Origin: Oceaniglobus trochenteri
GTDB lineage: Bacteria; Pseudomonadota; Alphaproteobacteria; Rhodobacterales; Rhodobacteraceae
Reading direction: 5' to 3'
DNA length: 64,000 nt
NCBI RefSeq assembly: GCF_020529025.1
Contig: NZ_JACNMM010000011.1
Span: forward strand, 1 to 64,000
Shown: positions 1 to 64,000 of the stretch, one piece after another
How positions within the stretch are numbered: the stretch's first letter is position 1
Layout of the letters: the number at the start of each line of letters is the position of its first letter
Made by a program: the position numbers and the translations under genes
Notes under the pieces: model-generated
What the model was told of the DNA's origin: nothing
The model's database searches: none
Seen by the model: the letters and a program-made list of their open reading frames with translations, nothing else

Positions 1-127
1 TGCCCCGCCAGTGCCAGTCGGGCGCGGTGAAGCGCGCAAGGGTGGCCGCAGTCTCGGCCGGGTCAGCCGCGCAGATGGCTGCGTGAAAATCGCGCACAAG
101 CGCCTTCTCGGACTGGAAATCAGACAT
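1..127 (-). CDS. SnoaL-like/NTF2-fold protein, N-terminal fragment
   Basis: Only the first 42 codons lie in the window; the gene continues past the left edge. Read on the minus strand from ATG at 127, the peptide begins MSDFQSEKALVRDFH and reaches a DWHWRG segment. That pattern (an N-terminal helix, then a D-W-H-W stretch) is what I know from small SnoaL-like ester-cyclase or NTF2-superfamily proteins of Rhodobacteraceae. The gene diverges from the ABC transporter at 317, and two copies of the proposed LacI operator lie between them, so both are probably co-regulated. A second SnoaL-type gene lies on the other side of the transporter (3640-4812). The catalytic role is unknown. The call rests on a short fragment. 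Confidence 0.6.
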   Translation of the reverse strand, partial: MSDFQSEKALVRDFHAAICAADPAETAATLARFTAPDWHWRG

Positions 128-172
128 CAGGATTCTCTTGGACAAGGTTCGTTCCGACAACCACAACACGTT

Positions 173-188
173 TCGCATTCGAATGCAA
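173..188. promoter_or_regulatory. Putative LacI operator, site 1
   Basis: The sequence is TCGCATTCGAATGCAA. Its inner 12 bases, GCATTCGAATGC (175-186), form a perfect palindrome. It agrees at 14 of 16 positions with the sites at 196-211 and 4873-4888, when aligned on the centre. It lies between the divergent starts at 127 and 317. The assignment to the LacI-family protein encoded at 4918-5961 is inferred from the repeated occurrence and the palindromic symmetry. Confidence 0.75.
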
Positions 189-195
189 AAACATT

Positions 196-211
196 TTGAA
201 TTCGAATGCAA
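196..211. promoter_or_regulatory. Putative LacI operator, site 2
   Basis: The sequence TTGAATTCGAATGCAA is identical over all 16 bases to the site at 4873-4888 just upstream of the lacI-type gene. Its centre is 23 bp from that of site 1, roughly two helical turns, so two dimers could bind the same face and loop or cooperate. The palindromic core is ATTCGAAT with outer arms TTG/CAA. Confidence 0.8.
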
Positions 212-316
212 GTCATGCTATCAAGCTGGCATCGATCACCAATCCAAAAAGCACCGACGGCGCCAACCGCCTTGCCGTCAAGGAGCCACCCACCCCAACA
301 TGGAGCCACCCCTGAC

Positions 317-1558
317 ATGAGATATCTGAGTTCCGCTGCCATCGCAGGTCTGATGCTTCCCGCCCTTGCCACCGCCGCCCTTGCCGATTGCCCCGACTTC
401 GGCAAAGGCTCGCTGCGGTTGCTGTCGAATGAACATGCCTCGGTCGAGATCGCGGTCGACCGAATCGCGGAATGCGCCACGGCGGATTTCACCGTGAAGG
501 CGAACCTCAACACCGAACACGCAACCATCCAGGGTCCGGCGCTTTCGGTTTCGCCGTCGGAATACAATGTCGTCGTCCTGGCCAACGGTTCGCTGACGCC
601 GCTGCTGAACGCCAACCTCGTGCGCCCGCTGGACGACCTGATCGCCAAGTACGGCGATCAGCTGAATCCGAACCAGATGATCAAGATCAACGGCAAGACC
701 ATGGCCATCGCCTTCATGGCCAATGCCCAGCATTTCTTCTATCGCGAAGACGTTCTGGAACAGGCCGGCGTGCCCGTGCCCACCACCTATGAAGAGGTGA
801 TCGAAGCCTCCAAGGCGATCCGCGATCAGGGCATCATGCAGTATCCGCTTGCCGCCACGATGATCCCGGACTGGTCGCTGGCGCAGGAATTCGTGAACAT
901 GTACATGGGCCGCGGCGGCGAATTCTTCGAACCGGGGTCGGCCAAACCGGCGCTGGACATGGACAAGGCGATCGCCACCCTGGAGATGCTCAAGGAGATG
1001 AGCACCTACATGAACCCCGATTACCTGACCTTCGATACCGATGCCATCGTCCCGATCTGGGAAGCAGGCGAAGTTGCCATGGCCAACCTCTGGGGCTCGC
1101 AGGCTTCCAGCTTCCTGCCCGAAAACAGCCCCTCGCCCGAAATCGCCGAAAACACCCGGTTTGCGGCCGCGCCTTCGGTCGGCGGACAGGGTGTGCCGGC
1201 AACCACCGTCTGGTGGGACGGCTTTGCCATTCCCAAGAACATTCCGGACGAAGACGCCGAAATCGCCTTCCGGGCGATGATGTACGGCCTTTCGCCCGAA
1301 ATGGTGGCCGACAACCCCAGGGCAGCGGTCTGGCTGATCAAGGGTTACGAGCCGACACCGGCCGCGAAGGGCATCGTCGAAAGTGTCCAGGGCGGTGCAC
1401 CCAGCTATTCGATGCTGCCCTACATGAGCCTGATGCACGATACATTCGGCGCCAACCTGGCGGCCTTCATGACCGGCGGAAAATCGGCCGAGGAAACCAT
1501 TTCGGACGTGCTGCGCGACTACGAGACCTCCGCGCGCCAGGCCGGCTTCCTGAACTGA
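317..1558 (+). CDS. ABC carbohydrate importer, solute-binding protein (family 1)
   Basis: A periplasmic receptor of 413 residues that captures a sugar or sugar-like ligand and delivers it to the permeases encoded just downstream. The start at 317 is chosen because it gives a clean signal peptide (MRYLSS, a hydrophobic stretch, then ATAALA before DCPDF at about residue 24); upstream in-frame starts would put a hydrophilic tail in front of it. The body has the family-1 layout, with a hinge region containing IPIWEAGEVAM-like and LWGSQ segments around residues 240-260 that in this family lie near the ligand. Two LacI-type operators lie 105-145 bp upstream. A perfect hairpin follows the stop codon. 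The ligand is unknown, and no ATPase gene is seen next to this system. Confidence 0.88.
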   Translation: MRYLSSAAIAGLMLPALATAALADCPDFGKGSLRLLSNEHASVEIAVDRIAECATADFTVKANLNTEHATIQGPALSVSPSEYNVVVLANGSLTPLLNANLVRPLDDLIAKYGDQLNPNQMIKINGKTMAIAFMANAQHFFYREDVLEQAGVPVPTTYEEVIEASKAIRDQGIMQYPLAATMIPDWSLAQEFVNMYMGRGGEFFEPGSAKPALDMDKAIATLEMLKEMSTYMNPDYLTFDTDAIVPIWEAGEVAMANLWGSQASSFLPENSPSPEIAENTRFAAAPSVGGQGVPATTVWWDGFAIPKNIPDEDAEIAFRAMMYGLSPEMVADNPRAAVWLIKGYEPTPAAKGIVESVQGGAPSYSMLPYMSLMHDTFGANLAAFMTGGKSAEETISDVLRDYETSARQAGFLN

Positions 1559-1571
1559 CCACTGTTCAATC

Positions 1572-1598
1572 GCGCCGCCGGGATTGCCTCGGCGGCGC
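1572..1598 (+). other. Intercistronic stem-loop after binding-protein gene
   Basis: GCGCCGCCG (1572-1580) pairs perfectly with CGGCGGCGC (1590-1598) around a 9-base loop, in the gap between the binding-protein gene and the first permease gene. No T-run follows, so it is unlikely to be a full terminator. It more probably protects the 3' end of the upstream message and sets a higher binding-protein to permease ratio. Four other operons in the window have the same arrangement. Confidence 0.65.
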
Positions 1599-1616
1599 AA
1601 ACAATGGCGGGATATC

Positions 1617-2645
1617 ATGCCACATCTGACTTTTGCGAAGTTCATCTTCCCCTCGCTGGCCGCGATGTTCATCTTCATCGCATTGCCCATCGTTTCGGTT
1701 GTCTATCAATCGTTCTTCATCGAACACGAACAGATCATGCAGGAGGTCGAAACCTGCGATCCATTCAGTTGCAAGACCGAGCGGCGGATCGACCCCGAGG
1801 CGATGATCGCCCTGCGCGCGGAACAGCCGGCGGGACGGTTCAACGGGCTGGGCACCTATACCGACAGCGCCCATCTTGCCTTCGATGAAATCGCACGGAT
1901 CTGGCGCGCGTCGCCCGACATCCTCACGGCGCTGGACCGGATCACGGACCTGCCGTTCTACCGGGCCCTTCTGTTCACCTTCGCCTACACGGCCGTGGTG
2001 ACGCCCGCCTCGATCGCGCTGGGGTTCTTCGTGGCGCTGGCCGTCAACCAGATACCGAAGCTGATCCGCGGGATCGTCGTCTATTTCTCGCTTCTGCCGA
2101 TGATCGTGCCCTCCCTGCTTGGGTCGCTCATCCTGTTCTGGATGATCGATTCGCGGGGCATCATCGGATCGTCGCTTCAGGTGCTGTTCAATGACCCCAC
2201 GCTGTCGCTCAAGGCGTCACCGGTTCTGACCTGGATCACGCTCTTTTCCTATGGAACCTGGAATTCGACGCCCTTCGTCTTCATCATCTTCTTCGCGGCG
2301 CTACAGACCGTGCCGCGCGATACGCTGGAAGCCGCAATGGTGGATGGCGCCTCGCGGTGGGACAGGGTGCGCTTCGTGGTGGCCCCGCACCTGGCCAATG
2401 TGGCGACCTTCCTTGTCCTTGTCAGCGTCATGGACAACTTCCGCGTCTTCGAGGCGATCATCGGGTTCAGCGCCCAGGCCCATGCCTCATCGCTGTCCAG
2501 CGTGATCTTCAACGATCTGCGCAGCGGAGATGTCCCGCTCTTCGGGTCTGCCGCCGCAACCTCGATCATGACGATCATCTGCATCGCCCTCTTGATGAGC
2601 CCCTCGATCCGCCGCACCTGGATATCGTTCCGGGCCAAGGCCTGA
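1617..2645 (+). CDS. ABC carbohydrate importer, permease 1 (MalF-like)
   Basis: An inner-membrane subunit of 342 residues. Translation most likely starts at ATG 1617 (MPHLTF), which begins directly with the first membrane helix; the longer frame adds a basic, unlikely leader. After this helix comes a periplasmic stretch of about 85 residues containing two cysteines seven residues apart (TCDPFSCK), then the usual five-helix permease core. The EAA loop that docks onto the ABC ATPase is clear at about residues 238-253 (EAAMVDGASRWDRVRF). Only 23 bp separate it from the next permease gene, so they are one operon. The extended N-terminal periplasmic segment is somewhat larger than usual for this family. 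Confidence 0.88.
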   Translation: MPHLTFAKFIFPSLAAMFIFIALPIVSVVYQSFFIEHEQIMQEVETCDPFSCKTERRIDPEAMIALRAEQPAGRFNGLGTYTDSAHLAFDEIARIWRASPDILTALDRITDLPFYRALLFTFAYTAVVTPASIALGFFVALAVNQIPKLIRGIVVYFSLLPMIVPSLLGSLILFWMIDSRGIIGSSLQVLFNDPTLSLKASPVLTWITLFSYGTWNSTPFVFIIFFAALQTVPRDTLEAAMVDGASRWDRVRFVVAPHLANVATFLVLVSVMDNFRVFEAIIGFSAQAHASSLSSVIFNDLRSGDVPLFGSAAATSIMTIICIALLMSPSIRRTWISFRAKA

Positions 2646-2668
2646 ACCCCGATCTGGAGATCTGAGCC

Positions 2669-3550
2669 ATGGAAGCTCCCACCTATCGCGTGCCCCGGTA
2701 CCTCAAACTGCTGGCCTTCGGCTTCGTCCTTGTCTGGGTGTTGACGGCGGCATTCCCCTTCGCCTGGACGGTCTGGGGCAGTTTCAAGGTCCAGGCCGAT
2801 TTCTTCTCCTACGGAGACTGGACCGATGCCCTGGACGGTCCGGCGACCACCGCCCAGACCGGCGGCGCCTTTACCCTCGACGCCTATCGCGGGGTCTGGA
2901 TCGACAACGAATTCTGGAAACCCGCGCTCAACACGATCATCGTCACCGTCTCGGTCACGGCGATCTCGCTCACGCTGGGCACCCTGGGCGGCTATGCCCT
3001 GGCCCGCTCGGGGTATCGCTATGCCTTCTGGATCCTGCTTGCGGCGCTCATCTTCCGGGCGATGCCGGGGGTGACGCTGGTTTCGGGCTATCTGTTGCCG
3101 TTCTTCGAACTGAACATCTGGGGAAAGCTGCCCACGGCGATCATCGTGCTGGTGGCGCTGAACCAGCCCTTCACGCTTTGGCTGCTGCATGCCTTCTTCC
3201 TGTCCATTCCGCGTGACCTGGACGAAAGCGCGCTGGTCGACGGATGCACCCGGTTCCAGGCCTTCCGGCTGGCCATCATTCCCGTGATGTGGCCGGGGGT
3301 GATTACCGCAGGGATCTTCAGTTTCCTCACCGGCTATAGCGACTTCGTGATCTCGGCGGCGATCCTTTCGGAGGAGAACCAGACCATGATCCCCCGCATC
3401 GCGGCCTTCCTCGGATCGGTCCAGTTGCGCGGTCAGATCATGTATGCGGTGGCGGCAACGGTTTCGGTGATCGTTCCGCTGATCATCCTTGTCCTGTTCT
3501 TCCAGAAACGGATCGTAAGCGGCCTGACCGCCGGTGCCGTTAAGGGCTGA
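2669..3550 (+). CDS. ABC carbohydrate importer, permease 2 (MalG-like)
   Basis: The second inner-membrane subunit, 293 residues with six predicted helices, and the usual partner of the preceding permease. The ATPase-docking EAA loop is at about residues 186-200 (ESALVDGCTRFQAFR), with Ser and Cys at positions where Ala and Ala/Ser are commoner. A periplasmic loop of about 60 residues follows helix 1. The gene ends with AVKG, a typical C-terminus of this family, and is closed by a strong terminator. No nucleotide-binding subunit is encoded here, so it must lie left of the window or be shared with a MsmK/UgpC-type ATPase such as the ones at 24099 or 34152. Confidence 0.88.
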   Translation: MEAPTYRVPRYLKLLAFGFVLVWVLTAAFPFAWTVWGSFKVQADFFSYGDWTDALDGPATTAQTGGAFTLDAYRGVWIDNEFWKPALNTIIVTVSVTAISLTLGTLGGYALARSGYRYAFWILLAALIFRAMPGVTLVSGYLLPFFELNIWGKLPTAIIVLVALNQPFTLWLLHAFFLSIPRDLDESALVDGCTRFQAFRLAIIPVMWPGVITAGIFSFLTGYSDFVISAAILSEENQTMIPRIAAFLGSVQLRGQIMYAVAATVSVIVPLIILVLFFQKRIVSGLTAGAVKG

Positions 3551-3567
3551 CGCAACAGAAAGACATG

Positions 3568-3607
3568 AAAAAAGGGGCCGGAACAGTTGATGTTCCGGCC
3601 CCTTTTT
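3568..3607. terminator. Bidirectional rho-independent terminator
   Basis: GGGGCCGGAACA (3574-3585) pairs perfectly with TGTTCCGGCCCC (3591-3602) around a 5-base loop. The stem is flanked by six A on the left and five T on the right, so it works on both strands. It lies between the convergent transporter operon and the SnoaL gene at 3640-4812. Confidence 0.92.
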
Positions 3608-3639
3608 CGTGTGTCACGCCCCGAAAGGCGTGACGCGGA

Positions 3640-4812
3640 TCAATCCGCCACGGTGCCTTCCGAAGCCATTTCCCCGGCCAGAACCTGCACAAGAAGGCTC
3701 ATCTCGTCATAGACCGTCGATTCATCGATGATCTTGCCGTCGACGTAGTGATAGTGGCTTACCCCCATCAGCCGGAGCGGCCGTTGCGTGGGGGCGCCCA
3801 GCGTTTCGAACTGGCCCCATCCGCCGTGGCGGCCCTCGATCGTCCAGCGCACCGCAACCTTGGTGCCGCCTTCCTCGACCTCGGTGGAGCAGATGTGTTC
3901 GGCGCGGAAACTGCCGTCGGGGATCGCCCCGAAAACGCCCATCCACTGGTGGATGATCGCCTCGACGCCGGTAAGCTCGGCCATCAGCGGCCCGTGATAC
4001 ATGGCGTTCGGATCATAGATCGCGCGCATCTCGCCGAAGTTCCGTTGGTTCATCGCCTTGTGCAGCCATTGCAGGGTGGCCTCTTCGGCCGGCGTGCGGG
4101 CGATGGCGATGTCGGCATGATCGACCGGCGGCAACTGGCCGATCTGGCGGCTTCTGATACCTGCATCGCGGGGCAGGGCCGCCCCGATCCGCGCCGCGGC
4201 GGCACGGGCGAAGGGCATCGGGTCCAGCTCAAGCTGCTGCAGAAGGCTCAGGGTGTCGCCCACCAGCCATTCGCGGTAGATGCGGTTGCGATAGATCATG
4301 CAGTCCGCCACGCCGCGCGTCGTGTACTTGCGCCCCGTGGGCGGGCCGTAGGGCCCCGGCTGGGTGTGGCGACCCACCGTCGTGATGAGGTGCGAGGTAT
4401 AGAACCCGGCCTTGTCGTCCCCACCCCAGATGACCTGGCTTGCCATCCCGACATGGGGCATGGTCACGATCCGCTCAAGCGTCGCCTCGACCACTTCCTC
4501 GCGGTCATAGATCGTTTCGTTCGGCAGGTAGACGGTACAGTTGTGGGTATAGTGGCTGTAGATCAGCCCGATGTTCTTCTCCTCCCAGATCCGGTGCGTA
4601 CAGCGCAGGATGTAATCGACGATGTCGGTATACTCGGGGTCGAACCCCTCCATGGATTGCGTGCGCTTGCGGGCGGGACCGGTGAATTCGGCATAGTCCA
4701 TGCGCTCGACCGGAATCGTTGTCGGTGTGCGCGCCGACGGTGCGGCGGGTGCCGGTGCGGGGCTTGCCGGTTTGTCGGCGGTTTTCGCCGGGGCGTCTTT
4801 GGTATTGCTCAT
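3640..4812 (-). CDS. Protein with two SnoaL-like (NTF2-fold) domains
   Basis: 390 residues, starting at ATG 4812 (MSNTKDAPAK). A Pro/Ala/Lys-rich, probably disordered N-terminus of about 40 residues is followed by two NTF2-fold SnoaL-like domains: one at about residues 60-190 (with EEKNIGLIYSHY and WLVGDTL segments) and one at about 240-385 (WLHKAMNQRN, DGSFRAEHI, HYHYVDGKI). Cone-shaped domains of this superfamily act as cyclases, isomerases, dehydratases or small-molecule binders; the reaction here is unknown. There is no signal peptide, so it should be cytosolic. It shares an intergenic region, and the proposed operator at 4873-4888, with the divergent LacI gene, and it faces the transporter operon. 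Together with the fragment at 1-127 it suggests SnoaL chemistry on the imported compound. The longer reading frame up to 4956 would run through the operator and is rejected. Confidence 0.8.
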   Translation of the reverse strand: MSNTKDAPAKTADKPASPAPAPAAPSARTPTTIPVERMDYAEFTGPARKRTQSMEGFDPEYTDIVDYILRCTHRIWEEKNIGLIYSHYTHNCTVYLPNETIYDREEVVEATLERIVTMPHVGMASQVIWGGDDKAGFYTSHLITTVGRHTQPGPYGPPTGRKYTTRGVADCMIYRNRIYREWLVGDTLSLLQQLELDPMPFARAAAARIGAALPRDAGIRSRQIGQLPPVDHADIAIARTPAEEATLQWLHKAMNQRNFGEMRAIYDPNAMYHGPLMAELTGVEAIIHQWMGVFGAIPDGSFRAEHICSTEVEEGGTKVAVRWTIEGRHGGWGQFETLGAPTQRPLRLMGVSHYHYVDGKIIDESTVYDEMSLLVQVLAGEMASEGTVAD

Positions 4813-4822
4813 GATTCGAATC
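4813..4822. promoter_or_regulatory. Weak second LacI-like site next to the SnoaL start codon
   Basis: GATTCGAATC is a perfect 10-base palindrome with the same ATTCGAAT core as the three stronger sites, but it lacks the outer TTG/CAA arms. It abuts the ATG of the SnoaL gene. It may be an auxiliary site or chance. Confidence 0.35.
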
Positions 4823-4872
4823 TCTTGCGCTTGGTTGCAGCCACGGGGGCTGTTAAAGGAAGGATACATGTC

Positions 4873-4888
4873 TTGAATTCGAATGCAA
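4873..4888. promoter_or_regulatory. Putative LacI operator, site 3
   Basis: TTGAATTCGAATGCAA is an exact 16-base repeat of the site at 196-211. It sits between the divergent SnoaL (start 4812) and lacI-type (start 4918) genes, 30 bp upstream of the regulator start. This is the expected place for autoregulation. Confidence 0.8.
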
Positions 4889-4917
4889 AGGCTTGCGTGC
4901 CGCCCAGCGGCAACCGT

Positions 4918-5961
4918 ATGGAGAGGGTTACAAGCGCGATGGGAAAAGTCATGCAACGGGATGGGTCGGCGACCTCATACGACGTCGCCCGCGCCGCCGG
5001 TGTCAGCCAATCGACGGTAAGTCGCGTGTTTTCACCCAAGGCCAAGGTATCGGAAGCGGTGGCGCAGCGCGTGCGCGACGCGGCGGCCCAGCTTGGCTAT
5101 CGGCCCAACCGCCTGGCGCGGGCGATGATCACCGGGCGAAGCCGCATCGTCGCCTTGGTGGTCGCCCATTTCGAGAACCCCTTCTATCCGGATTCCTTTG
5201 AGCATCTGGCCCTCGCACTTCAGAAGGAAGGCTATCACGTCCTTACCTTCATGGCCGCCGACCTCGGCGCCCGCACCGACGAGGTGATCCAGGAGTTGCT
5301 GGACTATCGGGTCGAGGGGCTGATCATGGCTTCGGTCGGCCTGTCCAACGAACTGACCCAGGCCATTGCCGAGGCCGAGATTCCTGTGGTGATGTTCAAC
5401 CGCGTGCAGGATCATCAGGACATCTCGGGCGTCAGTTCGGACAATGTCGCCGGGGGGCGGGCCATCGCAGAACATCTGCTGCGCACGGGCCATAGCCGGA
5501 TTTCCTATATTGCGGGCTGGGAAGGCGCCTCGACCCAGCGCGACCGCGAGGCCGGATTCCTGGCCGGGCTGGCCGATGGTGGCGCCACGCTCTTTTCCCG
5601 CGAGGTGGGGGATTTCCACCACGACAGCGCCGAAAAGGCGGCGCGCCGGATGTTCGCCGCGCCGGTTCACCCCGATGCCGTCTTTGTCGCCAACGATCAC
5701 ATGGCTTTCGCGGTGATGGACGTGCTGCGCCACGACCTGGGCCTGCGCATCCCCGAGGATGTTTCGGTCATCGGCTATGACGACGTGCCCACCTCGGCCT
5801 GGAAAAGCTATGACCTGACCACGGTGCGCCAGCCGGTGCGCGCCATGGTCGACGGGGCGGTCCGGCTGTTGCTGGAGCGGATCGCCCACCCCGATGCCCC
5901 GGCGGCGCGCATCGTTCTGGAAGGCGCCCTGATCGAGCGCGGATCGGTGCGACGCGCCTAG
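4918..5961 (+). CDS. LacI-family transcriptional regulator
   Basis: 347 residues from ATG 4918 (MERVTSAMGK); an internal ATG at 4939 is an alternative. The helix-turn-helix with hinge helix is clear near the N-terminus (SYDVARAAGVSQSTVSRVF, about residues 19-37), followed by NRLARAMITGRS and the periplasmic-binding-protein-like effector domain to the end. In this family the effector domain binds a sugar or sugar derivative and releases the dimer from a palindromic operator. The palindromes at 173-188, 196-211 and 4873-4888 are the obvious targets, so it probably controls itself, both SnoaL genes and the ABC importer. Its stop codon overlaps that of the convergent GH88/105 gene within a single CTAG. 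Confidence 0.9.
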   Translation: MERVTSAMGKVMQRDGSATSYDVARAAGVSQSTVSRVFSPKAKVSEAVAQRVRDAAAQLGYRPNRLARAMITGRSRIVALVVAHFENPFYPDSFEHLALALQKEGYHVLTFMAADLGARTDEVIQELLDYRVEGLIMASVGLSNELTQAIAEAEIPVVMFNRVQDHQDISGVSSDNVAGGRAIAEHLLRTGHSRISYIAGWEGASTQRDREAGFLAGLADGGATLFSREVGDFHHDSAEKAARRMFAAPVHPDAVFVANDHMAFAVMDVLRHDLGLRIPEDVSVIGYDDVPTSAWKSYDLTTVRQPVRAMVDGAVRLLLERIAHPDAPAARIVLEGALIERGSVRRA

Positions 5962-7043
5962 CCCTCGCGGGCCAGGGCGCGGGCGCGGATCGCCGTCAGG
6001 ACCGGCCCCTGCCCCCAGGGCACGATACGGTCAAGCGGGACATGCCAGTAATGTTCCTCGACCAGCGCCGACATGACGGCGGCCGAGACACCGCGCAGGT
6101 TTCCCTGGTCGTCCAGGTTCGCGGCCATGGCGGCGAAGGCGCGTTCGGCGGGCCCGGCAAATTCATCGCGCGGCAGAAGCCCCATGGCGATGCCACGGAA
6201 AAACGCCGTGGCCATGAAGGCCGCGGTCGAGCTTTCGGCCCCCGAGCGCGGTTCGTGCACCATGCAGTGCCAGTTGCCGTCGGCAAGCTGGAACTCCACC
6301 ATCCGCCGGGCCAGGGCCAGCGCCTGGGCGCGCACCTCGTCAAGGCCGGGGGTGTCGGCGGGAAGGCAATGGGCCACGTCCAGCAGCCCCAATAGCGCCC
6401 ATCCCTGTCCCCGCCCCCAGCCGGGAATATAGGCGCGGTCGACCTTTTCCAGCCAGTAGTGACAGTAAAGCCCCGTCGCCTCGTCGAAGATCAGCGGGCG
6501 ATACCCCAGGATCTCGCGGATGGCGGCGCCGGCCCATCCGCCTTCGGGGTCGATGCGCGACAGGTGGGCGAAGAAGGGCGCGTCGAAATGCATGCAGTCC
6601 AGCCAGATGCCCGGGCCGGGGGCCTTCATCTGCTCTTGTTCGGCGGGCGAAAGGGGCACGCCGCCATAGGGCATGCGCAATGACCTGAGCGTGTCCTCAA
6701 AGGTGATCGACACCCCGCCGTGGCGGCGACGCCCGCGCAGATGGTGGCCCAGCTTCAGGACCGCATCGCGCAGCACCCCGTCCTTTCGCCGCGCGACGAT
6801 CTCGCACATCACATGGCCCGGGGCGGTGTTGTCGTCAGGGTGAAAGGGCTCCATCCGCGTGGCCCAGGCGCGAAAGAATCCGTGGGCAAAGTCGATCCAC
6901 TTTTCGCTGCCCAGGTGGTCGGATGCGGCAACAAGCCCCTCGAACCCCACGGAATCGCCATAGAACCAGCCCTTGAACGGATGGGCGCCCAGGCGTTCGG
7001 CCACGCGCGCCACCAGGGCATCGGAAATCTCCACCTCTTGCAT
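5958..7043 (-). CDS. GH88/GH105-type unsaturated glucuronyl (rhamnogalacturonyl) hydrolase
   Basis: 361 residues, close to the usual length of the family, without a signal peptide, so cytosolic. These alpha6/alpha6-barrel enzymes hydrate the double bond of 4,5-unsaturated uronic acids made by polysaccharide lyases and so release the next sugar. Family marks seen are the LDCMHFDAPF segment (Asp at about residue 149, the likely catalytic acid), WGRGQGW at about 209-215, and GWFYGDSVGFEGLVA near the N-terminus. It is the last gene of a minus-strand series: TctC, TctB, TctA, enolase-like, then this one, with only 12 bp to the enolase-like gene. The context suggests that the TTT system brings in an unsaturated uronide or its breakdown acid. 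GH88 versus GH105 cannot be separated by eye. Confidence 0.82.
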   Translation of the reverse strand: MQEVEISDALVARVAERLGAHPFKGWFYGDSVGFEGLVAASDHLGSEKWIDFAHGFFRAWATRMEPFHPDDNTAPGHVMCEIVARRKDGVLRDAVLKLGHHLRGRRRHGGVSITFEDTLRSLRMPYGGVPLSPAEQEQMKAPGPGIWLDCMHFDAPFFAHLSRIDPEGGWAGAAIREILGYRPLIFDEATGLYCHYWLEKVDRAYIPGWGRGQGWALLGLLDVAHCLPADTPGLDEVRAQALALARRMVEFQLADGNWHCMVHEPRSGAESSTAAFMATAFFRGIAMGLLPRDEFAGPAERAFAAMAANLDDQGNLRGVSAAVMSALVEEHYWHVPLDRIVPWGQGPVLTAIRARALAREG

Positions 7044-7055
7044 GCCGCTCTCTCC

Positions 7056-8270
7056 TCAGCTCATGTTTCCGGCGCCCGGAAGGCCCAGGTTGTCGACCGG
7101 CGGGGGAAGCCGGCGGTCGGCCTCGTCGATCCGGTCGATCCGCAGCACCGCGCCCCAGCCCGGCCCGTCGGGCGCGTGCACCAGGCCTTCGGCCGGGGCA
7201 GGCAGGGCCGGGTCCAGAAGCTGCGCCGCCTTCGGGTCTTCCTGGAACTGGTGTTCGATCATGGTGATCGAGGGGCAGGCCCGCGCCACCTGCAACGACA
7301 CGAGGTCAAGAAGCGGCCCCGCCGGGTTGTGGAGCGAGAATTCCAGCCCCGCCCGCGCCACCAGCGCGCTCATCCGCGTCGCCTCGAAGATGCCGCCGCA
7401 GAACCGCAGGTCGGGCATGTAGACATCATAGGCCCCCGCCTCGATCATGGTGCGCACCGTGCCAAGGCCGAAGATCAGCTCGGCCCCGGCCAGGCGGATC
7501 CCCATGTCGCCCGCGCGCAGGCGCAGGCGGCGGGCCTCGTCCAGGTAACCGCTGCCCTCGGGCACCGGCATCTCGATCCAGTAGGGGGCGGCTGGGGCGA
7601 TCTGGCGCAGGGTCTCGAACGCACCCGAGGCGGTGAAGCGGCCGTGGAAATCGACGTTGATGCGGATGTCGGGGCCGACCGCATCGCGCACCGCCAGCAC
7701 CGCATCGATCCCGGCGCGCAGGTTGCGGCGGGTTTCGGGCGCGTCCATGTCGCTGCTGCGCACGCCGTCGAAGGGCGCCAGCTTCAGCGCCCGGTGGCCG
7801 TGCCCCACGGCAAGACGCGCTCGCGCGGCCCAGCCTTCGGGTGTACGGTCTTTCGTGCCCCGGTTGATGTTGGCATAGACCGGCACGCCGTCGCGCCGCG
7901 GTCCGCCGATGATGTCGGTGGCGCAGACCCCAAGGTGGCGGGCCTGGGCATCCAGAAGCGCCTGCCCGATCCCGCAAAGCGCCACGCGCGGCAGTTCGTC
8001 GAAGTCGCGGAACAGCCGGTCTTCCAGCCAGCGCATGCCTTCACGGATCGACAGCCCCCTCAGCGACCCGGCATAGCCTTCGACCTTGGCGGCGATGCCC
8101 TGCTCCATCCCGAAGAACGTCGCCTCGCCAAAACCTTCGACGCCGTTCGACAGGGTGAGGCGCAGGAAGACCCAGGATGTCTTGGGCGAAACCGCGTAAT
8201 AGACCACGCTCAGGTCGGTGACGGCGGCGTCCTGTGCGCCCGGGTGTTCGATAGCGGTGGCAAGCGACAT
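7056..8270 (-). CDS. Enolase-superfamily (mandelate racemase/muconate lactonizing) sugar-acid enzyme
   Basis: 404 residues if started at ATG 8270, which has GGAG at a good distance upstream; ATG 8288 would add six residues but lacks a ribosome binding site. The protein has the N-terminal capping domain and the barrel of the superfamily. Metal-ligand strands are visible as NVDFHGRF (Asp), WIEMPVPE (Glu) and LAGAE (Glu); a general-base candidate is Lys in ALKLAPFDG, and His in SLHNPAG may serve on the other face. Enzymes of this group abstract the proton alpha to a carboxylate, most often dehydrating aldonic or uronic acids to 2-keto-3-deoxy acids. That fits its place between a TTT importer and a GH88/105 hydrolase. 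Only one Lys of the usual K-x-K pair is present, so the exact reaction is uncertain. Confidence 0.8.
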   Translation of the reverse strand: MSLATAIEHPGAQDAAVTDLSVVYYAVSPKTSWVFLRLTLSNGVEGFGEATFFGMEQGIAAKVEGYAGSLRGLSIREGMRWLEDRLFRDFDELPRVALCGIGQALLDAQARHLGVCATDIIGGPRRDGVPVYANINRGTKDRTPEGWAARARLAVGHGHRALKLAPFDGVRSSDMDAPETRRNLRAGIDAVLAVRDAVGPDIRINVDFHGRFTASGAFETLRQIAPAAPYWIEMPVPEGSGYLDEARRLRLRAGDMGIRLAGAELIFGLGTVRTMIEAGAYDVYMPDLRFCGGIFEATRMSALVARAGLEFSLHNPAGPLLDLVSLQVARACPSITMIEHQFQEDPKAAQLLDPALPAPAEGLVHAPDGPGWGAVLRIDRIDEADRRLPPPVDNLGLPGAGNMS

Positions 8271-8323
8271 GGCTGGCGTCTCCATCACGAGAGGAAAAAA
8301 TGGGATAGGTCGGTGGCGGGCGG

Positions 8324-9832
8324 TCAGCCCGCCGGCTGTACTGCGGTGCGGCGCGCCCGGGCCTGTCGGATGCCATAGACGATGACACCGATCAGCAGGA
8401 TCAGGTCGATCGCCAGCAGCACCGCGGAAATCGGGCGGTCGATGAAGATCCAGTGCCCCTCGCGCGAGATCAGCAGCGACCGGCGATAGTTGTTTTCCAG
8501 AAGCGGGCCCAGGATCACCCCGATCACCACCGGCGCCAGGGGGTATCTGGCCGCCTTGAACAGGATACCCACAAGGCCGAAGCCCAGCATCGCCCAGAGA
8601 TCGAAGACCGAAGCCTGAAGCGCGAAGGTGCCGACCGCGCAGAACAGCAGGACCACCGGAATGAGGGTCGAGGCGCGGATGCGCAGGACATAGACGAAAA
8701 GCGGGGTCATCAGGACGCCGAGGATCAGAAGCAGCACGTTCGAGAACAGGTAGACCAGGAAGATCCCGCCGACGATCTCGGGCTGGTTGGCAAAGAGCCC
8801 CGGGCCGGGAAAGACCCCGAGGATGACCAGCGCGCCCAGAAGCACCGCCGCGCCCGCATCGCCGGGGATGCCAAGGGCCAGGGTGGGCACGAAGACACCG
8901 CCCACGGTGGCGTTGTTCGCACTTTCGGTGGCAACCACCCCGCCCTCGGCCCCGTCGCCGTATTTCTCGTCCGGGCGGGCCATGGCCTTGGCGGCGGCAT
9001 AGGCGACAAAGGAACTGGCCACACCGCTGGCGCCCGGAATGGCCCCGAAGAAGGCCCCCAGCGCCGAGGACCGCAAGAGGTTGCCCCAGTGGCCCAGGGT
9101 CAGGGCGATGGCCCGCAGCCCGACGCGCACCGGCGGCAGCATCACCTTTTCGTCCAGCCCCGGGCGCATGACCTGCCAGACCATTTCGGGGATCGCGAAA
9201 AGCCCCACCACGATCGCCACGATGTGGAAGCCGTCAAGCATGTGATACGACCCGAAGGTGAAGCGATAGCCGTTCGAGAACTGGTCGGTGCCGATGGTGG
9301 CGATCAGCAGGCCGAAACAGCCCGCCAGCAGCCCCTTGGTCAGCGACCCCTCGGAGATCACGGCGACGGTGATCAGGCCGGTGATGGCAAGGGCCGTGTA
9401 CTCCGGCGCGGTAAAGCCGCTGGCGAATTCGGCCAGCATGGGGGTGGAGATGATCAGGATCACCCCGCCGAACAACCCGCCAAGCGCCGAGGACGAGATC
9501 GAGATACCGATGGCATCGGCCCCGCGTCCGGCCCGCGCCATGGGATAGCCGTCAAACAGCGTCGCCGCGGCGAGGGGCGTTCCGGGAATGCCCAGCAGGA
9601 TCGCCGAAACAGACCCGCCGCAAGACCCGGCCACGAAGATCGCGGTCAGAAGCCCGATGGCGGCGATGGGCGGCTGCCCGATGGCGAAGGGCAGGACCAG
9701 AATCATGCCCATCAGCGGCCCGAGGCCCGGCAGCGCCCCGACGACCAGCCCGAAACAGACTCCGATCGTGACCAGGGCGATGGTCTGGAAGGTCAGGAAA
9801 AGCGGCAGGCCCGCAAGAAGGGAGTCAAACAT
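8324..9832 (-). CDS. TTT importer, large membrane subunit (TctA family)
   Basis: About 502 residues, with some 11-12 membrane helices throughout. The family signature GALPGLGP is near residue 35, and a second glycine-rich segment (GSVSAILLGIPGTPLAAAT) is at about 80-98. It forms the sodium- or proton-coupled channel through which ligand bound by the periplasmic TctC partner (10352-11338) enters. The upstream TctB gene ends at 9839; translation can start at ATG 9832 (preferred, with TAGGTG just before it) or at GTG 9838. Substrates of this class are carboxylates, consistent with the neighbouring sugar-acid enzymes. Confidence 0.9.
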   Translation of the reverse strand: MFDSLLAGLPLFLTFQTIALVTIGVCFGLVVGALPGLGPLMGMILVLPFAIGQPPIAAIGLLTAIFVAGSCGGSVSAILLGIPGTPLAAATLFDGYPMARAGRGADAIGISISSSALGGLFGGVILIISTPMLAEFASGFTAPEYTALAITGLITVAVISEGSLTKGLLAGCFGLLIATIGTDQFSNGYRFTFGSYHMLDGFHIVAIVVGLFAIPEMVWQVMRPGLDEKVMLPPVRVGLRAIALTLGHWGNLLRSSALGAFFGAIPGASGVASSFVAYAAAKAMARPDEKYGDGAEGGVVATESANNATVGGVFVPTLALGIPGDAGAAVLLGALVILGVFPGPGLFANQPEIVGGIFLVYLFSNVLLLILGVLMTPLFVYVLRIRASTLIPVVLLFCAVGTFALQASVFDLWAMLGFGLVGILFKAARYPLAPVVIGVILGPLLENNYRRSLLISREGHWIFIDRPISAVLLAIDLILLIGVIVYGIRQARARRTAVQPAG

Positions 9833-9838
9833 ATGCAC

Positions 9839-10327
9839 CTACCACAGGGTATCCAGGTTCCAGTTGATCCAGCCGCGCGGCAGCACGACCTTCAGTCCGC
9901 CCTGAAACAGCAGCCCCACGACAAGGGTGGTGACCAGGGCGATGATCAGCGTGCGCAGGTTCTGCCGCGCGCCCGCGACCTTCATCATCACGAACAGGGC
10001 GGGCGGCGTGGCGATGGTATAGCCCACCACGGTCAGCCCCACGAGATAGCCCGCAAAGATCAGCAGCAGGACAACCGGCCGCCACAGCATCCGGGGGTCC
10101 ATCCGGTCGGCCATGCGGCGCGCCCCAAGCGCGCGAAGCAGCGTGAAGGCCAGCAGCCCCAGCATCACGACGGCAACGCCCCGCGGATAGGAGGCCGCAT
10201 CGTCATAGGGGGTTCCGCCGTCGATGCCCTGTTCGACGAACGAGGTGGCGACCTGCTGAAACACGATTCCGCAGATCGCCAGAAGAAAGAGGGCCGCCAG
10301 GACTTCGGCCAGGATGTTCAGCCTCAT
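9839..10327 (-). CDS. TTT importer, small membrane subunit (TctB family)
   Basis: 162 residues with four predicted helices (about residues 6-25, 50-66, 83-105 and 122-143), matching the size and topology of TctB. It is encoded between the binding protein and the large subunit, in the usual TctC-TctB-TctA order. It is needed for assembly or function of the TctA channel; no catalytic motif is known for it. Identity rests on size, topology and position as much as on sequence. Confidence 0.85.
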   Translation of the reverse strand: MRLNILAEVLAALFLLAICGIVFQQVATSFVEQGIDGGTPYDDAASYPRGVAVVMLGLLAFTLLRALGARRMADRMDPRMLWRPVVLLLIFAGYLVGLTVVGYTIATPPALFVMMKVAGARQNLRTLIIALVTTLVVGLLFQGGLKVVLPRGWINWNLDTLW

Positions 10328-10351
10328 GGGGGCCCTCCCTTTCCGCTGCGC

Positions 10352-11338
10352 TTATTGCGCCTTCATCTGCTCTTCTTCCCAGGCAATCGCGTTGCGCATG
10401 GATTCAAGCTGTTCGCGCACCGGGCCGACGACCGCATCGTATTGATCGGGGCCATAGGACAGCGGGTTGAAGCCGATGTTGCGAAGCTGTTCGCGCACGT
10501 CCTCGCGGGCCATGGCGGCCCCCATGGCATTGCGCAGGATCTCGGTTTCCTCGTCCGGCGTGTCGGGATGGACAAGCCACCATGTCCAACCCATGGGCGC
10601 CAGGCCCGAGATCCCGATGTCGATATCCAGATCGGTCAGGTTGGGCGCGCCGCCATAGGTCTTGGCCGCTTCTTCAGAGTCGGTCAGCGCCAGCACCATA
10701 TTGAAGGCCTCGGGCTCTTGCAGGTAGGCGCGCGGGTTCACATAGGCGAAATCCAGAACACCGGCCTTCAGATCCTTCACCGCGTCGCCGTCGGTGCCAT
10801 AGGGGATGTTCTGGGCCACGCAGTTGTAGGCCTGAAGCACCCGCGCCGTCACCATGTGCGGCAGGTTCTCGCGTGCGTCGGTGGAATAGCGCAACTCACC
10901 GGGGTGCTCGGCACAATAGGCCATGACCTCTTCAAAGGTGCTCCAACGGGTGTTGTCGGCGCTGAGACCGACAGAAAAGGGCACCGAATGCGCGGCGTGC
11001 AGCGGTTTGAAATCCGCATGGGTCCAGTCGGCGTTGCCAAGGACCGGCTGAAGCACCAGCGGGGCAACCCAGCCGTCGATGATGGTATAGCCGTCCGCCG
11101 GACGACCCATCGCCGTGATGAAGGATTTCGTTCCTCCGGCGCCGGGGGTGGAAACGATGGTGATCGATTCGCCCAATTCGTCGCCCATGGCCTTGGCCAC
11201 GATCTGGCTGGCGGCCATGGCCGCGCCCTGGGTCCAGGGAAAGATGTTCTCGATGGTCCGTTCCGGGAAGTCAGCCAGGGCTGCCCCCGAGGCCAGGATT
11301 CCGGCTGCTGCGGTGACAGCGAATGCAGGTTTTCTCAT
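10352..11338 (-). CDS. TTT importer, periplasmic binding protein (TctC family)
   Basis: 328 residues from ATG 11338, preceded by a very strong ribosome binding site (GAGGAGGAGAAC). The signal peptide (MRKPAFAVTAAAGIL, then GAALA before DFPER) is cleaved at about residue 22. The mature part has the TctC layout, with IVSTPGAGGTKSF near residues 68-80, where the family contacts carboxylate groups through main-chain loops. It is divergent from a LysR-type regulator, so a LysR-controlled, ligand-induced operon TctC-TctB-TctA-enolase-GH88/105 is likely. Unlike most binding-protein genes in this window it has no hairpin after its stop codon. Confidence 0.9.
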   Translation of the reverse strand: MRKPAFAVTAAAGILASGAALADFPERTIENIFPWTQGAAMAASQIVAKAMGDELGESITIVSTPGAGGTKSFITAMGRPADGYTIIDGWVAPLVLQPVLGNADWTHADFKPLHAAHSVPFSVGLSADNTRWSTFEEVMAYCAEHPGELRYSTDARENLPHMVTARVLQAYNCVAQNIPYGTDGDAVKDLKAGVLDFAYVNPRAYLQEPEAFNMVLALTDSEEAAKTYGGAPNLTDLDIDIGISGLAPMGWTWWLVHPDTPDEETEILRNAMGAAMAREDVREQLRNIGFNPLSYGPDQYDAVVGPVREQLESMRNAIAWEEEQMKAQ

Positions 11339-11467
11339 GTTCTCCTCCTCGTTCGTCGGCGGCCGGATCAGTCGGCCTTGTGAAACGGCCATGCCGTCCG
11401 GACAATTAATCAGGCCCGGGACGATAAGAATAATGAAATCTGACCGGGTCTGATATAGAGTTTGGGA
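11339..11467. promoter_or_regulatory. Divergent LysR/TTT promoter region
   Basis: This 129-bp gap between the divergent TctC and LysR genes is AT-richer than its surroundings in the part next to LysR (about 11400-11460). It contains a direct repeat TCTGA-CCGGG-TCTGA (about 11439-11453). By analogy with other LysR systems the regulator should bind here and act on both promoters. I could not define a convincing T-N11-A site or -35/-10 pairs. Confidence 0.45.
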
Positions 11468-12397
11468 ATGGATCGCAGGATAACGACTTTTCTCACCGTG
11501 GCGCGCACCGGTTCGATCACCGAGGCGGCACAGATGTTGAACATCACCCAGCCGACGCTGTCCAAGCGGCTGCAACTGCTGGAAGAATCCATGAATGTGC
11601 GGCTGCTGGAACGGCTGCCGCGCGGGGTCGAGCTTACGGCCGAGGGGCGCGCCTTCCTGCCCTATGCCAGGCGCATGCAGGATTGCCACTTCCAGGGGCT
11701 GGAGGCAGTGCGCGCCGTCCGTTCGGAACATCTGGACAACCTGCGCATCGGCGCCGGGCCGCTGTTTCACCTGCGGTTCCTGGGCGAGGTCTTCGACGAA
11801 CTGCGCGGCCTCTACCCGGCCACCACCCTGCGCCTTTTCGTGGACTTCAACTCCCGCATCATTCCGCGCCTTCTGGATGGTCGGCTTGACGTTTCCTTCG
11901 GGACTCGGTCGGCCCGGGCCGGGTTGGACGAACTGATCTTTCAGCCTCTGGCCACCATCGAACGCGGCATCGCCATCCGCAAGGATCACCCCCTTACCCG
12001 GCTTACGACGATTGGCCCCGACGATATTGCCGGACTGTCCTGGGTGGTCTTTTCCGATACCGACGAACTCGAACAGCTCATCACCGGCTATCTTGGGGCG
12101 CAGGGCCATCGGCTTGGCCGCATCCTTCTGCAAACCACCGATCTGGCCATGGCCTTCGATCTGGTGGCCAAAAGCGATGCGGCAATGATCCTGCCGGTCG
12201 AACTGACCCCCTACCTGGAACGCTACGGGCTGACCGCGCGGCCGGTGCGCCCCTCGATCGGCATCCTTTCGGCGGGCGCCTATGCGCGTCCATCGATCCT
12301 GGATTATCCCGTCGCCCGGGAGGTCATCGACCGGATGCGCGACCATGTCACAAGGGAATTGAAGCCCTTTCGCCAGGACCTGCCAAAGGCATTCTAA
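11468..12397 (+). CDS. LysR-family transcriptional regulator
   Basis: 309 residues from ATG 11468 (MDRRITTFLT); an in-frame TTG at 11462 would add two residues. The N-terminal winged helix-turn-helix is typical (GSITEAAQMLNITQPTLSKR, about residues 15-34, then LLERLPRGVELTAEGRAFL), followed by the two-lobed co-inducer domain (about 90-300). Being divergent from the TTT-enolase-GH88/105 operon, it should activate that operon in response to an imported acid. It is followed on the same strand by an SMP-30 lactonase 80 bp downstream and may also control that gene and the SDR. Confidence 0.9.
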   Translation: MDRRITTFLTVARTGSITEAAQMLNITQPTLSKRLQLLEESMNVRLLERLPRGVELTAEGRAFLPYARRMQDCHFQGLEAVRAVRSEHLDNLRIGAGPLFHLRFLGEVFDELRGLYPATTLRLFVDFNSRIIPRLLDGRLDVSFGTRSARAGLDELIFQPLATIERGIAIRKDHPLTRLTTIGPDDIAGLSWVVFSDTDELEQLITGYLGAQGHRLGRILLQTTDLAMAFDLVAKSDAAMILPVELTPYLERYGLTARPVRPSIGILSAGAYARPSILDYPVAREVIDRMRDHVTRELKPFRQDLPKAF

Positions 12398-12477
12398 TCC
12401 TCTATGTCAGAGGCCCCCATAATTCATTTTTCAACAGGACCGGTGAGCGGATAGCATTCGGGCAGGATTGCCAAGAC

Positions 12478-13374
12478 ATGGGAAAAGCTATGAGCCTTCT
12501 GGAAAGCGACGCGGTGCGCCCCGCGGCGTCGACACGCAACATCCTGGGCGAATGCCCCCTTTGGGATTGGCGCAGGAACCTGCTTTTCTGGGTCGATGTC
12601 CGGGCGAAGGCCCTGTGGTCACTGGACCCGTCCAACGGGACAACCCGGTGCCACCCGATGCCCGAACTCATCACTTCGGTGATGCTGGGGGGCGGTGGAA
12701 CGCTGATCCTGGCGCTGGCCAGCGGGCTTTACCGGTTCGATCCCGAAACCGAGAAGATGGACCTGCTGCAGCCCATCGGCGAAGACCACGCCGAAAACAG
12801 GCTCAACGATTGCAAGGTCGACCGCAGCGGCGCGATCTGGTGGACCACCATGTGGGATTTCGGCGCAAGGACCACCGGCGCGCTGTACCGGCTGCACCCG
12901 GACGGGCGCAACGAGGTGCTGCGCCGCGACATCACCATTCCCAACGGATTGTGTTTCAGCCCCGCGGGCGATCGGGCCTATTTTGCCGACACGCCCACCA
13001 ACAGGCTTGAAAGCACCAGCATCGCGTCCGACGGCACCCCCGGCCCCTGGCAGCCCTTCGCCGAGGCGACCGATCTGCCCGGCCGCCCCGATGGCAGCGC
13101 CTGCGACAGCGAAGGCGCGGTATGGAACGCCCGCTATGGCGGCGGGGCGGTGGTGCGCCTGTCTCCGGAAGGCAGGGAGTTGCAACGGATCGTCCTGCCC
13201 GTGAGCCAGCCAAGCTGCTGCGCCCTTGGGGGGCCGGAGATGCGCACGCTTTATATCACGACCTCGCGCCAGAAACTTTCGCCCGAGGCCCTGGAACGTG
13301 AACCGCTGGCCGGCAGCCTGTTCCGGGTCGAGGTGGATGTGCCGGGCCTGCGCGACGCGGAGTTCGGGGCATGA
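12478..13374 (+). CDS. SMP-30/gluconolactonase-family lactonase
   Basis: 298 residues; an internal ATG at 12490 is an alternative start. It is a six-bladed propeller hydrolase that opens sugar lactones to aldonic acids using one divalent metal. The likely metal ligands are seen: Glu in LGECPLW near residue 23, Asn in IPNGLCF at about 157, and Asp in GRPDGSACD at about 205; NRLNDCKVD supplies the conserved Asn/Asp pair of blade 2. It overlaps the following SDR gene by 4 bp (ATGA), so the two are translationally coupled: a dehydrogenase making a lactone and a lactonase opening it. With the enolase-like dehydratase across the divergent promoter, this matches a non-phosphorylating sugar oxidation route. 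Confidence 0.87.
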   Translation: MGKAMSLLESDAVRPAASTRNILGECPLWDWRRNLLFWVDVRAKALWSLDPSNGTTRCHPMPELITSVMLGGGGTLILALASGLYRFDPETEKMDLLQPIGEDHAENRLNDCKVDRSGAIWWTTMWDFGARTTGALYRLHPDGRNEVLRRDITIPNGLCFSPAGDRAYFADTPTNRLESTSIASDGTPGPWQPFAEATDLPGRPDGSACDSEGAVWNARYGGGAVVRLSPEGRELQRIVLPVSQPSCCALGGPEMRTLYITTSRQKLSPEALEREPLAGSLFRVEVDVPGLRDAEFGA

Positions 13375-14135
13375 GCGCCCTTGAAGGCCGCCGGGCCCTT
13401 GTCACCGGTGCGGGCACCCACGGCATCGGCCGCGCCATCGCCCTGGCCCTGGCCGAAGCGGGGGCCGATGTCGCCCTGCACGCCCTGGTGCATGACGACA
13501 GCGCCGAAGCCCTGGCCGAACAGATCCGCGCCATGGGCCGCAAGGCCCAGGTGATCGCCGCCGATTTCGCCCGCCCCGAGGATGCCCGCGCCATGGTCCG
13601 CGCCGCCGACGAGGCACTGGGAGGGCTGGACATCCTGATCAACAATGCCGCCACGACCCTGCGCAAGCCGGCGATGGAAACCGACGACGACGCCTTTCAA
13701 CGCCTTCTGACCATCAACCTGGTCAGCCAGTTCGCCTGCGCCCAGGAAGCGGCCCGCCTGATGCTGAAGCGCGGGGTGGAGCATGGGCGCATCGTCATGG
13801 TTTCTTCGATCAACCAGGACCTGGCCGTGCGCGACCAGATCGCCTATTGCGCCGCCAAGGGGGGCGTTCGCCAGATGGCCAAGGTTCTGGCGCTGGAACT
13901 GGCAGAAACCGGGATTACGGTGAACCTGATCGCCCCGGGCACCATCGTGACCGACCTGAACCGTGAATTGCTGACTGATCCTGCCTTCATGGCCAAACGT
14001 GTCGATCCGGTTCCAATGCGCCGCCTTGGCCAACCCGAGGATATCGCCCAGGCCGCGGTTTTCCTGGCGGGCAAGGCTGCGGGCTATATGACCGGATCGA
14101 CGATCGTGATAGACGGCGGCGTCAGCCTGAGCTGA
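13371..14135 (+). CDS. Short-chain dehydrogenase/reductase (SDR)
   Basis: 254 residues, the classical SDR length. Motifs in order: nucleotide-binding TGAGTHGIG at about residues 12-20, INNAA at about 89-93, the catalytic Ser in VSS at about 144, and YCAAK at about 159-163 (Tyr and Lys). The C-terminal IDGGVSLS ending is typical. It is probably the NAD(P)-dependent dehydrogenase that oxidises the sugar to the lactone used by the upstream-encoded SMP-30 protein, with which it overlaps by 4 bp. The His in TGAGTHGIG replaces a smaller residue common in the loop. Substrate and cofactor preference are not determinable here. Confidence 0.88.
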   Translation: MSALEGRRALVTGAGTHGIGRAIALALAEAGADVALHALVHDDSAEALAEQIRAMGRKAQVIAADFARPEDARAMVRAADEALGGLDILINNAATTLRKPAMETDDDAFQRLLTINLVSQFACAQEAARLMLKRGVEHGRIVMVSSINQDLAVRDQIAYCAAKGGVRQMAKVLALELAETGITVNLIAPGTIVTDLNRELLTDPAFMAKRVDPVPMRRLGQPEDIAQAAVFLAGKAAGYMTGSTIVIDGGVSLS

Positions 14136-14212
14136 GCGATTGCGGCCCCGTCCGGCAAAACCGGCAGGCGCGATGCAACTTGCGCTTGTCAAACGGCCCT
14201 CGCCCGCTAAGT

Positions 14213-14224
14213 TATAAAGTTATA
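14213..14224. promoter_or_regulatory. Putative GntR operator, TATAA-AG-TTATA
   Basis: A perfect inverted repeat of TATAA/TTATA around a 2-base centre, 28 bp upstream of the aldo/keto reductase start. The same arrangement occurs at 26082-26093, 33144-33155 and 34017-34028. The AT-rich stretch continues to about 14232 and probably also includes the promoter -10. Confidence 0.6.
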
Positions 14225-14252
14225 ATATATTAGCGAAGCACAGGACCATGCC

Positions 14253-15101
14253 ATGACAGTTGCCAATCTTACCCTGAACGACGGCGCGCGGATTCCGCAG
14301 GTGGGTTTCGGGGTCTGGCAACTGCCCGACGCCCGCGCGCCCGAGGTCATCGGCCATGCCCTGAACAGCGGGTATCGCCATATCGACACGGCCCATGCCT
14401 ATAACAACGAGGAAGGCGTGGGGATCGCCGTGCGCGAAAGCGGCCTGCCCCGCGACGACATTTTCGTCACCTCGAAGCTGTGGAACATGTTCCACGGCCG
14501 TGACGCGACGATGAAGGCCTTCGACGGCACCATGCAGCGGCTGGGCCTTGAAACCCTGGATATGTATCTGATCCATTGGCCGGTGCCCATGGAAGACAAG
14601 TATGTCGAATCCTGGAAGGCGATGATCGAACTGCGCGATGCCGGGCGGATCAAGAGCATCGGCGTGTCGAACTTCAACCAGGATCACCTGCAACGGCTGA
14701 TCGACGAAACCGGCGTGGTGCCGGTGGTCAACCAGATCGAGCTTCACCCCCGGTTCCAGCAACGCGCGGCGCGCGATTATCACGAGAAGATGGGCATCCG
14801 CATCGAAAGCTGGAGCCCCCTTGGTCAGGGCAACATCATCGACGACCCGGTGCTGAAAAGCATCGCCGCCAAGCACGGCAAGGGCGTGGGCCAGGTGATC
14901 CTGCGCTGGCATGTCGAACAGGGGCTGGTGGTGATCCCGCGTTCGAAGACGCCCAAACACATCGACGAGAACCTTCAGGTCTTCGATTTCGCCCTCGACG
15001 CCGGGGACATGGAACAGATCGCCGGGATGGACCGCGCCGATGGCCGTATCGGGCCGGTGCCGACGGAACTGGGCGTGGTCAACCTGCCGCCGAAGGAATA
15101 G
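14253..15101 (+). CDS. Aldo/keto reductase
   Basis: 282 residues, a TIM-barrel NADPH-dependent reductase of the 2,5-diketo-D-gluconate reductase type. The catalytic tetrad is visible: Asp in GYRHIDTAHAY and Tyr at its end (about residues 45-50), Lys in TSKLW (about 74) and His in LIHWPVP (about 107). The cofactor-binding C-terminal segment VIPRSKTPKHI is intact. It is a single-gene unit facing the 11-gene operon whose last gene ends at 15173. A GntR-type palindrome precedes it, so it is probably co-induced with the transport and catabolic operons to the right and may interconvert a keto sugar and an alcohol in that pathway. Confidence 0.9.
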   Translation: MTVANLTLNDGARIPQVGFGVWQLPDARAPEVIGHALNSGYRHIDTAHAYNNEEGVGIAVRESGLPRDDIFVTSKLWNMFHGRDATMKAFDGTMQRLGLETLDMYLIHWPVPMEDKYVESWKAMIELRDAGRIKSIGVSNFNQDHLQRLIDETGVVPVVNQIELHPRFQQRAARDYHEKMGIRIESWSPLGQGNIIDDPVLKSIAAKHGKGVGQVILRWHVEQGLVVIPRSKTPKHIDENLQVFDFALDAGDMEQIAGMDRADGRIGPVPTELGVVNLPPKE

Positions 15102-15126
15102 CGGACCGCGCTGGCGCGCGGTGCCT

Positions 15127-15174
15127 GCGGCGCGAGTATTTTCAGCAAGAAAGAGAGGGGGCGCCTGGCCCCCT
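15127..15174. terminator. Convergent-gene spacer with terminator-like hairpin
   Basis: AGGGGGC (15156-15162) can pair with GCCCCCT (15168-15174) around a 5-base loop; the right arm overlaps the stop codon of the CE7 gene. Just left of it, 15127-15155 carries a GCGGCGCGAGTATTTTC segment followed by a purine-rich stretch. I associate this type of spacer, from memory, with ends of genes in many Rhodobacteraceae genomes. It presumably ends the aldo/keto reductase transcript and perhaps the opposing operon. Confidence 0.5.
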
Positions 15175-16159
15175 AGCCGGTCAGTGTCCTTGCCAGAAAG
15201 GCAAGCTGTTGGCGGGTCTGGTCGATCTCGCCGCCCTCGTGGTGGGCATAGGGATAGACGGTGATGTCTTTCGGCCCGCCATAGTGGTTGAAGGCGGCAA
15301 AGACGGTGCGCGGCGGGCAGATGTCATCCATCAACCCGGCGGAATAGAGCGCCGGGGCGCGGGCACGGGCGGCAAAGCCGATGCCGTCGATATGGCGCAG
15401 CGTGTTCTGGATCTCGGGCTCGGCCCCCCGGTGGGACCGCAGATAGCGCACGATCTCGAAATAGGGCTCCTTGTCGGTCATGCGGATCGCCTGGGCGACA
15501 TGGCAGAGGAAGGGCGTGTCGATGCAGGCGGCGGCGACAGGCTCCAGCCCCGCGACGGCCTGGGCCACGGCGCCGCCCTGGCTGGCGCCCAGCACCGCAA
15601 GGCGGCTTTCATCGACCATGGGCAGCCCCTTGACGTCGCGCACCAGGCGCACGGCATCGGTGAACAGCCGGCGGAAATAGCTGGTTTCGGGGCTGCGGAT
15701 GCCCCGCGTCAGCATGCCGGGAAACTGCGGGCCGCCGCCCATGTCGTGATCGGGCGTTGCGCCGGTGGAGCCGCGCCCGCCCGACCAGCCCGCGCCCTGC
15801 CCGCGCGTGTCCATCACCACATGGGCATAGCCCGCGCAGGCCCAGAGCAGGTATTCCTCGGCCTGACCGCGCCCGCCGCCATAGCCCAGGAACTGCACCA
15901 CCGTGGGCAGCGGCCCCCTGGCGCCGGCGGGCAGGTTCAGCCAGGCGCGCACCGGCTGACCGTCGAAGCCGGAAAAGGTGATGTCGTGGCTTTCCACCAG
16001 TTTCAGCGCGGTCTGCGCAGGGGCAAGGCGGATCGGCGCCGCCCTGGCCTGCGCGGCGGCCAGGGTCTGCGCCCAGAAGGCATCAAAGCCCTCGGCCACG
16101 ATGCCCGACAGGTCGGGGCGATAGTCGCGCAGCGCCGCAAGCGGCAGGTCGAATTGCAT
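15173..16159 (-). CDS. CE7-type acetyl esterase (acetylxylan esterase/cephalosporin-C deacetylase family)
   Basis: 328 residues from ATG 16159; the reading frame remains open further upstream only as a shadow of the preceding gene. It is an alpha/beta hydrolase with the whole triad visible: Ser in GASQGG (about residue 182), Asp in GLMDDICPP (about 269) and His in YAHHEGG (about 298). The CE7 segments TRGQG and FLGYGGGRG are also present. It removes acetyl groups from short acetylated sugars; without a signal peptide it is cytosolic and would act after import. It is the last gene of an 11-gene operon, and its start shares the A of the previous stop codon (TGATG). Confidence 0.87.
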   Translation of the reverse strand: MQFDLPLAALRDYRPDLSGIVAEGFDAFWAQTLAAAQARAAPIRLAPAQTALKLVESHDITFSGFDGQPVRAWLNLPAGARGPLPTVVQFLGYGGGRGQAEEYLLWACAGYAHVVMDTRGQGAGWSGGRGSTGATPDHDMGGGPQFPGMLTRGIRSPETSYFRRLFTDAVRLVRDVKGLPMVDESRLAVLGASQGGAVAQAVAGLEPVAAACIDTPFLCHVAQAIRMTDKEPYFEIVRYLRSHRGAEPEIQNTLRHIDGIGFAARARAPALYSAGLMDDICPPRTVFAAFNHYGGPKDITVYPYAHHEGGEIDQTRQQLAFLARTLTG

Positions 16160-17118
16160 CACGCCCCCTTTGCGAAGTTTTCCAGCTTGATGAAGAAATC
16201 GCGGAAGATCGGGTTGCGCTTGAGATGCCGGACATAGCGCATCTGGTGGCGGGCATCGTCGAAGGACCAGGTGGCGTTGTCGGTCAGCACCGGGGTGGAA
16301 CGCAGCACCGAGGGCGCCCAGTCGGGGTTCACCAGCCAGGCGATCACCGCCATGTCCCAGATCTCTTTCGACCAACCGAGGTGATCGTCGGAATACTCCT
16401 TGAACCGCATGGCCAGAAAGGCGCCGATGTCGCCCATGGGTTCGACATAGCGTTCGATTTCCGCCGGGGTCGAGGTGAGATGGGTCGTCACCCCCATGCA
16501 GGGCACCATGACCAGCGGCACGCCACAGTCGAACAGCACCTGCGCGCCGCCGATGTCCTGGCGCAGGTTGAACTCCCATGTGTCGGGCCAGTCGAGCGCA
16601 TTGCCGCCCAGCCAGACCACCACGATCTTCTCGGCGATCTCGGGCGCCTTCAGAAGCGCGGCGGTGACGTTGGAGATCGCGCCGATGGCGACGACGTAAA
16701 GCGGATCGTCGGGCGGAGCGGCCCGCGCGCGGGCGATCAGGTCATCCACCGCCGGGGCATCGCGGGGCTGTTTCGCTTCGCCGATATATTCGGTCACGCC
16801 CTTGAAGACAAAGCCTTCGGGGTCGCGCCCCATGCGTTCCAGAAGGCGCAGGATTTCGTCGTAGGATTGCTGCATCCCGTCGCCGGGGCTGGTGGCGCGG
16901 CTGTTGAAGAAGGGCGCGGCATAGATCGCCTCGACCTCGACCGCCTCGGGCGAGAGGAGGGCATAGACCAGCGCATATTGATCGTCGATTTCGTTGAAGG
17001 TGTCGGTGTCCAGCACCATGCGCACACGGCGGCCCGGGTGGGCCAGCCGGGCGATGCGGCTGGCATCGTCCATCACGGTGACGGGGGCCGTCGGGGCCTT
17101 GCGGGGGGCGACGCTCAT
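16159..17118 (-). CDS. Nucleoside hydrolase-family (IUNH) N-ribohydrolase-like enzyme
   Basis: 319 residues. The Asp-rich calcium-binding motif of the family is clear near residue 37 (DTDTFNEIDDQYAL), and GAISNVTAALL plus the C-terminal WDMAVIAWL region, with an Asp ligand, are present. Family members cleave N-ribosyl bonds of nucleosides; however, this gene sits inside a sugar operon and is coupled by 4-bp overlaps to a TIM-barrel isomerase upstream and by TGATG to an esterase downstream. It may therefore hydrolyse some other glycosidic or N-glycosidic bond. The N-terminus is about 30 residues longer than usual; internal starts exist. Confidence 0.85.
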   Translation of the reverse strand: MSVAPRKAPTAPVTVMDDASRIARLAHPGRRVRMVLDTDTFNEIDDQYALVYALLSPEAVEVEAIYAAPFFNSRATSPGDGMQQSYDEILRLLERMGRDPEGFVFKGVTEYIGEAKQPRDAPAVDDLIARARAAPPDDPLYVVAIGAISNVTAALLKAPEIAEKIVVVWLGGNALDWPDTWEFNLRQDIGGAQVLFDCGVPLVMVPCMGVTTHLTSTPAEIERYVEPMGDIGAFLAMRFKEYSDDHLGWSKEIWDMAVIAWLVNPDWAPSVLRSTPVLTDNATWSFDDARHQMRYVRHLKRNPIFRDFFIKLENFAKGA

Positions 17119-17939
17119 GCCAGGTTCACCCCGGCCCTGGCGGCAAGATCGCGCAGCAGGGCAACGGATTTACGGGCCTCGGCAATGTCGCTGACGTGTT
17201 CCAGGATCAGCCAGCTGTCGGCGGGCATGTTGGGCTCCATCATCTTCAGCACCTGCGCCCAGTCGGTGGGGCTGGTGCCCAGGGGCGCAAGGCCCATCTT
17301 CAGGTGAAACCCGTCGTCCAGGCCGATGTCCTTGATGTGGCCCAGGCCATAGGCGCCGGCGTAACCTTCGCAGACATCGCGGCAGCGGGGGCCGGGGCGC
17401 GCATAATCGCGGAAATCATAGTGCGATGTCACATCGAGGTTGGCCACCAGCGCGTCGGGGTCCTCCATCCTTTCGCGCAACCGGTGAAAGGCGTCGGGGC
17501 CGTCGATGGCGGTTTTCAGGTAGGGCTCGATGGAAATCTTCGCGCCGTGCCGGGCGGCCAGCCGCACCATGGGGTTCAGTTTCGCCACCAGTTCATCGAA
17601 GGCGCCTTCGGAATGGTTGCGCGCGTCCCAGGCGCCAAAGCCGCTGGGGTGATGATTGCCGCCGCAGATGACGATATAGGGGCAGCCGGTTTCAGCAGCG
17701 AGCGGGATCGCCTTTTCCAGCATGGCGGTCTGTTTTTCCTGCGCGCCCGTGTCGGTGCTGAGCGGATTGTACCCGAAGGCGCCGATCTGGCAGACCTCAA
17801 GCCCCTTGTCGCGCAGGGGGGCCAGCGTTTCGGCCAAGCCCTTTTCGGCCAGGTCGGCGGCGTTGATCGGCACGCCCCTGATGCCCAGTTCGACGGCGGC
17901 GGCATGGCTATCGGCGCCTGCCTCAAGTCCAAGTCTCAT
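17115..17939 (-). CDS. Sugar phosphate isomerase/epimerase-like TIM-barrel protein
   Basis: 274 residues of the xylose-isomerase-like (AP endonuclease family 2) superfamily. Metal-binding positions are suggested by the Glu in ISIEPYLK (about 145), Asp in NLDVTSHYDF (about 180), His in GHIKDIG (about 212) and Glu in LILEHVSD near the end. Such proteins isomerise, epimerise or dehydrate free or modified sugars and often partner with Gfo/Idh/MocA oxidoreductases. That is the case here: the upstream gene overlaps it by 4 bp and encodes one. A deglycosylation or keto-sugar isomerisation role is plausible but not proven. Confidence 0.85.
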   Translation of the reverse strand: MRLGLEAGADSHAAAVELGIRGVPINAADLAEKGLAETLAPLRDKGLEVCQIGAFGYNPLSTDTGAQEKQTAMLEKAIPLAAETGCPYIVICGGNHHPSGFGAWDARNHSEGAFDELVAKLNPMVRLAARHGAKISIEPYLKTAIDGPDAFHRLRERMEDPDALVANLDVTSHYDFRDYARPGPRCRDVCEGYAGAYGLGHIKDIGLDDGFHLKMGLAPLGTSPTDWAQVLKMMEPNMPADSWLILEHVSDIAEARKSVALLRDLAARAGVNLA

Positions 17940-18919
17940 GTGGTTTCTCCCAGGTCTACGGGCTGTCCGGTGCGGATCGAGGCATAGACCGCCTCGGCCA
18001 GTTCCACCGCCTCAAGCCCGTGTTGCGGTGTGGCGGCGAAGGGTTCCTTCGCCGCGATCTGTGCGAAGAAATGGTCGAAGGCATCGGAATACCGTGTCCG
18101 ACCAAGGGTTTCGGGCCAATAGGCGAGGCGCTTCTGATCTTCGCCGCGCCGGGCCCAGTTCAGGCCGGTCCACATGTGCTGATGGCCCTGCAACTGGGCG
18201 CGGCCCGTCGCGCAGGCCAGGTCAAGGCGCGGGAAATCGTCGGGCGCCCCGGCCCCCCGGATGCCCCCCAGCGTCAACGCGGCCACCGCCCCGCTGGCAT
18301 AGCCGAGCGTCACCGCCGCCCCCGTGGCCGAGGGGCGTGCGCCGTCGTCATAACCGGCGGCATAGACACGCGCCGGCCGGCCCATGACCGCGCGCACCAC
18401 GTCAAACAGGTGGCAGGAGTTCTCGGTGAAGAACCCCCCGCCCTTCTCCGGATTCCACAGCCATTCGGCATCGGGCAGCCAGTCGAACAGGTATTCCCCG
18501 TTCAGGATGCGCGGGGCCCCGAGGCCCGGCAGCTCGGCCAGAAGCCGCTGCACCGGGGCATGAAAGCGGAAGGAAAAGGCCAGGAACACCGGGTGCCCCT
18601 TGGTCACCTTCACGATCTCGCGGGCCTGTTGGGCGGTTCCGGCGATGGGTTTTTCCATGAACACCGGAATGCCCGCCGCCATTGCCGCCTCAAGCCCCGC
18701 GCCCCGCACATGGGGGGCCGAGGACAGGACAACGGCATCAAGCCCCGCCTCGCGGATCATCGCCGCGTCGTCGGTCCAGGTGGGAATGCCGCGCGACCTC
18801 GCGAAGGCGAGCCTTTCGGAGAGATGGTCGGACACGCCCGCCACCTCGCAATCGGCGCGGTTCAGGACCGTGTGCAGCAGGTTCAGCCCGAACCCCTGCC
18901 CCGCGATGCCGATCCGCAT
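17936..18919 (-). CDS. Gfo/Idh/MocA-family oxidoreductase
   Basis: 327 residues from ATG 18919; the longer open frame is an artefact of the preceding gene. The N-terminal Rossmann fold starts at once (MRIGIAGQGFGLNLLHTV). The family EKP signature is at about residues 92-94 (FMEKPIAG), and the catalytic-region His occurs in ENSCHLFDVVR (about 178). The enzyme uses NAD(H) or NADP(H) on a sugar or sugar-derivative hydroxyl. It lies next to a second, longer paralogue (18919-20142), with a TGATG junction between them, so the operon carries two such enzymes, perhaps for an oxidation and a later reduction in the same pathway. Confidence 0.87.
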   Translation of the reverse strand: MRIGIAGQGFGLNLLHTVLNRADCEVAGVSDHLSERLAFARSRGIPTWTDDAAMIREAGLDAVVLSSAPHVRGAGLEAAMAAGIPVFMEKPIAGTAQQAREIVKVTKGHPVFLAFSFRFHAPVQRLLAELPGLGAPRILNGEYLFDWLPDAEWLWNPEKGGGFFTENSCHLFDVVRAVMGRPARVYAAGYDDGARPSATGAAVTLGYASGAVAALTLGGIRGAGAPDDFPRLDLACATGRAQLQGHQHMWTGLNWARRGEDQKRLAYWPETLGRTRYSDAFDHFFAQIAAKEPFAATPQHGLEAVELAEAVYASIRTGQPVDLGETT

Positions 18920-20142
18920 CACCAGTCCACCGTGGTCTTCATCATGTATTTCTTGCCGGTTTCCGCGCTTTCCTGGGCGCCGGTCAGCATTTCGTTGATA
19001 TGTGCGCCCCAATCCTCGTCGATCAGGATGGGGGTGTCGTTCAGGATCGCATCGCACATCAGGCGGCTGCTTTCGTGGTAATAGTTGAAACCACCCGGCG
19101 TGGGCTTGGGCCATTTGCCCTTGGACAGATCACCCTCTTTCCCGATGTCCATCCAGCCGTTTTCGTCGGGATTTTCCAGCATGTCCTGTTTCGTCGAATA
19201 GACGGTGGCCATGATCCCGGGGCGGGGATCGAAATAGATGTTGCCCTCGGTCCCGAAGACCTCCATCGCGCCGGAACGCACGCCCTTGGGGATCGGATGG
19301 AAGGGGCGGCCCACATGGAACATGCCGATCCAGCCCGAGTGCATTTCGTAAAGGATGTTGTAGGTATCGGGCGCCTCCATGGTGCAGGCATCGGTTTTCG
19401 GCGCCTTGACCACCGCATCCCAATAGTTGGCATCCCAGGGGTCGGTCGCCTTGGCCAGGTAATCGGTGTAGTCGCTTTCGGGCACGATCTGGCGGCTGGG
19501 CATCTGCAGCGCCGACATGGCCATCACCGATTTGCAGGCCCCGAACATCGAAACGATCTGGCTGGGGCCATAGGCGTAATCATACAGCATCCCGCCGCTT
19601 TCCTTGTTCAGGAAGGCCGCCGCGCCGTAGGGGTTGTGACCCAGGCCACCGTTGTCATGGTCGGGGCCCGTCCAGATGAAGCTGAACCAATAGGGATCGC
19701 CAAGTGCGCCGTCCTTCACCAGGCTGCGCAGTTTCGGGAAGGGCCGTTGCAGGGGCGATTGCTGCGAGGGTTCGACAAGGCATTTCACGCCCGCCTCTTT
19801 CACCGCCGCCTGGATGGCATCGGCATCGGCCTTGGTGGTGGCCATGGGTTTTTGCAGCAGGATATGCTTGCCCGCCTTGGCCGCCGCGATCGAAAACAGC
19901 TTGTGGGTGCCGGGGCCGGTGAGGATCCAGACCGCCTCGATGTCGGCCTTTTCCAGCATCTCGAAGTAGTCGGTATAGCCCTCGCGCGCGCCGAACAGGC
20001 GCTGGCAATCCTTCACGCGCTGTTCATCCAGATCGCAGACCGCCACCAGATCGGCCTCGGGGTGATCCATCAGGAACGGGAAGTAATAGGCCGAAGCCAC
20101 CACGCCGCAGCCCACGGCTCCGATTTTTACCTGTCTGCTCAT
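18919..20142 (-). CDS. Gfo/Idh/MocA-family oxidoreductase, QKP variant
   Basis: 407 residues from ATG 20142, with AAAGGA upstream as ribosome binding site. It is longer than its neighbour paralogue by about 80 residues because of an enlarged C-terminal domain. The Rossmann start VKIGAVGCGVVASAYY is clear. The usual EKP is changed to QKP (LLQKPMATT, about residues 96-104), keeping the Lys that contacts cofactor and substrate. A YDYAYGPSQI segment (about 205-214) lies where the catalytic region is expected. It is probably the dehydrogenase for the imported sugar or glycoside. It is coupled to the following gene (TGATG) and only 4 bp from the SDR stop. Confidence 0.85.
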   Translation of the reverse strand: MSRQVKIGAVGCGVVASAYYFPFLMDHPEADLVAVCDLDEQRVKDCQRLFGAREGYTDYFEMLEKADIEAVWILTGPGTHKLFSIAAAKAGKHILLQKPMATTKADADAIQAAVKEAGVKCLVEPSQQSPLQRPFPKLRSLVKDGALGDPYWFSFIWTGPDHDNGGLGHNPYGAAAFLNKESGGMLYDYAYGPSQIVSMFGACKSVMAMSALQMPSRQIVPESDYTDYLAKATDPWDANYWDAVVKAPKTDACTMEAPDTYNILYEMHSGWIGMFHVGRPFHPIPKGVRSGAMEVFGTEGNIYFDPRPGIMATVYSTKQDMLENPDENGWMDIGKEGDLSKGKWPKPTPGGFNYYHESSRLMCDAILNDTPILIDEDWGAHINEMLTGAQESAETGKKYMMKTTVDW

Positions 20143-20146
20143 CGTT

Positions 20147-20959
20147 CTATCCTTTCTTGTGACCTGCAATCCGCAGAACCCACTGATCGTCGGCGACGAT
20201 CCGGTCGGCATCCGCGATGATGCTCTCGTAATCCTTGTGGGGCAGGAAATACCGCCCCGTCAGCTTGTCCGCCCGCCCCGAGGCCAGGGCCAGCACGCAA
20301 TCCGCCACCACCTGAGGAGGGAAATCCTCGCCCTTCTCGAAGATCTCCTTGATCAGGGGGCGGTGGGTCTTGGCCTGTTCGTCGTTGATGAGCCATTGCG
20401 TCATCGCCGTGTTCACCGCGGGCGGACCGATGCAGAAGGCCGTCACGCCATGGGGCTGCAATTCCATCGAAAGCCCTTCGGTGATGCGGGTGACGCCGGT
20501 TTTCGACGCCGCGTAAGAGGTGCCGTAGGGGTGCCCGTCAAGAACCCCGCCGGAACTGACGATATTGACGATGCGCCCCGCCCCGCGGTCCACCATGCCG
20601 CCCGCCACCCGGTTGCACATCAGGAAGGTGCCCTTGAGGTTCACGTCGATATCGCGGAACCACCTGTCGGGGTCGCATTCCCACATGGGCGCGCAGACGC
20701 TGAAGGTGCCGGCGTTGTTGATCAGCAGATCGCAGGGCGGCAGGGCCTTTTCGGCCTCTGTCACCGCCGCATCGACACTGGCGCGGTCGGTGACGTTCAT
20801 CGCGTGGGCGCTGACGCCCTCGCCCAGCTCGCCCGACGCCCGGTCAAGCGCCTCCTGCGAGATGTCGAACATCGCCACGCGATACCCCGCGTTCAGCAAT
20901 CCTTCGGTGATCGCGCGGCCCAGACCGCCCGCGGCACCGGTGACATAAGCAACTGGCAT
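20147..20959 (-). CDS. Short-chain dehydrogenase/reductase (SDR)
   Basis: 270 residues. TGAAGGLG at about residues 7-14 binds the nucleotide, INNAG is at about 81-85, Ser in VSSGG at about 133, and the active-site YAASK at about 149-153. The C-terminal segment is longer than in classical SDRs and carries DKLTGRYFLPHKDY. The gene lies between the ABC permease genes and two Gfo/Idh/MocA genes, so three NAD(P)-dependent oxidoreductases are encoded in a row. This suggests a redox-rich route in which a hydroxyl is oxidised to activate the sugar for cleavage or epimerisation. Confidence 0.87.
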   Translation of the reverse strand: MPVAYVTGAAGGLGRAITEGLLNAGYRVAMFDISQEALDRASGELGEGVSAHAMNVTDRASVDAAVTEAEKALPPCDLLINNAGTFSVCAPMWECDPDRWFRDIDVNLKGTFLMCNRVAGGMVDRGAGRIVNIVSSGGVLDGHPYGTSYAASKTGVTRITEGLSMELQPHGVTAFCIGPPAVNTAMTQWLINDEQAKTHRPLIKEIFEKGEDFPPQVVADCVLALASGRADKLTGRYFLPHKDYESIIADADRIVADDQWVLRIAGHKKG

Positions 20960-20969
20960 AGGTTTTCCT

Positions 20970-21800
20970 TCAGGCTTTGACTGCGCCGCCGGCGAAGCCT
21001 TCGACGATTTTTTCTCGGAAGAAGATGAACAGGACGATGATCGGCACCGATGCCAGGACCATCCCCGCCATCAGCGCGGGATAATCGGTGGCATATTGCC
21101 CCCCGAAGGTGCGCAGCCACAGCGGGATCGGCTTGTAGGATTCATCGCGGATCAGGGTGGTGGCAAAGGCGAATTCGTTCCAGGAATGCAGGAACGACAG
21201 CAGCGCCACCGTGGCCACGATGGGCCGGCAGATCGGAAAGACGATCACGAACATCACGGTGAACAGCGAGGCGCCATCGACATGGGCCGCCTCGTCCAGC
21301 TCGACCGGGATCTTGCGGATGTAGCCCTCCATCAGGAAGACGGCCAGAGACAGGCCGAAGGCGGTATAGGGGATCAGCAGGGTGAACTGCGTGTCGAGAA
21401 TTCCGATGGTGCGGTATTGCATGAAAACCGGCACCAGAAGGGCCGGAATGGGCAGAAGCAGCCCCAGGATGAAGAAGGAAAACACCGCCGCGCGGCCCGG
21501 AAATTCGAACCGGGCCAGCACATAGGCGATGCAGTAGGACAGAAGCACGATCAGCGTGGTCGAGGCCACGGCATAGAACAGCGAATTCCACATCGCCGTC
21601 CAGACGGTGCCCACCTCGAAGATCTGCACATAGGCGCGGAAGGTCGGGTCGGACGGCAGGGCAAAGATGCTTTCGCTGAAGGCCGCCGTCGATTTCAGCG
21701 AATTGTAGATGACCCAGATCATCGGAAAGATCGTGGTCAGCGCAAAGAGGATCAGCGCCGCGTTGATCAGGATGGCGGGAAGGGTGATGCGGCCGGTCAT
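20970..21800 (-). CDS. ABC carbohydrate importer, permease 2 (MalG-like)
   Basis: 276 residues from ATG 21800, overlapping the other permease gene by 4 bp (ATGA). Six helices are predicted; the EAA loop DEAAHVDGASLFTVMF is at about residues 180-195, and the C-terminus GFAGGAVKA is typical of MalG-like subunits. Together with 21797-22690, the binding protein at 22748 and the ATPase at 24099 it makes a complete CUT1-type sugar importer. Confidence 0.9.
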   Translation of the reverse strand: MTGRITLPAILINAALILFALTTIFPMIWVIYNSLKSTAAFSESIFALPSDPTFRAYVQIFEVGTVWTAMWNSLFYAVASTTLIVLLSYCIAYVLARFEFPGRAAVFSFFILGLLLPIPALLVPVFMQYRTIGILDTQFTLLIPYTAFGLSLAVFLMEGYIRKIPVELDEAAHVDGASLFTVMFVIVFPICRPIVATVALLSFLHSWNEFAFATTLIRDESYKPIPLWLRTFGGQYATDYPALMAGMVLASVPIIVLFIFFREKIVEGFAGGAVKA

Positions 21801-22690
21801 ATCCTGTCCTTCACGACGAAACGGTTGAACGCCCAGATGGTCAGCGAAACCAGCGTGAGGGACAGCACGACGATGGCGATGGCGATGGTGTTGCCATAGC
21901 TGAAGTTGGCCCGCAGGAACGACTGGCTGTAGGCATATTGCGCCACCACGGTCGATGACAGGCCCGGCCCGCCCCCCGTCATGACGAAGATATGTTCGAA
22001 GATCTTCAAGCCGCCCGAAATGGCCAGAACAATCGCCACCGACCATGTCGAGGCAAGCTGGGGAAAGATCACATAGATCGTCTTCTGGAAGGTGCTGGCG
22101 CCGTCCACCTCGGCAGCCTCGATGGTTTCCTGGTTGATCGCCGAAAGCCCCGACAGGAAGATCACCAGGAACAGCCCGATGTATTGCCAGACCAGCGCGA
22201 CGGTGACCGAGTAGATCACGATCTTCGGGTCATCCAGCCACTTCTGCTGCAAGCCGCCCAGGCCGATGGCCTCCAGCGTGTTGTTCAGAAGGCCGCTGTT
22301 GATGTCGAAGACCAGGATCCAGACGAAGGAGGTGACCACGGGAGACAGGATCACCGGAAAGAATATGGCGGTGCGCAGGAATTTCGGCGCGATCACCAGA
22401 CGGCTGTTCATCAGCACGGCGATGATGAAGGCGGTGGTGACCTGGAAGATCACGCTCAGCAGGATGATGATGAAGTTGTTGCGCAGGGTGAACCAGAAAT
22501 CGCCATCGCCCCACAACCGGACGTAGTTGGCCAGCCCCGCCCAGTGGAACTGGAAATTCTTGGTCTCGAACAGCGAATAATAGAACCCGCCGATCAGCGG
22601 CGTCAGGACGACACCGCCATAGACGACGATTCCGGGCAGAAGGAAAAGCCAGATCGCGATGGTGCTGGGCTGGAATGCGCGGGGGGCCAA
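21797..22690 (-). CDS. ABC carbohydrate importer, permease 1 (MalF-like)
   Basis: 297 residues starting at TTG 22690, supported by AGGAGA eight bases upstream; no ATG lies nearby in frame. Six membrane helices are seen with the periplasmic loop after helix 1, and the EAA loop at about residues 193-208 (EAAEVDGASTFQKTIY) docks onto the ATPase. A 10-bp perfect hairpin separates it from the binding-protein gene upstream. The use of TTG probably reduces translation relative to the binding protein. Confidence 0.9.
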   Translation of the reverse strand: MAPRAFQPSTIAIWLFLLPGIVVYGGVVLTPLIGGFYYSLFETKNFQFHWAGLANYVRLWGDGDFWFTLRNNFIIILLSVIFQVTTAFIIAVLMNSRLVIAPKFLRTAIFFPVILSPVVTSFVWILVFDINSGLLNNTLEAIGLGGLQQKWLDDPKIVIYSVTVALVWQYIGLFLVIFLSGLSAINQETIEAAEVDGASTFQKTIYVIFPQLASTWSVAIVLAISGGLKIFEHIFVMTGGGPGLSSTVVAQYAYSQSFLRANFSYGNTIAIAIVVLSLTLVSLTIWAFNRFVVKDRI

Positions 22691-22715
22691 GACGCCGTCT
22701 CCTGGTGCGAAAGGG

Positions 22716-22741
22716 GGCCGGGCGCGGGGATGCGCCCGGCC
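22716..22741 (-). other. Intercistronic stem-loop after binding-protein gene
   Basis: GGCCGGGCGC (22716-22725) and GCGCCCGGCC (22732-22741) form a perfect 10-bp stem with a 6-base loop, six bases beyond the binding-protein stop. No T-run follows on the minus strand. It probably stabilises the upstream mRNA segment. Confidence 0.65.
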
Positions 22742-22747
22742 TTGGTG

Positions 22748-24049
22748 TTACTTGCTGCGGTCGTAGTCTTCCTGCATCGCCTCGGCGACCTCCTGGGGCG
22801 TCTTGTTGCCCACCATCAGGTCTTGCAGTGCCTCGCCCGAGACATCCAGAAGGCTGCGCGGCATGTTGGTGGGGATGATCGGAACCACCTGCCAGGTGCC
22901 ATCGCCCACATTGCTGACGAATTCGGCGAACAGCGGCTGAACCTCGATGTCATCGGCCACGCCGGCCATGTTCTGGGCGGGCAGCAGGCCGATTTCCATG
23001 CGCGAGCGGGAATAATCGACCGCCGAAAGCTCCTTCAGCAGTTCGATGGCCGCCTCACGCTCGGCCCCTTCAAGCCGGGCCGCAAGGGCATAGGACCAGC
23101 CCGCGCCGCCGGTGACCAGGCTGGCGTTCTCGTCCTTGCCCTTGATCGACGGCCAAAGCGCGATGCCCGTGGCGTCGATCAGGCTCTGGTTGCCGGAATC
23201 GAGGATGCCAGGCAGCGCCCAGGAGCCTTCGACGAACATCGCCGCATCGCCGTTCAGATAGGCATCGCGCTGCTGCTTGTTGTCCAGACTGTTGGCATCC
23301 TCGTTGAAGGCGCCCACATCCACCAGCTGCTTGAAATCCTCGATGGCGGCAACGTGGCATTCATCGGTGAAATTCGCTTCGCCGGAATGCACCTGCGGCA
23401 CGAAGTCGGGGCCGCATTCGCGCGCCACCAGCGTGCCGAACAGCGGATCGACCACAACCCAGCGCCCCTTGTTGCCAAGGGAGATCGGCGTCTTGCCCAT
23501 CTCCTTGAATGTCTCGATGGCACCGATGAAGTCCTCCCAGGTGGCGGGAAAGCTGTCATAGCCGGCCTCTGCGAAGATGTCCTTGTTCCAATAGATCACG
23601 TGGGTGATGATCTGGCCGTAGGGCACGCCGTAAACCTCGCCGTCGCGCGAGAATTCGAAGGTCATGCCATCGGGGGTGCGCCCGCCCCAATCGGGGTCGG
23701 CGGTGAATTCGGGGGTGATGGCGCCCACAAGGCCCGCCGCGACAAGCGCGGTGGTGTCGGAGCCGTTCATCATGAACACATCGGGCACTTCGCCGCTGGC
23801 CGCGCCGACGTTGAACTGGGTCAGATATTCGTCGGTGCCGCTGATCTGTTCCTTCAACTCGACCTCGGGGTGCTTTTCGCGGAACCGGGCGATGGCATCG
23901 GCGACATTCGGCGCCTCGGTCGATTTGTTCGCCAGGAAATGGGCAAAGGTCAGTTCGACATCCTGCGCCGACGCGGGTGCGCCCGCCAGGGCACCCAGCA
24001 CCATGGCCGAACCCAGAAGCCTGCGGCCGAAATCAGGTATCACGTACAT
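22748..24049 (-). CDS. ABC carbohydrate importer, solute-binding protein (family 1)
   Basis: 433 residues from ATG 24049, with GGGAGGA upstream. The signal peptide (MYVIPDFGRRLLGS, then APASA before QDVEL) ends near residue 28. The mature protein shows the family-1 features: FMMNGSDTTALV, a YGVPYGQIITHVIYWNKDIF segment lining the hinge, and an Ala-Met-Phe-Val-Glu-Gly-Ser motif around residue 280. It should bind an oligosaccharide or glycoside in the periplasm for the permeases encoded downstream. It is the third gene of the operon beginning with phyH. Confidence 0.9.
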   Translation of the reverse strand: MYVIPDFGRRLLGSAMVLGALAGAPASAQDVELTFAHFLANKSTEAPNVADAIARFREKHPEVELKEQISGTDEYLTQFNVGAASGEVPDVFMMNGSDTTALVAAGLVGAITPEFTADPDWGGRTPDGMTFEFSRDGEVYGVPYGQIITHVIYWNKDIFAEAGYDSFPATWEDFIGAIETFKEMGKTPISLGNKGRWVVVDPLFGTLVARECGPDFVPQVHSGEANFTDECHVAAIEDFKQLVDVGAFNEDANSLDNKQQRDAYLNGDAAMFVEGSWALPGILDSGNQSLIDATGIALWPSIKGKDENASLVTGGAGWSYALAARLEGAEREAAIELLKELSAVDYSRSRMEIGLLPAQNMAGVADDIEVQPLFAEFVSNVGDGTWQVVPIIPTNMPRSLLDVSGEALQDLMVGNKTPQEVAEAMQEDYDRSK

Positions 24050-24098
24050 TGTATCCTCCCAGATATGGTGCCGTGGCTGGCACCGGTCGTTTGCCGTA

Positions 24099-25169
24099 TT
24101 ACTCCGCGATCCGAAGGCCGGACGCGGCATCGAACAGGTGAACATGTTTCGGATCGACGCTGAGGTGCAGGGTTTCGCCGGGCCGTTCGCTCAGCCGGTC
24201 CCGCACCACGGCGACCACCTCGACGCTGCCCGCCTTGCCCATGACGTGGGTTTCCGATCCGGTGGGTTCGAGAACGTCGATGCGCAGCGGCAGATCGCCC
24301 TGCCCCGCCCCGCCCAGCAGCATGTGTTCGGGGCGGATGCCCACGATCACCCCGCCCTTGGGGGGGCTTGCGACGTCGACCGGAAGGGGCAGCGTGCCAC
24401 CCCCGGCCAGTTCGATCATGCCCCCGGCACCGATGCGCCCCTCCAGAAGGTTCATGGCGGGCGATCCGATGAAACCCGCCACGAAGGTGTTGCGCGGCCG
24501 GTCGTAGAGTTCGAGAGGGCTGCCCACCTGTTCGACCGCGCCGCCGCTGAGGATGACGATCTTGTCGGCCATCGTCATCGCCTCGATCTGGTCGTGGGTG
24601 ACATAGATGATCGTGTTGCCCAACCGCTGGTGCAACTGCTTGATCTCGGCGCGCATCTGCACCCTGAGCTTGGCGTCGAGGTTGGACAGCGGTTCGTCGA
24701 ACAGGAAGACCCGCGGGTTGCGCACGATGGCCCGCCCCATGGCGACCCTCTGGCGCTGACCGCCCGAAAGCTGCTTTGGATACCGTTCAAGATAATCGGT
24801 CAGGTTCAGGATCGCGGCGGCGTCATTGACCCGCTTCGCGATCTCGTCCTTCGGGATGCCCTGAAGTTTCAGGGCAAATCCCATGTTCCTTGCCACCGTC
24901 ATATGCGGGTAAAGCGCGTAGGATTGGAACACCATGGCGATGTCGCGTTCCTTGGCGCGCAGGTTCTTCACCTCGCGTTCACCGATGCGGATCGACCCCG
25001 AGGTGACGGTTTCCAGCCCCGCGATCATCCGCAGCAGGGTGGATTTGCCGCAACCCGAAGGCCCCACCAGCACGACGAATTCACCGTCGCGCACGTCGAT
25101 GTCGACACCCTTGATGACATCGACGGCCCCGAAGGATTTCCGAACCTCGGACAGTTGCAACTGCGCCAT
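24099..25169 (-). CDS. ABC importer ATPase, MsmK/UgpC type
   Basis: 356 residues. The nucleotide-binding domain has Walker A GPSGCGKST (about residues 37-45), signature LSGGQRQR (about 133-140), Walker B FLFDEPLSNLD (about 154-164) and the switch His in VTHDQIEAM. A C-terminal OB-fold regulatory region (about 240-356) includes VGIRPEHM. It energises the importer encoded by the adjacent binding protein and permeases. ATPases of this kind are often shared among CUT1 systems, so it might also serve the importer at 317-3550, which lacks its own. Confidence 0.92.
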   Translation of the reverse strand: MAQLQLSEVRKSFGAVDVIKGVDIDVRDGEFVVLVGPSGCGKSTLLRMIAGLETVTSGSIRIGEREVKNLRAKERDIAMVFQSYALYPHMTVARNMGFALKLQGIPKDEIAKRVNDAAAILNLTDYLERYPKQLSGGQRQRVAMGRAIVRNPRVFLFDEPLSNLDAKLRVQMRAEIKQLHQRLGNTIIYVTHDQIEAMTMADKIVILSGGAVEQVGSPLELYDRPRNTFVAGFIGSPAMNLLEGRIGAGGMIELAGGGTLPLPVDVASPPKGGVIVGIRPEHMLLGGAGQGDLPLRIDVLEPTGSETHVMGKAGSVEVVAVVRDRLSERPGETLHLSVDPKHVHLFDAASGLRIAE

Positions 25170-25191
25170 GGATGTTCCTCGGCTCGGGGGA

Positions 25192-26022
25192 TCAGGGGCG
25201 CAGCAGCGGGTAGAACTCGCTGGGTTCGCATTGTTCGGCCATCCAGTTGTAGGATTGCTCCTCGGCCGGGTTCGGGCCGTTCAGTTCGGAACGGTCGGTG
25301 CGGATGGTCACGGTCAGGTTGATGCGCGGTTCGTCCAGCGTGTTGGCCGCCGAGGCATGCAGCGCATAGGCGTGGTGGATGGCGGCGTGGCCTTCGCCCA
25401 TGTGGGCCACCGTTTCCTTCCACTCTTCCCCGTCCGGCACGGCAAGGGATTTCCGCCGTTCCTCAAGATCGCCATCGTCGCGGTCGTGAAAGAAGTTGCC
25501 GTCGCTGTCGGCGGCCCAAAGATGCGAGCGGGGAACATAGCGCAACGCGCCGCGGTCTTCCTCGCAATCGGAAAGAGCGACGAAGACGGCGTTGGTTTCC
25601 ACCGGGTTCTTGAACCAGCGCCAATAGGGCCCGTCGCGGTGCCAGCCAAAGGTGGATTTCGTGCCCTTCGCGGGCTTGATCGTGCCCAGGATGCCCCAGA
25701 CCTGCACCCATTCGCAATCCAGCGTATCGCAGAGCCATTTCACGAAGGCCGGCTCTTTCGCCACGTCCAGGATCGCCTTGTTGGCGCGGTGCGCCTCCTG
25801 GATCGTGGCCATGATCGTCGGGTCCTGGTCGGGGGTCCAGCCGTGCATGGGCAGGGGTGCGTTGCCGGTGGCATATTCCCCCCGCGACACGGCGATCAGG
25901 GCTTCGCGCGCGGCCTTGCATACTTCGGGGCGGATCACCCGGCCGGGGGACATCACCACGCCATCATTGGCATAATCGGCCTTGTCGGCGCTGACGATGG
26001 GCGTTTGCGCTGCGGTCTGCAT
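25192..26022 (-). CDS. Phytanoyl-CoA dioxygenase (PhyH)-family Fe(II)/2-oxoglutarate oxygenase
   Basis: 276 residues. The iron-binding facial triad can be read as His and Asp in GWHRDGPYW (about residues 125-133) and a distal His in [10 protein letters not shown] (about 215-224), with an Arg that would hold 2-oxoglutarate in the following strand ([11 protein letters not shown]). It is the first gene of the operon and lies directly behind the GntR-type palindrome at 26082-26093. In this setting it would hydroxylate the imported compound or remove an O- or N-alkyl substituent, which is unusual for a plain sugar and suggests a modified glycoside substrate. Confidence 0.85.
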
Positions 26023-26081
26023 GGTTCTGGCTTTCCTTGGTTTCGTGCAAGCCGCCGGATGCGACTCATATATCGTAAAAA

Positions 26082-26093
26082 TATAATGTTATG
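26082..26093. promoter_or_regulatory. Putative GntR operator, TATAA-TG-TTATG
   Basis: It has 11 of 12 matches to the TATAA-NN-TTATA palindrome and the same TG centre as 33144-33155. It lies 60 bp upstream of phyH, the first gene of the 11-gene operon, and next to the terminator of the preceding operon. Confidence 0.6.
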
Positions 26094-26099
26094 ACTTAT

Positions 26100-26131
26100 C
26101 CGGGGGTGCAAGGGCTTTCTTGCACCCCCGG
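26100..26131 (-). terminator. Terminator of the family-5 ABC operon
   Basis: CCGGGGGTGCAAG (26100-26112) pairs perfectly over 13 bp with CTTGCACCCCCGG (26119-26131), loop GGCTTT. On the minus strand it lies four bases after the stop of the uncharacterised gene at 26136 and runs into an AT-rich stretch, though not a clean T-run. It separates the two GntR-linked operons. Confidence 0.8.
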
Positions 26132-26135
26132 CGCC

Positions 26136-27116
26136 CTACGCGGGTTTCAGCGCGCGGCGGGTCGTCATGGCGGCGATGGCTGTTCTCAGCGGATCGGCGC
26201 TGTCTTCCTCGCAGATGCCCACGGTGAACCGGGCGGGGGCATGGTTCATGGTCATTTCCATGCCCACGCGCCCGAAACCAAAGACGGTCATGTTCTGCTC
26301 CATGGGCCAGAAACTGTCGCGGCATGTCTGATGTTCGGGGCTGTGGCTGTGCAGCCAGAGGGTGCGCGCCGTGCCCTCCTTGCCGAAGGCGATCCATTTC
26401 GGGGCGGGCAGTTCCTCGTCCCAGCGTTCGGAAAGGGGGCGGCGCAGACCGTCGGAGCGGATGCAGAAATCACGCTCTTCCTCCAGCTTGCCGCCCGGCG
26501 TGCCCTCGTAAAGAAGCCAGTAGGGGTGGCCGAATTCAAGCACCGTCAGTTCGGCATGATCCGGGAAAATCTCCCAGCGGCAGGCCCATTTGCCGTCTTT
26601 CGATCGGCTGTGCAGCGTCACCCGCAGCGGGCCGACAAGGGGCGCGTCGCTTTCGCAGGTCTTGTGGCCAGGGTGAAAGACGTTCTCGGGGTAGGCCATG
26701 TTGGGAATGCCGCGATAGATCCCGTCCGACCCGCCGTAGGGCCGGAAGCTGAGCCAGTCCTTGTTATCCCGGTCGATGATGCTGGCGAAACCGCCGGCAT
26801 CGGGGTGATAGATCCAGGTGCAGGCCGGGGTCTGGATGCGCCAGGCCTCCTGCCCCTCGTATTCCTTGACGGTATCGAAGGCCATTTCGGCCACGGTGCC
26901 CCCCTGCCCCGCCGCAACGCTCAGCCGGTCGCCCGCCATGCCGGCGGTGCGCACCACCAGTTCGGCGCCATCGCCCACGCGGTCAAGCTGCGATGGCAGG
27001 ACGGTGCCCTTGCCGTCGGTGACCTGCACCTGGGTGCCAAGATCGGCCAGGGCGGCGGCGTCAAGTTTCAGGATCGCCCAGTGACCAATCGTGTCACAGG
27101 TATAGTCAAGGCTCAT
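26136..27116 (-). CDS. Uncharacterised protein, probably beta-rich, in the family-5 ABC operon
   Basis: 326 residues that I cannot assign to a named family. There is no signal peptide and no membrane segment. The sequence is rich in Trp, aromatic residues and short strands (WIYHPDAGG, DWLSFRPYGG, WACRWEIFPDHAELT, YWLLYEGTPGG), with an acidic, aromatic-lined character typical of beta-sandwich carbohydrate-active proteins. HPGH and several His/Asp/Glu clusters could bind metal or sugar. It overlaps the upstream ATPase gene by 4 bp, so it is made with the importer. Possible roles are a cytosolic glycoside hydrolase or lyase, a mutarotase-like protein, or a sugar-binding accessory. None is supported by a recognised motif. 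Confidence 0.6.
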   Translation of the reverse strand: MSLDYTCDTIGHWAILKLDAAALADLGTQVQVTDGKGTVLPSQLDRVGDGAELVVRTAGMAGDRLSVAAGQGGTVAEMAFDTVKEYEGQEAWRIQTPACTWIYHPDAGGFASIIDRDNKDWLSFRPYGGSDGIYRGIPNMAYPENVFHPGHKTCESDAPLVGPLRVTLHSRSKDGKWACRWEIFPDHAELTVLEFGHPYWLLYEGTPGGKLEEERDFCIRSDGLRRPLSERWDEELPAPKWIAFGKEGTARTLWLHSHSPEHQTCRDSFWPMEQNMTVFGFGRVGMEMTMNHAPARFTVGICEEDSADPLRTAIAAMTTRRALKPA

Positions 27117-28147
27117 GGCAAGCTCTCCGGTTCGGGGGGTGGTTGATCGTAACTGCCGAGATCAAGGTCGTCGGCGTGATGACAGGCCACCCGGGTTTCC
27201 GGGCGGCGGCGCCAGGGGCGCAGTTCGGGTTCGTGGGTGCGGCAGATGTCGGTGGCAAAGGGGCAGCGCCCGGCAAAGACACAGCCCTTGCGCAGCCCGC
27301 TTGGCCCGCCGATCTCGCCGCTCAGCACCTTGCGCTTGCGGTGCTTTCCGCCAACGCGGGCCGGCATCGCATCCAGCAGGGCGCGGGTATAGGGATGCGC
27401 GGGCGCGGCGAAGAGATCGTCGCGGGTGGCCAGCTCCATCACCGTGCCAAGGTACAGCACCATGATCCGGTCGCTGATGTAATCCACCACGCCCAGATCG
27501 TGACTGACGAAGATATAGGTCAGCCCCATTTCCTTTTGCAGATCGCCCAGCAGGTTCAGAACCTGGGCCTGCACGCTGACATCCAGCGCCGACACCGGTT
27601 CATCGCAGATCAGCAGGCGCGGCGAGATGGTCAGGGCCCGGGCGATGCCCACCCTCTGGCGCTGCCCGCCCGAAAGCTGGTGAGGGTAACGGTTGACGGC
27701 ATCCGCACTCAGCCCCACCCGCTCCAGCAGGCTGCGCACCCTTTCGATGCGCTCGGCCTTGGTGCCGATCCCGTGGATCTCCAGCGGTTCGGCCACAATC
27801 TCGCCGATCCGCATCCGGGAATTGAGGCTGGCGTTCGGGTCCTGGAACAGCATCTGGATTTCGCGCCGCACCTTGCGCAAACCGGCCTTGTCCAGCGTGG
27901 CCAGATCGACCGGCCCGTCCTTGGCTTGAAACACCATGCTGCCTTGCGAGGGGGCATAAAGCCGGGCGATGCAGCGCCCGATCGTTGTCTTGCCCGACCC
28001 GCTTTCGCCGACGATCGACAGGGTTTCCCCCTGCTTCAGGTCAAAGCTGACCTTGTTCACCGCCAGAAGGCCGCTTCCCTTCACCTTGGGCTTTGCCCCG
28101 AAGCGCAGCGACAGGTCGGCCACGCTCAGGATCGTGTCATCCGTCAT
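27113..28147 (-). CDS. Family-5 ABC importer ATPase (DppF/OppF type)
   Basis: 344 residues from ATG 28147, overlapping the previous ATPase gene by 11 bp. Walker A is GESGSGKTT (about residues 43-51), signature LSGGQRQRVG (about 158-167), Walker B LLICDEPVSALD (about 176-187) and the switch His in VSHDLGVV. The C-terminal oligopeptide-transporter extension carries the cysteine motif seen in Opp/Dpp ATPases (CVFAGRCPFATDIC, then a later Cys), which in homologues binds an iron-sulfur cluster. It pairs with 28137-29123 as the two ATPases of one importer. Confidence 0.92.
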   Translation of the reverse strand: MTDDTILSVADLSLRFGAKPKVKGSGLLAVNKVSFDLKQGETLSIVGESGSGKTTIGRCIARLYAPSQGSMVFQAKDGPVDLATLDKAGLRKVRREIQMLFQDPNASLNSRMRIGEIVAEPLEIHGIGTKAERIERVRSLLERVGLSADAVNRYPHQLSGGQRQRVGIARALTISPRLLICDEPVSALDVSVQAQVLNLLGDLQKEMGLTYIFVSHDLGVVDYISDRIMVLYLGTVMELATRDDLFAAPAHPYTRALLDAMPARVGGKHRKRKVLSGEIGGPSGLRKGCVFAGRCPFATDICRTHEPELRPWRRRPETRVACHHADDLDLGSYDQPPPEPESLP

Positions 28148-29123
28148 GGCGCACCTCGTCATCGTAAAGCCAGCAGGCCGCCGAAGTATCGTCATCGATG
28201 CGGAAGGTGGGCGGCTGGGTCTGGCAGATCGCCATGGCCTTGTCGCAGCGCGGCGCAAAGGGGCATCCGGGCGGGCGTTCGTGGGGGCCGGGCACCGACC
28301 CCTTGATCGGCTTCAGCCGCGACCGGCGCCCAATGGCCGGCAGCGATTCAAGCAGGCCCTTGGTATAGGGATGGGCCGGCGCATCGAACACCTTGGCGGC
28401 CGTCGTGGTTTCCATCACCCGGCCCAGGTACATCACGATCAGCCGGTCGGCCACTTCGCCCACCACGTTCAGATCGTGGGTGATCAGCATGACCGACATG
28501 TCCCGTTCGGCCTTCAGCTCGGCGATCAGGTCAAGGATCTGCGCCTCGACCGTCACGTCCACCGCCGTCGTCGGTTCGTCCGCGATCAGAAGCGCCGGGT
28601 CCGAGGACAGCGCCATGGCGATCATCGCGCGCTGGCGCATCCCGCCGGAAAAGGCGTGGGGGTACTGGCGGGCGCGCTGTTCGGGCTGGTTGATGCCCAC
28701 GCGATCCAGCAGCATCACCGCCTTTTCCATCGCCTCGGCCTTGGACAGGTCGGAATGGGTGCGGATCGCCTCGACGATCTGGGCGCCGATGGTATGGACC
28801 GGGTTGAGCGAGGTCATCGGCTCTTGAAAGATCATGCCGATCTGCCCGCCGCGAATGTCGCGCATTTCGGTGCCGCGCGGATCAAGCCGGGCGACATCGA
28901 CGCCGTTGAACAGGATTTCGCCCTCGGCGATGCGCCCGATCCGCGGCGGCAGGAGCCGCATGATCGACCGCGCCGTCACCGACTTGCCGCAGCCCGATTC
29001 GCCCACCACGCCCAGGGTTTCGCCCTTGGCGATCTGGAAGCTCACGTTCTCGACCGCGCGCAGCAACCCCTGCTCAAGATGGTAGTGGGTGCTGAGGTTG
29101 TTGATTTCCAGCAGTGGTTTCAT
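28137..29123 (-). CDS. Family-5 ABC importer ATPase (DppD/OppD type)
   Basis: 328 residues from ATG 29123, overlapping the permease stop by 4 bp. Walker A GESGCGKSV (about residues 38-46) ends in Val rather than the usual Thr or Ser-Thr, as is common in OppD proteins. The signature is FSGGMRQRAM, with Walker B LLIADEPTTAVD and ITHDLNVV following. The C-terminal CPFAPRC motif with flanking cysteines is the Opp/Dpp-type cluster. It powers uptake together with the DppF-like partner. Confidence 0.92.
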   Translation of the reverse strand: MKPLLEINNLSTHYHLEQGLLRAVENVSFQIAKGETLGVVGESGCGKSVTARSIMRLLPPRIGRIAEGEILFNGVDVARLDPRGTEMRDIRGGQIGMIFQEPMTSLNPVHTIGAQIVEAIRTHSDLSKAEAMEKAVMLLDRVGINQPEQRARQYPHAFSGGMRQRAMIAMALSSDPALLIADEPTTAVDVTVEAQILDLIAELKAERDMSVMLITHDLNVVGEVADRLIVMYLGRVMETTTAAKVFDAPAHPYTKGLLESLPAIGRRSRLKPIKGSVPGPHERPPGCPFAPRCDKAMAICQTQPPTFRIDDDTSAACWLYDDEVRHDG

Positions 29124-30244
29124 GAGAAGGGGTCCACCATGTCGCGCAGGCCGTCGCCCAGGAAGTTGAAGGCCAGCACCGTGATGAGGATGAAACCGGC
29201 AGGCGCCAGCATCCACGGGTAAAGCGCGATCACCTGCACCTTGAAGGCATCCGACAGCAAAAGCCCCCAGGACATCATTGGCGGGCGCACCCCGATCCCC
29301 AGGAACGACAGCGCCGATTCACCCAGGATGGTGACGGGAATGGCCAGCGTCGCGGTGACGATGATATGGCTCATCATGTTGGGGATCAGATGCTTGCGCA
29401 CGATCCGCCCGGTGCTGGCCCCCGAGGCCTGGGCGGCCAGCACGAAATCGCGTTTCTTGAGGCTGAGCGTCAGCCCCCGCACCTCACGCGCCAACCCGGT
29501 CCAGCCCAGGAAGGCAAGAACCACGACGATGCCCGCATAGACCCATTCGGGCGGCCAGAGCGGCGGGATCGCCGCCGAAAGCGCCATCCACAGCGGGATT
29601 TCGGGAAAGACGCGCAGGGTTTCGATGAAGCGCTGGGTCACCGCATCGAACCAGCCGCCGTAATAACCCGACAGCGTGCCGATGACCGACCCGAGGATCA
29701 CCAGGATCAGCACCCCCATCAGGCCCACCGAAAGCGACACCTGCCCGCCGTAAAGGATGCGGCTGAACAGGTCGCGCCCCCGCTGGTCGTGGCCCAGCAG
29801 GCTGACCCTTGCGTCGTCGTTGCGGGTCTTGAACAGATGCATGTCCCAGGGAATGAGGCCCACGATCTTGTAAGGGGCGCCCCGCTCGAAAAAGTAGATG
29901 TAGTGGGGTTCGCTGCGGTCCTCGACGAACTCCAGCAGGAAGGTCTTCTTGCTGCGTTCGGCCGTGGTGGCATAGACGAAGGGGCGCAACGAACAGCCCG
30001 CGTTCTCATCGCAGAACCGCACCCTTGTGGGCGGTGCGAAGGACAGGCGCGAAACGCCGTCCTGCGGGCCATAGGGCGCCGTGAACCCGGCAAAGATGGT
30101 GGCCAGGTACAGCACGATCAGAACCAGCGCCGAGATCACCGCCAGCCGGTTGTTCAGGAACTTGCGCCACATCAGCTGGCGCACGCTCAGCAGGCGATAG
30201 TCGCCCTTGGCCGCGGGGGCCGGGTTGGTTGCCGCATCAGCCAT
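29120..30244 (-). CDS. Family-5 ABC importer permease (DppC/OppC type) with large periplasmic insert
   Basis: 374 residues, some 70 longer than ordinary DppC/OppC proteins. After the first helix (about residues 33-55) comes a soluble segment of about 100 residues rich in aromatic residues and containing a Cys pair (RFCDENAGCSL, about 82-92) that may form a disulfide. The permease core then begins with the conserved GHDQRGRDLFSRILYG motif (about 151-166). The EAA-like loop is LAAQASGASTGRIVRKH, and GESALSFLGIG lies before the last helices. It overlaps the DppB-like gene by 8 bp. The insert may contact the binding protein or the substrate. Confidence 0.88.
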   Translation of the reverse strand: MADAATNPAPAAKGDYRLLSVRQLMWRKFLNNRLAVISALVLIVLYLATIFAGFTAPYGPQDGVSRLSFAPPTRVRFCDENAGCSLRPFVYATTAERSKKTFLLEFVEDRSEPHYIYFFERGAPYKIVGLIPWDMHLFKTRNDDARVSLLGHDQRGRDLFSRILYGGQVSLSVGLMGVLILVILGSVIGTLSGYYGGWFDAVTQRFIETLRVFPEIPLWMALSAAIPPLWPPEWVYAGIVVVLAFLGWTGLAREVRGLTLSLKKRDFVLAAQASGASTGRIVRKHLIPNMMSHIIVTATLAIPVTILGESALSFLGIGVRPPMMSWGLLLSDAFKVQVIALYPWMLAPAGFILITVLAFNFLGDGLRDMVDPFS

Positions 30245-31232
30245 CGCGCACCCTCGGGTCTGAGATCGCCAGCAGGATGTCGGCGATGATGTTTCCGATC
30301 AGAAGCGTGACCGCCAGGATCATCAGGACCGTGCCGGCCAGATACATGTCCTGCGCGATCAGCGCGCGATAGAAGGGCGGCCCCAGCGTGGGCAGGTCCA
30401 GCACGATCGAGATGATGATCGTTCCGTTCAGCAGCACCGGAAGCTGCATCCCCAGGCGCGAAATCAGCGGGTTCAGCGCGATCCGCGCGGCGTGCTTGTA
30501 GATCACCGTGCGTTCCTTCAGCCCCTTGGCGCGGGCGGTTTCGACGAACTGCTGGTCCAGCAGGTCCAGAAGGTTGGCGCGCATGATCCGGTAGGTGCCC
30601 GCCATCCCGCCGATGGCCAGGATGAACAGCGGCACCGCCAGATGCTGCAGGAAATCCCAGAACCGCGCCAGGCTCCAGGGGGCATCGACAAACCCCTCGC
30701 TGAACAGCCCGCCGACATAGTTTGAATCCAGCAGGAAGATCGCGACGAAAAGATAGATCACCGCCATCAGGAAATCGGGGATCGACAGGCCGAACAGCGC
30801 GACGTTGGACAGAAGGTAATCGGCAAAGCGGTTCTTGTGGGTCGCCGCATAGATGCCCAGCGGAATCGCCATGCCCCAGGACAGGATCAGCGCCAGGATC
30901 ACCAGAAGGAAGGTCATGCCGATGCGGCGACCGACGATATCGGCCACCTCGGCCCCGTCATAGATGATGGAAAACCCGAAATCGCCCCGGAAGAACCCGC
31001 CGACCCATTTCAGGTACTGCAGGTACATCGGTTCACCGAAACCATAGCGTTCGCGCAGGTATTCGATGGTTTCGGCCGGAAGACGCGATCCGGCGATGAT
31101 TTCCTGCTGCTTCACATAGGTCGACACCACGTCGCCCGGGGGCAGCTGGATCACCAGGAAACTGATCAGCGAGATCAGAAACAGGGTGAACACCGTCGAG
31201 AGCGCGCGGCGCACTATCTTGTTCTGGAACAT
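30237..31232 (-). CDS. Family-5 ABC importer permease (DppB/OppB type)
   Basis: 331 residues with six helices. The N-terminus MFQNKIVRRALSTVFTLF and the following PPGDVVSTYV segment are typical of DppB. The coupling loop ETARAKGLKERTVIYKHA at about residues 230-247 fits the family pattern and docks on an ATPase. It heterodimerises with the DppC-like subunit encoded next. It is separated from the binding-protein gene by a stem-loop. Confidence 0.92.
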   Translation of the reverse strand: MFQNKIVRRALSTVFTLFLISLISFLVIQLPPGDVVSTYVKQQEIIAGSRLPAETIEYLRERYGFGEPMYLQYLKWVGGFFRGDFGFSIIYDGAEVADIVGRRIGMTFLLVILALILSWGMAIPLGIYAATHKNRFADYLLSNVALFGLSIPDFLMAVIYLFVAIFLLDSNYVGGLFSEGFVDAPWSLARFWDFLQHLAVPLFILAIGGMAGTYRIMRANLLDLLDQQFVETARAKGLKERTVIYKHAARIALNPLISRLGMQLPVLLNGTIIISIVLDLPTLGPPFYRALIAQDMYLAGTVLMILAVTLLIGNIIADILLAISDPRVRDG

Positions 31233-31253
31233 CTGGTTTCCACCGGTTGGAGT

Positions 31254-31288
31254 GCAGGCCGCGCCGGGGAGAGCGCGGCACGGCCTGC
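31254..31288 (-). other. Intercistronic stem-loop after binding-protein gene
   Basis: GCAGGCCG (31254-31261) pairs with CGGCCTGC (31281-31288), with further GC pairing possible inside. It sits eight bases after the binding-protein stop on the minus strand, without a T-run, as in four other operons of the window. Confidence 0.55.
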
Positions 31289-31296
31289 GGGTTGGA

Positions 31297-33093
31297 TCAC
31301 TTGGCGGTCTTGTCGAACAGCAGCATGGCCTGCCATGCGGGCTGATCGTTCACCTGGTCCGAACGGGTGATCTTCTCGGGCGCGTTGCCCAGCCGGTTGT
31401 TGTGGATGAAGGGACGCTCGAAATAGCCCAGATGCACGATCCAGGCATTGTCGGCCATCAGGCGCGATGCCTCTTGCATGTCCTTCTGGCGCTGCTCGAA
31501 GGGCTTGGTGGTCGCGCCGTTCATCAACTCGCCGAAGTGGGTGAAATTCTCGTCCACATCGCCGGTTTCCTCGTGCTTGGCGTGATAGGGCGGCATGTTG
31601 GGGCGGCCCGGCGAGATTTCATCGAAGTTCTGGGACAGCGGGAAGGACGAACCTTCGTAGTCCCAGACGTGCATGGTGAAATCGCCCTCCTGATACTTGT
31701 CGCGGATGGCGGTCTGGTCGCCCACGTTCATCGTCGCCTTGATGCCGATGTCCTTGAGGTAGTCCGTCACGATCAGTTCGACGATCCCGGTGTAAAGGTC
31801 GTGCTGGCCCACGTCGATGACCAGGTTGATGGCTCCGCCCTCGGGATCTTCGAGATAGCCGTCACCGTCGGTGTCGGAATAGCCCGCCTCGGCCAGCATC
31901 GCCTTGGCTTCCTCGGGGTCGTATTCGGCCCAGAGCTTGTAATCCTCTTCGCGGAAATAGGGCGTGACCGGCGCGAAGGCCGCGTTGCCGGGGTTGAGGA
32001 AGCCGTTGTAGTAGATGTTGTTGATCTCTTCGCGGTCGATGGCCACCGAAACGGCGCGCCGGAAGTTCACGTCGCGCATGACCTTGCGCAGGGCCTCGTC
32101 GGCGTGATCGAAGTTGAAATAGATCGCCATGCCCGGCACGTCGCCGAAGATGATCGAAATGTCCCGCCCGCTTTGAATCGCTTCCGAGAACAGGCCCAGG
32201 TGCTGCGGGCCCACCCACATCGAATCCAGGTCGAACTTGCCCGTGGCATTGCCAAGCGCGACAGACTGGCGGTCTTCCACGATCTCGACCGAAGCCTTGT
32301 CGAAATAGGGCAGCTGGTTACCCGCCGTGTCGACCTTCCAGTAATAGGGATTGCGGGTGAGGTTGTAGTGTTCGCCCTCGACGTAATCCTCAAGCATCCA
32401 GGCCTGAAGCGTGACCTTGCCGCGCCCTGTCTGAAGGCCCAGCTTGGTGTTCAGCTCCTCATAGGTGGCGCCGTCGGTGAAATCGGGGTGGAACTGCTTC
32501 ATGTAGTGTTTCGGCCAGGCGATTTCCCAGACCGAGGCCATGGCCTCTTCGAAGAAATAGTAGGGCTTGCCGAAATCGAACTTCACCTCGGTCGGGCTCA
32601 GCACGGTCAGCGCGGGCGGCTTGCCATCCACCAGAAGGATGCCCGGAAACGCCTCGGAGACGTTTTCGTTCAGCATGATGTCGTTCCAGTAGAAGGCGAT
32701 GTCGTCGGCGGTGAAGGGCGCGCCGTCGGACCATCTGATCCCGTCGCGCAGCGTCACCACGGCCGAGGACCCGTCTTCGGAATATTCGATCCCCGACGCC
32801 AGGTTGGGCACCGGCGGGCCGGCGTTGGTAAGCGGCAGTTGCCACATGAACAGCGGTTCGCGGGTGAAGTTCTCGGTCAGGTAATCGACGATGATGGCCG
32901 ATCCCCGCTTCAGCGTTCCGCCATAGACCCCGACCTCCTCAAGCGGTGTCATGACGCGCGGATTGCTGGGCAGGCGTTCGGCCACAGGCGGCAGGTCCAT
33001 CCCGTCCAGCATCGGTGACTGGTGGTATTCCTGCGCCATGAGTGGCGAAGTCATGAGCGCGCAGAACGCAATTGACGACAGTAGCTGTCTCAC
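31297..33093 (-). CDS. Family-5 ABC importer, periplasmic binding protein
   Basis: 598 residues, starting at GTG 33093, which is preceded by GGGAGGA at ideal spacing; the ATG at 33117 would place that ribosome binding site inside the gene. The signal peptide (QLLSSIAFCALMTSP, then LMAQ) ends near residue 21. The SBP_bac_5 layout is clear, with LRDGIRWSDGAPFTADDIAFYW at about residues 118-138 and FRRAVSVAIDREEINN at about 335. There is an Asp-rich YSDTDGDGYLEDP stretch (about 402-414) resembling a calcium-binding loop. Proteins of this class carry peptides, but also oligosaccharides and glycosides; the neighbouring sugar enzymes favour the latter. Confidence 0.9.
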   Translation of the reverse strand: MRQLLSSIAFCALMTSPLMAQEYHQSPMLDGMDLPPVAERLPSNPRVMTPLEEVGVYGGTLKRGSAIIVDYLTENFTREPLFMWQLPLTNAGPPVPNLASGIEYSEDGSSAVVTLRDGIRWSDGAPFTADDIAFYWNDIMLNENVSEAFPGILLVDGKPPALTVLSPTEVKFDFGKPYYFFEEAMASVWEIAWPKHYMKQFHPDFTDGATYEELNTKLGLQTGRGKVTLQAWMLEDYVEGEHYNLTRNPYYWKVDTAGNQLPYFDKASVEIVEDRQSVALGNATGKFDLDSMWVGPQHLGLFSEAIQSGRDISIIFGDVPGMAIYFNFDHADEALRKVMRDVNFRRAVSVAIDREEINNIYYNGFLNPGNAAFAPVTPYFREEDYKLWAEYDPEEAKAMLAEAGYSDTDGDGYLEDPEGGAINLVIDVGQHDLYTGIVELIVTDYLKDIGIKATMNVGDQTAIRDKYQEGDFTMHVWDYEGSSFPLSQNFDEISPGRPNMPPYHAKHEETGDVDENFTHFGELMNGATTKPFEQRQKDMQEASRLMADNAWIVHLGYFERPFIHNNRLGNAPEKITRSDQVNDQPAWQAMLLFDKTAK

Positions 33094-33143
33094 GTGTTGT
33101 CCTCCCTGAACAAGCATAGACTGGCAGTGTAATCGTATTAATT

Positions 33144-33155
33144 TATAATGTTATA
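33144..33155. promoter_or_regulatory. Putative GntR operator, TATAA-TG-TTATA
   Basis: A perfect TATAA/TTATA inverted repeat, 51 bp upstream of the binding-protein GTG start and between it and the gntR-type gene. Its centre TG is the same as at 26082-26093. It would control the importer operon 33093-26136. Confidence 0.65.
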
Positions 33156-33195
33156 CCTTTTCCGAAAGCCATGGCAACCCTCGCGTTGACAGGTT

Positions 33196-33993
33196 TCAGG
33201 TAATCCTGTTGTCGGCCCCGCCCCAGATGATTTCCTGGCGCAGCGAAAACACGTCGGTCCGGTAATACAACCGGCGCACATCGAGAGGCTGGTTGGTCGA
33301 TGAATACCCTACCCTTTCGACAAAAAGCGCCGGCGCATCCGCCCGCAGCCCAAGTTGAGCGCGCCGTTCGTCCGAAAGCATGACGGCATTGACGGTCTGG
33401 TCGCATTTCACCACGTCTATGCCCAACCGCTGATAGCTTTCGGTCAGCGTTTCGGTGCCCTCCAGCACCCTGTCGAACACCTGCGGATAGTCGCGGACGG
33501 ACAACATGATGCTTTCAAGGCAAAAAGGCGTGCCGTCGCCCAGGTGAAGCCTTTTCAGGATGCCCACCTCGGCGCCAATCTCGATGCCAAGTTGCTGCGC
33601 GGTCAGCTCTGACACCATGTGCTGTTCGTATCTCAGGTTCTCAGCCGTCGCGCGGCGCCCCAACGACTCGATCTCGGCGGCAACGGTGCGGTGGTTCACC
33701 CGTGCCCCGCTTTTGGGAAGGTTGCCCACGAAAGACCCGCGACCGCGATAGCGCACGACGAAGTTGCCATCCACAAGCTGCGACATGGCCTGGCGCACGG
33801 TGATGCGGCTGACGGCATAGGTCTCCTCGATCTCGGAATCCTTCAGAAAGGCATCGCCCGGCTGCCATTCGCCATCCAGCAGGCGGCGGCGCAGGTCGAT
33901 GAACAGCTGATGATACAGCGGCATTGCACTGTTGCGGTCCAGCCGATAGGCGGACCCTGCCGCCGGTTGCGTCTTCGCCGCGATGTTCTGCAT
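33196..33993 (-). CDS. GntR-family regulator with UTRA effector domain (HutC subfamily)
   Basis: 265 residues from ATG 33993 (a GTG at 33999 is the alternative). The winged helix-turn-helix occupies about residues 20-90 (PLYHQLFIDLRRRLLDGEW, SEIEETYAVSRITVRQAMSQL, then RGRGSFV), followed by a UTRA domain (about 105-260), which binds small ligands such as sugar phosphates. It lies directly upstream of the family-5 importer operon on the same strand. Palindromes TATAA-NN-TTATA upstream of it and of three other units are the proposed targets. It is likely a repressor released by a pathway intermediate. Confidence 0.9.
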   Translation of the reverse strand: MQNIAAKTQPAAGSAYRLDRNSAMPLYHQLFIDLRRRLLDGEWQPGDAFLKDSEIEETYAVSRITVRQAMSQLVDGNFVVRYRGRGSFVGNLPKSGARVNHRTVAAEIESLGRRATAENLRYEQHMVSELTAQQLGIEIGAEVGILKRLHLGDGTPFCLESIMLSVRDYPQVFDRVLEGTETLTESYQRLGIDVVKCDQTVNAVMLSDERRAQLGLRADAPALFVERVGYSSTNQPLDVRRLYYRTDVFSLRQEIIWGGADNRIT

Positions 33994-34016
33994 CTGCACC
34001 TGTTCCCAAGATTTGT

Positions 34017-34028
34017 TATAACATTAGA
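34017..34028. promoter_or_regulatory. Putative GntR operator, TATAA-CA-TTAGA (autoregulation)
   Basis: It has 11 of 12 matches to the TATAA-NN-TTATA palindrome; read on the other strand its centre is TG as at 33144-33155. It overlaps a perfect GTTATAAC palindrome (34015-34022), a form common for HutC-type regulators. It lies about 24 bp upstream of the regulator start. Confidence 0.6.
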
Positions 34029-34151
34029 TGCAGGCCAGCGGCGATGCAACCGTTACAAGCCCCGGGCAGGGAAGACAGGTCAAAGCGCCCCCGCGCTGCC
34101 GCAATGCGGCGCGCGTTGGCACGTTTTCGTCGGGAACGGGGGGGGGCACAC

Positions 34152-35210
34152 CTAAAGGCGCTTGCCGCTCTGGGTGTCGAAGAAATGCACCGGCCCTTCG
34201 GACAGGATGGCACCCACGGTATCGCCTTCGCTATAGGTCGGGCGGGCGCGGCTGACCACGGTCAGTGGCGATCCGGCACGCTCGGCGGCGACATAGGTTT
34301 CCGATCCCGTGGGTTCGAGACTGGTGATGACCACCGGAATGCCCCCGCCCCCCGCGTCCAGGCGGATATCCTCGGGCCGCTTGCCGATGGTCACCTCCTG
34401 CCCCGCGTCCACGCCTTCGGGCAAAGGCAGGCCGGTATCGGTGCCGTCGATCAGCGACAGCGTGGGGCCTTCCGCCACCGCGGGCAGCAGGTTCATCGAG
34501 GGCGAGCCGATGAACTGCGCCACGAACAGGTTCACCGGGTTGTCGAACAGCTCCAGCGGTGTGCCGGCCTGTTCGATCACCCCGCCCTGCATCACCACGA
34601 TACGGTCGGCCATGGTCATCGCCTCGATCTGGTCGTGGGTGACATAGACCATGGTGGTGCCAAGGCGCCGGTGCAGCGCCTTGATCTCGCTGCGCATCTG
34701 CACCCGCAGCTTTGCGTCGAGGTTGGACAGGGGTTCGTCGAACAAGAACACCGCCGGGTCGCGCACGATCGACCGGCCCATGGCCACCCTCTGGCGCTGC
34801 CCGCCCGAAAGCTGGCGCGGCTTGCGATCTAGAAGCGGCACGAGGTCGAGGATCTCGGCCGCCCGCTGAACCGCCCTGGCCTTGTCGGCCTTGTCGGCGC
34901 CTGCAAGCGTCATGGAAAAGGCCATGTTCTCGGCTACGGTCATATGCGGATAAAGCGCATAGTTCTGGAACACCATCGAGATGTCGCGCTGTTTCGGGGG
35001 CAGCTTGTTCACCACCCGCCCGCCGATGGAAATGGTGCCGCCCGAAATCTCCTCGAGGCCCGCGATCATCCGCAGCAGGGTGGACTTGCCACAGCCCGAA
35101 GGCCCCACCAGCACGACGAATTCACCGTCCGCGATGGCGGCGTCGATCCCGTGGATCACCTTGGTCGTGCCATAGTGCTTGACCAGGTTCTCGATACGAA
35201 CGTCTGCCAA
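34152..35210 (-). CDS. ABC importer ATPase, MsmK/UgpC type
   Basis: 352 residues starting at TTG 35210, with AAGGAGG six bases before it. It has Walker A GPSGCGKST (about residues 37-45), signature LSGGQRQR, Walker B FLFDEPLSNLD and VTHDQIEAM, with the C-terminal regulatory OB region (KRPEDIRL, about 290) that marks the MsmK/UgpC group. It resembles the ATPase at 24099 closely in the nucleotide-binding half and less so in the tail. It closes the operon lacI-binding protein-permeases-fusion hydrolase-ATPase and energises that importer. It begins two bases after the stop of the preceding gene. Confidence 0.92.
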   Translation of the reverse strand: MADVRIENLVKHYGTTKVIHGIDAAIADGEFVVLVGPSGCGKSTLLRMIAGLEEISGGTISIGGRVVNKLPPKQRDISMVFQNYALYPHMTVAENMAFSMTLAGADKADKARAVQRAAEILDLVPLLDRKPRQLSGGQRQRVAMGRSIVRDPAVFLFDEPLSNLDAKLRVQMRSEIKALHRRLGTTMVYVTHDQIEAMTMADRIVVMQGGVIEQAGTPLELFDNPVNLFVAQFIGSPSMNLLPAVAEGPTLSLIDGTDTGLPLPEGVDAGQEVTIGKRPEDIRLDAGGGGIPVVITSLEPTGSETYVAAERAGSPLTVVSRARPTYSEGDTVGAILSEGPVHFFDTQSGKRL

Positions 35211-35212
35211 GG

Positions 35213-37318
35213 TCAGCCTCCTTTCGCGGGGGTGATGCGGATGCGGGTGGCCGACAGCGCGCCTTCGGTCACGCTCAGCCCCATGGCGCCGCCCGCAAAC
35301 CCGCCCGGATCGTCGGAGGACAGGGTGACATCGCCCAGGGTGGCACTGATCCGGTCGCCCCGAACCGTGACGCGCAGGGTGAATTCGGTCTCATAGCCGA
35401 CCGCGCAGGGGGTCTGGGCCAGGATGTCCTCAACCTCGTCCATCTGGCGGGCGATCTGCAATTCGCCCTGGCGCGTGATGCGCACGACATAGAACCGCCG
35501 CTGCCCCTGGGCGCGCAGCACCAGCCCGCCGCGTTCGCCCGCATGCAGCCAGAGATCGGCCTCGACGGTGTAGTCGGTCCAGTCGCGGGCCCCTTGCAGG
35601 ATCATGCCATCGCCGCGGTCCTGGCTGATGCGGAAATCCTGCGGAAAGTGTTTCGAGAACAGATGCGAGGTGTTCACCCAGGCCCGGCGCCAGAAATCGC
35701 CGCCATCGGCGGGGCGGTGCAGGGTCAGATCCGGGGTGCCTGTCCACCACATCCGGTCCAGCAGGACACGGCCCTTCGCCCGCCCCTCGGGGCAGTCCAG
35801 CACCAGCCCGATTTCCGCCACCGGCTGACCGTCGAGATCGGGGATCGTCCATGACAGATCCTGCGCGCGCCCGGCCACCAGCGGCGTGGCCTCGGGCGCA
35901 TCCAGCGGCACAAGTTCGTCAGAGCCGTCATAGTGGCGCAGCCGCAGGCGCACCCGGGCATTGCCGGAAAACCCCTGTTCGGCCCTGAGCCGCGCATGGA
36001 GCACCTGGCCGGGATAGACCCGGGGACAGGCCTGCAGGTCGTAAGAGCGCATGCGCACCACCTCGGGCAGGGCGAAGACCGGGGTCAGCACCGCCGCCTC
36101 GCCCCCCGGGGCCAGGTGATCGACGTCGATGGCCAAGGCATCCCCGGTGCCGGTGACGCGGACCGAGCCGCCGGCATCCGGCGCGTCGATGGCGCGGAAG
36201 CCCTGGACCGAACCGGGCAGGGTGAAATGATAGGTGGCGCCGTCCTTGGGGGCCTCGGGCGGGGTGGTGCCGGCCAGCTGGCAGGCCAGCCCGGTCAGCC
36301 ACAGCGCGATCTCCGGCGCATCGGTAATCGACCGCCCGCCATCGGCGGTGGAGATCAGCAGCCGGTCGGCCACCGGCCCGCGCCAGTCGGGGCCGGCGTC
36401 GATGCCCTCAAGCCCCAGCATGATCCCCTGCAGGCACCCCAGGTTGCCCGCGTTGCAATCGGTATCCCAACCGGAGGTGTTGACGATCATCTGCCCGCGC
36501 TGGAAATCGCCGGGTGCATGAAGCAGCGCCATGATCATCAGGGCGTGGTTGGGTACCACGTGGCAGTTGCCCGGGTGCTTGTCATAGCCGTAGTTGTCCT
36601 CGATCCGCTGGCGGGTGTCCTCCCAATCCTCGTTTCCGGCCACCCATTTGCGGATGTCGCCCACCAGCCGCGCGATCAGGCAGTCGGCGGGGATGTATTG
36701 CAGCCCGGTGTCCAGCAGGTGGTTCACATCGCCACCGTTGAAGGCCTCGGCCTCCATCACCGCCCAGAGCACGGCGGCATGGACGCTTTCGCCATCGTGG
36801 CTGACCGATCCGGCCGCGCGGGCCAGTTTTGCCGCCTGGCCTGGGTTTCCGGGCGACAGAAGCGCCCAGCCGTCGATGAAGATCTGCGCGCCGATCTGTT
36901 CGGCGATGGTGGCGCCATTGGTGGCGATCGACCCCGACAGGGGCGCCTTGATGCCCTTGGCCAGGTTCAGCCAGGCGGTGTGTTCGGTCGAATTGCCCGC
37001 CCCGCCCCACCAGAGGATCGACCGCCCCTCGACCAGGTAGTTCATCCAGGCCCGCCCGATGTCCTCGGCCGAAAGATCGGCCGACACGCCGTAATCCTCA
37101 AGCGCGCGGGGAAAGGCGAAGGTGCCGCCCACATCGTCGTCGGTCACCACCAGCGGATCGCCCAGCTTGTCGTTCACGTAATATCGCACCGGCCCCAGCT
37201 CGCGCATGATCCGGTCATAGCGCCAGTTCTCGAAGGGGCGGCCCAGGTAGACGCCGATGAGTTTGCCGAGCACACCGGCATAGATGCGGTTCAGGTGGTC
37301 TTTGGGGTCGATGGTCAT
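35213..37318 (-). CDS. ADP-ribosylglycohydrolase-fold protein fused to C-terminal beta-sandwich domains
   Basis: 701 residues from ATG 37318; a longer open frame only shadows the permease gene. The first 350 or so residues look like the ADP-ribosylglycohydrolase (DraG/ARH) family: GKLIGVYLGRPFE near residue 18, VTDDDVGGTFAF at about 57-68 (first metal-binding acidic cluster) and GWDTDCNAGNLGCLQG at about 277-292 (second cluster). The remainder is beta-rich: a middle section with RVRLRLRHYDG, and a C-terminal section (about 550-700) with WTDYTVEADLW, GLVLRAQGQRRFYVVRI and GAMGLSVTEG. These resemble concanavalin-like, LamG or DUF1080 carbohydrate-binding domains. No signal peptide is present. 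Sitting inside a sugar ABC operon, it is more likely to cleave an N- or O-glycoside than to act on ADP-ribosylated proteins. The function is inferred. Confidence 0.78.
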   Translation of the reverse strand: MTIDPKDHLNRIYAGVLGKLIGVYLGRPFENWRYDRIMRELGPVRYYVNDKLGDPLVVTDDDVGGTFAFPRALEDYGVSADLSAEDIGRAWMNYLVEGRSILWWGGAGNSTEHTAWLNLAKGIKAPLSGSIATNGATIAEQIGAQIFIDGWALLSPGNPGQAAKLARAAGSVSHDGESVHAAVLWAVMEAEAFNGGDVNHLLDTGLQYIPADCLIARLVGDIRKWVAGNEDWEDTRQRIEDNYGYDKHPGNCHVVPNHALMIMALLHAPGDFQRGQMIVNTSGWDTDCNAGNLGCLQGIMLGLEGIDAGPDWRGPVADRLLISTADGGRSITDAPEIALWLTGLACQLAGTTPPEAPKDGATYHFTLPGSVQGFRAIDAPDAGGSVRVTGTGDALAIDVDHLAPGGEAAVLTPVFALPEVVRMRSYDLQACPRVYPGQVLHARLRAEQGFSGNARVRLRLRHYDGSDELVPLDAPEATPLVAGRAQDLSWTIPDLDGQPVAEIGLVLDCPEGRAKGRVLLDRMWWTGTPDLTLHRPADGGDFWRRAWVNTSHLFSKHFPQDFRISQDRGDGMILQGARDWTDYTVEADLWLHAGERGGLVLRAQGQRRFYVVRITRQGELQIARQMDEVEDILAQTPCAVGYETEFTLRVTVRGDRISATLGDVTLSSDDPGGFAGGAMGLSVTEGALSATRIRITPAKGG

Positions 37319-37344
37319 GGAATGAATGCCTCGCAGGATATGGT

Positions 37345-38178
37345 TCAGCCCTTCACCGATCCGCCCGCCATGCCTTCGATGAAGCGGCGTTGCAGGGCGA
37401 CGAAGAGGACGACGATGGGCAGGACGATGATCAGCGCGGCGGCCATGATCTCGCCCCAGTCGGTGCTGTATTGCCCCGACAGAAGGAAGAACGACACGAC
37501 GGCGGTCAGCCGGTCCTGGCTTTGCAGGAAGGTCGTGGCGATCAGGAATTCGTTCCAGGAATAAAGCCCGATGATCAGCGCCACGGTCAGGATGCCGGGC
37601 GACACGATGGGCAGCATCACGCGCCAGAACACCTGCCAATGGGTGGCCCCGTCGATCAGCGCCGCTTCCTCCAGCTCTTTCGGGACGGCCAGGAAATAGG
37701 TGCGCAGCAGCATGATGGCGAAGGGCGAATAGATGGCGGTATAGACGAAGGCCACGGCCACCGGATTGTTGATCAGACCCAGCCGCGCAAAGCCGAAGTA
37801 GAGCGGAAACATGAACAGCTGGATCGGCGCGGTGGTGGTGGCCAGCAGGTAGAAGGTGACGATCTTCCAGGTCTTGATCTTCTTGCGGGCCAGGACATAG
37901 GCGGTCAGCGACCCGGTGGTGCAGACAAGGAAGATGGTCATCGCCGTCAGAACCGCCGAGTTCATCAGCGTGCGGGCAAACTTCGCATCTACCCAGGCGC
38001 GGCTGAAATTGTCCCATTGCACCACGGTGGGCAGGGCCAGCGGGTTGCTTACCACCTCGGTCGCGGGTTTCAGGGCGTTCAGCACCATCAGCCCGATGGG
38101 AAACAGCGTGATGAACAGCAACACGGCCAGGACGATATAGGTGATCGTCAGGGTGATGCGGCTTTCGGAATTGGTCAT
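37345..38178 (-). CDS. ABC carbohydrate importer, permease 2 (MalG-like)
   Basis: 277 residues with six helices. The EAA loop LEEAALIDGATHWQVFWRV is at about residues 176-194, and the C-terminus GMAGGSVKG is typical. It overlaps the other permease by 4 bp (38175-38178). It is followed after 26 bp by the ADP-ribosylglycohydrolase-like gene. With 38175-39020 it forms the channel of the importer whose binding protein is at 39076. Confidence 0.9.
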   Translation of the reverse strand: MTNSESRITLTITYIVLAVLLFITLFPIGLMVLNALKPATEVVSNPLALPTVVQWDNFSRAWVDAKFARTLMNSAVLTAMTIFLVCTTGSLTAYVLARKKIKTWKIVTFYLLATTTAPIQLFMFPLYFGFARLGLINNPVAVAFVYTAIYSPFAIMLLRTYFLAVPKELEEAALIDGATHWQVFWRVMLPIVSPGILTVALIIGLYSWNEFLIATTFLQSQDRLTAVVSFFLLSGQYSTDWGEIMAAALIIVLPIVVLFVALQRRFIEGMAGGSVKG

Positions 38179-39020
38179 TCCTCGAACTCCTTGGCCTGCG
38201 CACGGATGTAGAAGAAGGTGGCCACCAGCCCGAACATCGAGATCACGACCGACACCGCCGCCGCCTTGCCCACCGCCAGGTCATAGAAGGCGGAACGATA
38301 GGCCAGGGTCGAAAGCACCTCGGAACTGTAGGCCGGGCCGCCCTGGGTCAGGATGTAGACGAAATCGAACACCAGGAAGGACCAGATCACCGTCATGATC
38401 AGCATCAGCATGATCGTCGGCTTGATCCCCGGCAGAAGGACATAGCGCATCAGTTGAAAGAAGGTCGCGCCCTCGACGCGGGCGGCTTCGACCTGGTCCT
38501 GGGGCACCTGGCGCAGGGCGGCAAAGAAGATCACGCAGAGAAAGCCCCACCAGTGCCACAGATCGACGACGGCGATGCCGTAAAGCGCGGTATGCACCTG
38601 GGTCAGCGGGTTCGCCACCTCGAGGCCATAGCGTTCAAGCAGGCCGAAGATGCCGGTGATGGGCGAATAGATCATCCCCTGCCAGATCCGCGCGGTGATC
38701 GCCGTGGCGATGATGACGGGCAGGAAATACACCACCTGAAAGAAGGTGCTGCCGCGACGTGCCACCAGCATCATGGTGGCCGCCAGAAGGCCCATGGCGA
38801 TGGGCACGGTCAGGAAGATCACCGTCCAGATCAGGTTGTTGGTCAGCGCCGTCCAGAACACCCGGTCGTGCCAGAGGGATTCGAAGTTCGACAGGCCGAC
38901 GAAGACCGGCGACGAGATGCCGTCCCAGCGATAGAACGCCAGCATGATGGTCAGAAGCGCCGGGATCGCGATGATCGCGGCGTTGATGACAAGTGTGGGG
39001 ATCACGTAGAGGCGGTGCAT
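38175..39020 (-). CDS. ABC carbohydrate importer, permease 1 (MalF-like)
   Basis: 281 residues, six helices, EAA loop EAARVEGATFFQLMRYVL at about residues 185-202 with Val-Glu-Gly replacing the usual Val-Asp-Gly. GAGGG in front of ATG 39020 is the ribosome binding site. A G/C-rich hairpin lies between it and the binding-protein gene upstream. Confidence 0.9.
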   Translation of the reverse strand: MHRLYVIPTLVINAAIIAIPALLTIMLAFYRWDGISSPVFVGLSNFESLWHDRVFWTALTNNLIWTVIFLTVPIAMGLLAATMMLVARRGSTFFQVVYFLPVIIATAITARIWQGMIYSPITGIFGLLERYGLEVANPLTQVHTALYGIAVVDLWHWWGFLCVIFFAALRQVPQDQVEAARVEGATFFQLMRYVLLPGIKPTIMLMLIMTVIWSFLVFDFVYILTQGGPAYSSEVLSTLAYRSAFYDLAVGKAAAVSVVISMFGLVATFFYIRAQAKEFEE

Positions 39021-39044
39021 GTCGGCCCTCGGGGTTTGGTCGTC

Positions 39045-39066
39045 GGGGGGCAGCGCACCGCCCCCC
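39045..39066 (-). other. Intercistronic stem-loop after binding-protein gene
   Basis: GGGGGGC (39045-39051) and GCCCCCC (39060-39066) form a 7-bp stem with an 8-base loop, ten bases past the binding-protein stop on the minus strand. No useful T-run follows. It probably limits permease expression or protects the binding-protein message. Confidence 0.6.
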
Positions 39067-39075
39067 TTGTTCGGT

Positions 39076-40386
39076 TCAGCGATTGGGGATCGCGGGGACC
39101 TTGCCTTCGGCCATCTCGGTCTGGAACTGGGCGTCGATGGTGGCCAGGTATTCGGGCACCGAAACGCGATCCAGCCAGACTTCCTCGATGCCGTTGATCA
39201 GGGCGTTGTTGGTCGCCGGGGGCAGGAAGGTCCAGGTGGTGTAGCCATAGCTGCCCTCACCCACGGATTCGGCCAGATCGGCCATGGCCTGGGTGTAAAG
39301 CGGCGGCACGTCGGCCGACATCTCGACCCCCGACAGATCGCGCAGGGGCATGTTCCATTCCCCCTGCCAGACCGATCCCATGGTGCCGTAGAACCCGGGC
39401 GAGAAGATATGGTCGATCACAGCCGCGGCGCCATCGGCCACATCGCTGCTGGCGGCGATGGAAAAGGTCGAACCGACCCCCAGCGCGAAGACCGGATCGC
39501 CCGATTTGCTGGGAAAGCCGACAAATCCGGGTTCGGTGCCCGCCTTGTCGAAATAGGTCGGCACGTTCTGGAAGGCCCAGGTGCCGTTGGGCGACATCCC
39601 CGCCTTGCCCGCGGCCAGCAGGTCGATCGTCTGTTCGCCGCTTTCGATCGAGAAGTAGTTGGCACCGAAATAGCCCTTTTCCCACCAGCCGTTCAGCGTC
39701 TCGATGGCTTCGACGAAGGGTTCGGCCGTCCAGGGCATTTCGCCCTTCAGCGCGGCATAGACGTTGTCGGGCCCCGCGACCGAGTTCAGGACGATGGAGA
39801 CGAACCATTCGTTGGCCCCGCGCCAGTCGGCATTGCCGGCCGAAAACGGCTGAATGTCCTTTTCCAGCATCTGGTCGGCCAAGGTTTCCAGCTCGGCGAT
39901 GGTGGTGGGCACCGACCAGCCGTTTTCGTCGAACAGGCTCTTGTTGTAGTACAGGCCCAGCGTCTCATAGGTCTTGGGCAGGGCGTAAAGCTTGCCGTCA
40001 TAGCGGCCCATCTCAAGGAACACCGGCAGGATCGAGTCGTTCCAGCCGTATTTCCCGGCGTATTCGTCCAGCGCCAGAAGCTGCCCGTTCTGCGCCATGG
40101 GCGCGACATAGGACGGCCCCGGCGTATAGACCACATCCGGCCCGCTGCCCGAAAGCATGGCGACGCGCAGCTGCTTGTCCAGTTCGTTGCCGCGATAGTC
40201 GATCGTCAGCTTGTAATCCGGGTTTTCCGCCTCGAAGCCGTCGATCAGGATATCCTGCATCCAGACCTGCTGATCGGGATTGGCGGATTCATACCAGAAG
40301 CTGATGTTTTCCTGGGCCATGGCCCCACCCGACAACGCCAGAAGAGCGCCACCCGCCACCGTCATTTTCATGGATACGTGTTTCAT
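39076..40386 (-). CDS. ABC carbohydrate importer, solute-binding protein (family 1)
   Basis: 436 residues from ATG 40386, with GGGAGGT upstream. The signal peptide (MKHVSMKMTVAGGALL, then GGAMA before QENIS) ends near residue 24. The mature protein has typical family-1 segments: FWYESANPDQQ, YALPKTYETLGLYYNKSLF (about residues 133-151) and a GMSPNGTWAFQNV segment around 275-290. It follows its LacI regulator by only 24 bp, so both come from the promoter at 41457-41490. The ligand is unknown. Confidence 0.9.
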   Translation of the reverse strand: MKHVSMKMTVAGGALLALSGGAMAQENISFWYESANPDQQVWMQDILIDGFEAENPDYKLTIDYRGNELDKQLRVAMLSGSGPDVVYTPGPSYVAPMAQNGQLLALDEYAGKYGWNDSILPVFLEMGRYDGKLYALPKTYETLGLYYNKSLFDENGWSVPTTIAELETLADQMLEKDIQPFSAGNADWRGANEWFVSIVLNSVAGPDNVYAALKGEMPWTAEPFVEAIETLNGWWEKGYFGANYFSIESGEQTIDLLAAGKAGMSPNGTWAFQNVPTYFDKAGTEPGFVGFPSKSGDPVFALGVGSTFSIAASSDVADGAAAVIDHIFSPGFYGTMGSVWQGEWNMPLRDLSGVEMSADVPPLYTQAMADLAESVGEGSYGYTTWTFLPPATNNALINGIEEVWLDRVSVPEYLATIDAQFQTEMAEGKVPAIPNR

Positions 40387-40410
40387 TCTCTTACCTCCCT
40401 TGATTTGCCG

Positions 40411-41457
40411 TCAGTCGTTCACATCCTGCCGCGCCGGTCCGGTCGAACCGCGTTCGCGCAGGTGATAGGCGCATTCCTCGATCCGGGCCGGACCGCTGGC
40501 CTTGCCGGTGATCCGCTCAAGCAGCATTTCCGCGGCGCGCCGGCCCATCTTGTCCTGGTGCAGTGACACCGTGGTCAGGCCCGGCGTGACAAGGCCCGCG
40601 GCGTGGATGTCATCAAAGCCGACAACCGAAATGTCGCGCGGCACGTTCAGCCCGGCCGCGGCCAGTTCCTGCATCACGCCGATCGCCATCAGGTCGTTGG
40701 CGGCAAAGACCGCCGTTGCCCTTGCACCTGCGGCCACGAAGCGGCGCGCGGCACGGCGCCCGCCCTCGTCCGAGAAATCGCTGTCCTCCCAGATCTGCGC
40801 CTCGACACCGGCAGCTTCCAGCGCCCGGCGATAGCCCATGACCCGCACCGTTTCGGGGCCGCCGCGCCCGGCCACCATGGCGATGCGGCGATGCCCCTGC
40901 GCGATCAGCCCTTCGACCAGGCTGCGGGCGGCGGCGTAGTTGTCGACGTAAAGATCGTCGATGGCCAGGGGGCCGCCCCGCTTGCGCGACGCCTCGATCC
41001 GCACCAGCGGCACGCCCGCCTCGACCATGCCCGTGAAATCGCGGGCGCCGAGGGAAAAGAAAACACCGACGACACCGTCATAGCGCCCTTCGCAGGCGGC
41101 CTGCACCACGGCCATCTCACGGGCCCTCTGCCCGCCCGAATTCACCGCGACGACATCGAAATCGGCAGCCTCGGCCACCGCCTGGGCGCCGAGGAACAGC
41201 GAGGGATAGAAGGGGTTGGCCAGGTCAGGCACGACGCAGGCGATGGTCATCGACCGCTGGGTGCGCAACGCCTGGGCAAACCGGTTCGGACGATAGCCCA
41301 GTTCGGCGATGGCGGCGTCGATCCGCTCCATCGTTTCGGCGGCCACCACATCGCGCCCGCCCGCCAGGGCCGCCGACACCGTCGCTTGCGACACACCCGC
41401 AAGGCGGGCAACATCCATCTGGGTGATCCGGGCTGGATTCTTCATGCCAATCATCAT
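40411..41457 (-). CDS. LacI-family transcriptional regulator
   Basis: 348 residues if started at ATG 41457; ATG 41445 (MKNPARITQM) is equally possible and leaves the HTH intact. The helix-turn-helix reads ITQMDVARLAGVSQATVSAAL, with the hinge NRFAQALRTQRS and an effector-binding domain following. It is the first gene of an operon with the ABC importer genes. Two identical 13-base elements with an ATACGTAT core lie exactly at and upstream of its start. By position it represses its own operon until a transported sugar binds. Confidence 0.9.
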   Translation of the reverse strand: MMIGMKNPARITQMDVARLAGVSQATVSAALAGGRDVVAAETMERIDAAIAELGYRPNRFAQALRTQRSMTIACVVPDLANPFYPSLFLGAQAVAEAADFDVVAVNSGGQRAREMAVVQAACEGRYDGVVGVFFSLGARDFTGMVEAGVPLVRIEASRKRGGPLAIDDLYVDNYAAARSLVEGLIAQGHRRIAMVAGRGGPETVRVMGYRRALEAAGVEAQIWEDSDFSDEGGRRAARRFVAAGARATAVFAANDLMAIGVMQELAAAGLNVPRDISVVGFDDIHAAGLVTPGLTTVSLHQDKMGRRAAEMLLERITGKASGPARIEECAYHLRERGSTGPARQDVND

Positions 41458-41490
41458 CAATACGTATCGATCACCTGTCAATACGTATCG
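41457..41490. promoter_or_regulatory. Tandem putative LacI operators (ATACGTAT core)
   Basis: TCAATACGTATCG occurs twice without a mismatch, at 41457-41469 and 41478-41490; each contains the perfect palindrome ATACGTAT (41460-41467 and 41481-41488). The centres are 21 bp apart, two helical turns, so two dimers would sit on the same face. The first copy touches the start of the regulator gene, so the operon promoter must lie inside or just right of the pair. Confidence 0.82.
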
Positions 41491-41521
41491 GAAACAATTT
41501 TCGGGCCGCGCAAAGGAAAAG

Positions 41522-41546
41522 CCCGGCAGGCGCCTGTCCTGCCGGG
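41522..41546 (-). terminator. Terminator of the MFS exporter gene
   Basis: CCCGGCAGG (41522-41530) pairs perfectly with CCTGCCGGG (41538-41546), 7-base loop. On the minus strand it follows the stop of the MFS gene at 41593 and is followed by CTTTTCCTTTG, a weak T-rich tail. Confidence 0.75.
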
Positions 41547-41592
41547 TCGATCAGTCCGGTATTCTCGGAAGCGGCCGCACAGGCCGCTGCGG

Positions 41593-43041
41593 TCAGGCCT
41601 GGTCGGGTGGGCGGCGCACGAAGAAGCCCGCCACGATCAGCAGAAGCGAAAGCGCCGCACCACAAAGGAAGGCATCGTGCAGCCCGCTTGCCGTGGCATC
41701 CACCAGGGTCGCGCCCCCCGAAAGCTGGGATTCGATGCGGATCGTCATGATCGACACGAAAAGCGCGATTCCCGCCGCCCCCGCCACCTGCTGGGCGCTG
41801 CCGATCACCGCGCTGCCATGGGAGTAAAGCTCTTTCGGCAATGACCCAAGGCCGGACGTGAACAGCGGCGTGAACAGCAGGGCCAGCCCCGCGCTCAGCG
41901 ACAGATGGCCCGCCAGCACCAGGGCAATCGGGCTGTGGGCATCGAAGGTGGTGGCAAACCACAACGATCCGCTGACCAGCACCGCCCCCGGAATCACCAG
42001 CTTGCGCGCGCCCACCCTGTCGAACATGCGCCCGATGAAGGGCGCAAGCAGGCCCATCAGCAAGCCGCCCGGCAACAGCAGAAGCCCCGATTCCAGCGGC
42101 GACATGCCCAGCACGTTCTGCATGTAGATCGGCAGCAGGATGATCATGCCGAACAACGACATCATCGCCAGCGCCAGCATGGCCACCGAGACGGTGAACA
42201 CCCGGATGCGGAAGGTGCGCAGATCCAGAAGCGCCCGGTCCTGCGGGCCAAGGACAATCTGGCGCCAGACGAACAGCGCCATCACCACGCCCCCGACCGC
42301 CACCGGCACCCAGGGCGACATCGCCGCCCCCTCGCCCCGGCTTTCGCCAAGGGCCGACAGGCCATAGACCAGCCCGCCGAACCCCACCGCCGAAAGCGGC
42401 ACCGACAAAAGGTCAAGCGGCACGCGGCGCGGCGTGGTGACATTGACCAGCCGCAGATAGCCCAGCACCAGCGACCCCAGCCCGATCGGCAGCACGAGGA
42501 TAAACAGCCAGTGCCAGCTGAGAAAGTTCAGGATGATGCCCGAAATGGTGGGTCCGATGGCCGGGGCCACGGAAATGACGATCGAGATGTTGCCCATGGT
42601 CTTGCCCCGGTTCTCCGGGGGGACCAGCGTCATCACCGTTGTCATGAGCAGCGGCATCATCATCGCCGTGCCCACCGCCTGAACGACGCGCCCGAAGATC
42701 AGCGTTCCGATTCCCGGTGCCACGGCGCAGACCGCCGTCCCGATGGAGAAAAAGCTCATCGCCATGAGGAAGATCGTGCGGGTGTGCAGCCGCTGGATCA
42801 GGTAGCCGGTGATCGGAATGACCACCGCCATCGTCAGCAGGAAGGCCGTGGTCAGCCATTGCACGGCATTGGCCGAAACGCCAAGCGCATCCATGAACCG
42901 GGGCAGAGCCACGCTCATCAGGGTTTCGTTCAGGATCACGGTGAAGGCCGAAACCAGCAGCAGCGCGATGACCAGCCGGTCACGGCCTGCGGTGTCGGGC
43001 GTGGGGGCAGCCGCGTCGCGGACCTGGGTTTCACTGCTCAT
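41593..43041 (-). CDS. MFS drug/solute exporter, DHA2 (EmrB/QacA-like) family
   Basis: 482 residues from ATG 43041, with GAGG five bases upstream. The frame is hydrophobic with 12-14 predicted helices. Motifs of the DHA2 group are seen: LNETLMSVALPRFMDALG in helix 1, the AFLLTMAVVIPITGYL region and loop RLHTRTIF (motif A-like) at about residues 70-80, and PAIGPTISGII (motif C-like) near 160. It probably expels toxic organic compounds using the proton gradient. It stands alone, with its own terminator, between the LacI operon and the toxin-antitoxin pair. Confidence 0.88.
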   Translation of the reverse strand: MSSETQVRDAAAPTPDTAGRDRLVIALLLVSAFTVILNETLMSVALPRFMDALGVSANAVQWLTTAFLLTMAVVIPITGYLIQRLHTRTIFLMAMSFFSIGTAVCAVAPGIGTLIFGRVVQAVGTAMMMPLLMTTVMTLVPPENRGKTMGNISIVISVAPAIGPTISGIILNFLSWHWLFILVLPIGLGSLVLGYLRLVNVTTPRRVPLDLLSVPLSAVGFGGLVYGLSALGESRGEGAAMSPWVPVAVGGVVMALFVWRQIVLGPQDRALLDLRTFRIRVFTVSVAMLALAMMSLFGMIILLPIYMQNVLGMSPLESGLLLLPGGLLMGLLAPFIGRMFDRVGARKLVIPGAVLVSGSLWFATTFDAHSPIALVLAGHLSLSAGLALLFTPLFTSGLGSLPKELYSHGSAVIGSAQQVAGAAGIALFVSIMTIRIESQLSGGATLVDATASGLHDAFLCGAALSLLLIVAGFFVRRPPDQA

Positions 43042-43202
43042 GGCGGCCTCGTGATGTTGCGGGTGATGGGGGCGATATTTCACGCCGGGGCCGGGCTGGC
43101 AATTCCTGAAATGACCGGGGTGCGGAAGCTGGCCGAACGGGCGGTTTCGCCACGAAACGCGATCGGGGTGTTTGGCAGCCCCCCTGCCCCGCCGCCTGCC
43201 GG

Positions 43203-43598
43203 TCAGACGAAGGGATTGACCAGCCGCAGTTGCCCTTCCACCAGAAGGCCCGCGTGCATGTCTTCGGTCCAGAGCGTGGTACAGCCCGCAATCAGCGCGG
43301 CAGCGACGATCATCGCGTCATAGACCGAAAACCCATAGCGTTGCGCCAGGGCGCGGCCCACGTCGTGGGTCTGGACGGTCAGCTCCTCGACCGGGCAAAG
43401 GGCACGAATACCGGCCAGGAAGGCGCCGGTGTCGTCCCAGTCGAGGCCCGCCTTGCGCCGACAGTTCACCATCGCCTCGTTCAGGACCTGCACGCTGATG
43501 CGCGGCCCCTGCCCCAGGATCGCCTCGGCCCGGTCGGCCTTGGGTCCGTCGTCCAGCAGGTAGAGAACGATGTTCGTGTCGGCGAATTCAACGCTCAT
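43203..43598 (-). CDS. vapC: PIN-domain ribonuclease toxin (VapC-like)
   Basis: 131 residues, the usual VapC length. The four acidic residues of the PIN active site are visible: Asp7 (FADTN), Glu41 (LNEAM), Asp94 (YDAMIVAAAL) and Asp113 (WTEDM). They bind magnesium for cleavage of RNA, typically tRNA or rRNA. It overlaps the antitoxin gene by 11 bp, so the antitoxin is made first. Next to the partition genes it probably helps stable inheritance of the replicon. Confidence 0.88.
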   Translation of the reverse strand: MSVEFADTNIVLYLLDDGPKADRAEAILGQGPRISVQVLNEAMVNCRRKAGLDWDDTGAFLAGIRALCPVEELTVQTHDVGRALAQRYGFSVYDAMIVAAALIAGCTTLWTEDMHAGLLVEGQLRLVNPFV

Positions 43599-43815
43599 GC
43601 AGGTCGTCGCGGCTTAGCCGGTCTGCGGCGGGCAGCCGACCGCGAAACCGCCGCAGCCCTTCCAGCACTTCGTCGGGGCGGGGCTGGCGCAATACGGTCA
43701 TGGCGTCGTCACCGGCCACCAGATCAATCCTGTCACCCTCTTTCAGGTGCAGCTTGCGCACCAATGCGGCGGGCAGACGAACCGCCAGGGAATTGCCCCA
43801 TCTTGCAACCTGCAT
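43588..43815 (-). CDS. vapB: AbrB/MazE-fold antitoxin (VapB-like)
   Basis: 75 residues, starting at ATG 43815, which has GGAGG five bases upstream. The first in-frame ATG (43842) lies inside the proposed operator and is rejected. The N-terminal swapped-hairpin DNA-binding domain is typical (MQVARWGNSLAVRLP, then LHLKEGDRIDLV, then Thr-Val-Leu-Arg). The C-terminal 30 residues would wrap around the toxin. It neutralises the PIN toxin and represses the pair through the palindrome at 43834-43857. Confidence 0.87.
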   Translation of the reverse strand: MQVARWGNSLAVRLPAALVRKLHLKEGDRIDLVAGDDAMTVLRQPRPDEVLEGLRRFRGRLPAADRLSRDDLHER

Positions 43816-43833
43816 TCCAGCCTCCGAAAAAAT

Positions 43834-43857
43834 GATAGACATACTGAAATGTATATC
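43834..43857. promoter_or_regulatory. Putative VapB operator
   Basis: GATAGACAT (43834-43842) and ATGTATATC (43849-43857) are inverted repeats matching at 8 of 9 positions around a 6-base centre. They lie 19-42 bp upstream of the antitoxin start and overlap an AT-rich stretch that should hold the promoter. Confidence 0.7.
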
Positions 43858-43910
43858 CAGGGCGCCGATTCCGCAAGGGCGCCCTGCCCTGCCCGGTTTC
43901 GCCGCGAAAC

Positions 43911-44993
43911 CTAGCGGCCCTCCAGCAACCGCTGAACCTCGCGCATCACCTGATCCATCGTGGCATCGTCGATCCCATTGCCCTCGATTCGCAAGGTATG
44001 GCCCGACGCATCGCTGGCGCGGCGCAGCACCACGCCATTCTCAAGGCGCAGGGTGTCGGCGTTGTCCCATCCCGAAGCAGCGGATCGAGGCCGCCCACCC
44101 CTCGCCGGCTTGCGCTTCACCGTCAGCGCCTCCAGCGCGGCTTCCAGCAACGCCCATTCCTCTTGCGGGCCCTCTGCCGCACCGGCGGCCAGTGCGGCAC
44201 GCAATTGCGGTTCGGCCCCGTCGCGCAGCGCCGTGGCAAGGCGCAGCCCCTGCTTTTCGGTCAGAGCCTCGGGAAAGCTCAGCATGTCGCCCAGCTCCTC
44301 GAAGATCAGCGCGAAGGACCGCACCTTGCTGCGCTTGGCCTTGCTGGCTTGGGCGAACAGGGCATTCACGGCCGCCTCGGTACTGTCGAAAGCGCCCTGC
44401 TTGGCCGAGATCGCGGCGATGCGCCCCCTTTCGAACTGGCTGAGCGCGGCGCGCACCTCGTTCTCTTCGACCATCGACACCATGGCATGGCTGGTGTCCT
44501 GCGGATCGCGCACCAGGGCGCGGATCGTGCGATAGGTTTCATCGCCGGTGGTGGCCAAAAGCTCGCGCACCGCGAGCAGGCGGCGATAGCCCGACAGCAG
44601 CCCGAAGCGCCGGTTCCCCTCACCCTCGGGCAGGGGATAGATTTCGATGGGCAGGCGCAGGCCCGATGTGGCGATGGACGACTTGAGCTCGTCCAGCTCG
44701 GCCTTGTCCATCACCGTGCGGTCGCGCACCAGGATGTCGGGGGCAATCTCGTCCAGGGGGATTTCGGCCATGACAAGGCCGCGCGCCTCGGCGTTGCGCA
44801 GGCGGTCGGCGTCGGTCCGGTCGCGGGCCTGCTCGGCACGGATATCGGCGCTTGCGGGTTGCATCGCGCGGGCCGCTGCGGCCGATACCTGGGCAATGGG
44901 CGGCGCCGATACCTTGGTTTCGCGGCGAAACTCGGCCTCGTACCGGCTCAGTTCCTCGGGGGTTGGCGCTTCGATCGGGCGTCGTTTGACCAT
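43911..44993 (-). CDS. parB: ParB/RepB-type plasmid partition protein
   Basis: 360 residues. The N-terminal region carries a basic PIEAPTPEEL start and a helical linker. The ParB/Srx-like nuclease-fold domain follows at about residues 75-175, with EIPLDEIAPDILVRDR, LKSSIATSGLRLPIEIYPL and the conserved GLLSGYRRLLAVREL. The C-terminal half contains DNA-binding helices (FERGRIAAISAKQG at about 187-200) and a dimerisation tail. It binds centromere-like sites and works with the ParA ATPase encoded one base upstream. I did not identify its parS sites. Confidence 0.85.
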   Translation of the reverse strand: MVKRRPIEAPTPEELSRYEAEFRRETKVSAPPIAQVSAAAARAMQPASADIRAEQARDRTDADRLRNAEARGLVMAEIPLDEIAPDILVRDRTVMDKAELDELKSSIATSGLRLPIEIYPLPEGEGNRRFGLLSGYRRLLAVRELLATTGDETYRTIRALVRDPQDTSHAMVSMVEENEVRAALSQFERGRIAAISAKQGAFDSTEAAVNALFAQASKAKRSKVRSFALIFEELGDMLSFPEALTEKQGLRLATALRDGAEPQLRAALAAGAAEGPQEEWALLEAALEALTVKRKPARGGRPRSAASGWDNADTLRLENGVVLRRASDASGHTLRIEGNGIDDATMDQVMREVQRLLEGR

Positions 44994-44994
44994 G

Positions 44995-46374
44995 TCAGCC
45001 TTCCTTCTCCATCTGCAGATCGCGCCACCAGGCGCCCAAAATCACTTCCTTCACCTCGGCCCATGTCCGGTCAAAGGTCTCCCGTCCACGGGTATAGGTA
45101 TCGCGGTTGAACTCGCGGTAATCGGCCTCGTAGATGCCGTTCACCTGCTCACCGGCCTGGCCCACCATGGCCGTCACATCCTGGCGGAAGGCCGTCATGA
45201 AATCGCCGAAGTAGGCCTGGATGACATTGGCCAGGTCCGTCTGCTGGCCCGCATCGAACCGCGTGATGATGGTGCGCACGGCGTCCCATTCGAACCGGAT
45301 TTCCGAAAGCCCGTTGCGCCGCCGCGCGGCATTCTCGCCCTCTTCGATACTTGCGAAGGTGGAATAGAGCATGTCGAAGAAACGGCCGGTGGAATCGAAC
45401 TCAAGGAACGACGCCCCCAGAGGCACCAGAAGAATATCCGCCGCCGACAGCGCGTTGATGGTCAGATAGCCCAGGGCAGGGGGTGTATCGAGGAAGACCA
45501 TGTCGTAATCGTCCAGCACGCCACCTTCGGACAGGGCATTTCCCAGCGCGTCCCACAGGGGCCAGGACCCAAGCTGCATCCGCCAGACCGGCACCTGGAA
45601 TTCGGCCCAGTAAAGGTTCAGCTGTGCGCCGATCAGGTCGATATTGGGCCAGTGGGTTTTCTGGATCAGGTTTCGCGGCGAAACCTGAAGCGCCTCGTTC
45701 AGGGTTTCGTCAAGCGGCAGTTCCGGCGCGCCCGAGGCCCGGCGCACGGCGTTTTCGTCCACCACATGGCGGGCGTAATCCCGCGCGATCAGCGGAAAGG
45801 CGGTTTCCCATTCATCCGCAACGCTGCCCCCCATGATCGAGGTCATGGAGCCCTGGGAATCGAGGTCGATCACCAGCACCTTGTAGCCGTCCAGCGCCGC
45901 CGACATCGCCAGATGCGCGGCGGTACTTGTCTTGCCGACGCCCCCCTTGAAGTTGGCCACGGCGACGATCTTGGCCGGCAGACCTTCAGGCCGCCAGGGC
46001 AGGTATTCGCGGTTGCTGGCCCCTTCTTCGGCGAAGTGTTCGCGCAGCGTCAGGATATCCTCCAGCGAATACCACTTCGACCCGCCATCACCCACGCCCT
46101 GGGGCAGGTCGGGATGGGCCTTCAGCACCCGGCGCAGGTGGGCCGGGGCGACGGGGATGAGATAGCGGCAAACCTCCCATGTCGAGAACCGGCGCAGACG
46201 CTTCTTGCCATCGGGTGCATAGCCGCGCCGGGCCAGATCATCGCGCCCCTTCGCCGCGAAATTCGCCGCCTTGGCAAAGCGCGCGGTATCGATGGGCTGG
46301 GCCAGCTTGGCCGCGGCCTGCGCGGGGTCTATGTTGGCGTAAGGGGGCAGGGGTGTTTTTGAGTTGGACGACAT
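44995..46374 (-). CDS. parA: ParA/RepA-type partition ATPase with N-terminal winged-helix domain
   Basis: 459 residues from ATG 46374 (GTG 46383 possible). The N-terminal 130 residues contain a helix-turn-helix region (FSTWEVCRYLIPVAPAHLRRVL) as in plasmid ParA/RepA proteins that repress their own operon. The deviant Walker A FKGGVGKTS lies at about residues 142-150, and Walker A-prime/B LVIDLDSQGS near 176. It drives segregation of the replicon together with ParB. The operon reads away from the origin and is divergent from the Rep gene. This arrangement, without RepC downstream, fits a RepB-type or similar Rhodobacterales replicon rather than repABC. Confidence 0.88.
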   Translation of the reverse strand: MSSNSKTPLPPYANIDPAQAAAKLAQPIDTARFAKAANFAAKGRDDLARRGYAPDGKKRLRRFSTWEVCRYLIPVAPAHLRRVLKAHPDLPQGVGDGGSKWYSLEDILTLREHFAEEGASNREYLPWRPEGLPAKIVAVANFKGGVGKTSTAAHLAMSAALDGYKVLVIDLDSQGSMTSIMGGSVADEWETAFPLIARDYARHVVDENAVRRASGAPELPLDETLNEALQVSPRNLIQKTHWPNIDLIGAQLNLYWAEFQVPVWRMQLGSWPLWDALGNALSEGGVLDDYDMVFLDTPPALGYLTINALSAADILLVPLGASFLEFDSTGRFFDMLYSTFASIEEGENAARRRNGLSEIRFEWDAVRTIITRFDAGQQTDLANVIQAYFGDFMTAFRQDVTAMVGQAGEQVNGIYEADYREFNRDTYTRGRETFDRTWAEVKEVILGAWWRDLQMEKEG

Positions 46375-46576
46375 GAGATCCACGGATGTACGACGTTGCA
46401 GGGTATGTTGGCCGAACTATCGCACATGCCCCGGGTCTTGTGAATCACTTTGGCGGAAATAGGCTCTGTCATTGCTGAAAATAAAAGAAACATCACCCAC
46501 GAGGTGTAGAATCTTTCAGGACTTTAGAATCTTTGCTGCCAATTTCACAGGGTTTTACAATAAGATAGGGGCAGTT

Positions 46577-46664
46577 GGGGACCCGGAAACAGGTTCAAGG
46601 GGACCCGGCTTCGGGATGAAAGGCACCCGGATACGGGGTGAACCGGCCCCGAATGCGGTTTTCG
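46577..46664 (+). repeat. Rep-binding iterons, 22-bp tandem array
   Basis: Three tandem units start at 46577, 46599 and 46621, exactly 22 bp apart, and share an ACCCGG core at the fifth base followed by a GG-rich half (consensus about GGGGACCCGGAWACGGGWTGAA). A fourth, decayed unit occupies 46643-46664. A further near-copy, CCCGGAAACGGGTTC at 46729-46743, matches unit 1 at 14 of 15 positions. Spacing of two helical turns is the hallmark of iterons bound by Rep_3-type initiators. Confidence 0.8.
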
Positions 46665-46778
46665 ACCCGCTCAAGAGCCTTTTTGCTTGAATTCGTCACG
46701 CATCGGGTCGGCCCCCGATTCGGGTGATCCCGGAAACGGGTTCCTTTCAATTTCCCTACCAGACCGTCGCGGCGCATT

Positions 46779-46813
46779 AAGGCACCCGAAACCCCGTTGT
46801 CACAGGGTGCCTT
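46779..46813. promoter_or_regulatory. Inverted repeat upstream of rep
   Basis: AAGGCACCC (46779-46787) is the perfect inverse of GGGTGCCTT (46805-46813). It ends 49 bp before the rep start codon, and its arms share the CACCC motif of the iterons. It may be the operator at which Rep dimers repress rep, or an mRNA hairpin in the leader. Confidence 0.55.
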
Positions 46814-46862
46814 TTGGGCAAAGGTAGACCAAAGGCGGGCAACCGCAAAGGGCAGGCGAATC

Positions 46863-48026
46863 ATGGACGAGATACCCAGAGAGCAATTGACCGGATCGCT
46901 CAGGCGTGGGGCGGTGAAGAAACACGTCGCCGCGATTCATGTCTCGGGCAAGCTGACCCTGCTGCAGCGGAAGCTGAGCAATGTTCTTCTGCTGAACGCC
47001 TATGACACGCTGATCCTGCAACCCAGCCACCAGATCGACGCGCGCACCCTGTGCCAGATGATCGGCTACAATTCCAACGACATGGAGACGCTGAAGCAAT
47101 CCCTGCGCGGCCTGGCGGAAACGGTGGCCGAATGGGACATGCTGGATGCCAAGGGCCAACAGGAATGGGGCGTGTCCAGCCTACTGAGCTATGCCAAGCT
47201 GAAGGGCGGGGTCTGTGAATATGCCTATTCCCCGGCCCTGGCCGAAAAGCTGAACGACCCCAAGGTCTTTGCTCTGATCAACCTGAACATCCAGCGAAGG
47301 TTCACCGGCGGGCATGCCCTGGCGCTTTACGAAAACTGCTATCGCTTCGTGCGCACCGGCAGCACCGGGTGGTGGCCGCTGGACCTGTTCCGCCGCCTGA
47401 TGGGGGTGGCCGACAGTGCCTATTACGAAAGTTACAAGCATCTGAACGCCAAGATCATCAAGCCCGCGGTGGACGAGGTGAACAAGACCAGCAACATCGT
47501 GGTCACGCCCGAAACCCGCAAGCGGGGCAGGGCGGTGACGGATATCCGCTTTCTCATCTCGGAGAACCCGCAGCTTTCCATCCTCGATATCGACGACGGC
47601 GGCGCGGTGCGGGGGGGCGCCGTCTATCAGAAGCTGCGCGCGCTTGGTGCCAGCGACCGCCTGGCGCGCCAGTGGATCGGCGAACACGGCGAGGATTACG
47701 TGCGCGACAAGCTGAGCTATGTGGCGGGGCAGGGGAACGTCAAAAGCCCCGTGCGCTATCTTCAGGCGGCGCTGCGTGACGATTACCGCGACGAAACCCC
47801 GAACCCCGAAGTGGCCGGCGAACCCAGCGCGCGCGCGCAACGCCTGGCCCGGGTGCGCGATGCCATGGCCGCCCGCAGCCCCACCCAGCGCGACGCCGAC
47901 AAGCGTCTGTTCATGTCGACGCTGGAGGACCCCGCCGCGCGGGCCGATTTCGAACGGCACGGCTGGATCTCACCGATGAACGCCGAGGCGATCTTTGCCT
48001 TCTGGGAAAGGGTCGGGGTGGAATAG
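46863..48026 (+). CDS. Plasmid replication initiator (Rep_3/RepB-like)
   Basis: 387 residues from ATG 46863. The N-terminal two thirds fit a winged-helix initiator: KHVAAIHVSGKLTLLQRKLSNVLL near residues 20-43, LCQMIGYNSNDMETLKQSLRGL (about 63-84), HALALYENCYRFVRTG and then a second winged helix with YESYKHLNAKIIKPAVDEVN (about 190-209). This is the pattern of Rep_3-superfamily proteins, which bind iterons as monomers and open the origin. A basic C-terminal tail of about 100 residues (RDAMAARSPTQRDADKR) follows. It is divergent from parA, with iterons between. It ends three bases before the opposing ROK gene. Confidence 0.85.
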   Translation: MDEIPREQLTGSLRRGAVKKHVAAIHVSGKLTLLQRKLSNVLLLNAYDTLILQPSHQIDARTLCQMIGYNSNDMETLKQSLRGLAETVAEWDMLDAKGQQEWGVSSLLSYAKLKGGVCEYAYSPALAEKLNDPKVFALINLNIQRRFTGGHALALYENCYRFVRTGSTGWWPLDLFRRLMGVADSAYYESYKHLNAKIIKPAVDEVNKTSNIVVTPETRKRGRAVTDIRFLISENPQLSILDIDDGGAVRGGAVYQKLRALGASDRLARQWIGEHGEDYVRDKLSYVAGQGNVKSPVRYLQAALRDDYRDETPNPEVAGEPSARAQRLARVRDAMAARSPTQRDADKRLFMSTLEDPAARADFERHGWISPMNAEAIFAFWERVGVE

Positions 48027-48029
48027 GAG

Positions 48030-49220
48030 CTAACCCTCGGCCGCGCGCAGGCTGCGCGCGCGCTGATCGCTGCCGGCCACCAGATCGCGCAGGGCGCGGT
48101 CCATGGGTTCGCTCAGCGCGCCGGAAAGCTCTGACAGGTCGCTGTTGTCGCTGACCGAAACGCGCACCTTGTCAAGCGAGCGCAGCATGGGCGCGGCATC
48201 GAAGGTCTGCACAAAGCGGGCGAAGACATCGGGGTTCTGCACGAAGGGGCCGGTCAGAATCACCCTTTCGGGAAACAGCAGGCGGCAGAGGTTCGCCGTC
48301 AGGCGCAGCACCTCGGCCAGGGCGCCCTGGATCGCCGGAGAATCCCGCAGGTCCATGCGGGCCAGATGGGCGGCGATTCCGCTTTCGCTGTGGGGCAGGC
48401 CGGGGAATTCCCGTGCAAGGGCAGGGCGGATGGCCCAAAGCCCGGCCACGGTCTCAAGGCAATCGGTATTGCCGCAGCTGCATTGCCGCCCGCGCCCGTT
48501 GCCAAGGCCCCAGTGCCCGATCTCGCAGAACCGCCCGCGGTTGCGGTTCACCACCTCCCCGCCCGAGGCATAGGCGGCGCCGATCCCGTGCCCCCAGTGC
48601 AGCAGAAGCGCGTTTTCCTCGGGGTGGTGACGTTCGATAACCCGCAGACCGGCCAGTTCGGCATCAAGGTTGCGGATCAGCCAGACAGGGCAGCCGAAAT
48701 CCCCCAGCGCGGCCCCAAGATCGAGGTTGCGCAGCTCGGGCCAGCGGGCCGAGACGCACCATATCTTGTGTTCGGCATCTAGAAGGCCCGACATCGAACA
48801 GACCACGGCGGCCAGTTCCACCTGCGGCGCGAAGAGCGCGGCGGTGTCCTGCACCAGGCGGTGCATCATCCGGGCCACGGTTTCGGTGTCGCTGTGGGTC
48901 GGGGGGTGGGCGGTGACCTGGCCCAGCACCCGCAGCCCCAGATCGACGGCGCTGGCCACCAGCGACTGGTCGATCACGGTCACGAAGACGGCGCCCAGCC
49001 TTTGCTGGTTGAACGACAGAACCGCCGCCGGGCGCCCCTTGCCCCGGCCCCGCGCAGCGTTCTCGTGCAGAACCTCCTGCGCGATCAGGCGTCCCACCAG
49101 GTCGGACACGGTGGTCGAGCGCATGCCAAGCTGGCGCGAGATCTCGCCGCGGTTGGTGGCCTGGCCACTGCGCACAAGCGAGGCCACGGCAACAAGATCG
49201 TCTGTGCGGTCGGTCTCCAT
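48030..49220 (-). CDS. ROK-family transcriptional regulator (NagC/XylR-like)
   Basis: 396 residues. An N-terminal MarR-like winged helix (VRSGQATNRGEISRQLGMRSTTVSDLV, about residues 16-42) is followed by the ROK sugar-kinase-like domain. The zinc motif is complete (CSCGNTDCLE, about 246-255), preceded by EIGHWGLGNG, where the family places the sugar-binding Glu and His. The ATP-site DxGxT is not evident, as expected for a regulator. It is the last gene of the TRAP operon and the best candidate for binding the two palindromes upstream of nagB, with an amino sugar or its phosphate as effector. Confidence 0.87.
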   Translation of the reverse strand: METDRTDDLVAVASLVRSGQATNRGEISRQLGMRSTTVSDLVGRLIAQEVLHENAARGRGKGRPAAVLSFNQQRLGAVFVTVIDQSLVASAVDLGLRVLGQVTAHPPTHSDTETVARMMHRLVQDTAALFAPQVELAAVVCSMSGLLDAEHKIWCVSARWPELRNLDLGAALGDFGCPVWLIRNLDAELAGLRVIERHHPEENALLLHWGHGIGAAYASGGEVVNRNRGRFCEIGHWGLGNGRGRQCSCGNTDCLETVAGLWAIRPALAREFPGLPHSESGIAAHLARMDLRDSPAIQGALAEVLRLTANLCRLLFPERVILTGPFVQNPDVFARFVQTFDAAPMLRSLDKVRVSVSDNSDLSELSGALSEPMDRALRDLVAGSDQRARSLRAAEG

Positions 49221-49229
49221 GGCGGGGCT

Positions 49230-50522
49230 TTATCGCATTAGGGCGGGGAGTGTCATCGTAAGCGCAGGGATATAGGTGACCAGCAGCAGAACCACAATCA
49301 TCGCCAGATAGAAGGGCCACATCTGGCGCAGGGCAGGGCCCATGCGAATGCGCGCGATGCCGCAACCGACGATCAGCGATGTGCCGACGGGTGGCGTACA
49401 CAGCCCGATCCCGAGGTTCAGGATCATCATCACCCCGAAATGGATCGGATCGACCCCCACCTTGGTGACGATGGGCAGAAGGATCGGCGTCAGCAGCAGG
49501 ATCAGCACGCCCATGTCCATCAGCATTCCCAGCACCAGCAGCAGCACGTTCACCGCCAGCAGCACGAACAGCTTGTTGTCCGAGATGAAGAAGATCGCCT
49601 CGGCCAACAGCGCGGGAATGCGCAGATAGGACAGAAGGAACCCGAAGACCGAGGATGTCATGATGATCGCCGTCACCATGGCCAGCGTCGTGAGCGTGGT
49701 GGCGAAGATCCGCCCGATCGAGGCCGGGTTCAGGCTGCGATACCAGAACAGCGTCACCAGCAGGGCATAGACGACGGCCACGGCGGCCGATTCCGTGGCG
49801 GTGAAGATGCCCGACAGGATGCCGCCGATGATGATGACGATGGTGAACAGCCCGATGGCGGCATCGGCCAGCGTCACCAGCCCGCTGCGCAGGTCATAGC
49901 GCCGGCCCATGGGGTGGCGATGCTTGCGCGCCATGATGGCGCAGATCACCATCAGCGACCCGCCCAGAAGGAAGCCGGGCACGTAACCGGCCAGGAACAG
50001 GGTGGAAATCGGCAGGCCCCCGGCGGCCAGGGCATAGAAGATCATGTTCTGGCTGGGCGGAATCAGGACACCCTGCACCGACGAGGTGATGGTGACGGAC
50101 ACCGAATATCCGGGGGGATAGCCCGCCTTGTTCATCGCCGGAATCAGGAACGACCCGATCGAGGCGACATCGGCCACCGATGACCCCGAGATGCCGCCGA
50201 ACATGGTGCTGGCCACCACGTTGCCATGGGCCAGCCCGCCGCGCATCCGCCCCACCAGGACATCGGCCAGTTTCACCAGCCGGTCGGAAATGCCGCCCTC
50301 GGTCATGATGTTGCCCACCAGGATGAAGAAGGGCACCGCCAGGAAGGTGAAGGAATTCAAGCCGTTGATCATCCGCTGCGCCACCACCAGAAGCGGCAGC
50401 CCAAGGTGCATCGCGGTGGCCAGAGAGGCCAGCCCAAGGGCAAAGGCGATGGGCACGCGGATCAGCATCAGCCCCAGGAACCCGCCCAGAAGCAGGGCGA
50501 TTCCGATCCAGTCAACCGACAT
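49230..50522 (-). CDS. TRAP importer, large membrane subunit (DctM family)
   Basis: 430 residues, about 11-12 helices of the ion-transporter superfamily. The family region VPFFILVGNIMTEGGIS is at about residues 60-77, SGSSVADVASIGSFLIPAM at about 114-132, and a C-terminal GLCTPPVGTSLIVGCG is at about 375-390. It couples sodium entry to uptake of ligand delivered by the DctP protein. It overlaps the DctQ gene by 11 bp, and only 9 bp separate it from the ROK regulator downstream. Confidence 0.92.
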   Translation of the reverse strand: MSVDWIGIALLLGGFLGLMLIRVPIAFALGLASLATAMHLGLPLLVVAQRMINGLNSFTFLAVPFFILVGNIMTEGGISDRLVKLADVLVGRMRGGLAHGNVVASTMFGGISGSSVADVASIGSFLIPAMNKAGYPPGYSVSVTITSSVQGVLIPPSQNMIFYALAAGGLPISTLFLAGYVPGFLLGGSLMVICAIMARKHRHPMGRRYDLRSGLVTLADAAIGLFTIVIIIGGILSGIFTATESAAVAVVYALLVTLFWYRSLNPASIGRIFATTLTTLAMVTAIIMTSSVFGFLLSYLRIPALLAEAIFFISDNKLFVLLAVNVLLLVLGMLMDMGVLILLLTPILLPIVTKVGVDPIHFGVMMILNLGIGLCTPPVGTSLIVGCGIARIRMGPALRQMWPFYLAMIVVLLLVTYIPALTMTLPALMR

Positions 50523-51045
50523 TGTGGGCCTCCGGGTGTGCGGGATCGTGGGCGTCGGGGATCGTCACGTCGCGCTGCACCATGTTGCCAAGCGCGTTGA
50601 CGATGCCAAGGGCGCCACCGGCGATCGCGGGATAGTAAAGCAGTGATTTCGGCCAGCCCGAGGCGGGCAGAACCTGAACCCCGGTCAACGCGATCAGGTC
50701 TTCGCCGTAATACATGACCGTGAACATGAAGCCCGCCATCGACAGCTGCGCCAGGTAATCCAGCGCCAGGGCAAGGGGGCGGGGCAGAAGATCACGAAAG
50801 AAGGTGATGGCGACATGTTCATGCCGCCGAATGCCCACCGCCACGGCCAGAAGCCCGAACCAGATCAGGCACAGAAGCGCGATCTCCTCGGACCAGCTGG
50901 TGGGGCTGTTGAGCGCGAAGCGCAGGAACACCTGCGCCACGGTGATCGCCGTGATGGCGACCAGAAGAAGGTGGCAGGCGAGGGCGGCCAGCCGGTTGAG
51001 CCAATCGAGAATGCTTGCCAGCCGGCCGCGCCACGCCATTGTCAT
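50512..51045 (-). CDS. TRAP importer, small membrane subunit (DctQ family)
   Basis: 177 residues, four helices (about 14-40, 47-68, 84-110 and 130-155), with the family segment FALNSPTSWSEEIALLCLIWFGLLA in the second hairpin. It forms a complex with DctM. The gene lies in the order DctP-DctQ-DctM, 12 bp after the binding-protein gene. Confidence 0.88.
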   Translation of the reverse strand: MTMAWRGRLASILDWLNRLAALACHLLLVAITAITVAQVFLRFALNSPTSWSEEIALLCLIWFGLLAVAVGIRRHEHVAITFFRDLLPRPLALALDYLAQLSMAGFMFTVMYYGEDLIALTGVQVLPASGWPKSLLYYPAIAGGALGIVNALGNMVQRDVTIPDAHDPAHPEAHNVG

Positions 51046-51057
51046 CAGATCCGCCCG

Positions 51058-52026
51058 TTATTTCGCGGCTGCGATACGGTCGAGCAGCGGCAGCAGGTCC
51101 GGGAACTCTTCATAGATCGGCTGAACGGCGGCCTGGAAGGGCGCGTTGTCGATCTCGTTCACCGTTGCGCCGCCCTCGACCACCGTGTCGCGGGCCTTTT
51201 CGTTGGCTTCGCGCATGATCTCGCGCTCATACATCGAGGCTTCGACGGCGGCCTTGGTGATGGCGTCCTGGTGTTCGGGGGGCAGACCGTCGAACCGGGC
51301 CTTGTTCATCAGGATCAGGGCCGGCGGGCTGAGGTGGGCATCGACCACATAGTTCGGCGCCACTTCGTAATGGGCCGAGGTGTGATAGCTGACGAAATCG
51401 TTCTCGGCCCCGTCGATCACCCCGGTCTGAAGGGCGGAATAGACCTCGCCATAGTTCATCGGGGTGGGCACGGCGCCCAGAAGCTCCATCATGCGGATCG
51501 AGATCGGCGCGGGCTGCACCCGGATCTTCATGCCCTTGAGGTCTTCGATGCTGGTGATCGTCTTGCCCTCGACGGTGTAGAACGACCGCGCGCCGGCATC
51601 CATGTAGGCAAAGCCCTTCAGCCCGACCTTTTCCAGATCGGCCAGAACCTCGTCACCGACATCGCCGTCCAGAACCTTGTACTTGTGATCCCAGCCCGCG
51701 AAGACATAGGGCAGGGTGAAGACGCCCATCGAGGGGCTGACGTTGGCCAGGCCGACCGAGTTCACGCGGCTGAAATCGATGATTCCGGCCTGGGTCTGCT
51801 CGATGGATTCCGGCTCTTGCCCCAACTGGGCGCCCGAGAAGACCTGAACCTCGATCTCGCCGTCCGTGTATTCCTTCACCAGGTCGGCAAAGCGGTACAT
51901 GGCAACGGTCACCGGGTTGGTGTCGGGCTGGTTTTCGGCCAGGCGCATGACGGTCTGGGCCGAAACGGCCGCCGGAACGAAGGCGGCGCTGGCAAGAAGC
52001 CCAAGAAGGGCGTGGCGCATTTTCAT
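51058..52026 (-). CDS. TRAP importer, periplasmic binding protein (DctP family)
   Basis: 322 residues; ATG 52026 is preceded by GGGAGA. The signal peptide (MKMRHALLGLLASAAFV, then AVSA before QTVMR) ends near residue 24. Hallmarks: LAENQPDTNPVT, FSGAQLGQEPESIEQTQAG (about 61-79), and MKIRVQPAPISI (about 163-174). The Arg of MKIRVQP is the residue that in this family pairs with the ligand carboxylate. The substrate should therefore be acidic, for example a sugar acid or an N-acylated acidic amino sugar, which fits nagA and nagB across the divergent promoter. Confidence 0.9.
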   Translation of the reverse strand: MKMRHALLGLLASAAFVPAAVSAQTVMRLAENQPDTNPVTVAMYRFADLVKEYTDGEIEVQVFSGAQLGQEPESIEQTQAGIIDFSRVNSVGLANVSPSMGVFTLPYVFAGWDHKYKVLDGDVGDEVLADLEKVGLKGFAYMDAGARSFYTVEGKTITSIEDLKGMKIRVQPAPISIRMMELLGAVPTPMNYGEVYSALQTGVIDGAENDFVSYHTSAHYEVAPNYVVDAHLSPPALILMNKARFDGLPPEHQDAITKAAVEASMYEREIMREANEKARDTVVEGGATVNEIDNAPFQAAVQPIYEEFPDLLPLLDRIAAAK

Positions 52027-52095
52027 TGTGAGTCTCCCTTGGTGTTTGTTTGCTTTGCGGTCACCAAAGCGCGGATTCTGCGCTGGGTCAACATA

Positions 52096-52116
52096 TTTGA
52101 ACGAAACTGTTCTAAA
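52096..52116. promoter_or_regulatory. Putative ROK regulator operator A
   Basis: TTTGAAC (52096-52102), six bases, then GTTCTAAA: an inverted repeat with one mismatch. The same arrangement, read on the other strand, occurs at 52171-52191. It is the site nearer the DctP gene, 70 bp from its start. Confidence 0.65.
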
Positions 52117-52140
52117 TAACTTTCCGCTTTTGATGGCGTG

Positions 52141-52172
52141 TTGACAGGCGACTTCTTTTCATATCGGTATAT
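52141..52172 (+). promoter_or_regulatory. Possible nagBA promoter
   Basis: TTGACA (52141-52146) is a consensus -35. The -10 is less clear: TATCGGTATAT (52162-52172) gives candidate hexamers at spacings of about 16-20. Transcription would begin around operator B, which would explain repression. Confidence 0.45.
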
Positions 52173-52191
52173 CGAAACAGAAATGTTCAAA
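52171..52191. promoter_or_regulatory. Putative ROK regulator operator B
   Basis: ATCGAAAC (52171-52178), six bases, then GTTCAAA (52185-52191). Read on the minus strand it is TTTGAAC, six bases, GTTTCGAT, close to operator A. It ends 10 bp before the nagB start codon. Two sites 75 bp apart would allow looping across the divergent promoters. Confidence 0.65.
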
Positions 52192-52201
52192 AGGTGCTGG
52201 G

Positions 52202-52948
52202 ATGCAGACGACGGTTCATGACGACAAGCAGGCCATGGGGCGCGCCGCCGCCCGCGAAGGCGCCGAGGCCATCCGCGCCGCTATCGCCCGTGACGGACGT
52301 GCGGCGGTGATCGTGGCCACCGGCGCCAGCCAGTTCGAGATGCTGGAACACCTGGTCAGGGAAGACCTGGACTGGAGCCGCGTGACCGCCTTTCACCTGG
52401 ATGAATATGTCGGCCTGCCCGACGATCACGCGGCCAGCTTCCGGGGCTATCTTCAGACCCGCTTTGTCGAACCCGTGGGCAACCTGGGTGAATTCGTCGC
52501 CGTGAACGGCAATGCCGCCGACATCGACGCCGAGATCGCCCGCCTGAACAAGCGGATTGCGGCCGAGGACATCTGCGTCTGTTTCGCCGGCGTGGGCGAA
52601 AACTGCCACCTGGCCTTCAACGATCCGCCCGCCGATTTCGACACCGATGCACCCTATATCGTGGTCAATCTCGACACGGCCTGCCGCAACCAGCAGTTCG
52701 GCGAAGGCTGGTTCCCCACGCTGGAGGATGTGCCCGCCCAGGCCGTTTCGATGTCGGTGCGCCAGATCCTGAAGTCGGGCAAGATCATCCTGTCGATCCC
52801 GGACGAACGCAAGGCAAAGGCCGTGAAGGCCGCGCTGGAAGGCCCGGTCACCAACACCGCGCCTGCCTCGATCCTGCAGGGCCACGATGCGGTCAGCGTC
52901 CACCTGGACCCGGCGGCCGCCTCGCTTCTGTCGTCTGCGGCAAGCTGA
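52202..52948 (+). CDS. nagB: Glucosamine-6-phosphate deaminase (NagB family)
   Basis: 248 residues. It converts glucosamine 6-phosphate to fructose 6-phosphate and ammonia. Motifs: the phosphate-binding [11 protein letters not shown] (about residues 38-48), HLDEYVGL (about 63-70) with the proton-transfer Asp, and [14 protein letters not shown] (about 129-142), equivalent to the GxGxDGHIAFNEP loop with the ring-opening His, though Asn-Cys replaces Asp-Gly. It is about 15-20 residues shorter than E. coli NagB at the C-terminus. It is followed by nagA after 10 bp. Confidence 0.88.
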
Positions 52949-52958
52949 GGGTGGCGCC

Positions 52959-53972
52959 GTGCAGACCGAGGGGCTTTTCGATCTCCAGGTGAATGGATAC
53001 GGCGGGGTCGATTTCAACGATCCCGCCATGTCCGCCGCGGCGCTGGACGTGGCGCTTGCGGCCATGCTGGAGGATGGCGTCACCGGCTGCCTGCCGACCC
53101 TGATCACCGCCACCCCCGAGGATCTGCGCGTCCGCTTCGCCGCGCTGGACAAGGCGGTACGGGAAAGTCGGCTGGGCCCTCTCATGGTGCCCGGCTATCA
53201 CCTTGAGGGGCCTTTCCTGAACCCCGGTGAAGGCTATCACGGCTGTCATCCCGCCGATGCCATGTGCGACCCCGACACGGGGCTGGTGGCCGGGCTGGAT
53301 GAAAACCTGTCACGCCCGATCCTTCTGGTGACCCTTGCGCCGGAACGGCCCGGCGCCATGGCGGCGATCCGAACCTGGGTGGATGCGGGCAAGGCCGTGG
53401 CCGTGGCCCATTCGGCGGCGGATTTCGCCACGATCCGCGCCGCGGCCGACGCGGGCATGACCCTGTCGACCCACCTGGGCAACGGTCTGCCGCAGGTTCT
53501 GCCGAAACTCGACAACACGCTTCTGGCACAGCTGGCCGAACCGCGCCTGACCGCCTGCCTGATCGCCGACGGGCACCACATTCCGAAAGAGGCCCTGCGC
53601 GCCCTGATCGCCCTGAAGGGGGCGGCGCGCTGTGTGCTGGTCAGCGATGCGGTGGTGGCCGCCGCCATGCCTCCCGGGACCTACAGTTTCGCGGGAATGG
53701 CCGTCACCCTGGAAGAGGGTGGTCGCGTTGCGCAACCTTCGGGCAGCGGGCTTGCCGGTTCGGCCCTGCGGCTGGACCAGGCGGTGCGCAACCTGGTGGA
53801 CTGGGCGATTGCCCCGCCCGAACACGCCGCCGCCATGGCAGGCCCGGCCCCCCGCGCGACCCTGGCCCGCGCCCTGGCCCACCACGGCATCACCATCGAC
53901 CCCGGCACGGTGACATGGGACGATGCCCTGAAACCGCGCGTCACACGAATGCCCGCGCTGAACCGGGGCTGA
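52959..53972 (+). CDS. nagA: N-acetylglucosamine-6-phosphate deacetylase (NagA), short form
   Basis: 337 residues from GTG 52959, supported by GAGGG eight bases upstream. The reading frame continues further back only through the end of nagB. The amidohydrolase barrel is complete: FDLQVNGYGGVDF at the start (first strand), GYHLEGPFLNP with the metal-ligand Glu (about 85-95), AHSAADF (about 150), THLGNGLPQ (about 169-177), ADGHHIP (about 204-210) and the catalytic Asp in LVSDAV (about 227-232). The small N-terminal beta-domain of about 40-50 residues found in most NagA proteins is missing. It would deacetylate the 6-phosphate to feed NagB. No kinase gene is visible nearby. Confidence 0.88.
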   Translation: MQTEGLFDLQVNGYGGVDFNDPAMSAAALDVALAAMLEDGVTGCLPTLITATPEDLRVRFAALDKAVRESRLGPLMVPGYHLEGPFLNPGEGYHGCHPADAMCDPDTGLVAGLDENLSRPILLVTLAPERPGAMAAIRTWVDAGKAVAVAHSAADFATIRAAADAGMTLSTHLGNGLPQVLPKLDNTLLAQLAEPRLTACLIADGHHIPKEALRALIALKGAARCVLVSDAVVAAAMPPGTYSFAGMAVTLEEGGRVAQPSGSGLAGSALRLDQAVRNLVDWAIAPPEHAAAMAGPAPRATLARALAHHGITIDPGTVTWDDALKPRVTRMPALNRG

Positions 53973-54155
53973 CCCCGGCAAAGGGGCAAACAGTACCGTG
54001 CATTTCCGCTAAAATCATGCTGTCCTGCGATTTTCAGCCCCACCCGGCCAGGTGCCGGGGCGGTTGAAGTGATTTCCACGGATGCAGGAACCCCAGCCCA
54101 TGATGCCCCCCGTTGCCCTTTCTCGTCGCGTAGATGCCAACCGCCGGTGCCGGAC

Positions 54156-55241
54156 ATGACCGTTGCCCTGCACAGCCTGACGGCACGTGGAATCAGCGCC
54201 ACGCTGGATCTTGACCACGGCCAGTTGCACAGCTTGGAGGTGCATCGCGACGGCCGCGACATTAACCCCTGGTCGCGGGTGCCCTGGGCCGATGGCCCCG
54301 ATGATCCGGCCCGCTTCGCCCCAGACATGCCGCCCCACCTGCGCCGCATGTCGGGCGATTTCTTCTGCGCGCCCTTCGTGCGGGACGATGTCGAGGGCGC
54401 GCCGCCCCACGGCTGGACGGCCAACAGCGCCTGGTCTCTGGTCGAGGATGTGGAGATCGCGGGCGGGCGGCGCGCGACCTTCGAACTGGGCCGCCGGGTG
54501 GCCGGGGCGACGGTGCACAAGGTCTGGACCCTGCTGGATGACCACCCCTTCCTTTACCAGTGCCACCGCTTCACGGGCGGGCAGGGCGGATTGCCCGTCG
54601 CGCATCACGCCATGCTGGATCTGCGCAGGGGCGGTGTGCTGGCCTTTTCCCCCAAGCGCCGGGCCGAAACCTCGGCCAATGTCCCCGAGCCGGACGGAAG
54701 GGGCGGGCGGTCGATTCTGCGTTATCCGGCGCAATCCACCGATCTGACGGCCTTTCCCTCGGCGCAGGGTCCGGTGGACCTGACGCGCTATCCCTGGGCC
54801 GAGCGGCATGTCGATCTGGTGATGCTGGTGGATGCGCCCGAGGGGCCCCATGGCTGGGCCACAGCGGTGCGGCCCGCGGATCGCGACGTGGCCATGCTGA
54901 TCAAGCCGGTGTCGGTTCTGCCCCAGACCATGCTGTGGATGTCCAACGGCGGGCGGCCCTATGCCCCCTGGAACGGCGAACACCTGGGCGTTCTGGGCAT
55001 CGAAGAGGTGTGCAGCTTCGGCCCGGCGGGGCGGAAAGCCTCTTGCGCCGAAAACGCCCTGACGCGCGAAGGCATCGCGACCGCGATCGATCTTGGCGCC
55101 GCGCCGGTGGTCGAAGTCCGCACGGCCATGGGCGCCCTTCCCTCGGCCGCCGCCGGCCCCCTGACGATGGAGGTCGGGGCAACATCCGTGGCCCTCTCGG
55201 ATGGCACCCGCGTGCCCTTCGACGCGTCGCTGGTGGGCTGA
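54156..55241 (+). CDS. Aldose 1-epimerase-like (galactose mutarotase-fold) protein
   Basis: 361 residues from ATG 54156 (MTVALHSLTARG); the longer frame begins in non-coding sequence. It looks like a mutarotase-fold protein: beta-rich, with LDLDHGQLHSLEVHRDGRDINPW near the N-terminus, APFVRDD, a VAHHAMLDLRRGG segment (about residues 148-160) and an HLGVLGIEEVCSFG segment (about 277-290) with His and Glu residues that may be catalytic. I assign it by fold-like pattern, not by a firm motif. It follows nagBA by about 180 bp on the same strand and might interconvert sugar anomers taken up by the TRAP system, or be a separate unit. Confidence 0.6.
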   Translation: MTVALHSLTARGISATLDLDHGQLHSLEVHRDGRDINPWSRVPWADGPDDPARFAPDMPPHLRRMSGDFFCAPFVRDDVEGAPPHGWTANSAWSLVEDVEIAGGRRATFELGRRVAGATVHKVWTLLDDHPFLYQCHRFTGGQGGLPVAHHAMLDLRRGGVLAFSPKRRAETSANVPEPDGRGGRSILRYPAQSTDLTAFPSAQGPVDLTRYPWAERHVDLVMLVDAPEGPHGWATAVRPADRDVAMLIKPVSVLPQTMLWMSNGGRPYAPWNGEHLGVLGIEEVCSFGPAGRKASCAENALTREGIATAIDLGAAPVVEVRTAMGALPSAAAGPLTMEVGATSVALSDGTRVPFDASLVG

Positions 55242-55333
55242 GTGTTTGCGGGCCGAGGGGGTCTCCTCCCTCGGCCATGCCGGGGCAGGGGGGTGGATCG
55301 CGGAAACCGATGCTTGACCGAATCGCCATTTCC

Positions 55334-55367
55334 TACTAGTTGGTAGTATATCTACCAGTTGGTAGTA
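55334..55367. promoter_or_regulatory. Tandem putative TetR operators
   Basis: TACTAGTTGGTAGTA (55334-55348) and TACCAGTTGGTAGTA (55353-55367) differ at one base and are spaced 19 bp apart; the second contains the near-perfect palindrome CTACCA-GT-TGGTAG (55352-55365). They lie directly before the ribosome binding site GGGAGGA of the TctC-type gene. The probable binder is the TetR-family protein encoded downstream at 58465-59103. Confidence 0.78.
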
Positions 55368-55381
55368 TTTGGGAGGAATAC

Positions 55382-56407
55382 ATGAACAACAAAGTAACGG
55401 CATCCATTGCCGCCCTCGGTCTGCTTGCAACCGCTCCGATGGCCGCGCTGGCCGATGCCCACGCGACCTGGCAGCCGGATCGCCCCATCAACATCATCGT
55501 GCCGTGGTCGGCAGGCGGATCGACCGACCAGGTCACCCGCGTCGTCGCCCCCATCCTGGCCGAGGCCCTTGGCACCGACGTCGTCGTCGTGAACCAGCCG
55601 GGCGCGTCGGGGTCGATCGGCACCAAGGCGGCGCTTGACGCCCCGCGCGACGGATACACCTGGACGGCAAACGCCGTGGCGAACAACGCCACCTATGCCG
55701 TCACCGGCCTGGTCGAGAATACCTCGATCGAGGATTACGAAATCTACCTCAGCGTGGCCAACGTGCCGGTGGTCAGCGTGAACGCCGACAGCGAATACAC
55801 TGACTTCGCCCAGCTTCTGGAAGCGATGAAGGGCAGCGGCGTCACCATCGGCACCGCCGGCGTGAACTCGTCGGGCGGCATGGCCATGGCAGCCATCGGC
55901 GAAGCGGCCGAGGGCGAACTTGGCGCGCGCATGGTCACATATGACGGTGGCGCCCCCGCCGTGATGGCCGCCGCCAGCGGCGAAGTCGTGGCCACCACCC
56001 AGCTTGCCGTCGAACAGACCGAGATGATCCGCGCCGGCCGTCTGCGGGCGCTGACCGTTCTGTCGGATCAGGCGCTTGAGATCGAAGGCATCGACGCGAT
56101 TCCGCCGATCACCGATTTCATGCCCGATTTCCCGGTCGCCTCGGACTATTTCGGCATCCTGATCCCCACCGGCGCCCCGGACGAGGTTTACGCCACGGTC
56201 GAGGCGATCTGGAACGACAAGATCGCCAATTCGCCCGAGCTCAAGGCCTATGCCAAGGATCGCGGTGCGGTCTTCGCGCCCTCTGCCGGTGCCGCCGCCC
56301 TTGAAAAGGCGATGCCCGTGATCGAGGCCGAGGCCTGCGCCCGCGTCACCCGCGGCGAAGCCGTCGTCGATCCGTCCGAGTTCGGCATCACCTGCGCCGC
56401 CGAATAA
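55382..56407 (+). CDS. TTT importer, periplasmic binding protein (TctC family)
   Basis: 341 residues from ATG 55382, preceded by GGGAGGA. The signal peptide (MNNKVTASIAALGLL, then AALA before DAHAT) ends near residue 24. The family segments RPINIIVPWSAGGSTDQVTR (about residues 33-52), NQPGASGSIGTKAAL (about 70-84) and the DGYTWTANAVANN ligand loop are all present. It is expressed from a promoter covered by two TetR-type operators. A perfect 11-bp hairpin follows its stop codon. Substrates of the class are carboxylates or polar sugar derivatives. Confidence 0.9.
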   Translation: MNNKVTASIAALGLLATAPMAALADAHATWQPDRPINIIVPWSAGGSTDQVTRVVAPILAEALGTDVVVVNQPGASGSIGTKAALDAPRDGYTWTANAVANNATYAVTGLVENTSIEDYEIYLSVANVPVVSVNADSEYTDFAQLLEAMKGSGVTIGTAGVNSSGGMAMAAIGEAAEGELGARMVTYDGGAPAVMAAASGEVVATTQLAVEQTEMIRAGRLRALTVLSDQALEIEGIDAIPPITDFMPDFPVASDYFGILIPTGAPDEVYATVEAIWNDKIANSPELKAYAKDRGAVFAPSAGAAALEKAMPVIEAEACARVTRGEAVVDPSEFGITCAAE

Positions 56408-56414
56408 AGGCCCC

Positions 56415-56444
56415 GCGCGCCGCCCTGCACTCCGGGCGGCGCGC
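56415..56444 (+). other. Intercistronic stem-loop after binding-protein gene
   Basis: GCGCGCCGCCC (56415-56425) and GGGCGGCGCGC (56434-56444) form a perfect 11-bp stem, 8-base loop, seven bases past the TctC-type stop and before the TctB-type gene. It has no T-run. It is the strongest of the five such hairpins in the window. Confidence 0.7.
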
Positions 56445-56489
56445 CTTCGATAACCCCGCACATTCCGCAAACTCACGAGGACGCCATTC

Positions 56490-56951
56490 ATGCGCCTTGA
56501 TTCCGCACGCGCCGACCGCATCACCGCTGTCGTCCTGATCGCCATGGGGCTGGTCATGCTCTGGGCCGGTTACACCATGGACCGGCTTGAAATCCGCCGC
56601 ATTCACCCCTCGTCGATACCGGGGCTGGTTCCGATGATGCTGGGTGTCGGCATCTGCATCTGCGCGGTGTTCCTGTTTCTGGGGGCGCGTGACCCGGACG
56701 ATCCGCCGCCCGCCGCCTCGTGGCGCAACATGCTGATCGCCGGTGTTTGGAGCGGCCTTTTCGCGCTGCTGATGGTGGGCAACCTGCCGTTCTACGCGGC
56801 CACGGCGATCTATGTCGCGGGCTTCGTCATCATCTTCGACACGGGCCTGCCGCCGGTGAAACGTGCGGTCATCGGCTGTGTCTTCGGCATCCTTGCCGCC
56901 GGGATCATCGGTGCCCTGTTCCGCTATGCCTTCCTGGTGCGCCTGCCATGA
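56490..56951 (+). CDS. TTT importer, small membrane subunit (TctB family)
   Basis: 153 residues and four helices (about residues 8-25, 43-62, 76-92 and 110-145). It has the TctB size and position, between binding protein and TctA. It overlaps the TctA gene by 4 bp (ATGA). Confidence 0.86.
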   Translation: MRLDSARADRITAVVLIAMGLVMLWAGYTMDRLEIRRIHPSSIPGLVPMMLGVGICICAVFLFLGARDPDDPPPAASWRNMLIAGVWSGLFALLMVGNLPFYAATAIYVAGFVIIFDTGLPPVKRAVIGCVFGILAAGIIGALFRYAFLVRLP

Positions 56952-58465
56952 CCGGATTTGCAAACTTCGGCGCCGCCCTCTGGGAGCTGGCCACATTCAC
57001 CACCCTGTTTCACGTCACCTGGGCGACGCTTCTGGGCATCTTCGTCGGCTCGCTTCCCGGGCTGACGGCCACCATGGGCGTCGCGCTTCTGACCACGCTG
57101 ACCTACACGATGGACCGCGACGCCGCGATCCTGGTGCTGCTGTGCATGTATGTCGGGGCCATCTACGGCGGGTCGCGCAGCGCGATCCTGCTGAACATCC
57201 CCGGCACGCCCGCCAGTGCGGCCACCGCGCTGGACGGCTTCCCGTTGGCCCAGCAGGGCAGGGCGGGCTATGCCATGGGGCTGGCCACCGCCGGTTCGGC
57301 CTTCGGCACGCTGATCGGCATCATCCTTCTGGTCATGTTGGCCCCGCCCCTGGCCGAGGCGGCGCTGAAGTTCGGCAGTTACGAATTCTTCTGGCTGGCG
57401 CTCTTCGGCATCGTGATCTCGGGTCAGCTGACCGGCGGCTCCTCGCCGCTCAAGGGCTATATCGCCGGGATGCTGGGGCTGATGGTGGCCATGGTCGGTT
57501 CGGACGGCATCCATTCCCATGTGCGCCTGACCGGCGGCTGGGGCGAATTGAACGGTGGCATCGGGTTGATCCCGGCCATGGTGGGTGCCTTCGGCTTTGC
57601 CGAGGTGCTGAGCGTTATGTGGCAATCTGTGCCGCAGATGGCCAACGGCAAAAGCAAGGGCAGCAGCCTGCCCGCGCTGGTCGATCTCTGGCGCTATCGT
57701 CTGACCATCGTGCGCTCGGGCGTGATCGGTACGCTGGTGGGGATCATCCCCGGCGTGGGCGAGGATATCGGCGCCTGGGCCAGCTATGCCGCCGCGCGCC
57801 GCAAGTCGCCCGAACGCGACCAGTTCGGCAAGGGCAGCACCGAGGGCCTGACCGCCGCCGAAACCGGCAACTCGGCCGTCGTGCCCGGCGCACTGATCCC
57901 GGCGCTGACCCTGGCCGTGCCCGGTTCGGCCCCGGCCGCTGTCCTGATCGCGGCGCTGTTCATCCATGGCATCCGCCCCGGCCCGATGATCATGCTGGAG
58001 GCGCCCACCTTCATCTATTCCGTTGCCGCGATGATGGTCTTTGCCACCATTGCCATCGGGGTCTTCGGTGTCGCGCTGACGCCGCTGTTCATCCAGGTGC
58101 TGCGCATCCCGCGGGCCTGGCTGATGCCGGTGGTCTTTACCCTTTGCGTCATCGGCCCCTATGCCCTGACCCAGCGGATATTCGACATCTGGGTGATGGT
58201 GGCCTTCGGAATCATCGGGTTCCTGATGCGGCAGATGAACTATCCCGTCGCGCCGCTGGTGCTGGGCATCATCCTGGGCGATCTGCTGGACAAGTCGCTG
58301 CGCCGGGGGCTGATCCTGTCGGATGGCGATGTGACGGCCTTCTTCACCCGGCCGATTTCGGCGGGCTTTGCCATCATCATCGCCACGTCGATCATCCTGT
58401 CCATCGGGCCGGTGCGCCGCTTTGTCGCCGCGCGCAACCCCTTCACCCGCAAGGCGCGCGGCTGA
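56948..58465 (+). CDS. TTT importer, large membrane subunit (TctA family)
   Basis: 505 residues from ATG 56948; the longer frame is a shadow of TctB. It has about 12 helices. The signature GSLPGLTATMGVAL is near residues 33-46 and GGSRSAILLNIPGTPASAAT at about 74-93; the mid-protein repeat of the fold carries IPGVGEDIGAW (about 262-272) and GNSAVVPGALIPALTLAVPG. It is homologous to the TctA at 8324-9832. Its stop codon overlaps the start of the TetR gene by one base (TGATG), linking importer and regulator. Confidence 0.9.
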   Translation: MTGFANFGAALWELATFTTLFHVTWATLLGIFVGSLPGLTATMGVALLTTLTYTMDRDAAILVLLCMYVGAIYGGSRSAILLNIPGTPASAATALDGFPLAQQGRAGYAMGLATAGSAFGTLIGIILLVMLAPPLAEAALKFGSYEFFWLALFGIVISGQLTGGSSPLKGYIAGMLGLMVAMVGSDGIHSHVRLTGGWGELNGGIGLIPAMVGAFGFAEVLSVMWQSVPQMANGKSKGSSLPALVDLWRYRLTIVRSGVIGTLVGIIPGVGEDIGAWASYAAARRKSPERDQFGKGSTEGLTAAETGNSAVVPGALIPALTLAVPGSAPAAVLIAALFIHGIRPGPMIMLEAPTFIYSVAAMMVFATIAIGVFGVALTPLFIQVLRIPRAWLMPVVFTLCVIGPYALTQRIFDIWVMVAFGIIGFLMRQMNYPVAPLVLGIILGDLLDKSLRRGLILSDGDVTAFFTRPISAGFAIIIATSIILSIGPVRRFVAARNPFTRKARG

Positions 58466-59103
58466 TGGCCCGCCGCGCCCCCCGCCGCCACGATGCCGAG
58501 GCCGCGCGCGCCGACATCCTGGCCGCCGCCCTGGCCGAGTTTGCCGAGCACGGGCATGCCGGGGCGCGGATCGACCGTATCGCCAAGGCCAGCGGCATGA
58601 GCAAGCCGATGATCTACAGCTATTTCACCGACAAGGACGGCCTTTACGCCGCCGCCCTGCGCGAGGCCTACGTTCAGATCCGCGAAGGCGAACGCACGCT
58701 GCACCTCACCGATTTCGCCCCCTCCGAGGCGATCGCGGCGCTGGTGTCGTTCACGCTGGACCATTTCATCGAAAAACCCTGGTTCGTGTCGATGCTGAAC
58801 ACCGAGAACCTGCGCGGCGGCAATACCATCGCCGATATCGGTGACCTGTCGGAAATCCAGTCGCATCTGGTGCGCGAAATCGGTCTGATCCTTGACCGTG
58901 GCGTGGCCGAGGGGCGGTTCCGGGCGGGGGTGGACCCGGTCGAACTCTACATCACCGTCGCCTCGCTCTGCTATTTTCCGGTGGCCAACCGCCACACGCT
59001 GAAATCGGTCTTCGGGCGTGACATCGCGCATCCACCGCAACTGGCCGAACGGCGCAAGCTGATCACCCAGATGGTTCTGGCCTGGCTGGAGGGTGGATCG
59101 TGA
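58465..59103 (+). CDS. TetR-family transcriptional regulator
   Basis: 212 residues. The N-terminal helix-turn-helix is typical (ILAAALAEFAEHGHAGAR, then DRIAKASGMSKPMIYSYFTDKDGLY, about residues 18-60), followed by an all-helical ligand-binding domain with FIEKPWFVSML around residue 105. It lies inside the operon, coupled to tctA (TGATG) and overlapping the next gene by 4 bp. It probably regulates the whole operon through the tandem sites at 55334-55367. The effector is unknown and would be the imported compound or a product. Confidence 0.88.
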   Translation: MARRAPRRHDAEAARADILAAALAEFAEHGHAGARIDRIAKASGMSKPMIYSYFTDKDGLYAAALREAYVQIREGERTLHLTDFAPSEAIAALVSFTLDHFIEKPWFVSMLNTENLRGGNTIADIGDLSEIQSHLVREIGLILDRGVAEGRFRAGVDPVELYITVASLCYFPVANRHTLKSVFGRDIAHPPQLAERRKLITQMVLAWLEGGS

Positions 59104-59963
59104 AACCGCAGCTCACCTTCTGCAACGAACTGCTGGCCGCCGAACATCCGCGTCTGGCCGATCAGGCCCGCATCGCCCGTGAACTGGGGGCCATGGGGCT
59201 GGAGCTTGACCCGATGACACTGGGCGAGACGCCCCATCGCCTGAGCCCGTCCCGCATTGCCGAGATCCGCGCCCAGATCGAAGGCGAGGGCATTCGCGTG
59301 ACCGGGATGCACTGGCTTTTGTCGGGTTTCGGCGAGGCGTCGATCACCGACCCCCTGCGCCGGATGGCAACCCGCGATATCCTTTTCGGGCTGATCGACC
59401 TGGCGGCCGAGCTGGGTGCCGGCGTCATGGTCCACGGATCGCCCAAACAGCGGGTGCCGATGCCCCGCGCCACCCCGGCCCGCACCATGGATACCCTGGC
59501 TGAGTTCTTTGCCCCCGTCGCAATGGCGGCGCGGGAATCGGGGCTGATCTATTGCATCGAACCCCTGTCGCGGGCCGAAACCGAGGTGATCAACACCGTC
59601 GACGAAGGCGCCGACCTGTGCCGCCTTGTGGGCAACCCGGCCTTCCGCACGATGATCGACACCTCGGCCGCGGGTCAGGCCGAACCGCCGGTGGCCGACC
59701 TGATCGCCCGCTGGCTGCCCTCGGGGATGATCGGCCACATCCACCTGAACGACACCAACCGCGGCGCCCCCGGCACGGGGAACGATCCGTTCGACGCCAT
59801 TCTTGCGGCCCTTGCCCGGGGCTGGACGGCCCCCATGGGGGTTGAACCCTTCGCTCTCGCAGGCACCGCCCGCGAGACATTCGAAATCGCCGCGCGCACG
59901 GTCTTCGACCTGTGGCCCGGTGCATCCACACCTGAACAGCAGACGATGAAGGAAGTCACATGA
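59100..59963 (+). CDS. Sugar phosphate isomerase/epimerase-like TIM-barrel protein
   Basis: 287 residues, starting at GTG 59100, which overlaps the TetR stop. It belongs to the xylose-isomerase-like superfamily: the Glu in YCIEPLSRAETE (about residue 154), Asp in TMIDTSAAG (about 184), His in GHIHLNDTNRGAPG (about 213-226) and Glu in GVEPFALA near the end are probable metal ligands. The HIHLNDTNR motif is common in epimerases acting on keto-sugars such as the tagatose-3-epimerase group. It is coupled to the following Gfo/Idh/MocA gene by a 4-bp overlap. Expected role: epimerase or isomerase of a keto intermediate. Confidence 0.86.
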   Translation: MKPQLTFCNELLAAEHPRLADQARIARELGAMGLELDPMTLGETPHRLSPSRIAEIRAQIEGEGIRVTGMHWLLSGFGEASITDPLRRMATRDILFGLIDLAAELGAGVMVHGSPKQRVPMPRATPARTMDTLAEFFAPVAMAARESGLIYCIEPLSRAETEVINTVDEGADLCRLVGNPAFRTMIDTSAAGQAEPPVADLIARWLPSGMIGHIHLNDTNRGAPGTGNDPFDAILAALARGWTAPMGVEPFALAGTARETFEIAARTVFDLWPGASTPEQQTMKEVT

Positions 59964-61111
59964 GCACACAACGTATCGGCATCATCATGCACGGGGTGAC
60001 CGGGCGGATGGGTATGAACCAGCACCTGATCCGGTCGGTTCTGGCGATCCGCGATCAGGGCGGTGTCCGGTTGAAGAACGGCGATCTTCTGGTTCCCGAC
60101 GTGATCATCGTCGGGCGCAACGAACAGAAGATCGCAGAGCTGGCCCGGCGCCATGGGGTGGAACGCTATACCACCGATCTTGACGCGGCTCTGGCCAACA
60201 AGGATGACACGGTCTTTTTCGATGCCGCCAGCACCCAGATGCGCCCCGGCCTTCTGAAGAAGGCGATCGACGCGGGCAAGCATGTCTATTCGGAAAAGCC
60301 CGTGTCGGAATCCCTGGCCGAAGCGGTGGAAATCGCCCGTCACGCCAAGAAGGCCGGCGTCAAGAACGGCATCGTGCATGACAAGCTGGACCTGCCCGGC
60401 CTGCTGAAGCTGAAGCGCCTGCGCGATTCCGGCTTCTTCGGCAAGATCCTCAGCGTGCGGGGCGAATTCGGTTACTGGGTGTTCGAAGGCGACTGGATGG
60501 AGGCACAGCGCCCGTCCTGGAACTATCGCAAGCAGGATGGCGGTGGCATGGTGTCGGACATGCTGTGCCATTGGCGCTATGTGCTCGACAACGTGGTGGC
60601 GCCGGTCAAGGCCGTGTCCTGCAACGCCGTCACCCATATCCCCGAACGCTGGGACGAGAAGGGCGAGCGGTACGAGGCCACCGCCGACGATGCCGCCTAT
60701 GCCACCTTCGAGCTTGAGGGCGACATCATCGCGCAGATCAACTCGTCCTGGGCCACGCGGGTGCGGCGCGACGATCTGGTGACCTTCCACATCGACGGCA
60801 CCCACGGCAGCGCGGTGGCGGGGCTGCACACCTGCTATTCCCAGGCGCGTGTGAACACGCCCAAACCGGTCTGGAACCCCGACCAGAAGCAGACCATGAA
60901 CTTCTTCGAGGACTGGGTCGAGGTGCCCGACAACAAGGTTTTCGACAACGGTTTCAAGGTGCAGTGGGAACAGTTCCTGCGCCACGTGGTCGAGGATGGC
61001 CCCTGGTCCTACACGCTTGAGGAAGGCGCCAAGGGCGTGCAGCTGGCCGAGCTTGGCTATCAATCCTCCGAGGAGCGCCGCTGGCTCGACGTTCCGGCGC
61101 TGGACATCTGA
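59960..61111 (+). CDS. Gfo/Idh/MocA-family oxidoreductase
   Basis: 383 residues. The N-terminus IGIIMHGVTGRMGMNQHL (about residues 6-23) is an unusual Rossmann start resembling the GxxGxMG loop of dihydrodipicolinate reductase. The EKP signature is kept (YSEKPVSE, about 112-119), and the region KLDLPGLLKLKRL plus DMLCHWRYVLDNV (about 199-211, His) marks the active site. It is one of a four-gene set with two isomerases and a DUF993 protein, probably the oxidising or reducing step on the compound imported by the TTT system. Confidence 0.87.
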   Translation: MSTQRIGIIMHGVTGRMGMNQHLIRSVLAIRDQGGVRLKNGDLLVPDVIIVGRNEQKIAELARRHGVERYTTDLDAALANKDDTVFFDAASTQMRPGLLKKAIDAGKHVYSEKPVSESLAEAVEIARHAKKAGVKNGIVHDKLDLPGLLKLKRLRDSGFFGKILSVRGEFGYWVFEGDWMEAQRPSWNYRKQDGGGMVSDMLCHWRYVLDNVVAPVKAVSCNAVTHIPERWDEKGERYEATADDAAYATFELEGDIIAQINSSWATRVRRDDLVTFHIDGTHGSAVAGLHTCYSQARVNTPKPVWNPDQKQTMNFFEDWVEVPDNKVFDNGFKVQWEQFLRHVVEDGPWSYTLEEGAKGVQLAELGYQSSEERRWLDVPALDI

Positions 61112-61121
61112 GGGGGCGGCA

Positions 61122-62276
61122 ATGACACAGCTTATCCTTCCCAACTCCGATGGCGGCACGGTGCCGCTGACGCTCACGGCGGGGCCGGTTCCGGCCCCCG
61201 GCGGCAACTGGACGCGCACCGCCTATGCCGCGGCCCATGTGGTGGCCGACCCCCTGTCGCAGGTCGATCCGGGCGATGGCGTGGCGGTCGACTGGGACCG
61301 CACGCTGGCCTTCCGCCAGCACCTGTTCTCGCTGGGCCTTGGCGTGGCCGAGGCGATGGACACCGCACAGCGCGGCATGGGCCTGGACTGGCCCACCTCG
61401 CTTGAGCTGATCCAGCGCAGCATGGAGGCCGCCCCGAAAGGCGCGCTGATCGCCAGCGGGGCGGGAACCGACCACCTGCCCCCCGGCCCGGATGTCACCC
61501 TGGACGACGTGATCGCAGCCTACGAGATGCAGTGCGAGGCGGTCGAGGCGACCGGGTCGCGCGTGATCCTGATGGCCAGCCGCGCGCTGGTGAAGGCGGC
61601 GAAGGGCCCCGAGGACTACGCGAAGGTCTATGGCCGGGTGCTGTCGGGGCTGAAGCAACCGGCGATCCTGCACTGGCTGGGCGAAATGTTCGACCCGGCG
61701 CTGGCGGGCTATTGGGGCGACAGCGATCACATGAAGGCCATGGAGACCTGCCTGTCGGTGATCGCGGACAATGCCGCCAAGGTGGACGGGATCAAGGTTT
61801 CCCTGTTGTCGGCGGAAAAGGAGATCGCCATGCGCCGCCGCCTGCCCGACGGCGTGGTCATGTATACCGGCGACGATTTCAACTATCCCGACCTGATCGA
61901 GGGCGACGACCAGGGGTTCTCGCACGCGCTTCTGGGCATCTTCGATCCCATCGCCGGGGCGGCCTGCCGGGCGCTGACCTCGCTGGCGGCGGGGGACAAC
62001 GCCGCCTATCGCGCGGCCTTCGACCCCACGGTGCCGCTGTCGCGCCACATCTTCAAGGCGCCGACGCGGTTCTACAAGACCGGGGTGGTCTTCCTGGCCT
62101 ATCTCATGGGCCACCAGGATCACTTTACCATGATCGGCGGCCAGGAATCGGCGCGTTCGACCCTGCACCTGGCCGATGCGATCCGCCTGGCCAACGATGC
62201 GCAGCTCTTCACCGACCCCGAGGAGGTGGCGCGCCGCGCCCGTCCGGTGTTCCAGGCGCGGGGGGTATCGGCATGA
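61122..62276 (+). CDS. DUF993-type, dihydrodipicolinate synthase-like TIM-barrel protein
   Basis: 384 residues from ATG 61122 (MTQLILPNSDGG), with GAGGGGG upstream; the longer frame is a shadow. I recognise the pattern of the DUF993 family, annotated as related to dihydrodipicolinate synthase aldolases: AAHVVADPLSQ, GLDWPTSLELIQRS, GAGTDHLPPG (about residues 111-120), KQPAILHWLGEMFDP (about 178-192), KVSLLSAEKEI and PDGVVMYTGDDFNYP (about 245-259). Lys residues in KVSLLSAEKE could form a Schiff base. The reaction is not established to my knowledge. It overlaps the next isomerase gene by 4 bp. Confidence 0.78.
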   Translation: MTQLILPNSDGGTVPLTLTAGPVPAPGGNWTRTAYAAAHVVADPLSQVDPGDGVAVDWDRTLAFRQHLFSLGLGVAEAMDTAQRGMGLDWPTSLELIQRSMEAAPKGALIASGAGTDHLPPGPDVTLDDVIAAYEMQCEAVEATGSRVILMASRALVKAAKGPEDYAKVYGRVLSGLKQPAILHWLGEMFDPALAGYWGDSDHMKAMETCLSVIADNAAKVDGIKVSLLSAEKEIAMRRRLPDGVVMYTGDDFNYPDLIEGDDQGFSHALLGIFDPIAGAACRALTSLAAGDNAAYRAAFDPTVPLSRHIFKAPTRFYKTGVVFLAYLMGHQDHFTMIGGQESARSTLHLADAIRLANDAQLFTDPEEVARRARPVFQARGVSA

Positions 62277-63097
62277 GGGCCCTGACCGCCGCCGACCTGT
62301 CGCTCAACACCGCGACGGTCAGCAAGCAATGGAGCCTTGAAGAGTGCATCGAGGGCTGCGCGCGCCACGGCATCGGGGGGATTTCCCCCTGGCGCGACAA
62401 GCTGCAGGATTGCGGCGTGGACAAGGCCGCGCGCCTGATCCGCGACGCGGGCCTGGGGGTGTCGGGCCTGTGCCGGGGGGGCTGGTACACCGCCGAGGGC
62501 GCGCTGACCCAAAAGGTGATCGACGACAACAAGCGCGCGGTGGACGAGGCGGCGGCCATCGGCGCCGAATGCCTGGTCATGGTGGTGGGCGGCCTGCCCG
62601 AGGGCAGCAAGGACATCGACGCCGCCCGCGCCATCGTGACCGAGGGGCTGGCGAAAACGCTGGACTATGCCCGCACCCTTGGCGTGAAGATCGGGATCGA
62701 GCCATTGCACCCGATGTATGCGGCCGACCGCGCCTGCGTGAACACCACGGGCCAGGCGCTGGATATCTGCGATCAACTGGGCGATGGCATCGGGGTTGCG
62801 CTGGATGTCTACCACGTCTGGTGGGACCCGGCCATCGCGGCACAGATCGAACGGGCGGGGCGCGAACGCCTGCTGGCCTTCCATGTCTGCGACTGGATGA
62901 ACCCCACGCAGGACCTTCTGACCGACCGGGGCATGATGGGCGAAGGCGTCATCGACATCCCCGCCCTGCGCGCGAAGGTCGAGGCGCAGGGCTTTGACGG
63001 CCTGGTCGAGGTCGAGATCTTCTCGGCAGAAAACTGGTGGACCAAACCCGCCGACGATGTCCTGAAGGCCATGATCGCCTCGCTGCCCGTGATCTGA
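62273..63097 (+). CDS. Sugar phosphate isomerase/epimerase-like TIM-barrel protein
   Basis: 274 residues from ATG 62273 (MRALTAADLSLN). It is another xylose-isomerase-like barrel: Glu in IGIEPLHPMYAADR (about residue 142), Asp in GVALDVYHVWWD (about 176), His in AFHVCDWMNPT (about 203) and Glu in VEVEIFSAENWW near residue 245 are plausible metal ligands. It differs clearly from the isomerase at 59100, so the operon needs two distinct steps of this class. It is the last gene before a terminator-like hairpin. Confidence 0.86.
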   Translation: MRALTAADLSLNTATVSKQWSLEECIEGCARHGIGGISPWRDKLQDCGVDKAARLIRDAGLGVSGLCRGGWYTAEGALTQKVIDDNKRAVDEAAAIGAECLVMVVGGLPEGSKDIDAARAIVTEGLAKTLDYARTLGVKIGIEPLHPMYAADRACVNTTGQALDICDQLGDGIGVALDVYHVWWDPAIAAQIERAGRERLLAFHVCDWMNPTQDLLTDRGMMGEGVIDIPALRAKVEAQGFDGLVEVEIFSAENWWTKPADDVLKAMIASLPVI

Positions 63098-63406
63098 AAC
63101 GGTGCGCCGGGGGGCGGTCAATCCCCCCGGCGAAGGGGCCTTCTGAAGGCCGAGGCGATGCCCATGGTGGCCGTCAGGTTTTTTTTGGGGAAGCCCGGTC
63201 GCCGCCGATAGCGGCCCCGCGAAACGGGCCCCGCCCCTCGTCCGAAATCATGTCCGGCAGGAACATTGGCCTGAGGGCCGCTCTCGGGCAGGTTCCTGCG
63301 AAACCTTCACCGCGGGTGAGACTCCCGCAGGGGTGGCATCCGCCTGCCAAGGGCGGGCGGATGCCCGATATGCGCACCGCTGCGATCGGCTGGTGCCTGT
63401 CGCGCC
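63098..63406. other. Intergenic region between convergent units
   Basis: 309 bp with no credible gene. It holds the hairpin at 63105-63132, a second short perfect hairpin (GGCCTTC-T-GAAGGCC, about 63137-63151) and an eight-T run around 63179-63186 that could end transcription from the left. The rest is GC-rich without recognised elements. Confidence 0.5.
63105..63132. terminator. Terminator-like hairpin after the TTT/DUF993 operon
   Basis: CGCCGGGGGG (63105-63114) pairs perfectly with CCCCCCGGCG (63123-63132), 8-base loop. It starts eight bases after the stop at 63097. No T-run follows at once; one occurs about 45 bases further on. Confidence 0.6.
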
Positions 63407-64000
63407 CTATTCCGCCGCCTGGCGGGGGGCCGTGATCCGGGCGATCTCAGTGGCGAACCGGCGCGCTTCGGACATGCCGAAGGGGTCGGGTTGCATCGCG
63501 GGCGAACGGTCTGCGCCGGGGGACAAGCCGGCCTGCTGGGCAAACAGGCGCTTGCCATAGCACAGCATCGCGGGAACGCTGCGCGACATGAACACGATGG
63601 CGGGCAGCAGGGCACGGTGGATTTCCTCCATCCGGGCCAGGGCTTCGGGTGTTCCCTTTTTCCACAGTTCGAACATTTCGACCTGGGGCGCCAGGAAATC
63701 CGGTGCCGGGATCAATCCGGCCCCGCCCGAGCGCAGGAGGGCCGGAAACTCGATGCCGCCATGGCCGCCGAACACCCGGTACGCCCCGTCGGACTGTTCG
63801 ATCACCCGCGCGATATCGACCGAGAAACCTTCGCCTTTCAGAAGGCAGATGTTCGGATGCTGCTTCTGAAGCGCCACCAGCCCGTCGGGTGACAGCGATA
63901 CGTCAAGGTTTACGGGGTTGTTCTGCACCGCCACATCGACGGCCACGGCATCGGCCACGCCCCCGAAAAAGCGGATCAGATCGCCCTGCGAGGTTCCCTT
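63407..64000 (-). CDS. Dihydrodipicolinate synthase/N-acetylneuraminate lyase-family protein, C-terminal part
   Basis: The gene enters from the right edge; 197 C-terminal residues are visible, so the start and perhaps 100 residues are missing. The frame is open to the edge (KGTSQGDLIRFF before the first internal GTG at 63958). The barrel strands AVQNNPVNLDVS (equivalent to the YNIP strand of the family) and ICLLKGEG (the Schiff-base Lys region of the form xxKE/xxKG) are visible, followed by YRVFGGHGG and the helical C-terminus. It is a class I aldolase or dehydratase-type enzyme on a keto acid. It faces the DUF993 operon and is not part of it. The substrate is unknown. Confidence 0.78.
   Translation of the reverse strand, partial: KGTSQGDLIRFFGGVADAVAVDVAVQNNPVNLDVSLSPDGLVALQKQHPNICLLKGEGFSVDIARVIEQSDGAYRVFGGHGGIEFPALLRSGGAGLIPAPDFLAPQVEMFELWKKGTPEALARMEEIHRALLPAIVFMSRSVPAMLCYGKRLFAQQAGLSPGADRSPAMQPDPFGMSEARRFATEIARITAPRQAAE

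Follow-up and report, generated by a model that had tools for sequence, protein, structure and literature searches.

Within the 64,000 nucleotides of Oceaniglobus trochenteri DNA analysed here (the window), a short AT-rich palindrome recurs in front of four units, one of which encodes a GntR-type regulator. The question is whether these sites are the operators of that regulator and, if so, which pathway it governs. As far as sequence data allow, we take the sites for operators belonging to a local GntR/HutC regulon and not for simple −10 boxes. That an autoregulated regulon of four units, gntR included, is present on this plasmid-like contig appears highly likely.

Distribution of the palindrome

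The initial annotation had placed TATAANNTTATA in front of an aldo/keto reductase gene, an 11-gene operon, a family-5 ABC operon, and gntR, twice perfectly and twice with one mismatch. The four sites are present as claimed, and each unit is preceded by one. Distances are given to the start codons of our own ORF calls.

14213-14224, minus strand: candidate operator 5′ of the aldo/keto reductase gene; perfect, TATAACTTTATA on the minus strand, 28 bases to the start codon (pattern, genome count, matrix)
26082-26093, minus strand: candidate operator 5′ of the 11-gene operon; one mismatch, CATAACATTATA, 59 bases (pattern, matrix)
33136-33147, minus strand: weak match with one mismatch, sharing four bases with the next site; function doubtful (pattern and matrix scans)
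33144-33155, minus strand: candidate operator 5′ of the family-5 ABC operon; perfect, TATAACATTATA, 26 bases; overlaps a −10-like hexamer
34017-34028, plus strand: candidate operator 5′ of gntR; one mismatch, TATAACATTAGA, 17 bases (pattern, matrix, refined consensus)

With one mismatch allowed, the whole genome (4,588,933 bases) contained six distinct matches, each of which came up on both strands. All are located on contig C1 (148 kb), which looks like a plasmid; five lie within the window and one at C1:77474-77485, 13 kb past it. If six matches were placed at random, at least five would fall into a given 64 kb with p ~3e-9; with the overlapping pair counted once, the value for at least four of five is ~2e-7. 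No match appeared in 100 dinucleotide shuffles of the window. Among the 32 AT-only N5-NN-N5′ palindromes, TATAANNTTATA had five matches in the window, the runner-up two and none of the 31 others more than two. The total by itself is not high compared with the controls: the pattern read backward matched nine times here and nine times in Oceanomicrobium pacificus (six and five for the real pattern), and 24 genomes of the same genus or family lacking the regulator had between 0 and 25 matches each (totals only). It is therefore the clustering that counts. The sixth site is flanked by the genes of a short-chain dehydrogenase and of an iolC-like kinase and may add a fifth unit to the regulon beyond the window.

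The regulator and its counterpart in O. pacificus

33196-33999, minus strand: GntR/HutC regulator with UTRA domain (PF00392, PF07702; 60% identity in O. pacificus)

Both domains score well above their cut-offs (PF00392, 46.2 bits against 27; PF07702, 90.1 bits against 23.8), and conserved inverted-repeat sites are present 5′ of the regulator's own gene and of its neighbors. The best solved relative is NagR (YvoA), with DasR among the following ones. These regulators share the GntR and UTRA domains with the protein described here and, in the part of the literature consulted, short palindrome-like operators 5′ of sugar genes (PMC4333415). The same source names Arg38 and Arg48 of NagR as the guanine readers. 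In both species Arg48 aligns with Arg65 and Arg38 with Ser55 (numbering counted by hand from the structure-match alignment), so that only one of the two arginines expected for a NagR/DasR dre site is retained. The replacement of Arg38 by Ser55 fits an operator that, unlike that of NagR and DasR, is AT-rich and guanine-poor; the adjoining genes are not GlcNAc genes either.

An orthologous GntR (60% identity) was found in one further genome only, that of O. pacificus (G062), and the helix-turn-helix is preserved between the two proteins. GntR relatives occurred in 1459 plasmid records, all below 60% identity (27% to 31% for the best 30 of the 1459). A peptide-pattern scan of genome contigs yielded no GntR relatives, which says little because it missed the known O. 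pacificus copy, too. The O. pacificus genome has five pattern matches, four of which are 5′ of the same four units and lie inside 16 kb (p ~3e-9); the one upstream of the aldo/keto reductase gene (G062:C1:585340) has one mismatch and lacks one conserved A. The upstream regions of the PhyH gene, which opens the 11-gene operon, have the 16-base word AAGTCATAACATTATA in common, and the 11-base word common to the gntR upstream pair equals the longest in 60 shuffles. The other two of the four orthologous pairs have no common same-strand word of more than six bases. Since only two genomes carry the system, the conservation evidence amounts to a single comparison.

The eight sites of the two genomes also refine the motif. 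The 12-base palindrome had been proposed as the operator; it is there as written, but it is not the whole operator, and YATAACWTTATR, with an extension to the left, fits better. Six exact copies of YATAACWTTATR occur across both genomes, all inside the cluster, and two nested dyads, TATAAC|WTTATA and GTYA|TAAC, are possible. The central C is identical in eight of eight sites. Matches with one mismatch to the refined consensus also occur on contigs C13, C24, and C27 and on O. pacificus contig C2, and at this stringency the backward control is the commoner pattern (13 and 8 versus 8 and 6). Matrices trained on either genome recover the sites of the other, with the O. pacificus gntR site ranked fifth in the reverse test; because one pattern served to pick the sites of both genomes, there is some circularity in this test and in the refined consensus. 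A recurrent second half-site eight bases off, hinted at by the matrix scans, was dropped after scoring 0.37 at ±8 (matched fraction of the non-overlapping part) versus 0.50 at ±1 and 0.48 at ±7.

Could the sites be sigma-70 −10 boxes that are palindromic by chance, a possibility already raised in the initial annotation? They do contain TATAAT or near hexamers, and in total number the pattern is no more frequent than its backward control. At 33144, a promoter scan found TTGCCA-18-TAACAT toward the family-5 operon and, as the stronger match, CTGGCA-17-TATAAT in the opposite direction. However, the scan gave no match at the other three sites, so that a correctly oriented promoter match overlaps one of the four. 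If the sites were −10 boxes used across the genome, they would not be limited to one contig, and a −10 box does not require the central C that is constant in both genomes. Chance palindromes are therefore very improbable. Scarcely more credible is that the sites belong to a different regulator with GntR as a bystander. In its favor, the site at C1:77474 is close to the iolC-like gene, and the window carries two LacI-type genes and one ROK-type gene. Against this, GntR is the sole regulator in the block shared with O. pacificus (by ORF calls) and has a site in front of its own gene. For the LacI and ROK proteins, a search of the 80 kb surrounding the O. pacificus cluster gave nothing better than E = 1.

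The assignment of the four units to one GntR regulon is thus well supported by the O. pacificus comparison, with the earlier count of about 20 genes becoming 19 by our ORF calls. The recurrence of the sites at four places in a distant relative indicates that a GntR-type switch very probably controls this uncharacterized sugar-breakdown pathway of about 19 genes. Such regulation is ordinary in itself, a local GntR switch adjoining its own targets; what the locus adds is an operator open to testing and a delimited set of genes for a sugar pathway that is rare and apparently uncharacterized.

Enzymes, importers, and the putative pathway

The genes preceded by the sites, gntR apart, are the following (percentages are identities in O. 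pacificus).

14253-15101, plus strand: aldo/keto reductase (PF00248; 64%)
15173-16157, minus strand: acetyl xylan esterase family protein, AXE1 (PF05448; start estimated, ORF to 16579)
16159-17118, minus strand: nucleoside-hydrolase-like protein (PF01156; 79%)
17115-17939, minus strand: xylose-isomerase-like TIM barrel protein (PF01261; 72%)
17936-19114, minus strand: Gfo/Idh/MocA dehydrogenase 2 (PF01408, domain from ORF residue 66; 51%)
18919-20211, minus strand: Gfo/Idh/MocA dehydrogenase 1 (Pfam; 80%)
20147-20959, minus strand: short-chain dehydrogenase (PF00106; 70%)
20970-25169, minus strand: sugar ABC importer cassette of two permeases, an SBP_bac_1 binding protein, and an ATPase (24099-25169) (Pfam and similarity; the ATPase named from similarity to ABC ATPase genes)
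25192-26022, minus strand: PhyH-family dioxygenase, encoded first in the 11-gene operon (PF05721; 80%)
26136-27116, minus strand: unnamed protein, last gene of the family-5 operon (60-62%)
27113-31232, minus strand: oligopeptide-type ABC importer, ATPases 27113-28258 and 28137-29216, permeases 29120-30244 and 30237-31232 (first and last by Pfam; middle two by gene order and identities of 75% and 84%)
31297-33117, minus strand: family-5 solute-binding protein (PF00496)

Several products stay below the models of named enzymes. The aldo/keto reductase is nearest to the 2,5-diketogluconate reductase DkgA but sub-threshold (NCBIfam NF008598, 332.8 bits; cut-off 425). The nucleoside-hydrolase-like protein has DTDTFNEIDD near its start and aligns with ribonucleoside hydrolases; it passes the broader PF01156 model and remains under the RihA/RihC equivalog level (RihC, 62.4 bits; cut-off 382). 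The two Gfo/Idh proteins score 57.6 and 24.3 bits with the levoglucosan dehydrogenase model (cut-off 650) and 75.1 and 76.1 bits with that of inositol 2-dehydrogenase, iolG (cut-off 355). For the TIM barrel protein, a one-sequence search gave no solved relative at E 0.001, and a two-sequence search gave five weak matches of mixed kinds (0.011 to 0.87). The AXE1 protein has an AXE1 counterpart in O. pacificus (61% over 207 compared residues). No relative of the PhyH protein was present in plasmid records at E 1e-5.

Two importers had been assigned to the regulon. Both are encoded here, but the conserved core has one, the SBP_bac_1 cassette being absent from the O. pacificus cluster. One switch might thus serve two pathways, one for the substrate of the family-5 importer and one for that of the SBP_bac_1 importer: the cassette is inside the operon in this genome only, and the two binding proteins are similar to different sugar-binding proteins (for the family-5 protein, 5ipw is the best solved match, followed by SPH1118 and an alpha-galactoside-binding protein). 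We regard this as rather unlikely, though less so than the two alternatives above, since O. pacificus has every enzyme gene of the operon without the cassette and one pathway may suffice.

For the single GntR regulon, we infer binding, repression, ligand release, reaction order, and the kind of substrate as follows. A GntR dimer would bind YATAACWTTATR at the four promoters and hold the aldo/keto reductase gene, the 11-gene catabolic operon, the family-5 ABC operon, and gntR off until a sugar ligand on the UTRA domain released them. A glycoside or oligosaccharide would be imported, acyl groups would be taken off by AXE1, and oxidative opening by the Gfo/Idh dehydrogenases and the TIM barrel protein would follow, assisted by the PhyH dioxygenase, the nucleoside-hydrolase-like enzyme, and the reductases. 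This outline of import, deacylation, and oxidative opening is tentative, and the substrate, an acylated, perhaps uronate-containing glycoside cleaved by oxidation, is a guess from family resemblance. Equally speculative is the suggestion of an undescribed route in which such a glycoside is cut by oxidation and not by a glycoside hydrolase, using the PhyH dioxygenase, the DTDTFNEIDD-type enzyme, and the unnamed family, under a GntR whose guanine-reading residue has changed for an AT-rich operator.

Two known systems resemble parts of this scheme. The levoglucosan pathway (lgdA-lgdB1-lgdB2-lgdC, with an ABC importer and LacI) proceeds by oxidation, elimination, hydration, and reduction and likewise combines Gfo/Idh dehydrogenases and a protein resembling sugar-phosphate isomerases with an adjacent sugar importer; the lgd gene list, in the portion of the source consulted, is without PhyH, nucleoside-hydrolase-like, and AXE1 genes (PMC7676230). 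DgpA, described in the sections consulted as catalyzing C-glycoside 3-oxidation (PMC8563793, PMC11239390), is represented by DgpA1 as the best solved match of Gfo/Idh/MocA dehydrogenase 1, limited to residues 27-147. In the open-licence literature searched, we recognized no paper on this cluster and none naming O. pacificus.

The unnamed protein (26136-27116) had no Pfam or NCBIfam match, and neither it nor its distant relative had a match in plasmid records at E 1e-5. An AlphaFold2 model from two sequences was set aside (mean pLDDT 41). In two genomes of other classes, relatives with 32% identity adjoin ManD (D-mannonate dehydratase) and a Gfo/Idh gene, the company of a Gfo/Idh gene being a point in common with the cluster described here. 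Unlike the protein described here, these relatives start with an apparent lipoprotein signal, and tblastn of the surrounding 20 kb gave no match to the GntR, PhyH, family-5 binding, or nucleoside-hydrolase-like protein of the window. Two unrelated settings thereby connect an unnamed protein family with carbohydrate metabolism.

Distribution and placement of the palindromic sites

The inverted repeat TATAA-NN-TTATA occurs in the window at the four positions named in the initial annotation (14213, 26082, 33144, and 34017), two copies being perfect and two carrying one mismatch. A fifth match overlaps the site at 33144. When the count was extended beyond the window, as the initial annotation proposed, six distinct matches, perfect or with a single mismatch, were detected in the O. 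trochenteri genome (4,588,933 bases), all on the contig that includes the window (148,473 bases), but this total was no higher than that of the backward control pattern (nine versus six; nine versus five in Oceanomicrobium pacificus). The total as such is not high, and 24 genomes of the same genus or family without the regulator contain 0 to 25 matches each, counted as genome totals. The argument for the sites stands on clustering and placement, not on the total. With random placement, the probability of at least five of six matches falling inside a given 64 kb is approximately 3 ∙ 10−9, or 2 ∙ 10−7 for at least four of five if the overlapping pair is taken as one. Among all 32 AT-only palindromes of the same spacing, this motif has five matches in the window (next best two) and four in the 80 kb that surround the O. 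pacificus cluster (next best two).

Among 147 relatives searched (E 1e-30), GntR was found only in O. trochenteri itself and in O. pacificus (60% identity); 390 genomes drawn from the order contained none besides its own. PhyH, encoded at the start of the 11-gene operon, was restricted to O. trochenteri among 398 genomes drawn from the phylum (E 1e-40). Scanning the contigs of named genomes with two PhyH peptides, which detects only relatives retaining one of the two, gave 26 stretches, one of which, on O. pacificus KN286, codes for a relative.

The O. pacificus genome (approximately 3.3 Mb) contains five motif matches, four of which precede orthologous units: the aldo/keto reductase gene, the PhyH operon, the family-5 ABC operon, and gntR. 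No query gene was found in the 3 kb surrounding the fifth (488103). Gene order is common to both clusters except around the four-gene SBP_bac_1 sugar importer (window 20970–25169), which is missing in O. pacificus, where the short-chain dehydrogenase gene directly follows PhyH. An acetyl xylan esterase family (AXE1) gene is present in both. Apart from this, the intergenic regions resemble each other little, and their alignment itself did not pair the sites before the aldo/keto reductase gene and gntR. A 16-base word, AAGTCATAACATTATA, is common to the PhyH upstream regions (longest word in 60 shuffles, 11), and an 11-base word within the motif, a length also reached in shuffles, to those of gntR; in the other two pairs, shared words on the same strand do not exceed six bases. 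On the basis of site clustering and the same four placements in O. pacificus, the proposal of one GntR regulon of four units was right in substance, while its single-substrate and two-importer claims are unproven. The regulation is of an ordinary kind; the gene set is rare.

Putative operator form and overlap with predicted promoters

Trained on the four O. pacificus sites, a 16-column matrix gave the window sites the top four ranks across 95 kb of the O. trochenteri contig (C1) and placed C1:77472 seventh. In the reverse direction, a matrix from the window sites ranked the O. pacificus sites 1, 2, 3, and 5; the match at rank 4 is shifted and overlaps one of these sites. One pattern found both site sets, so the test is partly circular. 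When all eight sites are combined, C1:77472 joins the four window sites, which are included by construction, among the top five places on the contig. In the two genomes, the refined consensus YATAACWTTATR matches exactly at three sites of the window, at three of O. pacificus, and nowhere else. One mismatch adds five places in O. trochenteri (34017, 77474, and one each on contigs C13, C24, and C27) and three in O. pacificus (585340, 593010, and one on its contig C2); the backward control is more common (13 and 8 versus 8 and 6, respectively).

The sixth genomic match (C1:77474–77485; L007:17475–17486) is flanked by a PfkB-DUF2090 (iolC-like) gene on one side and a short-chain dehydrogenase gene on the other and possibly marks a fifth regulon unit. 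This dehydrogenase gene is followed by one whose protein has no Pfam match. Proteins without Pfam match are encoded beside the sixth match (C1:78328–79420) and at window 54069–55241, and these share 81% identity across the 219 residues that were compared.

Column information is elevated from approximately three bases left of the 12-mer through its right end. Two dyads fit almost equally well, TATAAC-WTTATA (0.61 of pairs complementary) and GTYA-TAAC (0.59), the latter resembling the GT...AC rule of GntR sites. For NagR, two guanines are described as being read by Arg38 and Arg48 (PMC4333415). In GntR of both species, Arg48 is retained as Arg65, whereas Arg38 is replaced by Ser55, which would fit a guanine-poor operator but proves nothing.

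A promoter scan of 25900–34300 gave three sites versus 1.6 expected. TTGCCA-18-TAACAT passes through the 33144 site and is directed at the family-5 operon, and a better match, CTGGCA-17-TATAAT, lies there in the opposite direction; no match in this stretch touches the sites at 26082 or 34017, and scanning around 14213 likewise gave none that touches the site there. Because one site of four is touched, coverage of the −10 region by the putative repressor is suggested only tentatively.

Genes of the proposed pathway and a candidate substrate

For ten proteins compared with NCBIfam, none reached a curated cut-off among the matches listed (short-chain dehydrogenase: best 25 of 217). The best solved matches of the family-5 binding protein are, in order, 5ipw (oligopeptide-type), SPH1118, described as a pectin-binding protein (PMC9314435), and then alpha-galactoside-binding and chitin-oligosaccharide-binding proteins. 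For the first Gfo/Idh/MocA dehydrogenase (18919–20211), DgpA1 is the top solved match, with sugar 3-ketoreductases further down the list. As described for the levoglucosan pathway (PMC7676230), Gfo/Idh and sugar-isomerase-like proteins together can split a glycosidic linkage through oxidation and elimination.

A draw of 244 genomes from the order contained seven with a relative of the nucleoside-hydrolase-like protein (E 1e-25), O. trochenteri included. The O. trochenteri genome encodes two further copies in tandem (C29:306784–308661; 66% and 60% identical to that of the window), adjoining genes that resemble sugar ABC and LacI-type genes of the window.

The last gene of the family-5 operon (26136–27116) encodes a protein without Pfam or NCBIfam match. 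A class-level draw, which left out O. pacificus and the relative it encodes, contained no relative in its 384 genomes other than O. trochenteri (E 1e-6); a phylum-level draw of 299 genomes (E 1e-4) gave two besides O. trochenteri's own. Both distant relatives are encoded near a Gfo/Idh gene and a D-mannonate dehydratase that exceeds its cut-off of 550 bits (672 and 668 bits), and one of the loci, scanned further, also contains a sodium-solute symporter gene and one of the mannitol-dehydrogenase family. In 20 kb around both loci, tblastn gave no match to the window's GntR, PhyH, family-5 binding protein, or nucleoside-hydrolase-like protein. From the D-mannonate dehydratase neighborhood, the AXE1 gene, and the resemblance of the family-5 binding protein to a pectin-binding protein, we would weakly guess that the substrate is an acylated, uronate-containing glycoside.

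Replicon and other genes of the window

Three genes of the window bear on the nature of the contig:
46797–48026, Rep3 initiator
44995–46383, ParA-like protein
43911–44993, ParB-like protein (barely above the cut-off)

The contig, on which sugar transport genes are numerous, is therefore probably a plasmid, and we infer that it represents one whole replicon. Outside the regulon, at 5958–8288, a glycosyl hydrolase family 88 gene adjoins an enolase-superfamily gene, a pairing with a uronate-like theme. An ADP-ribosylglycohydrolase domain is encoded among sugar ABC importer genes at 35213–38203, with a LacI-type gene at the far end. A PIN-domain protein gene and a small ORF (43203–43842) look like a toxin–antitoxin pair, in which the ORF (43588–43842) might, by its position, be guessed to encode the antitoxin.
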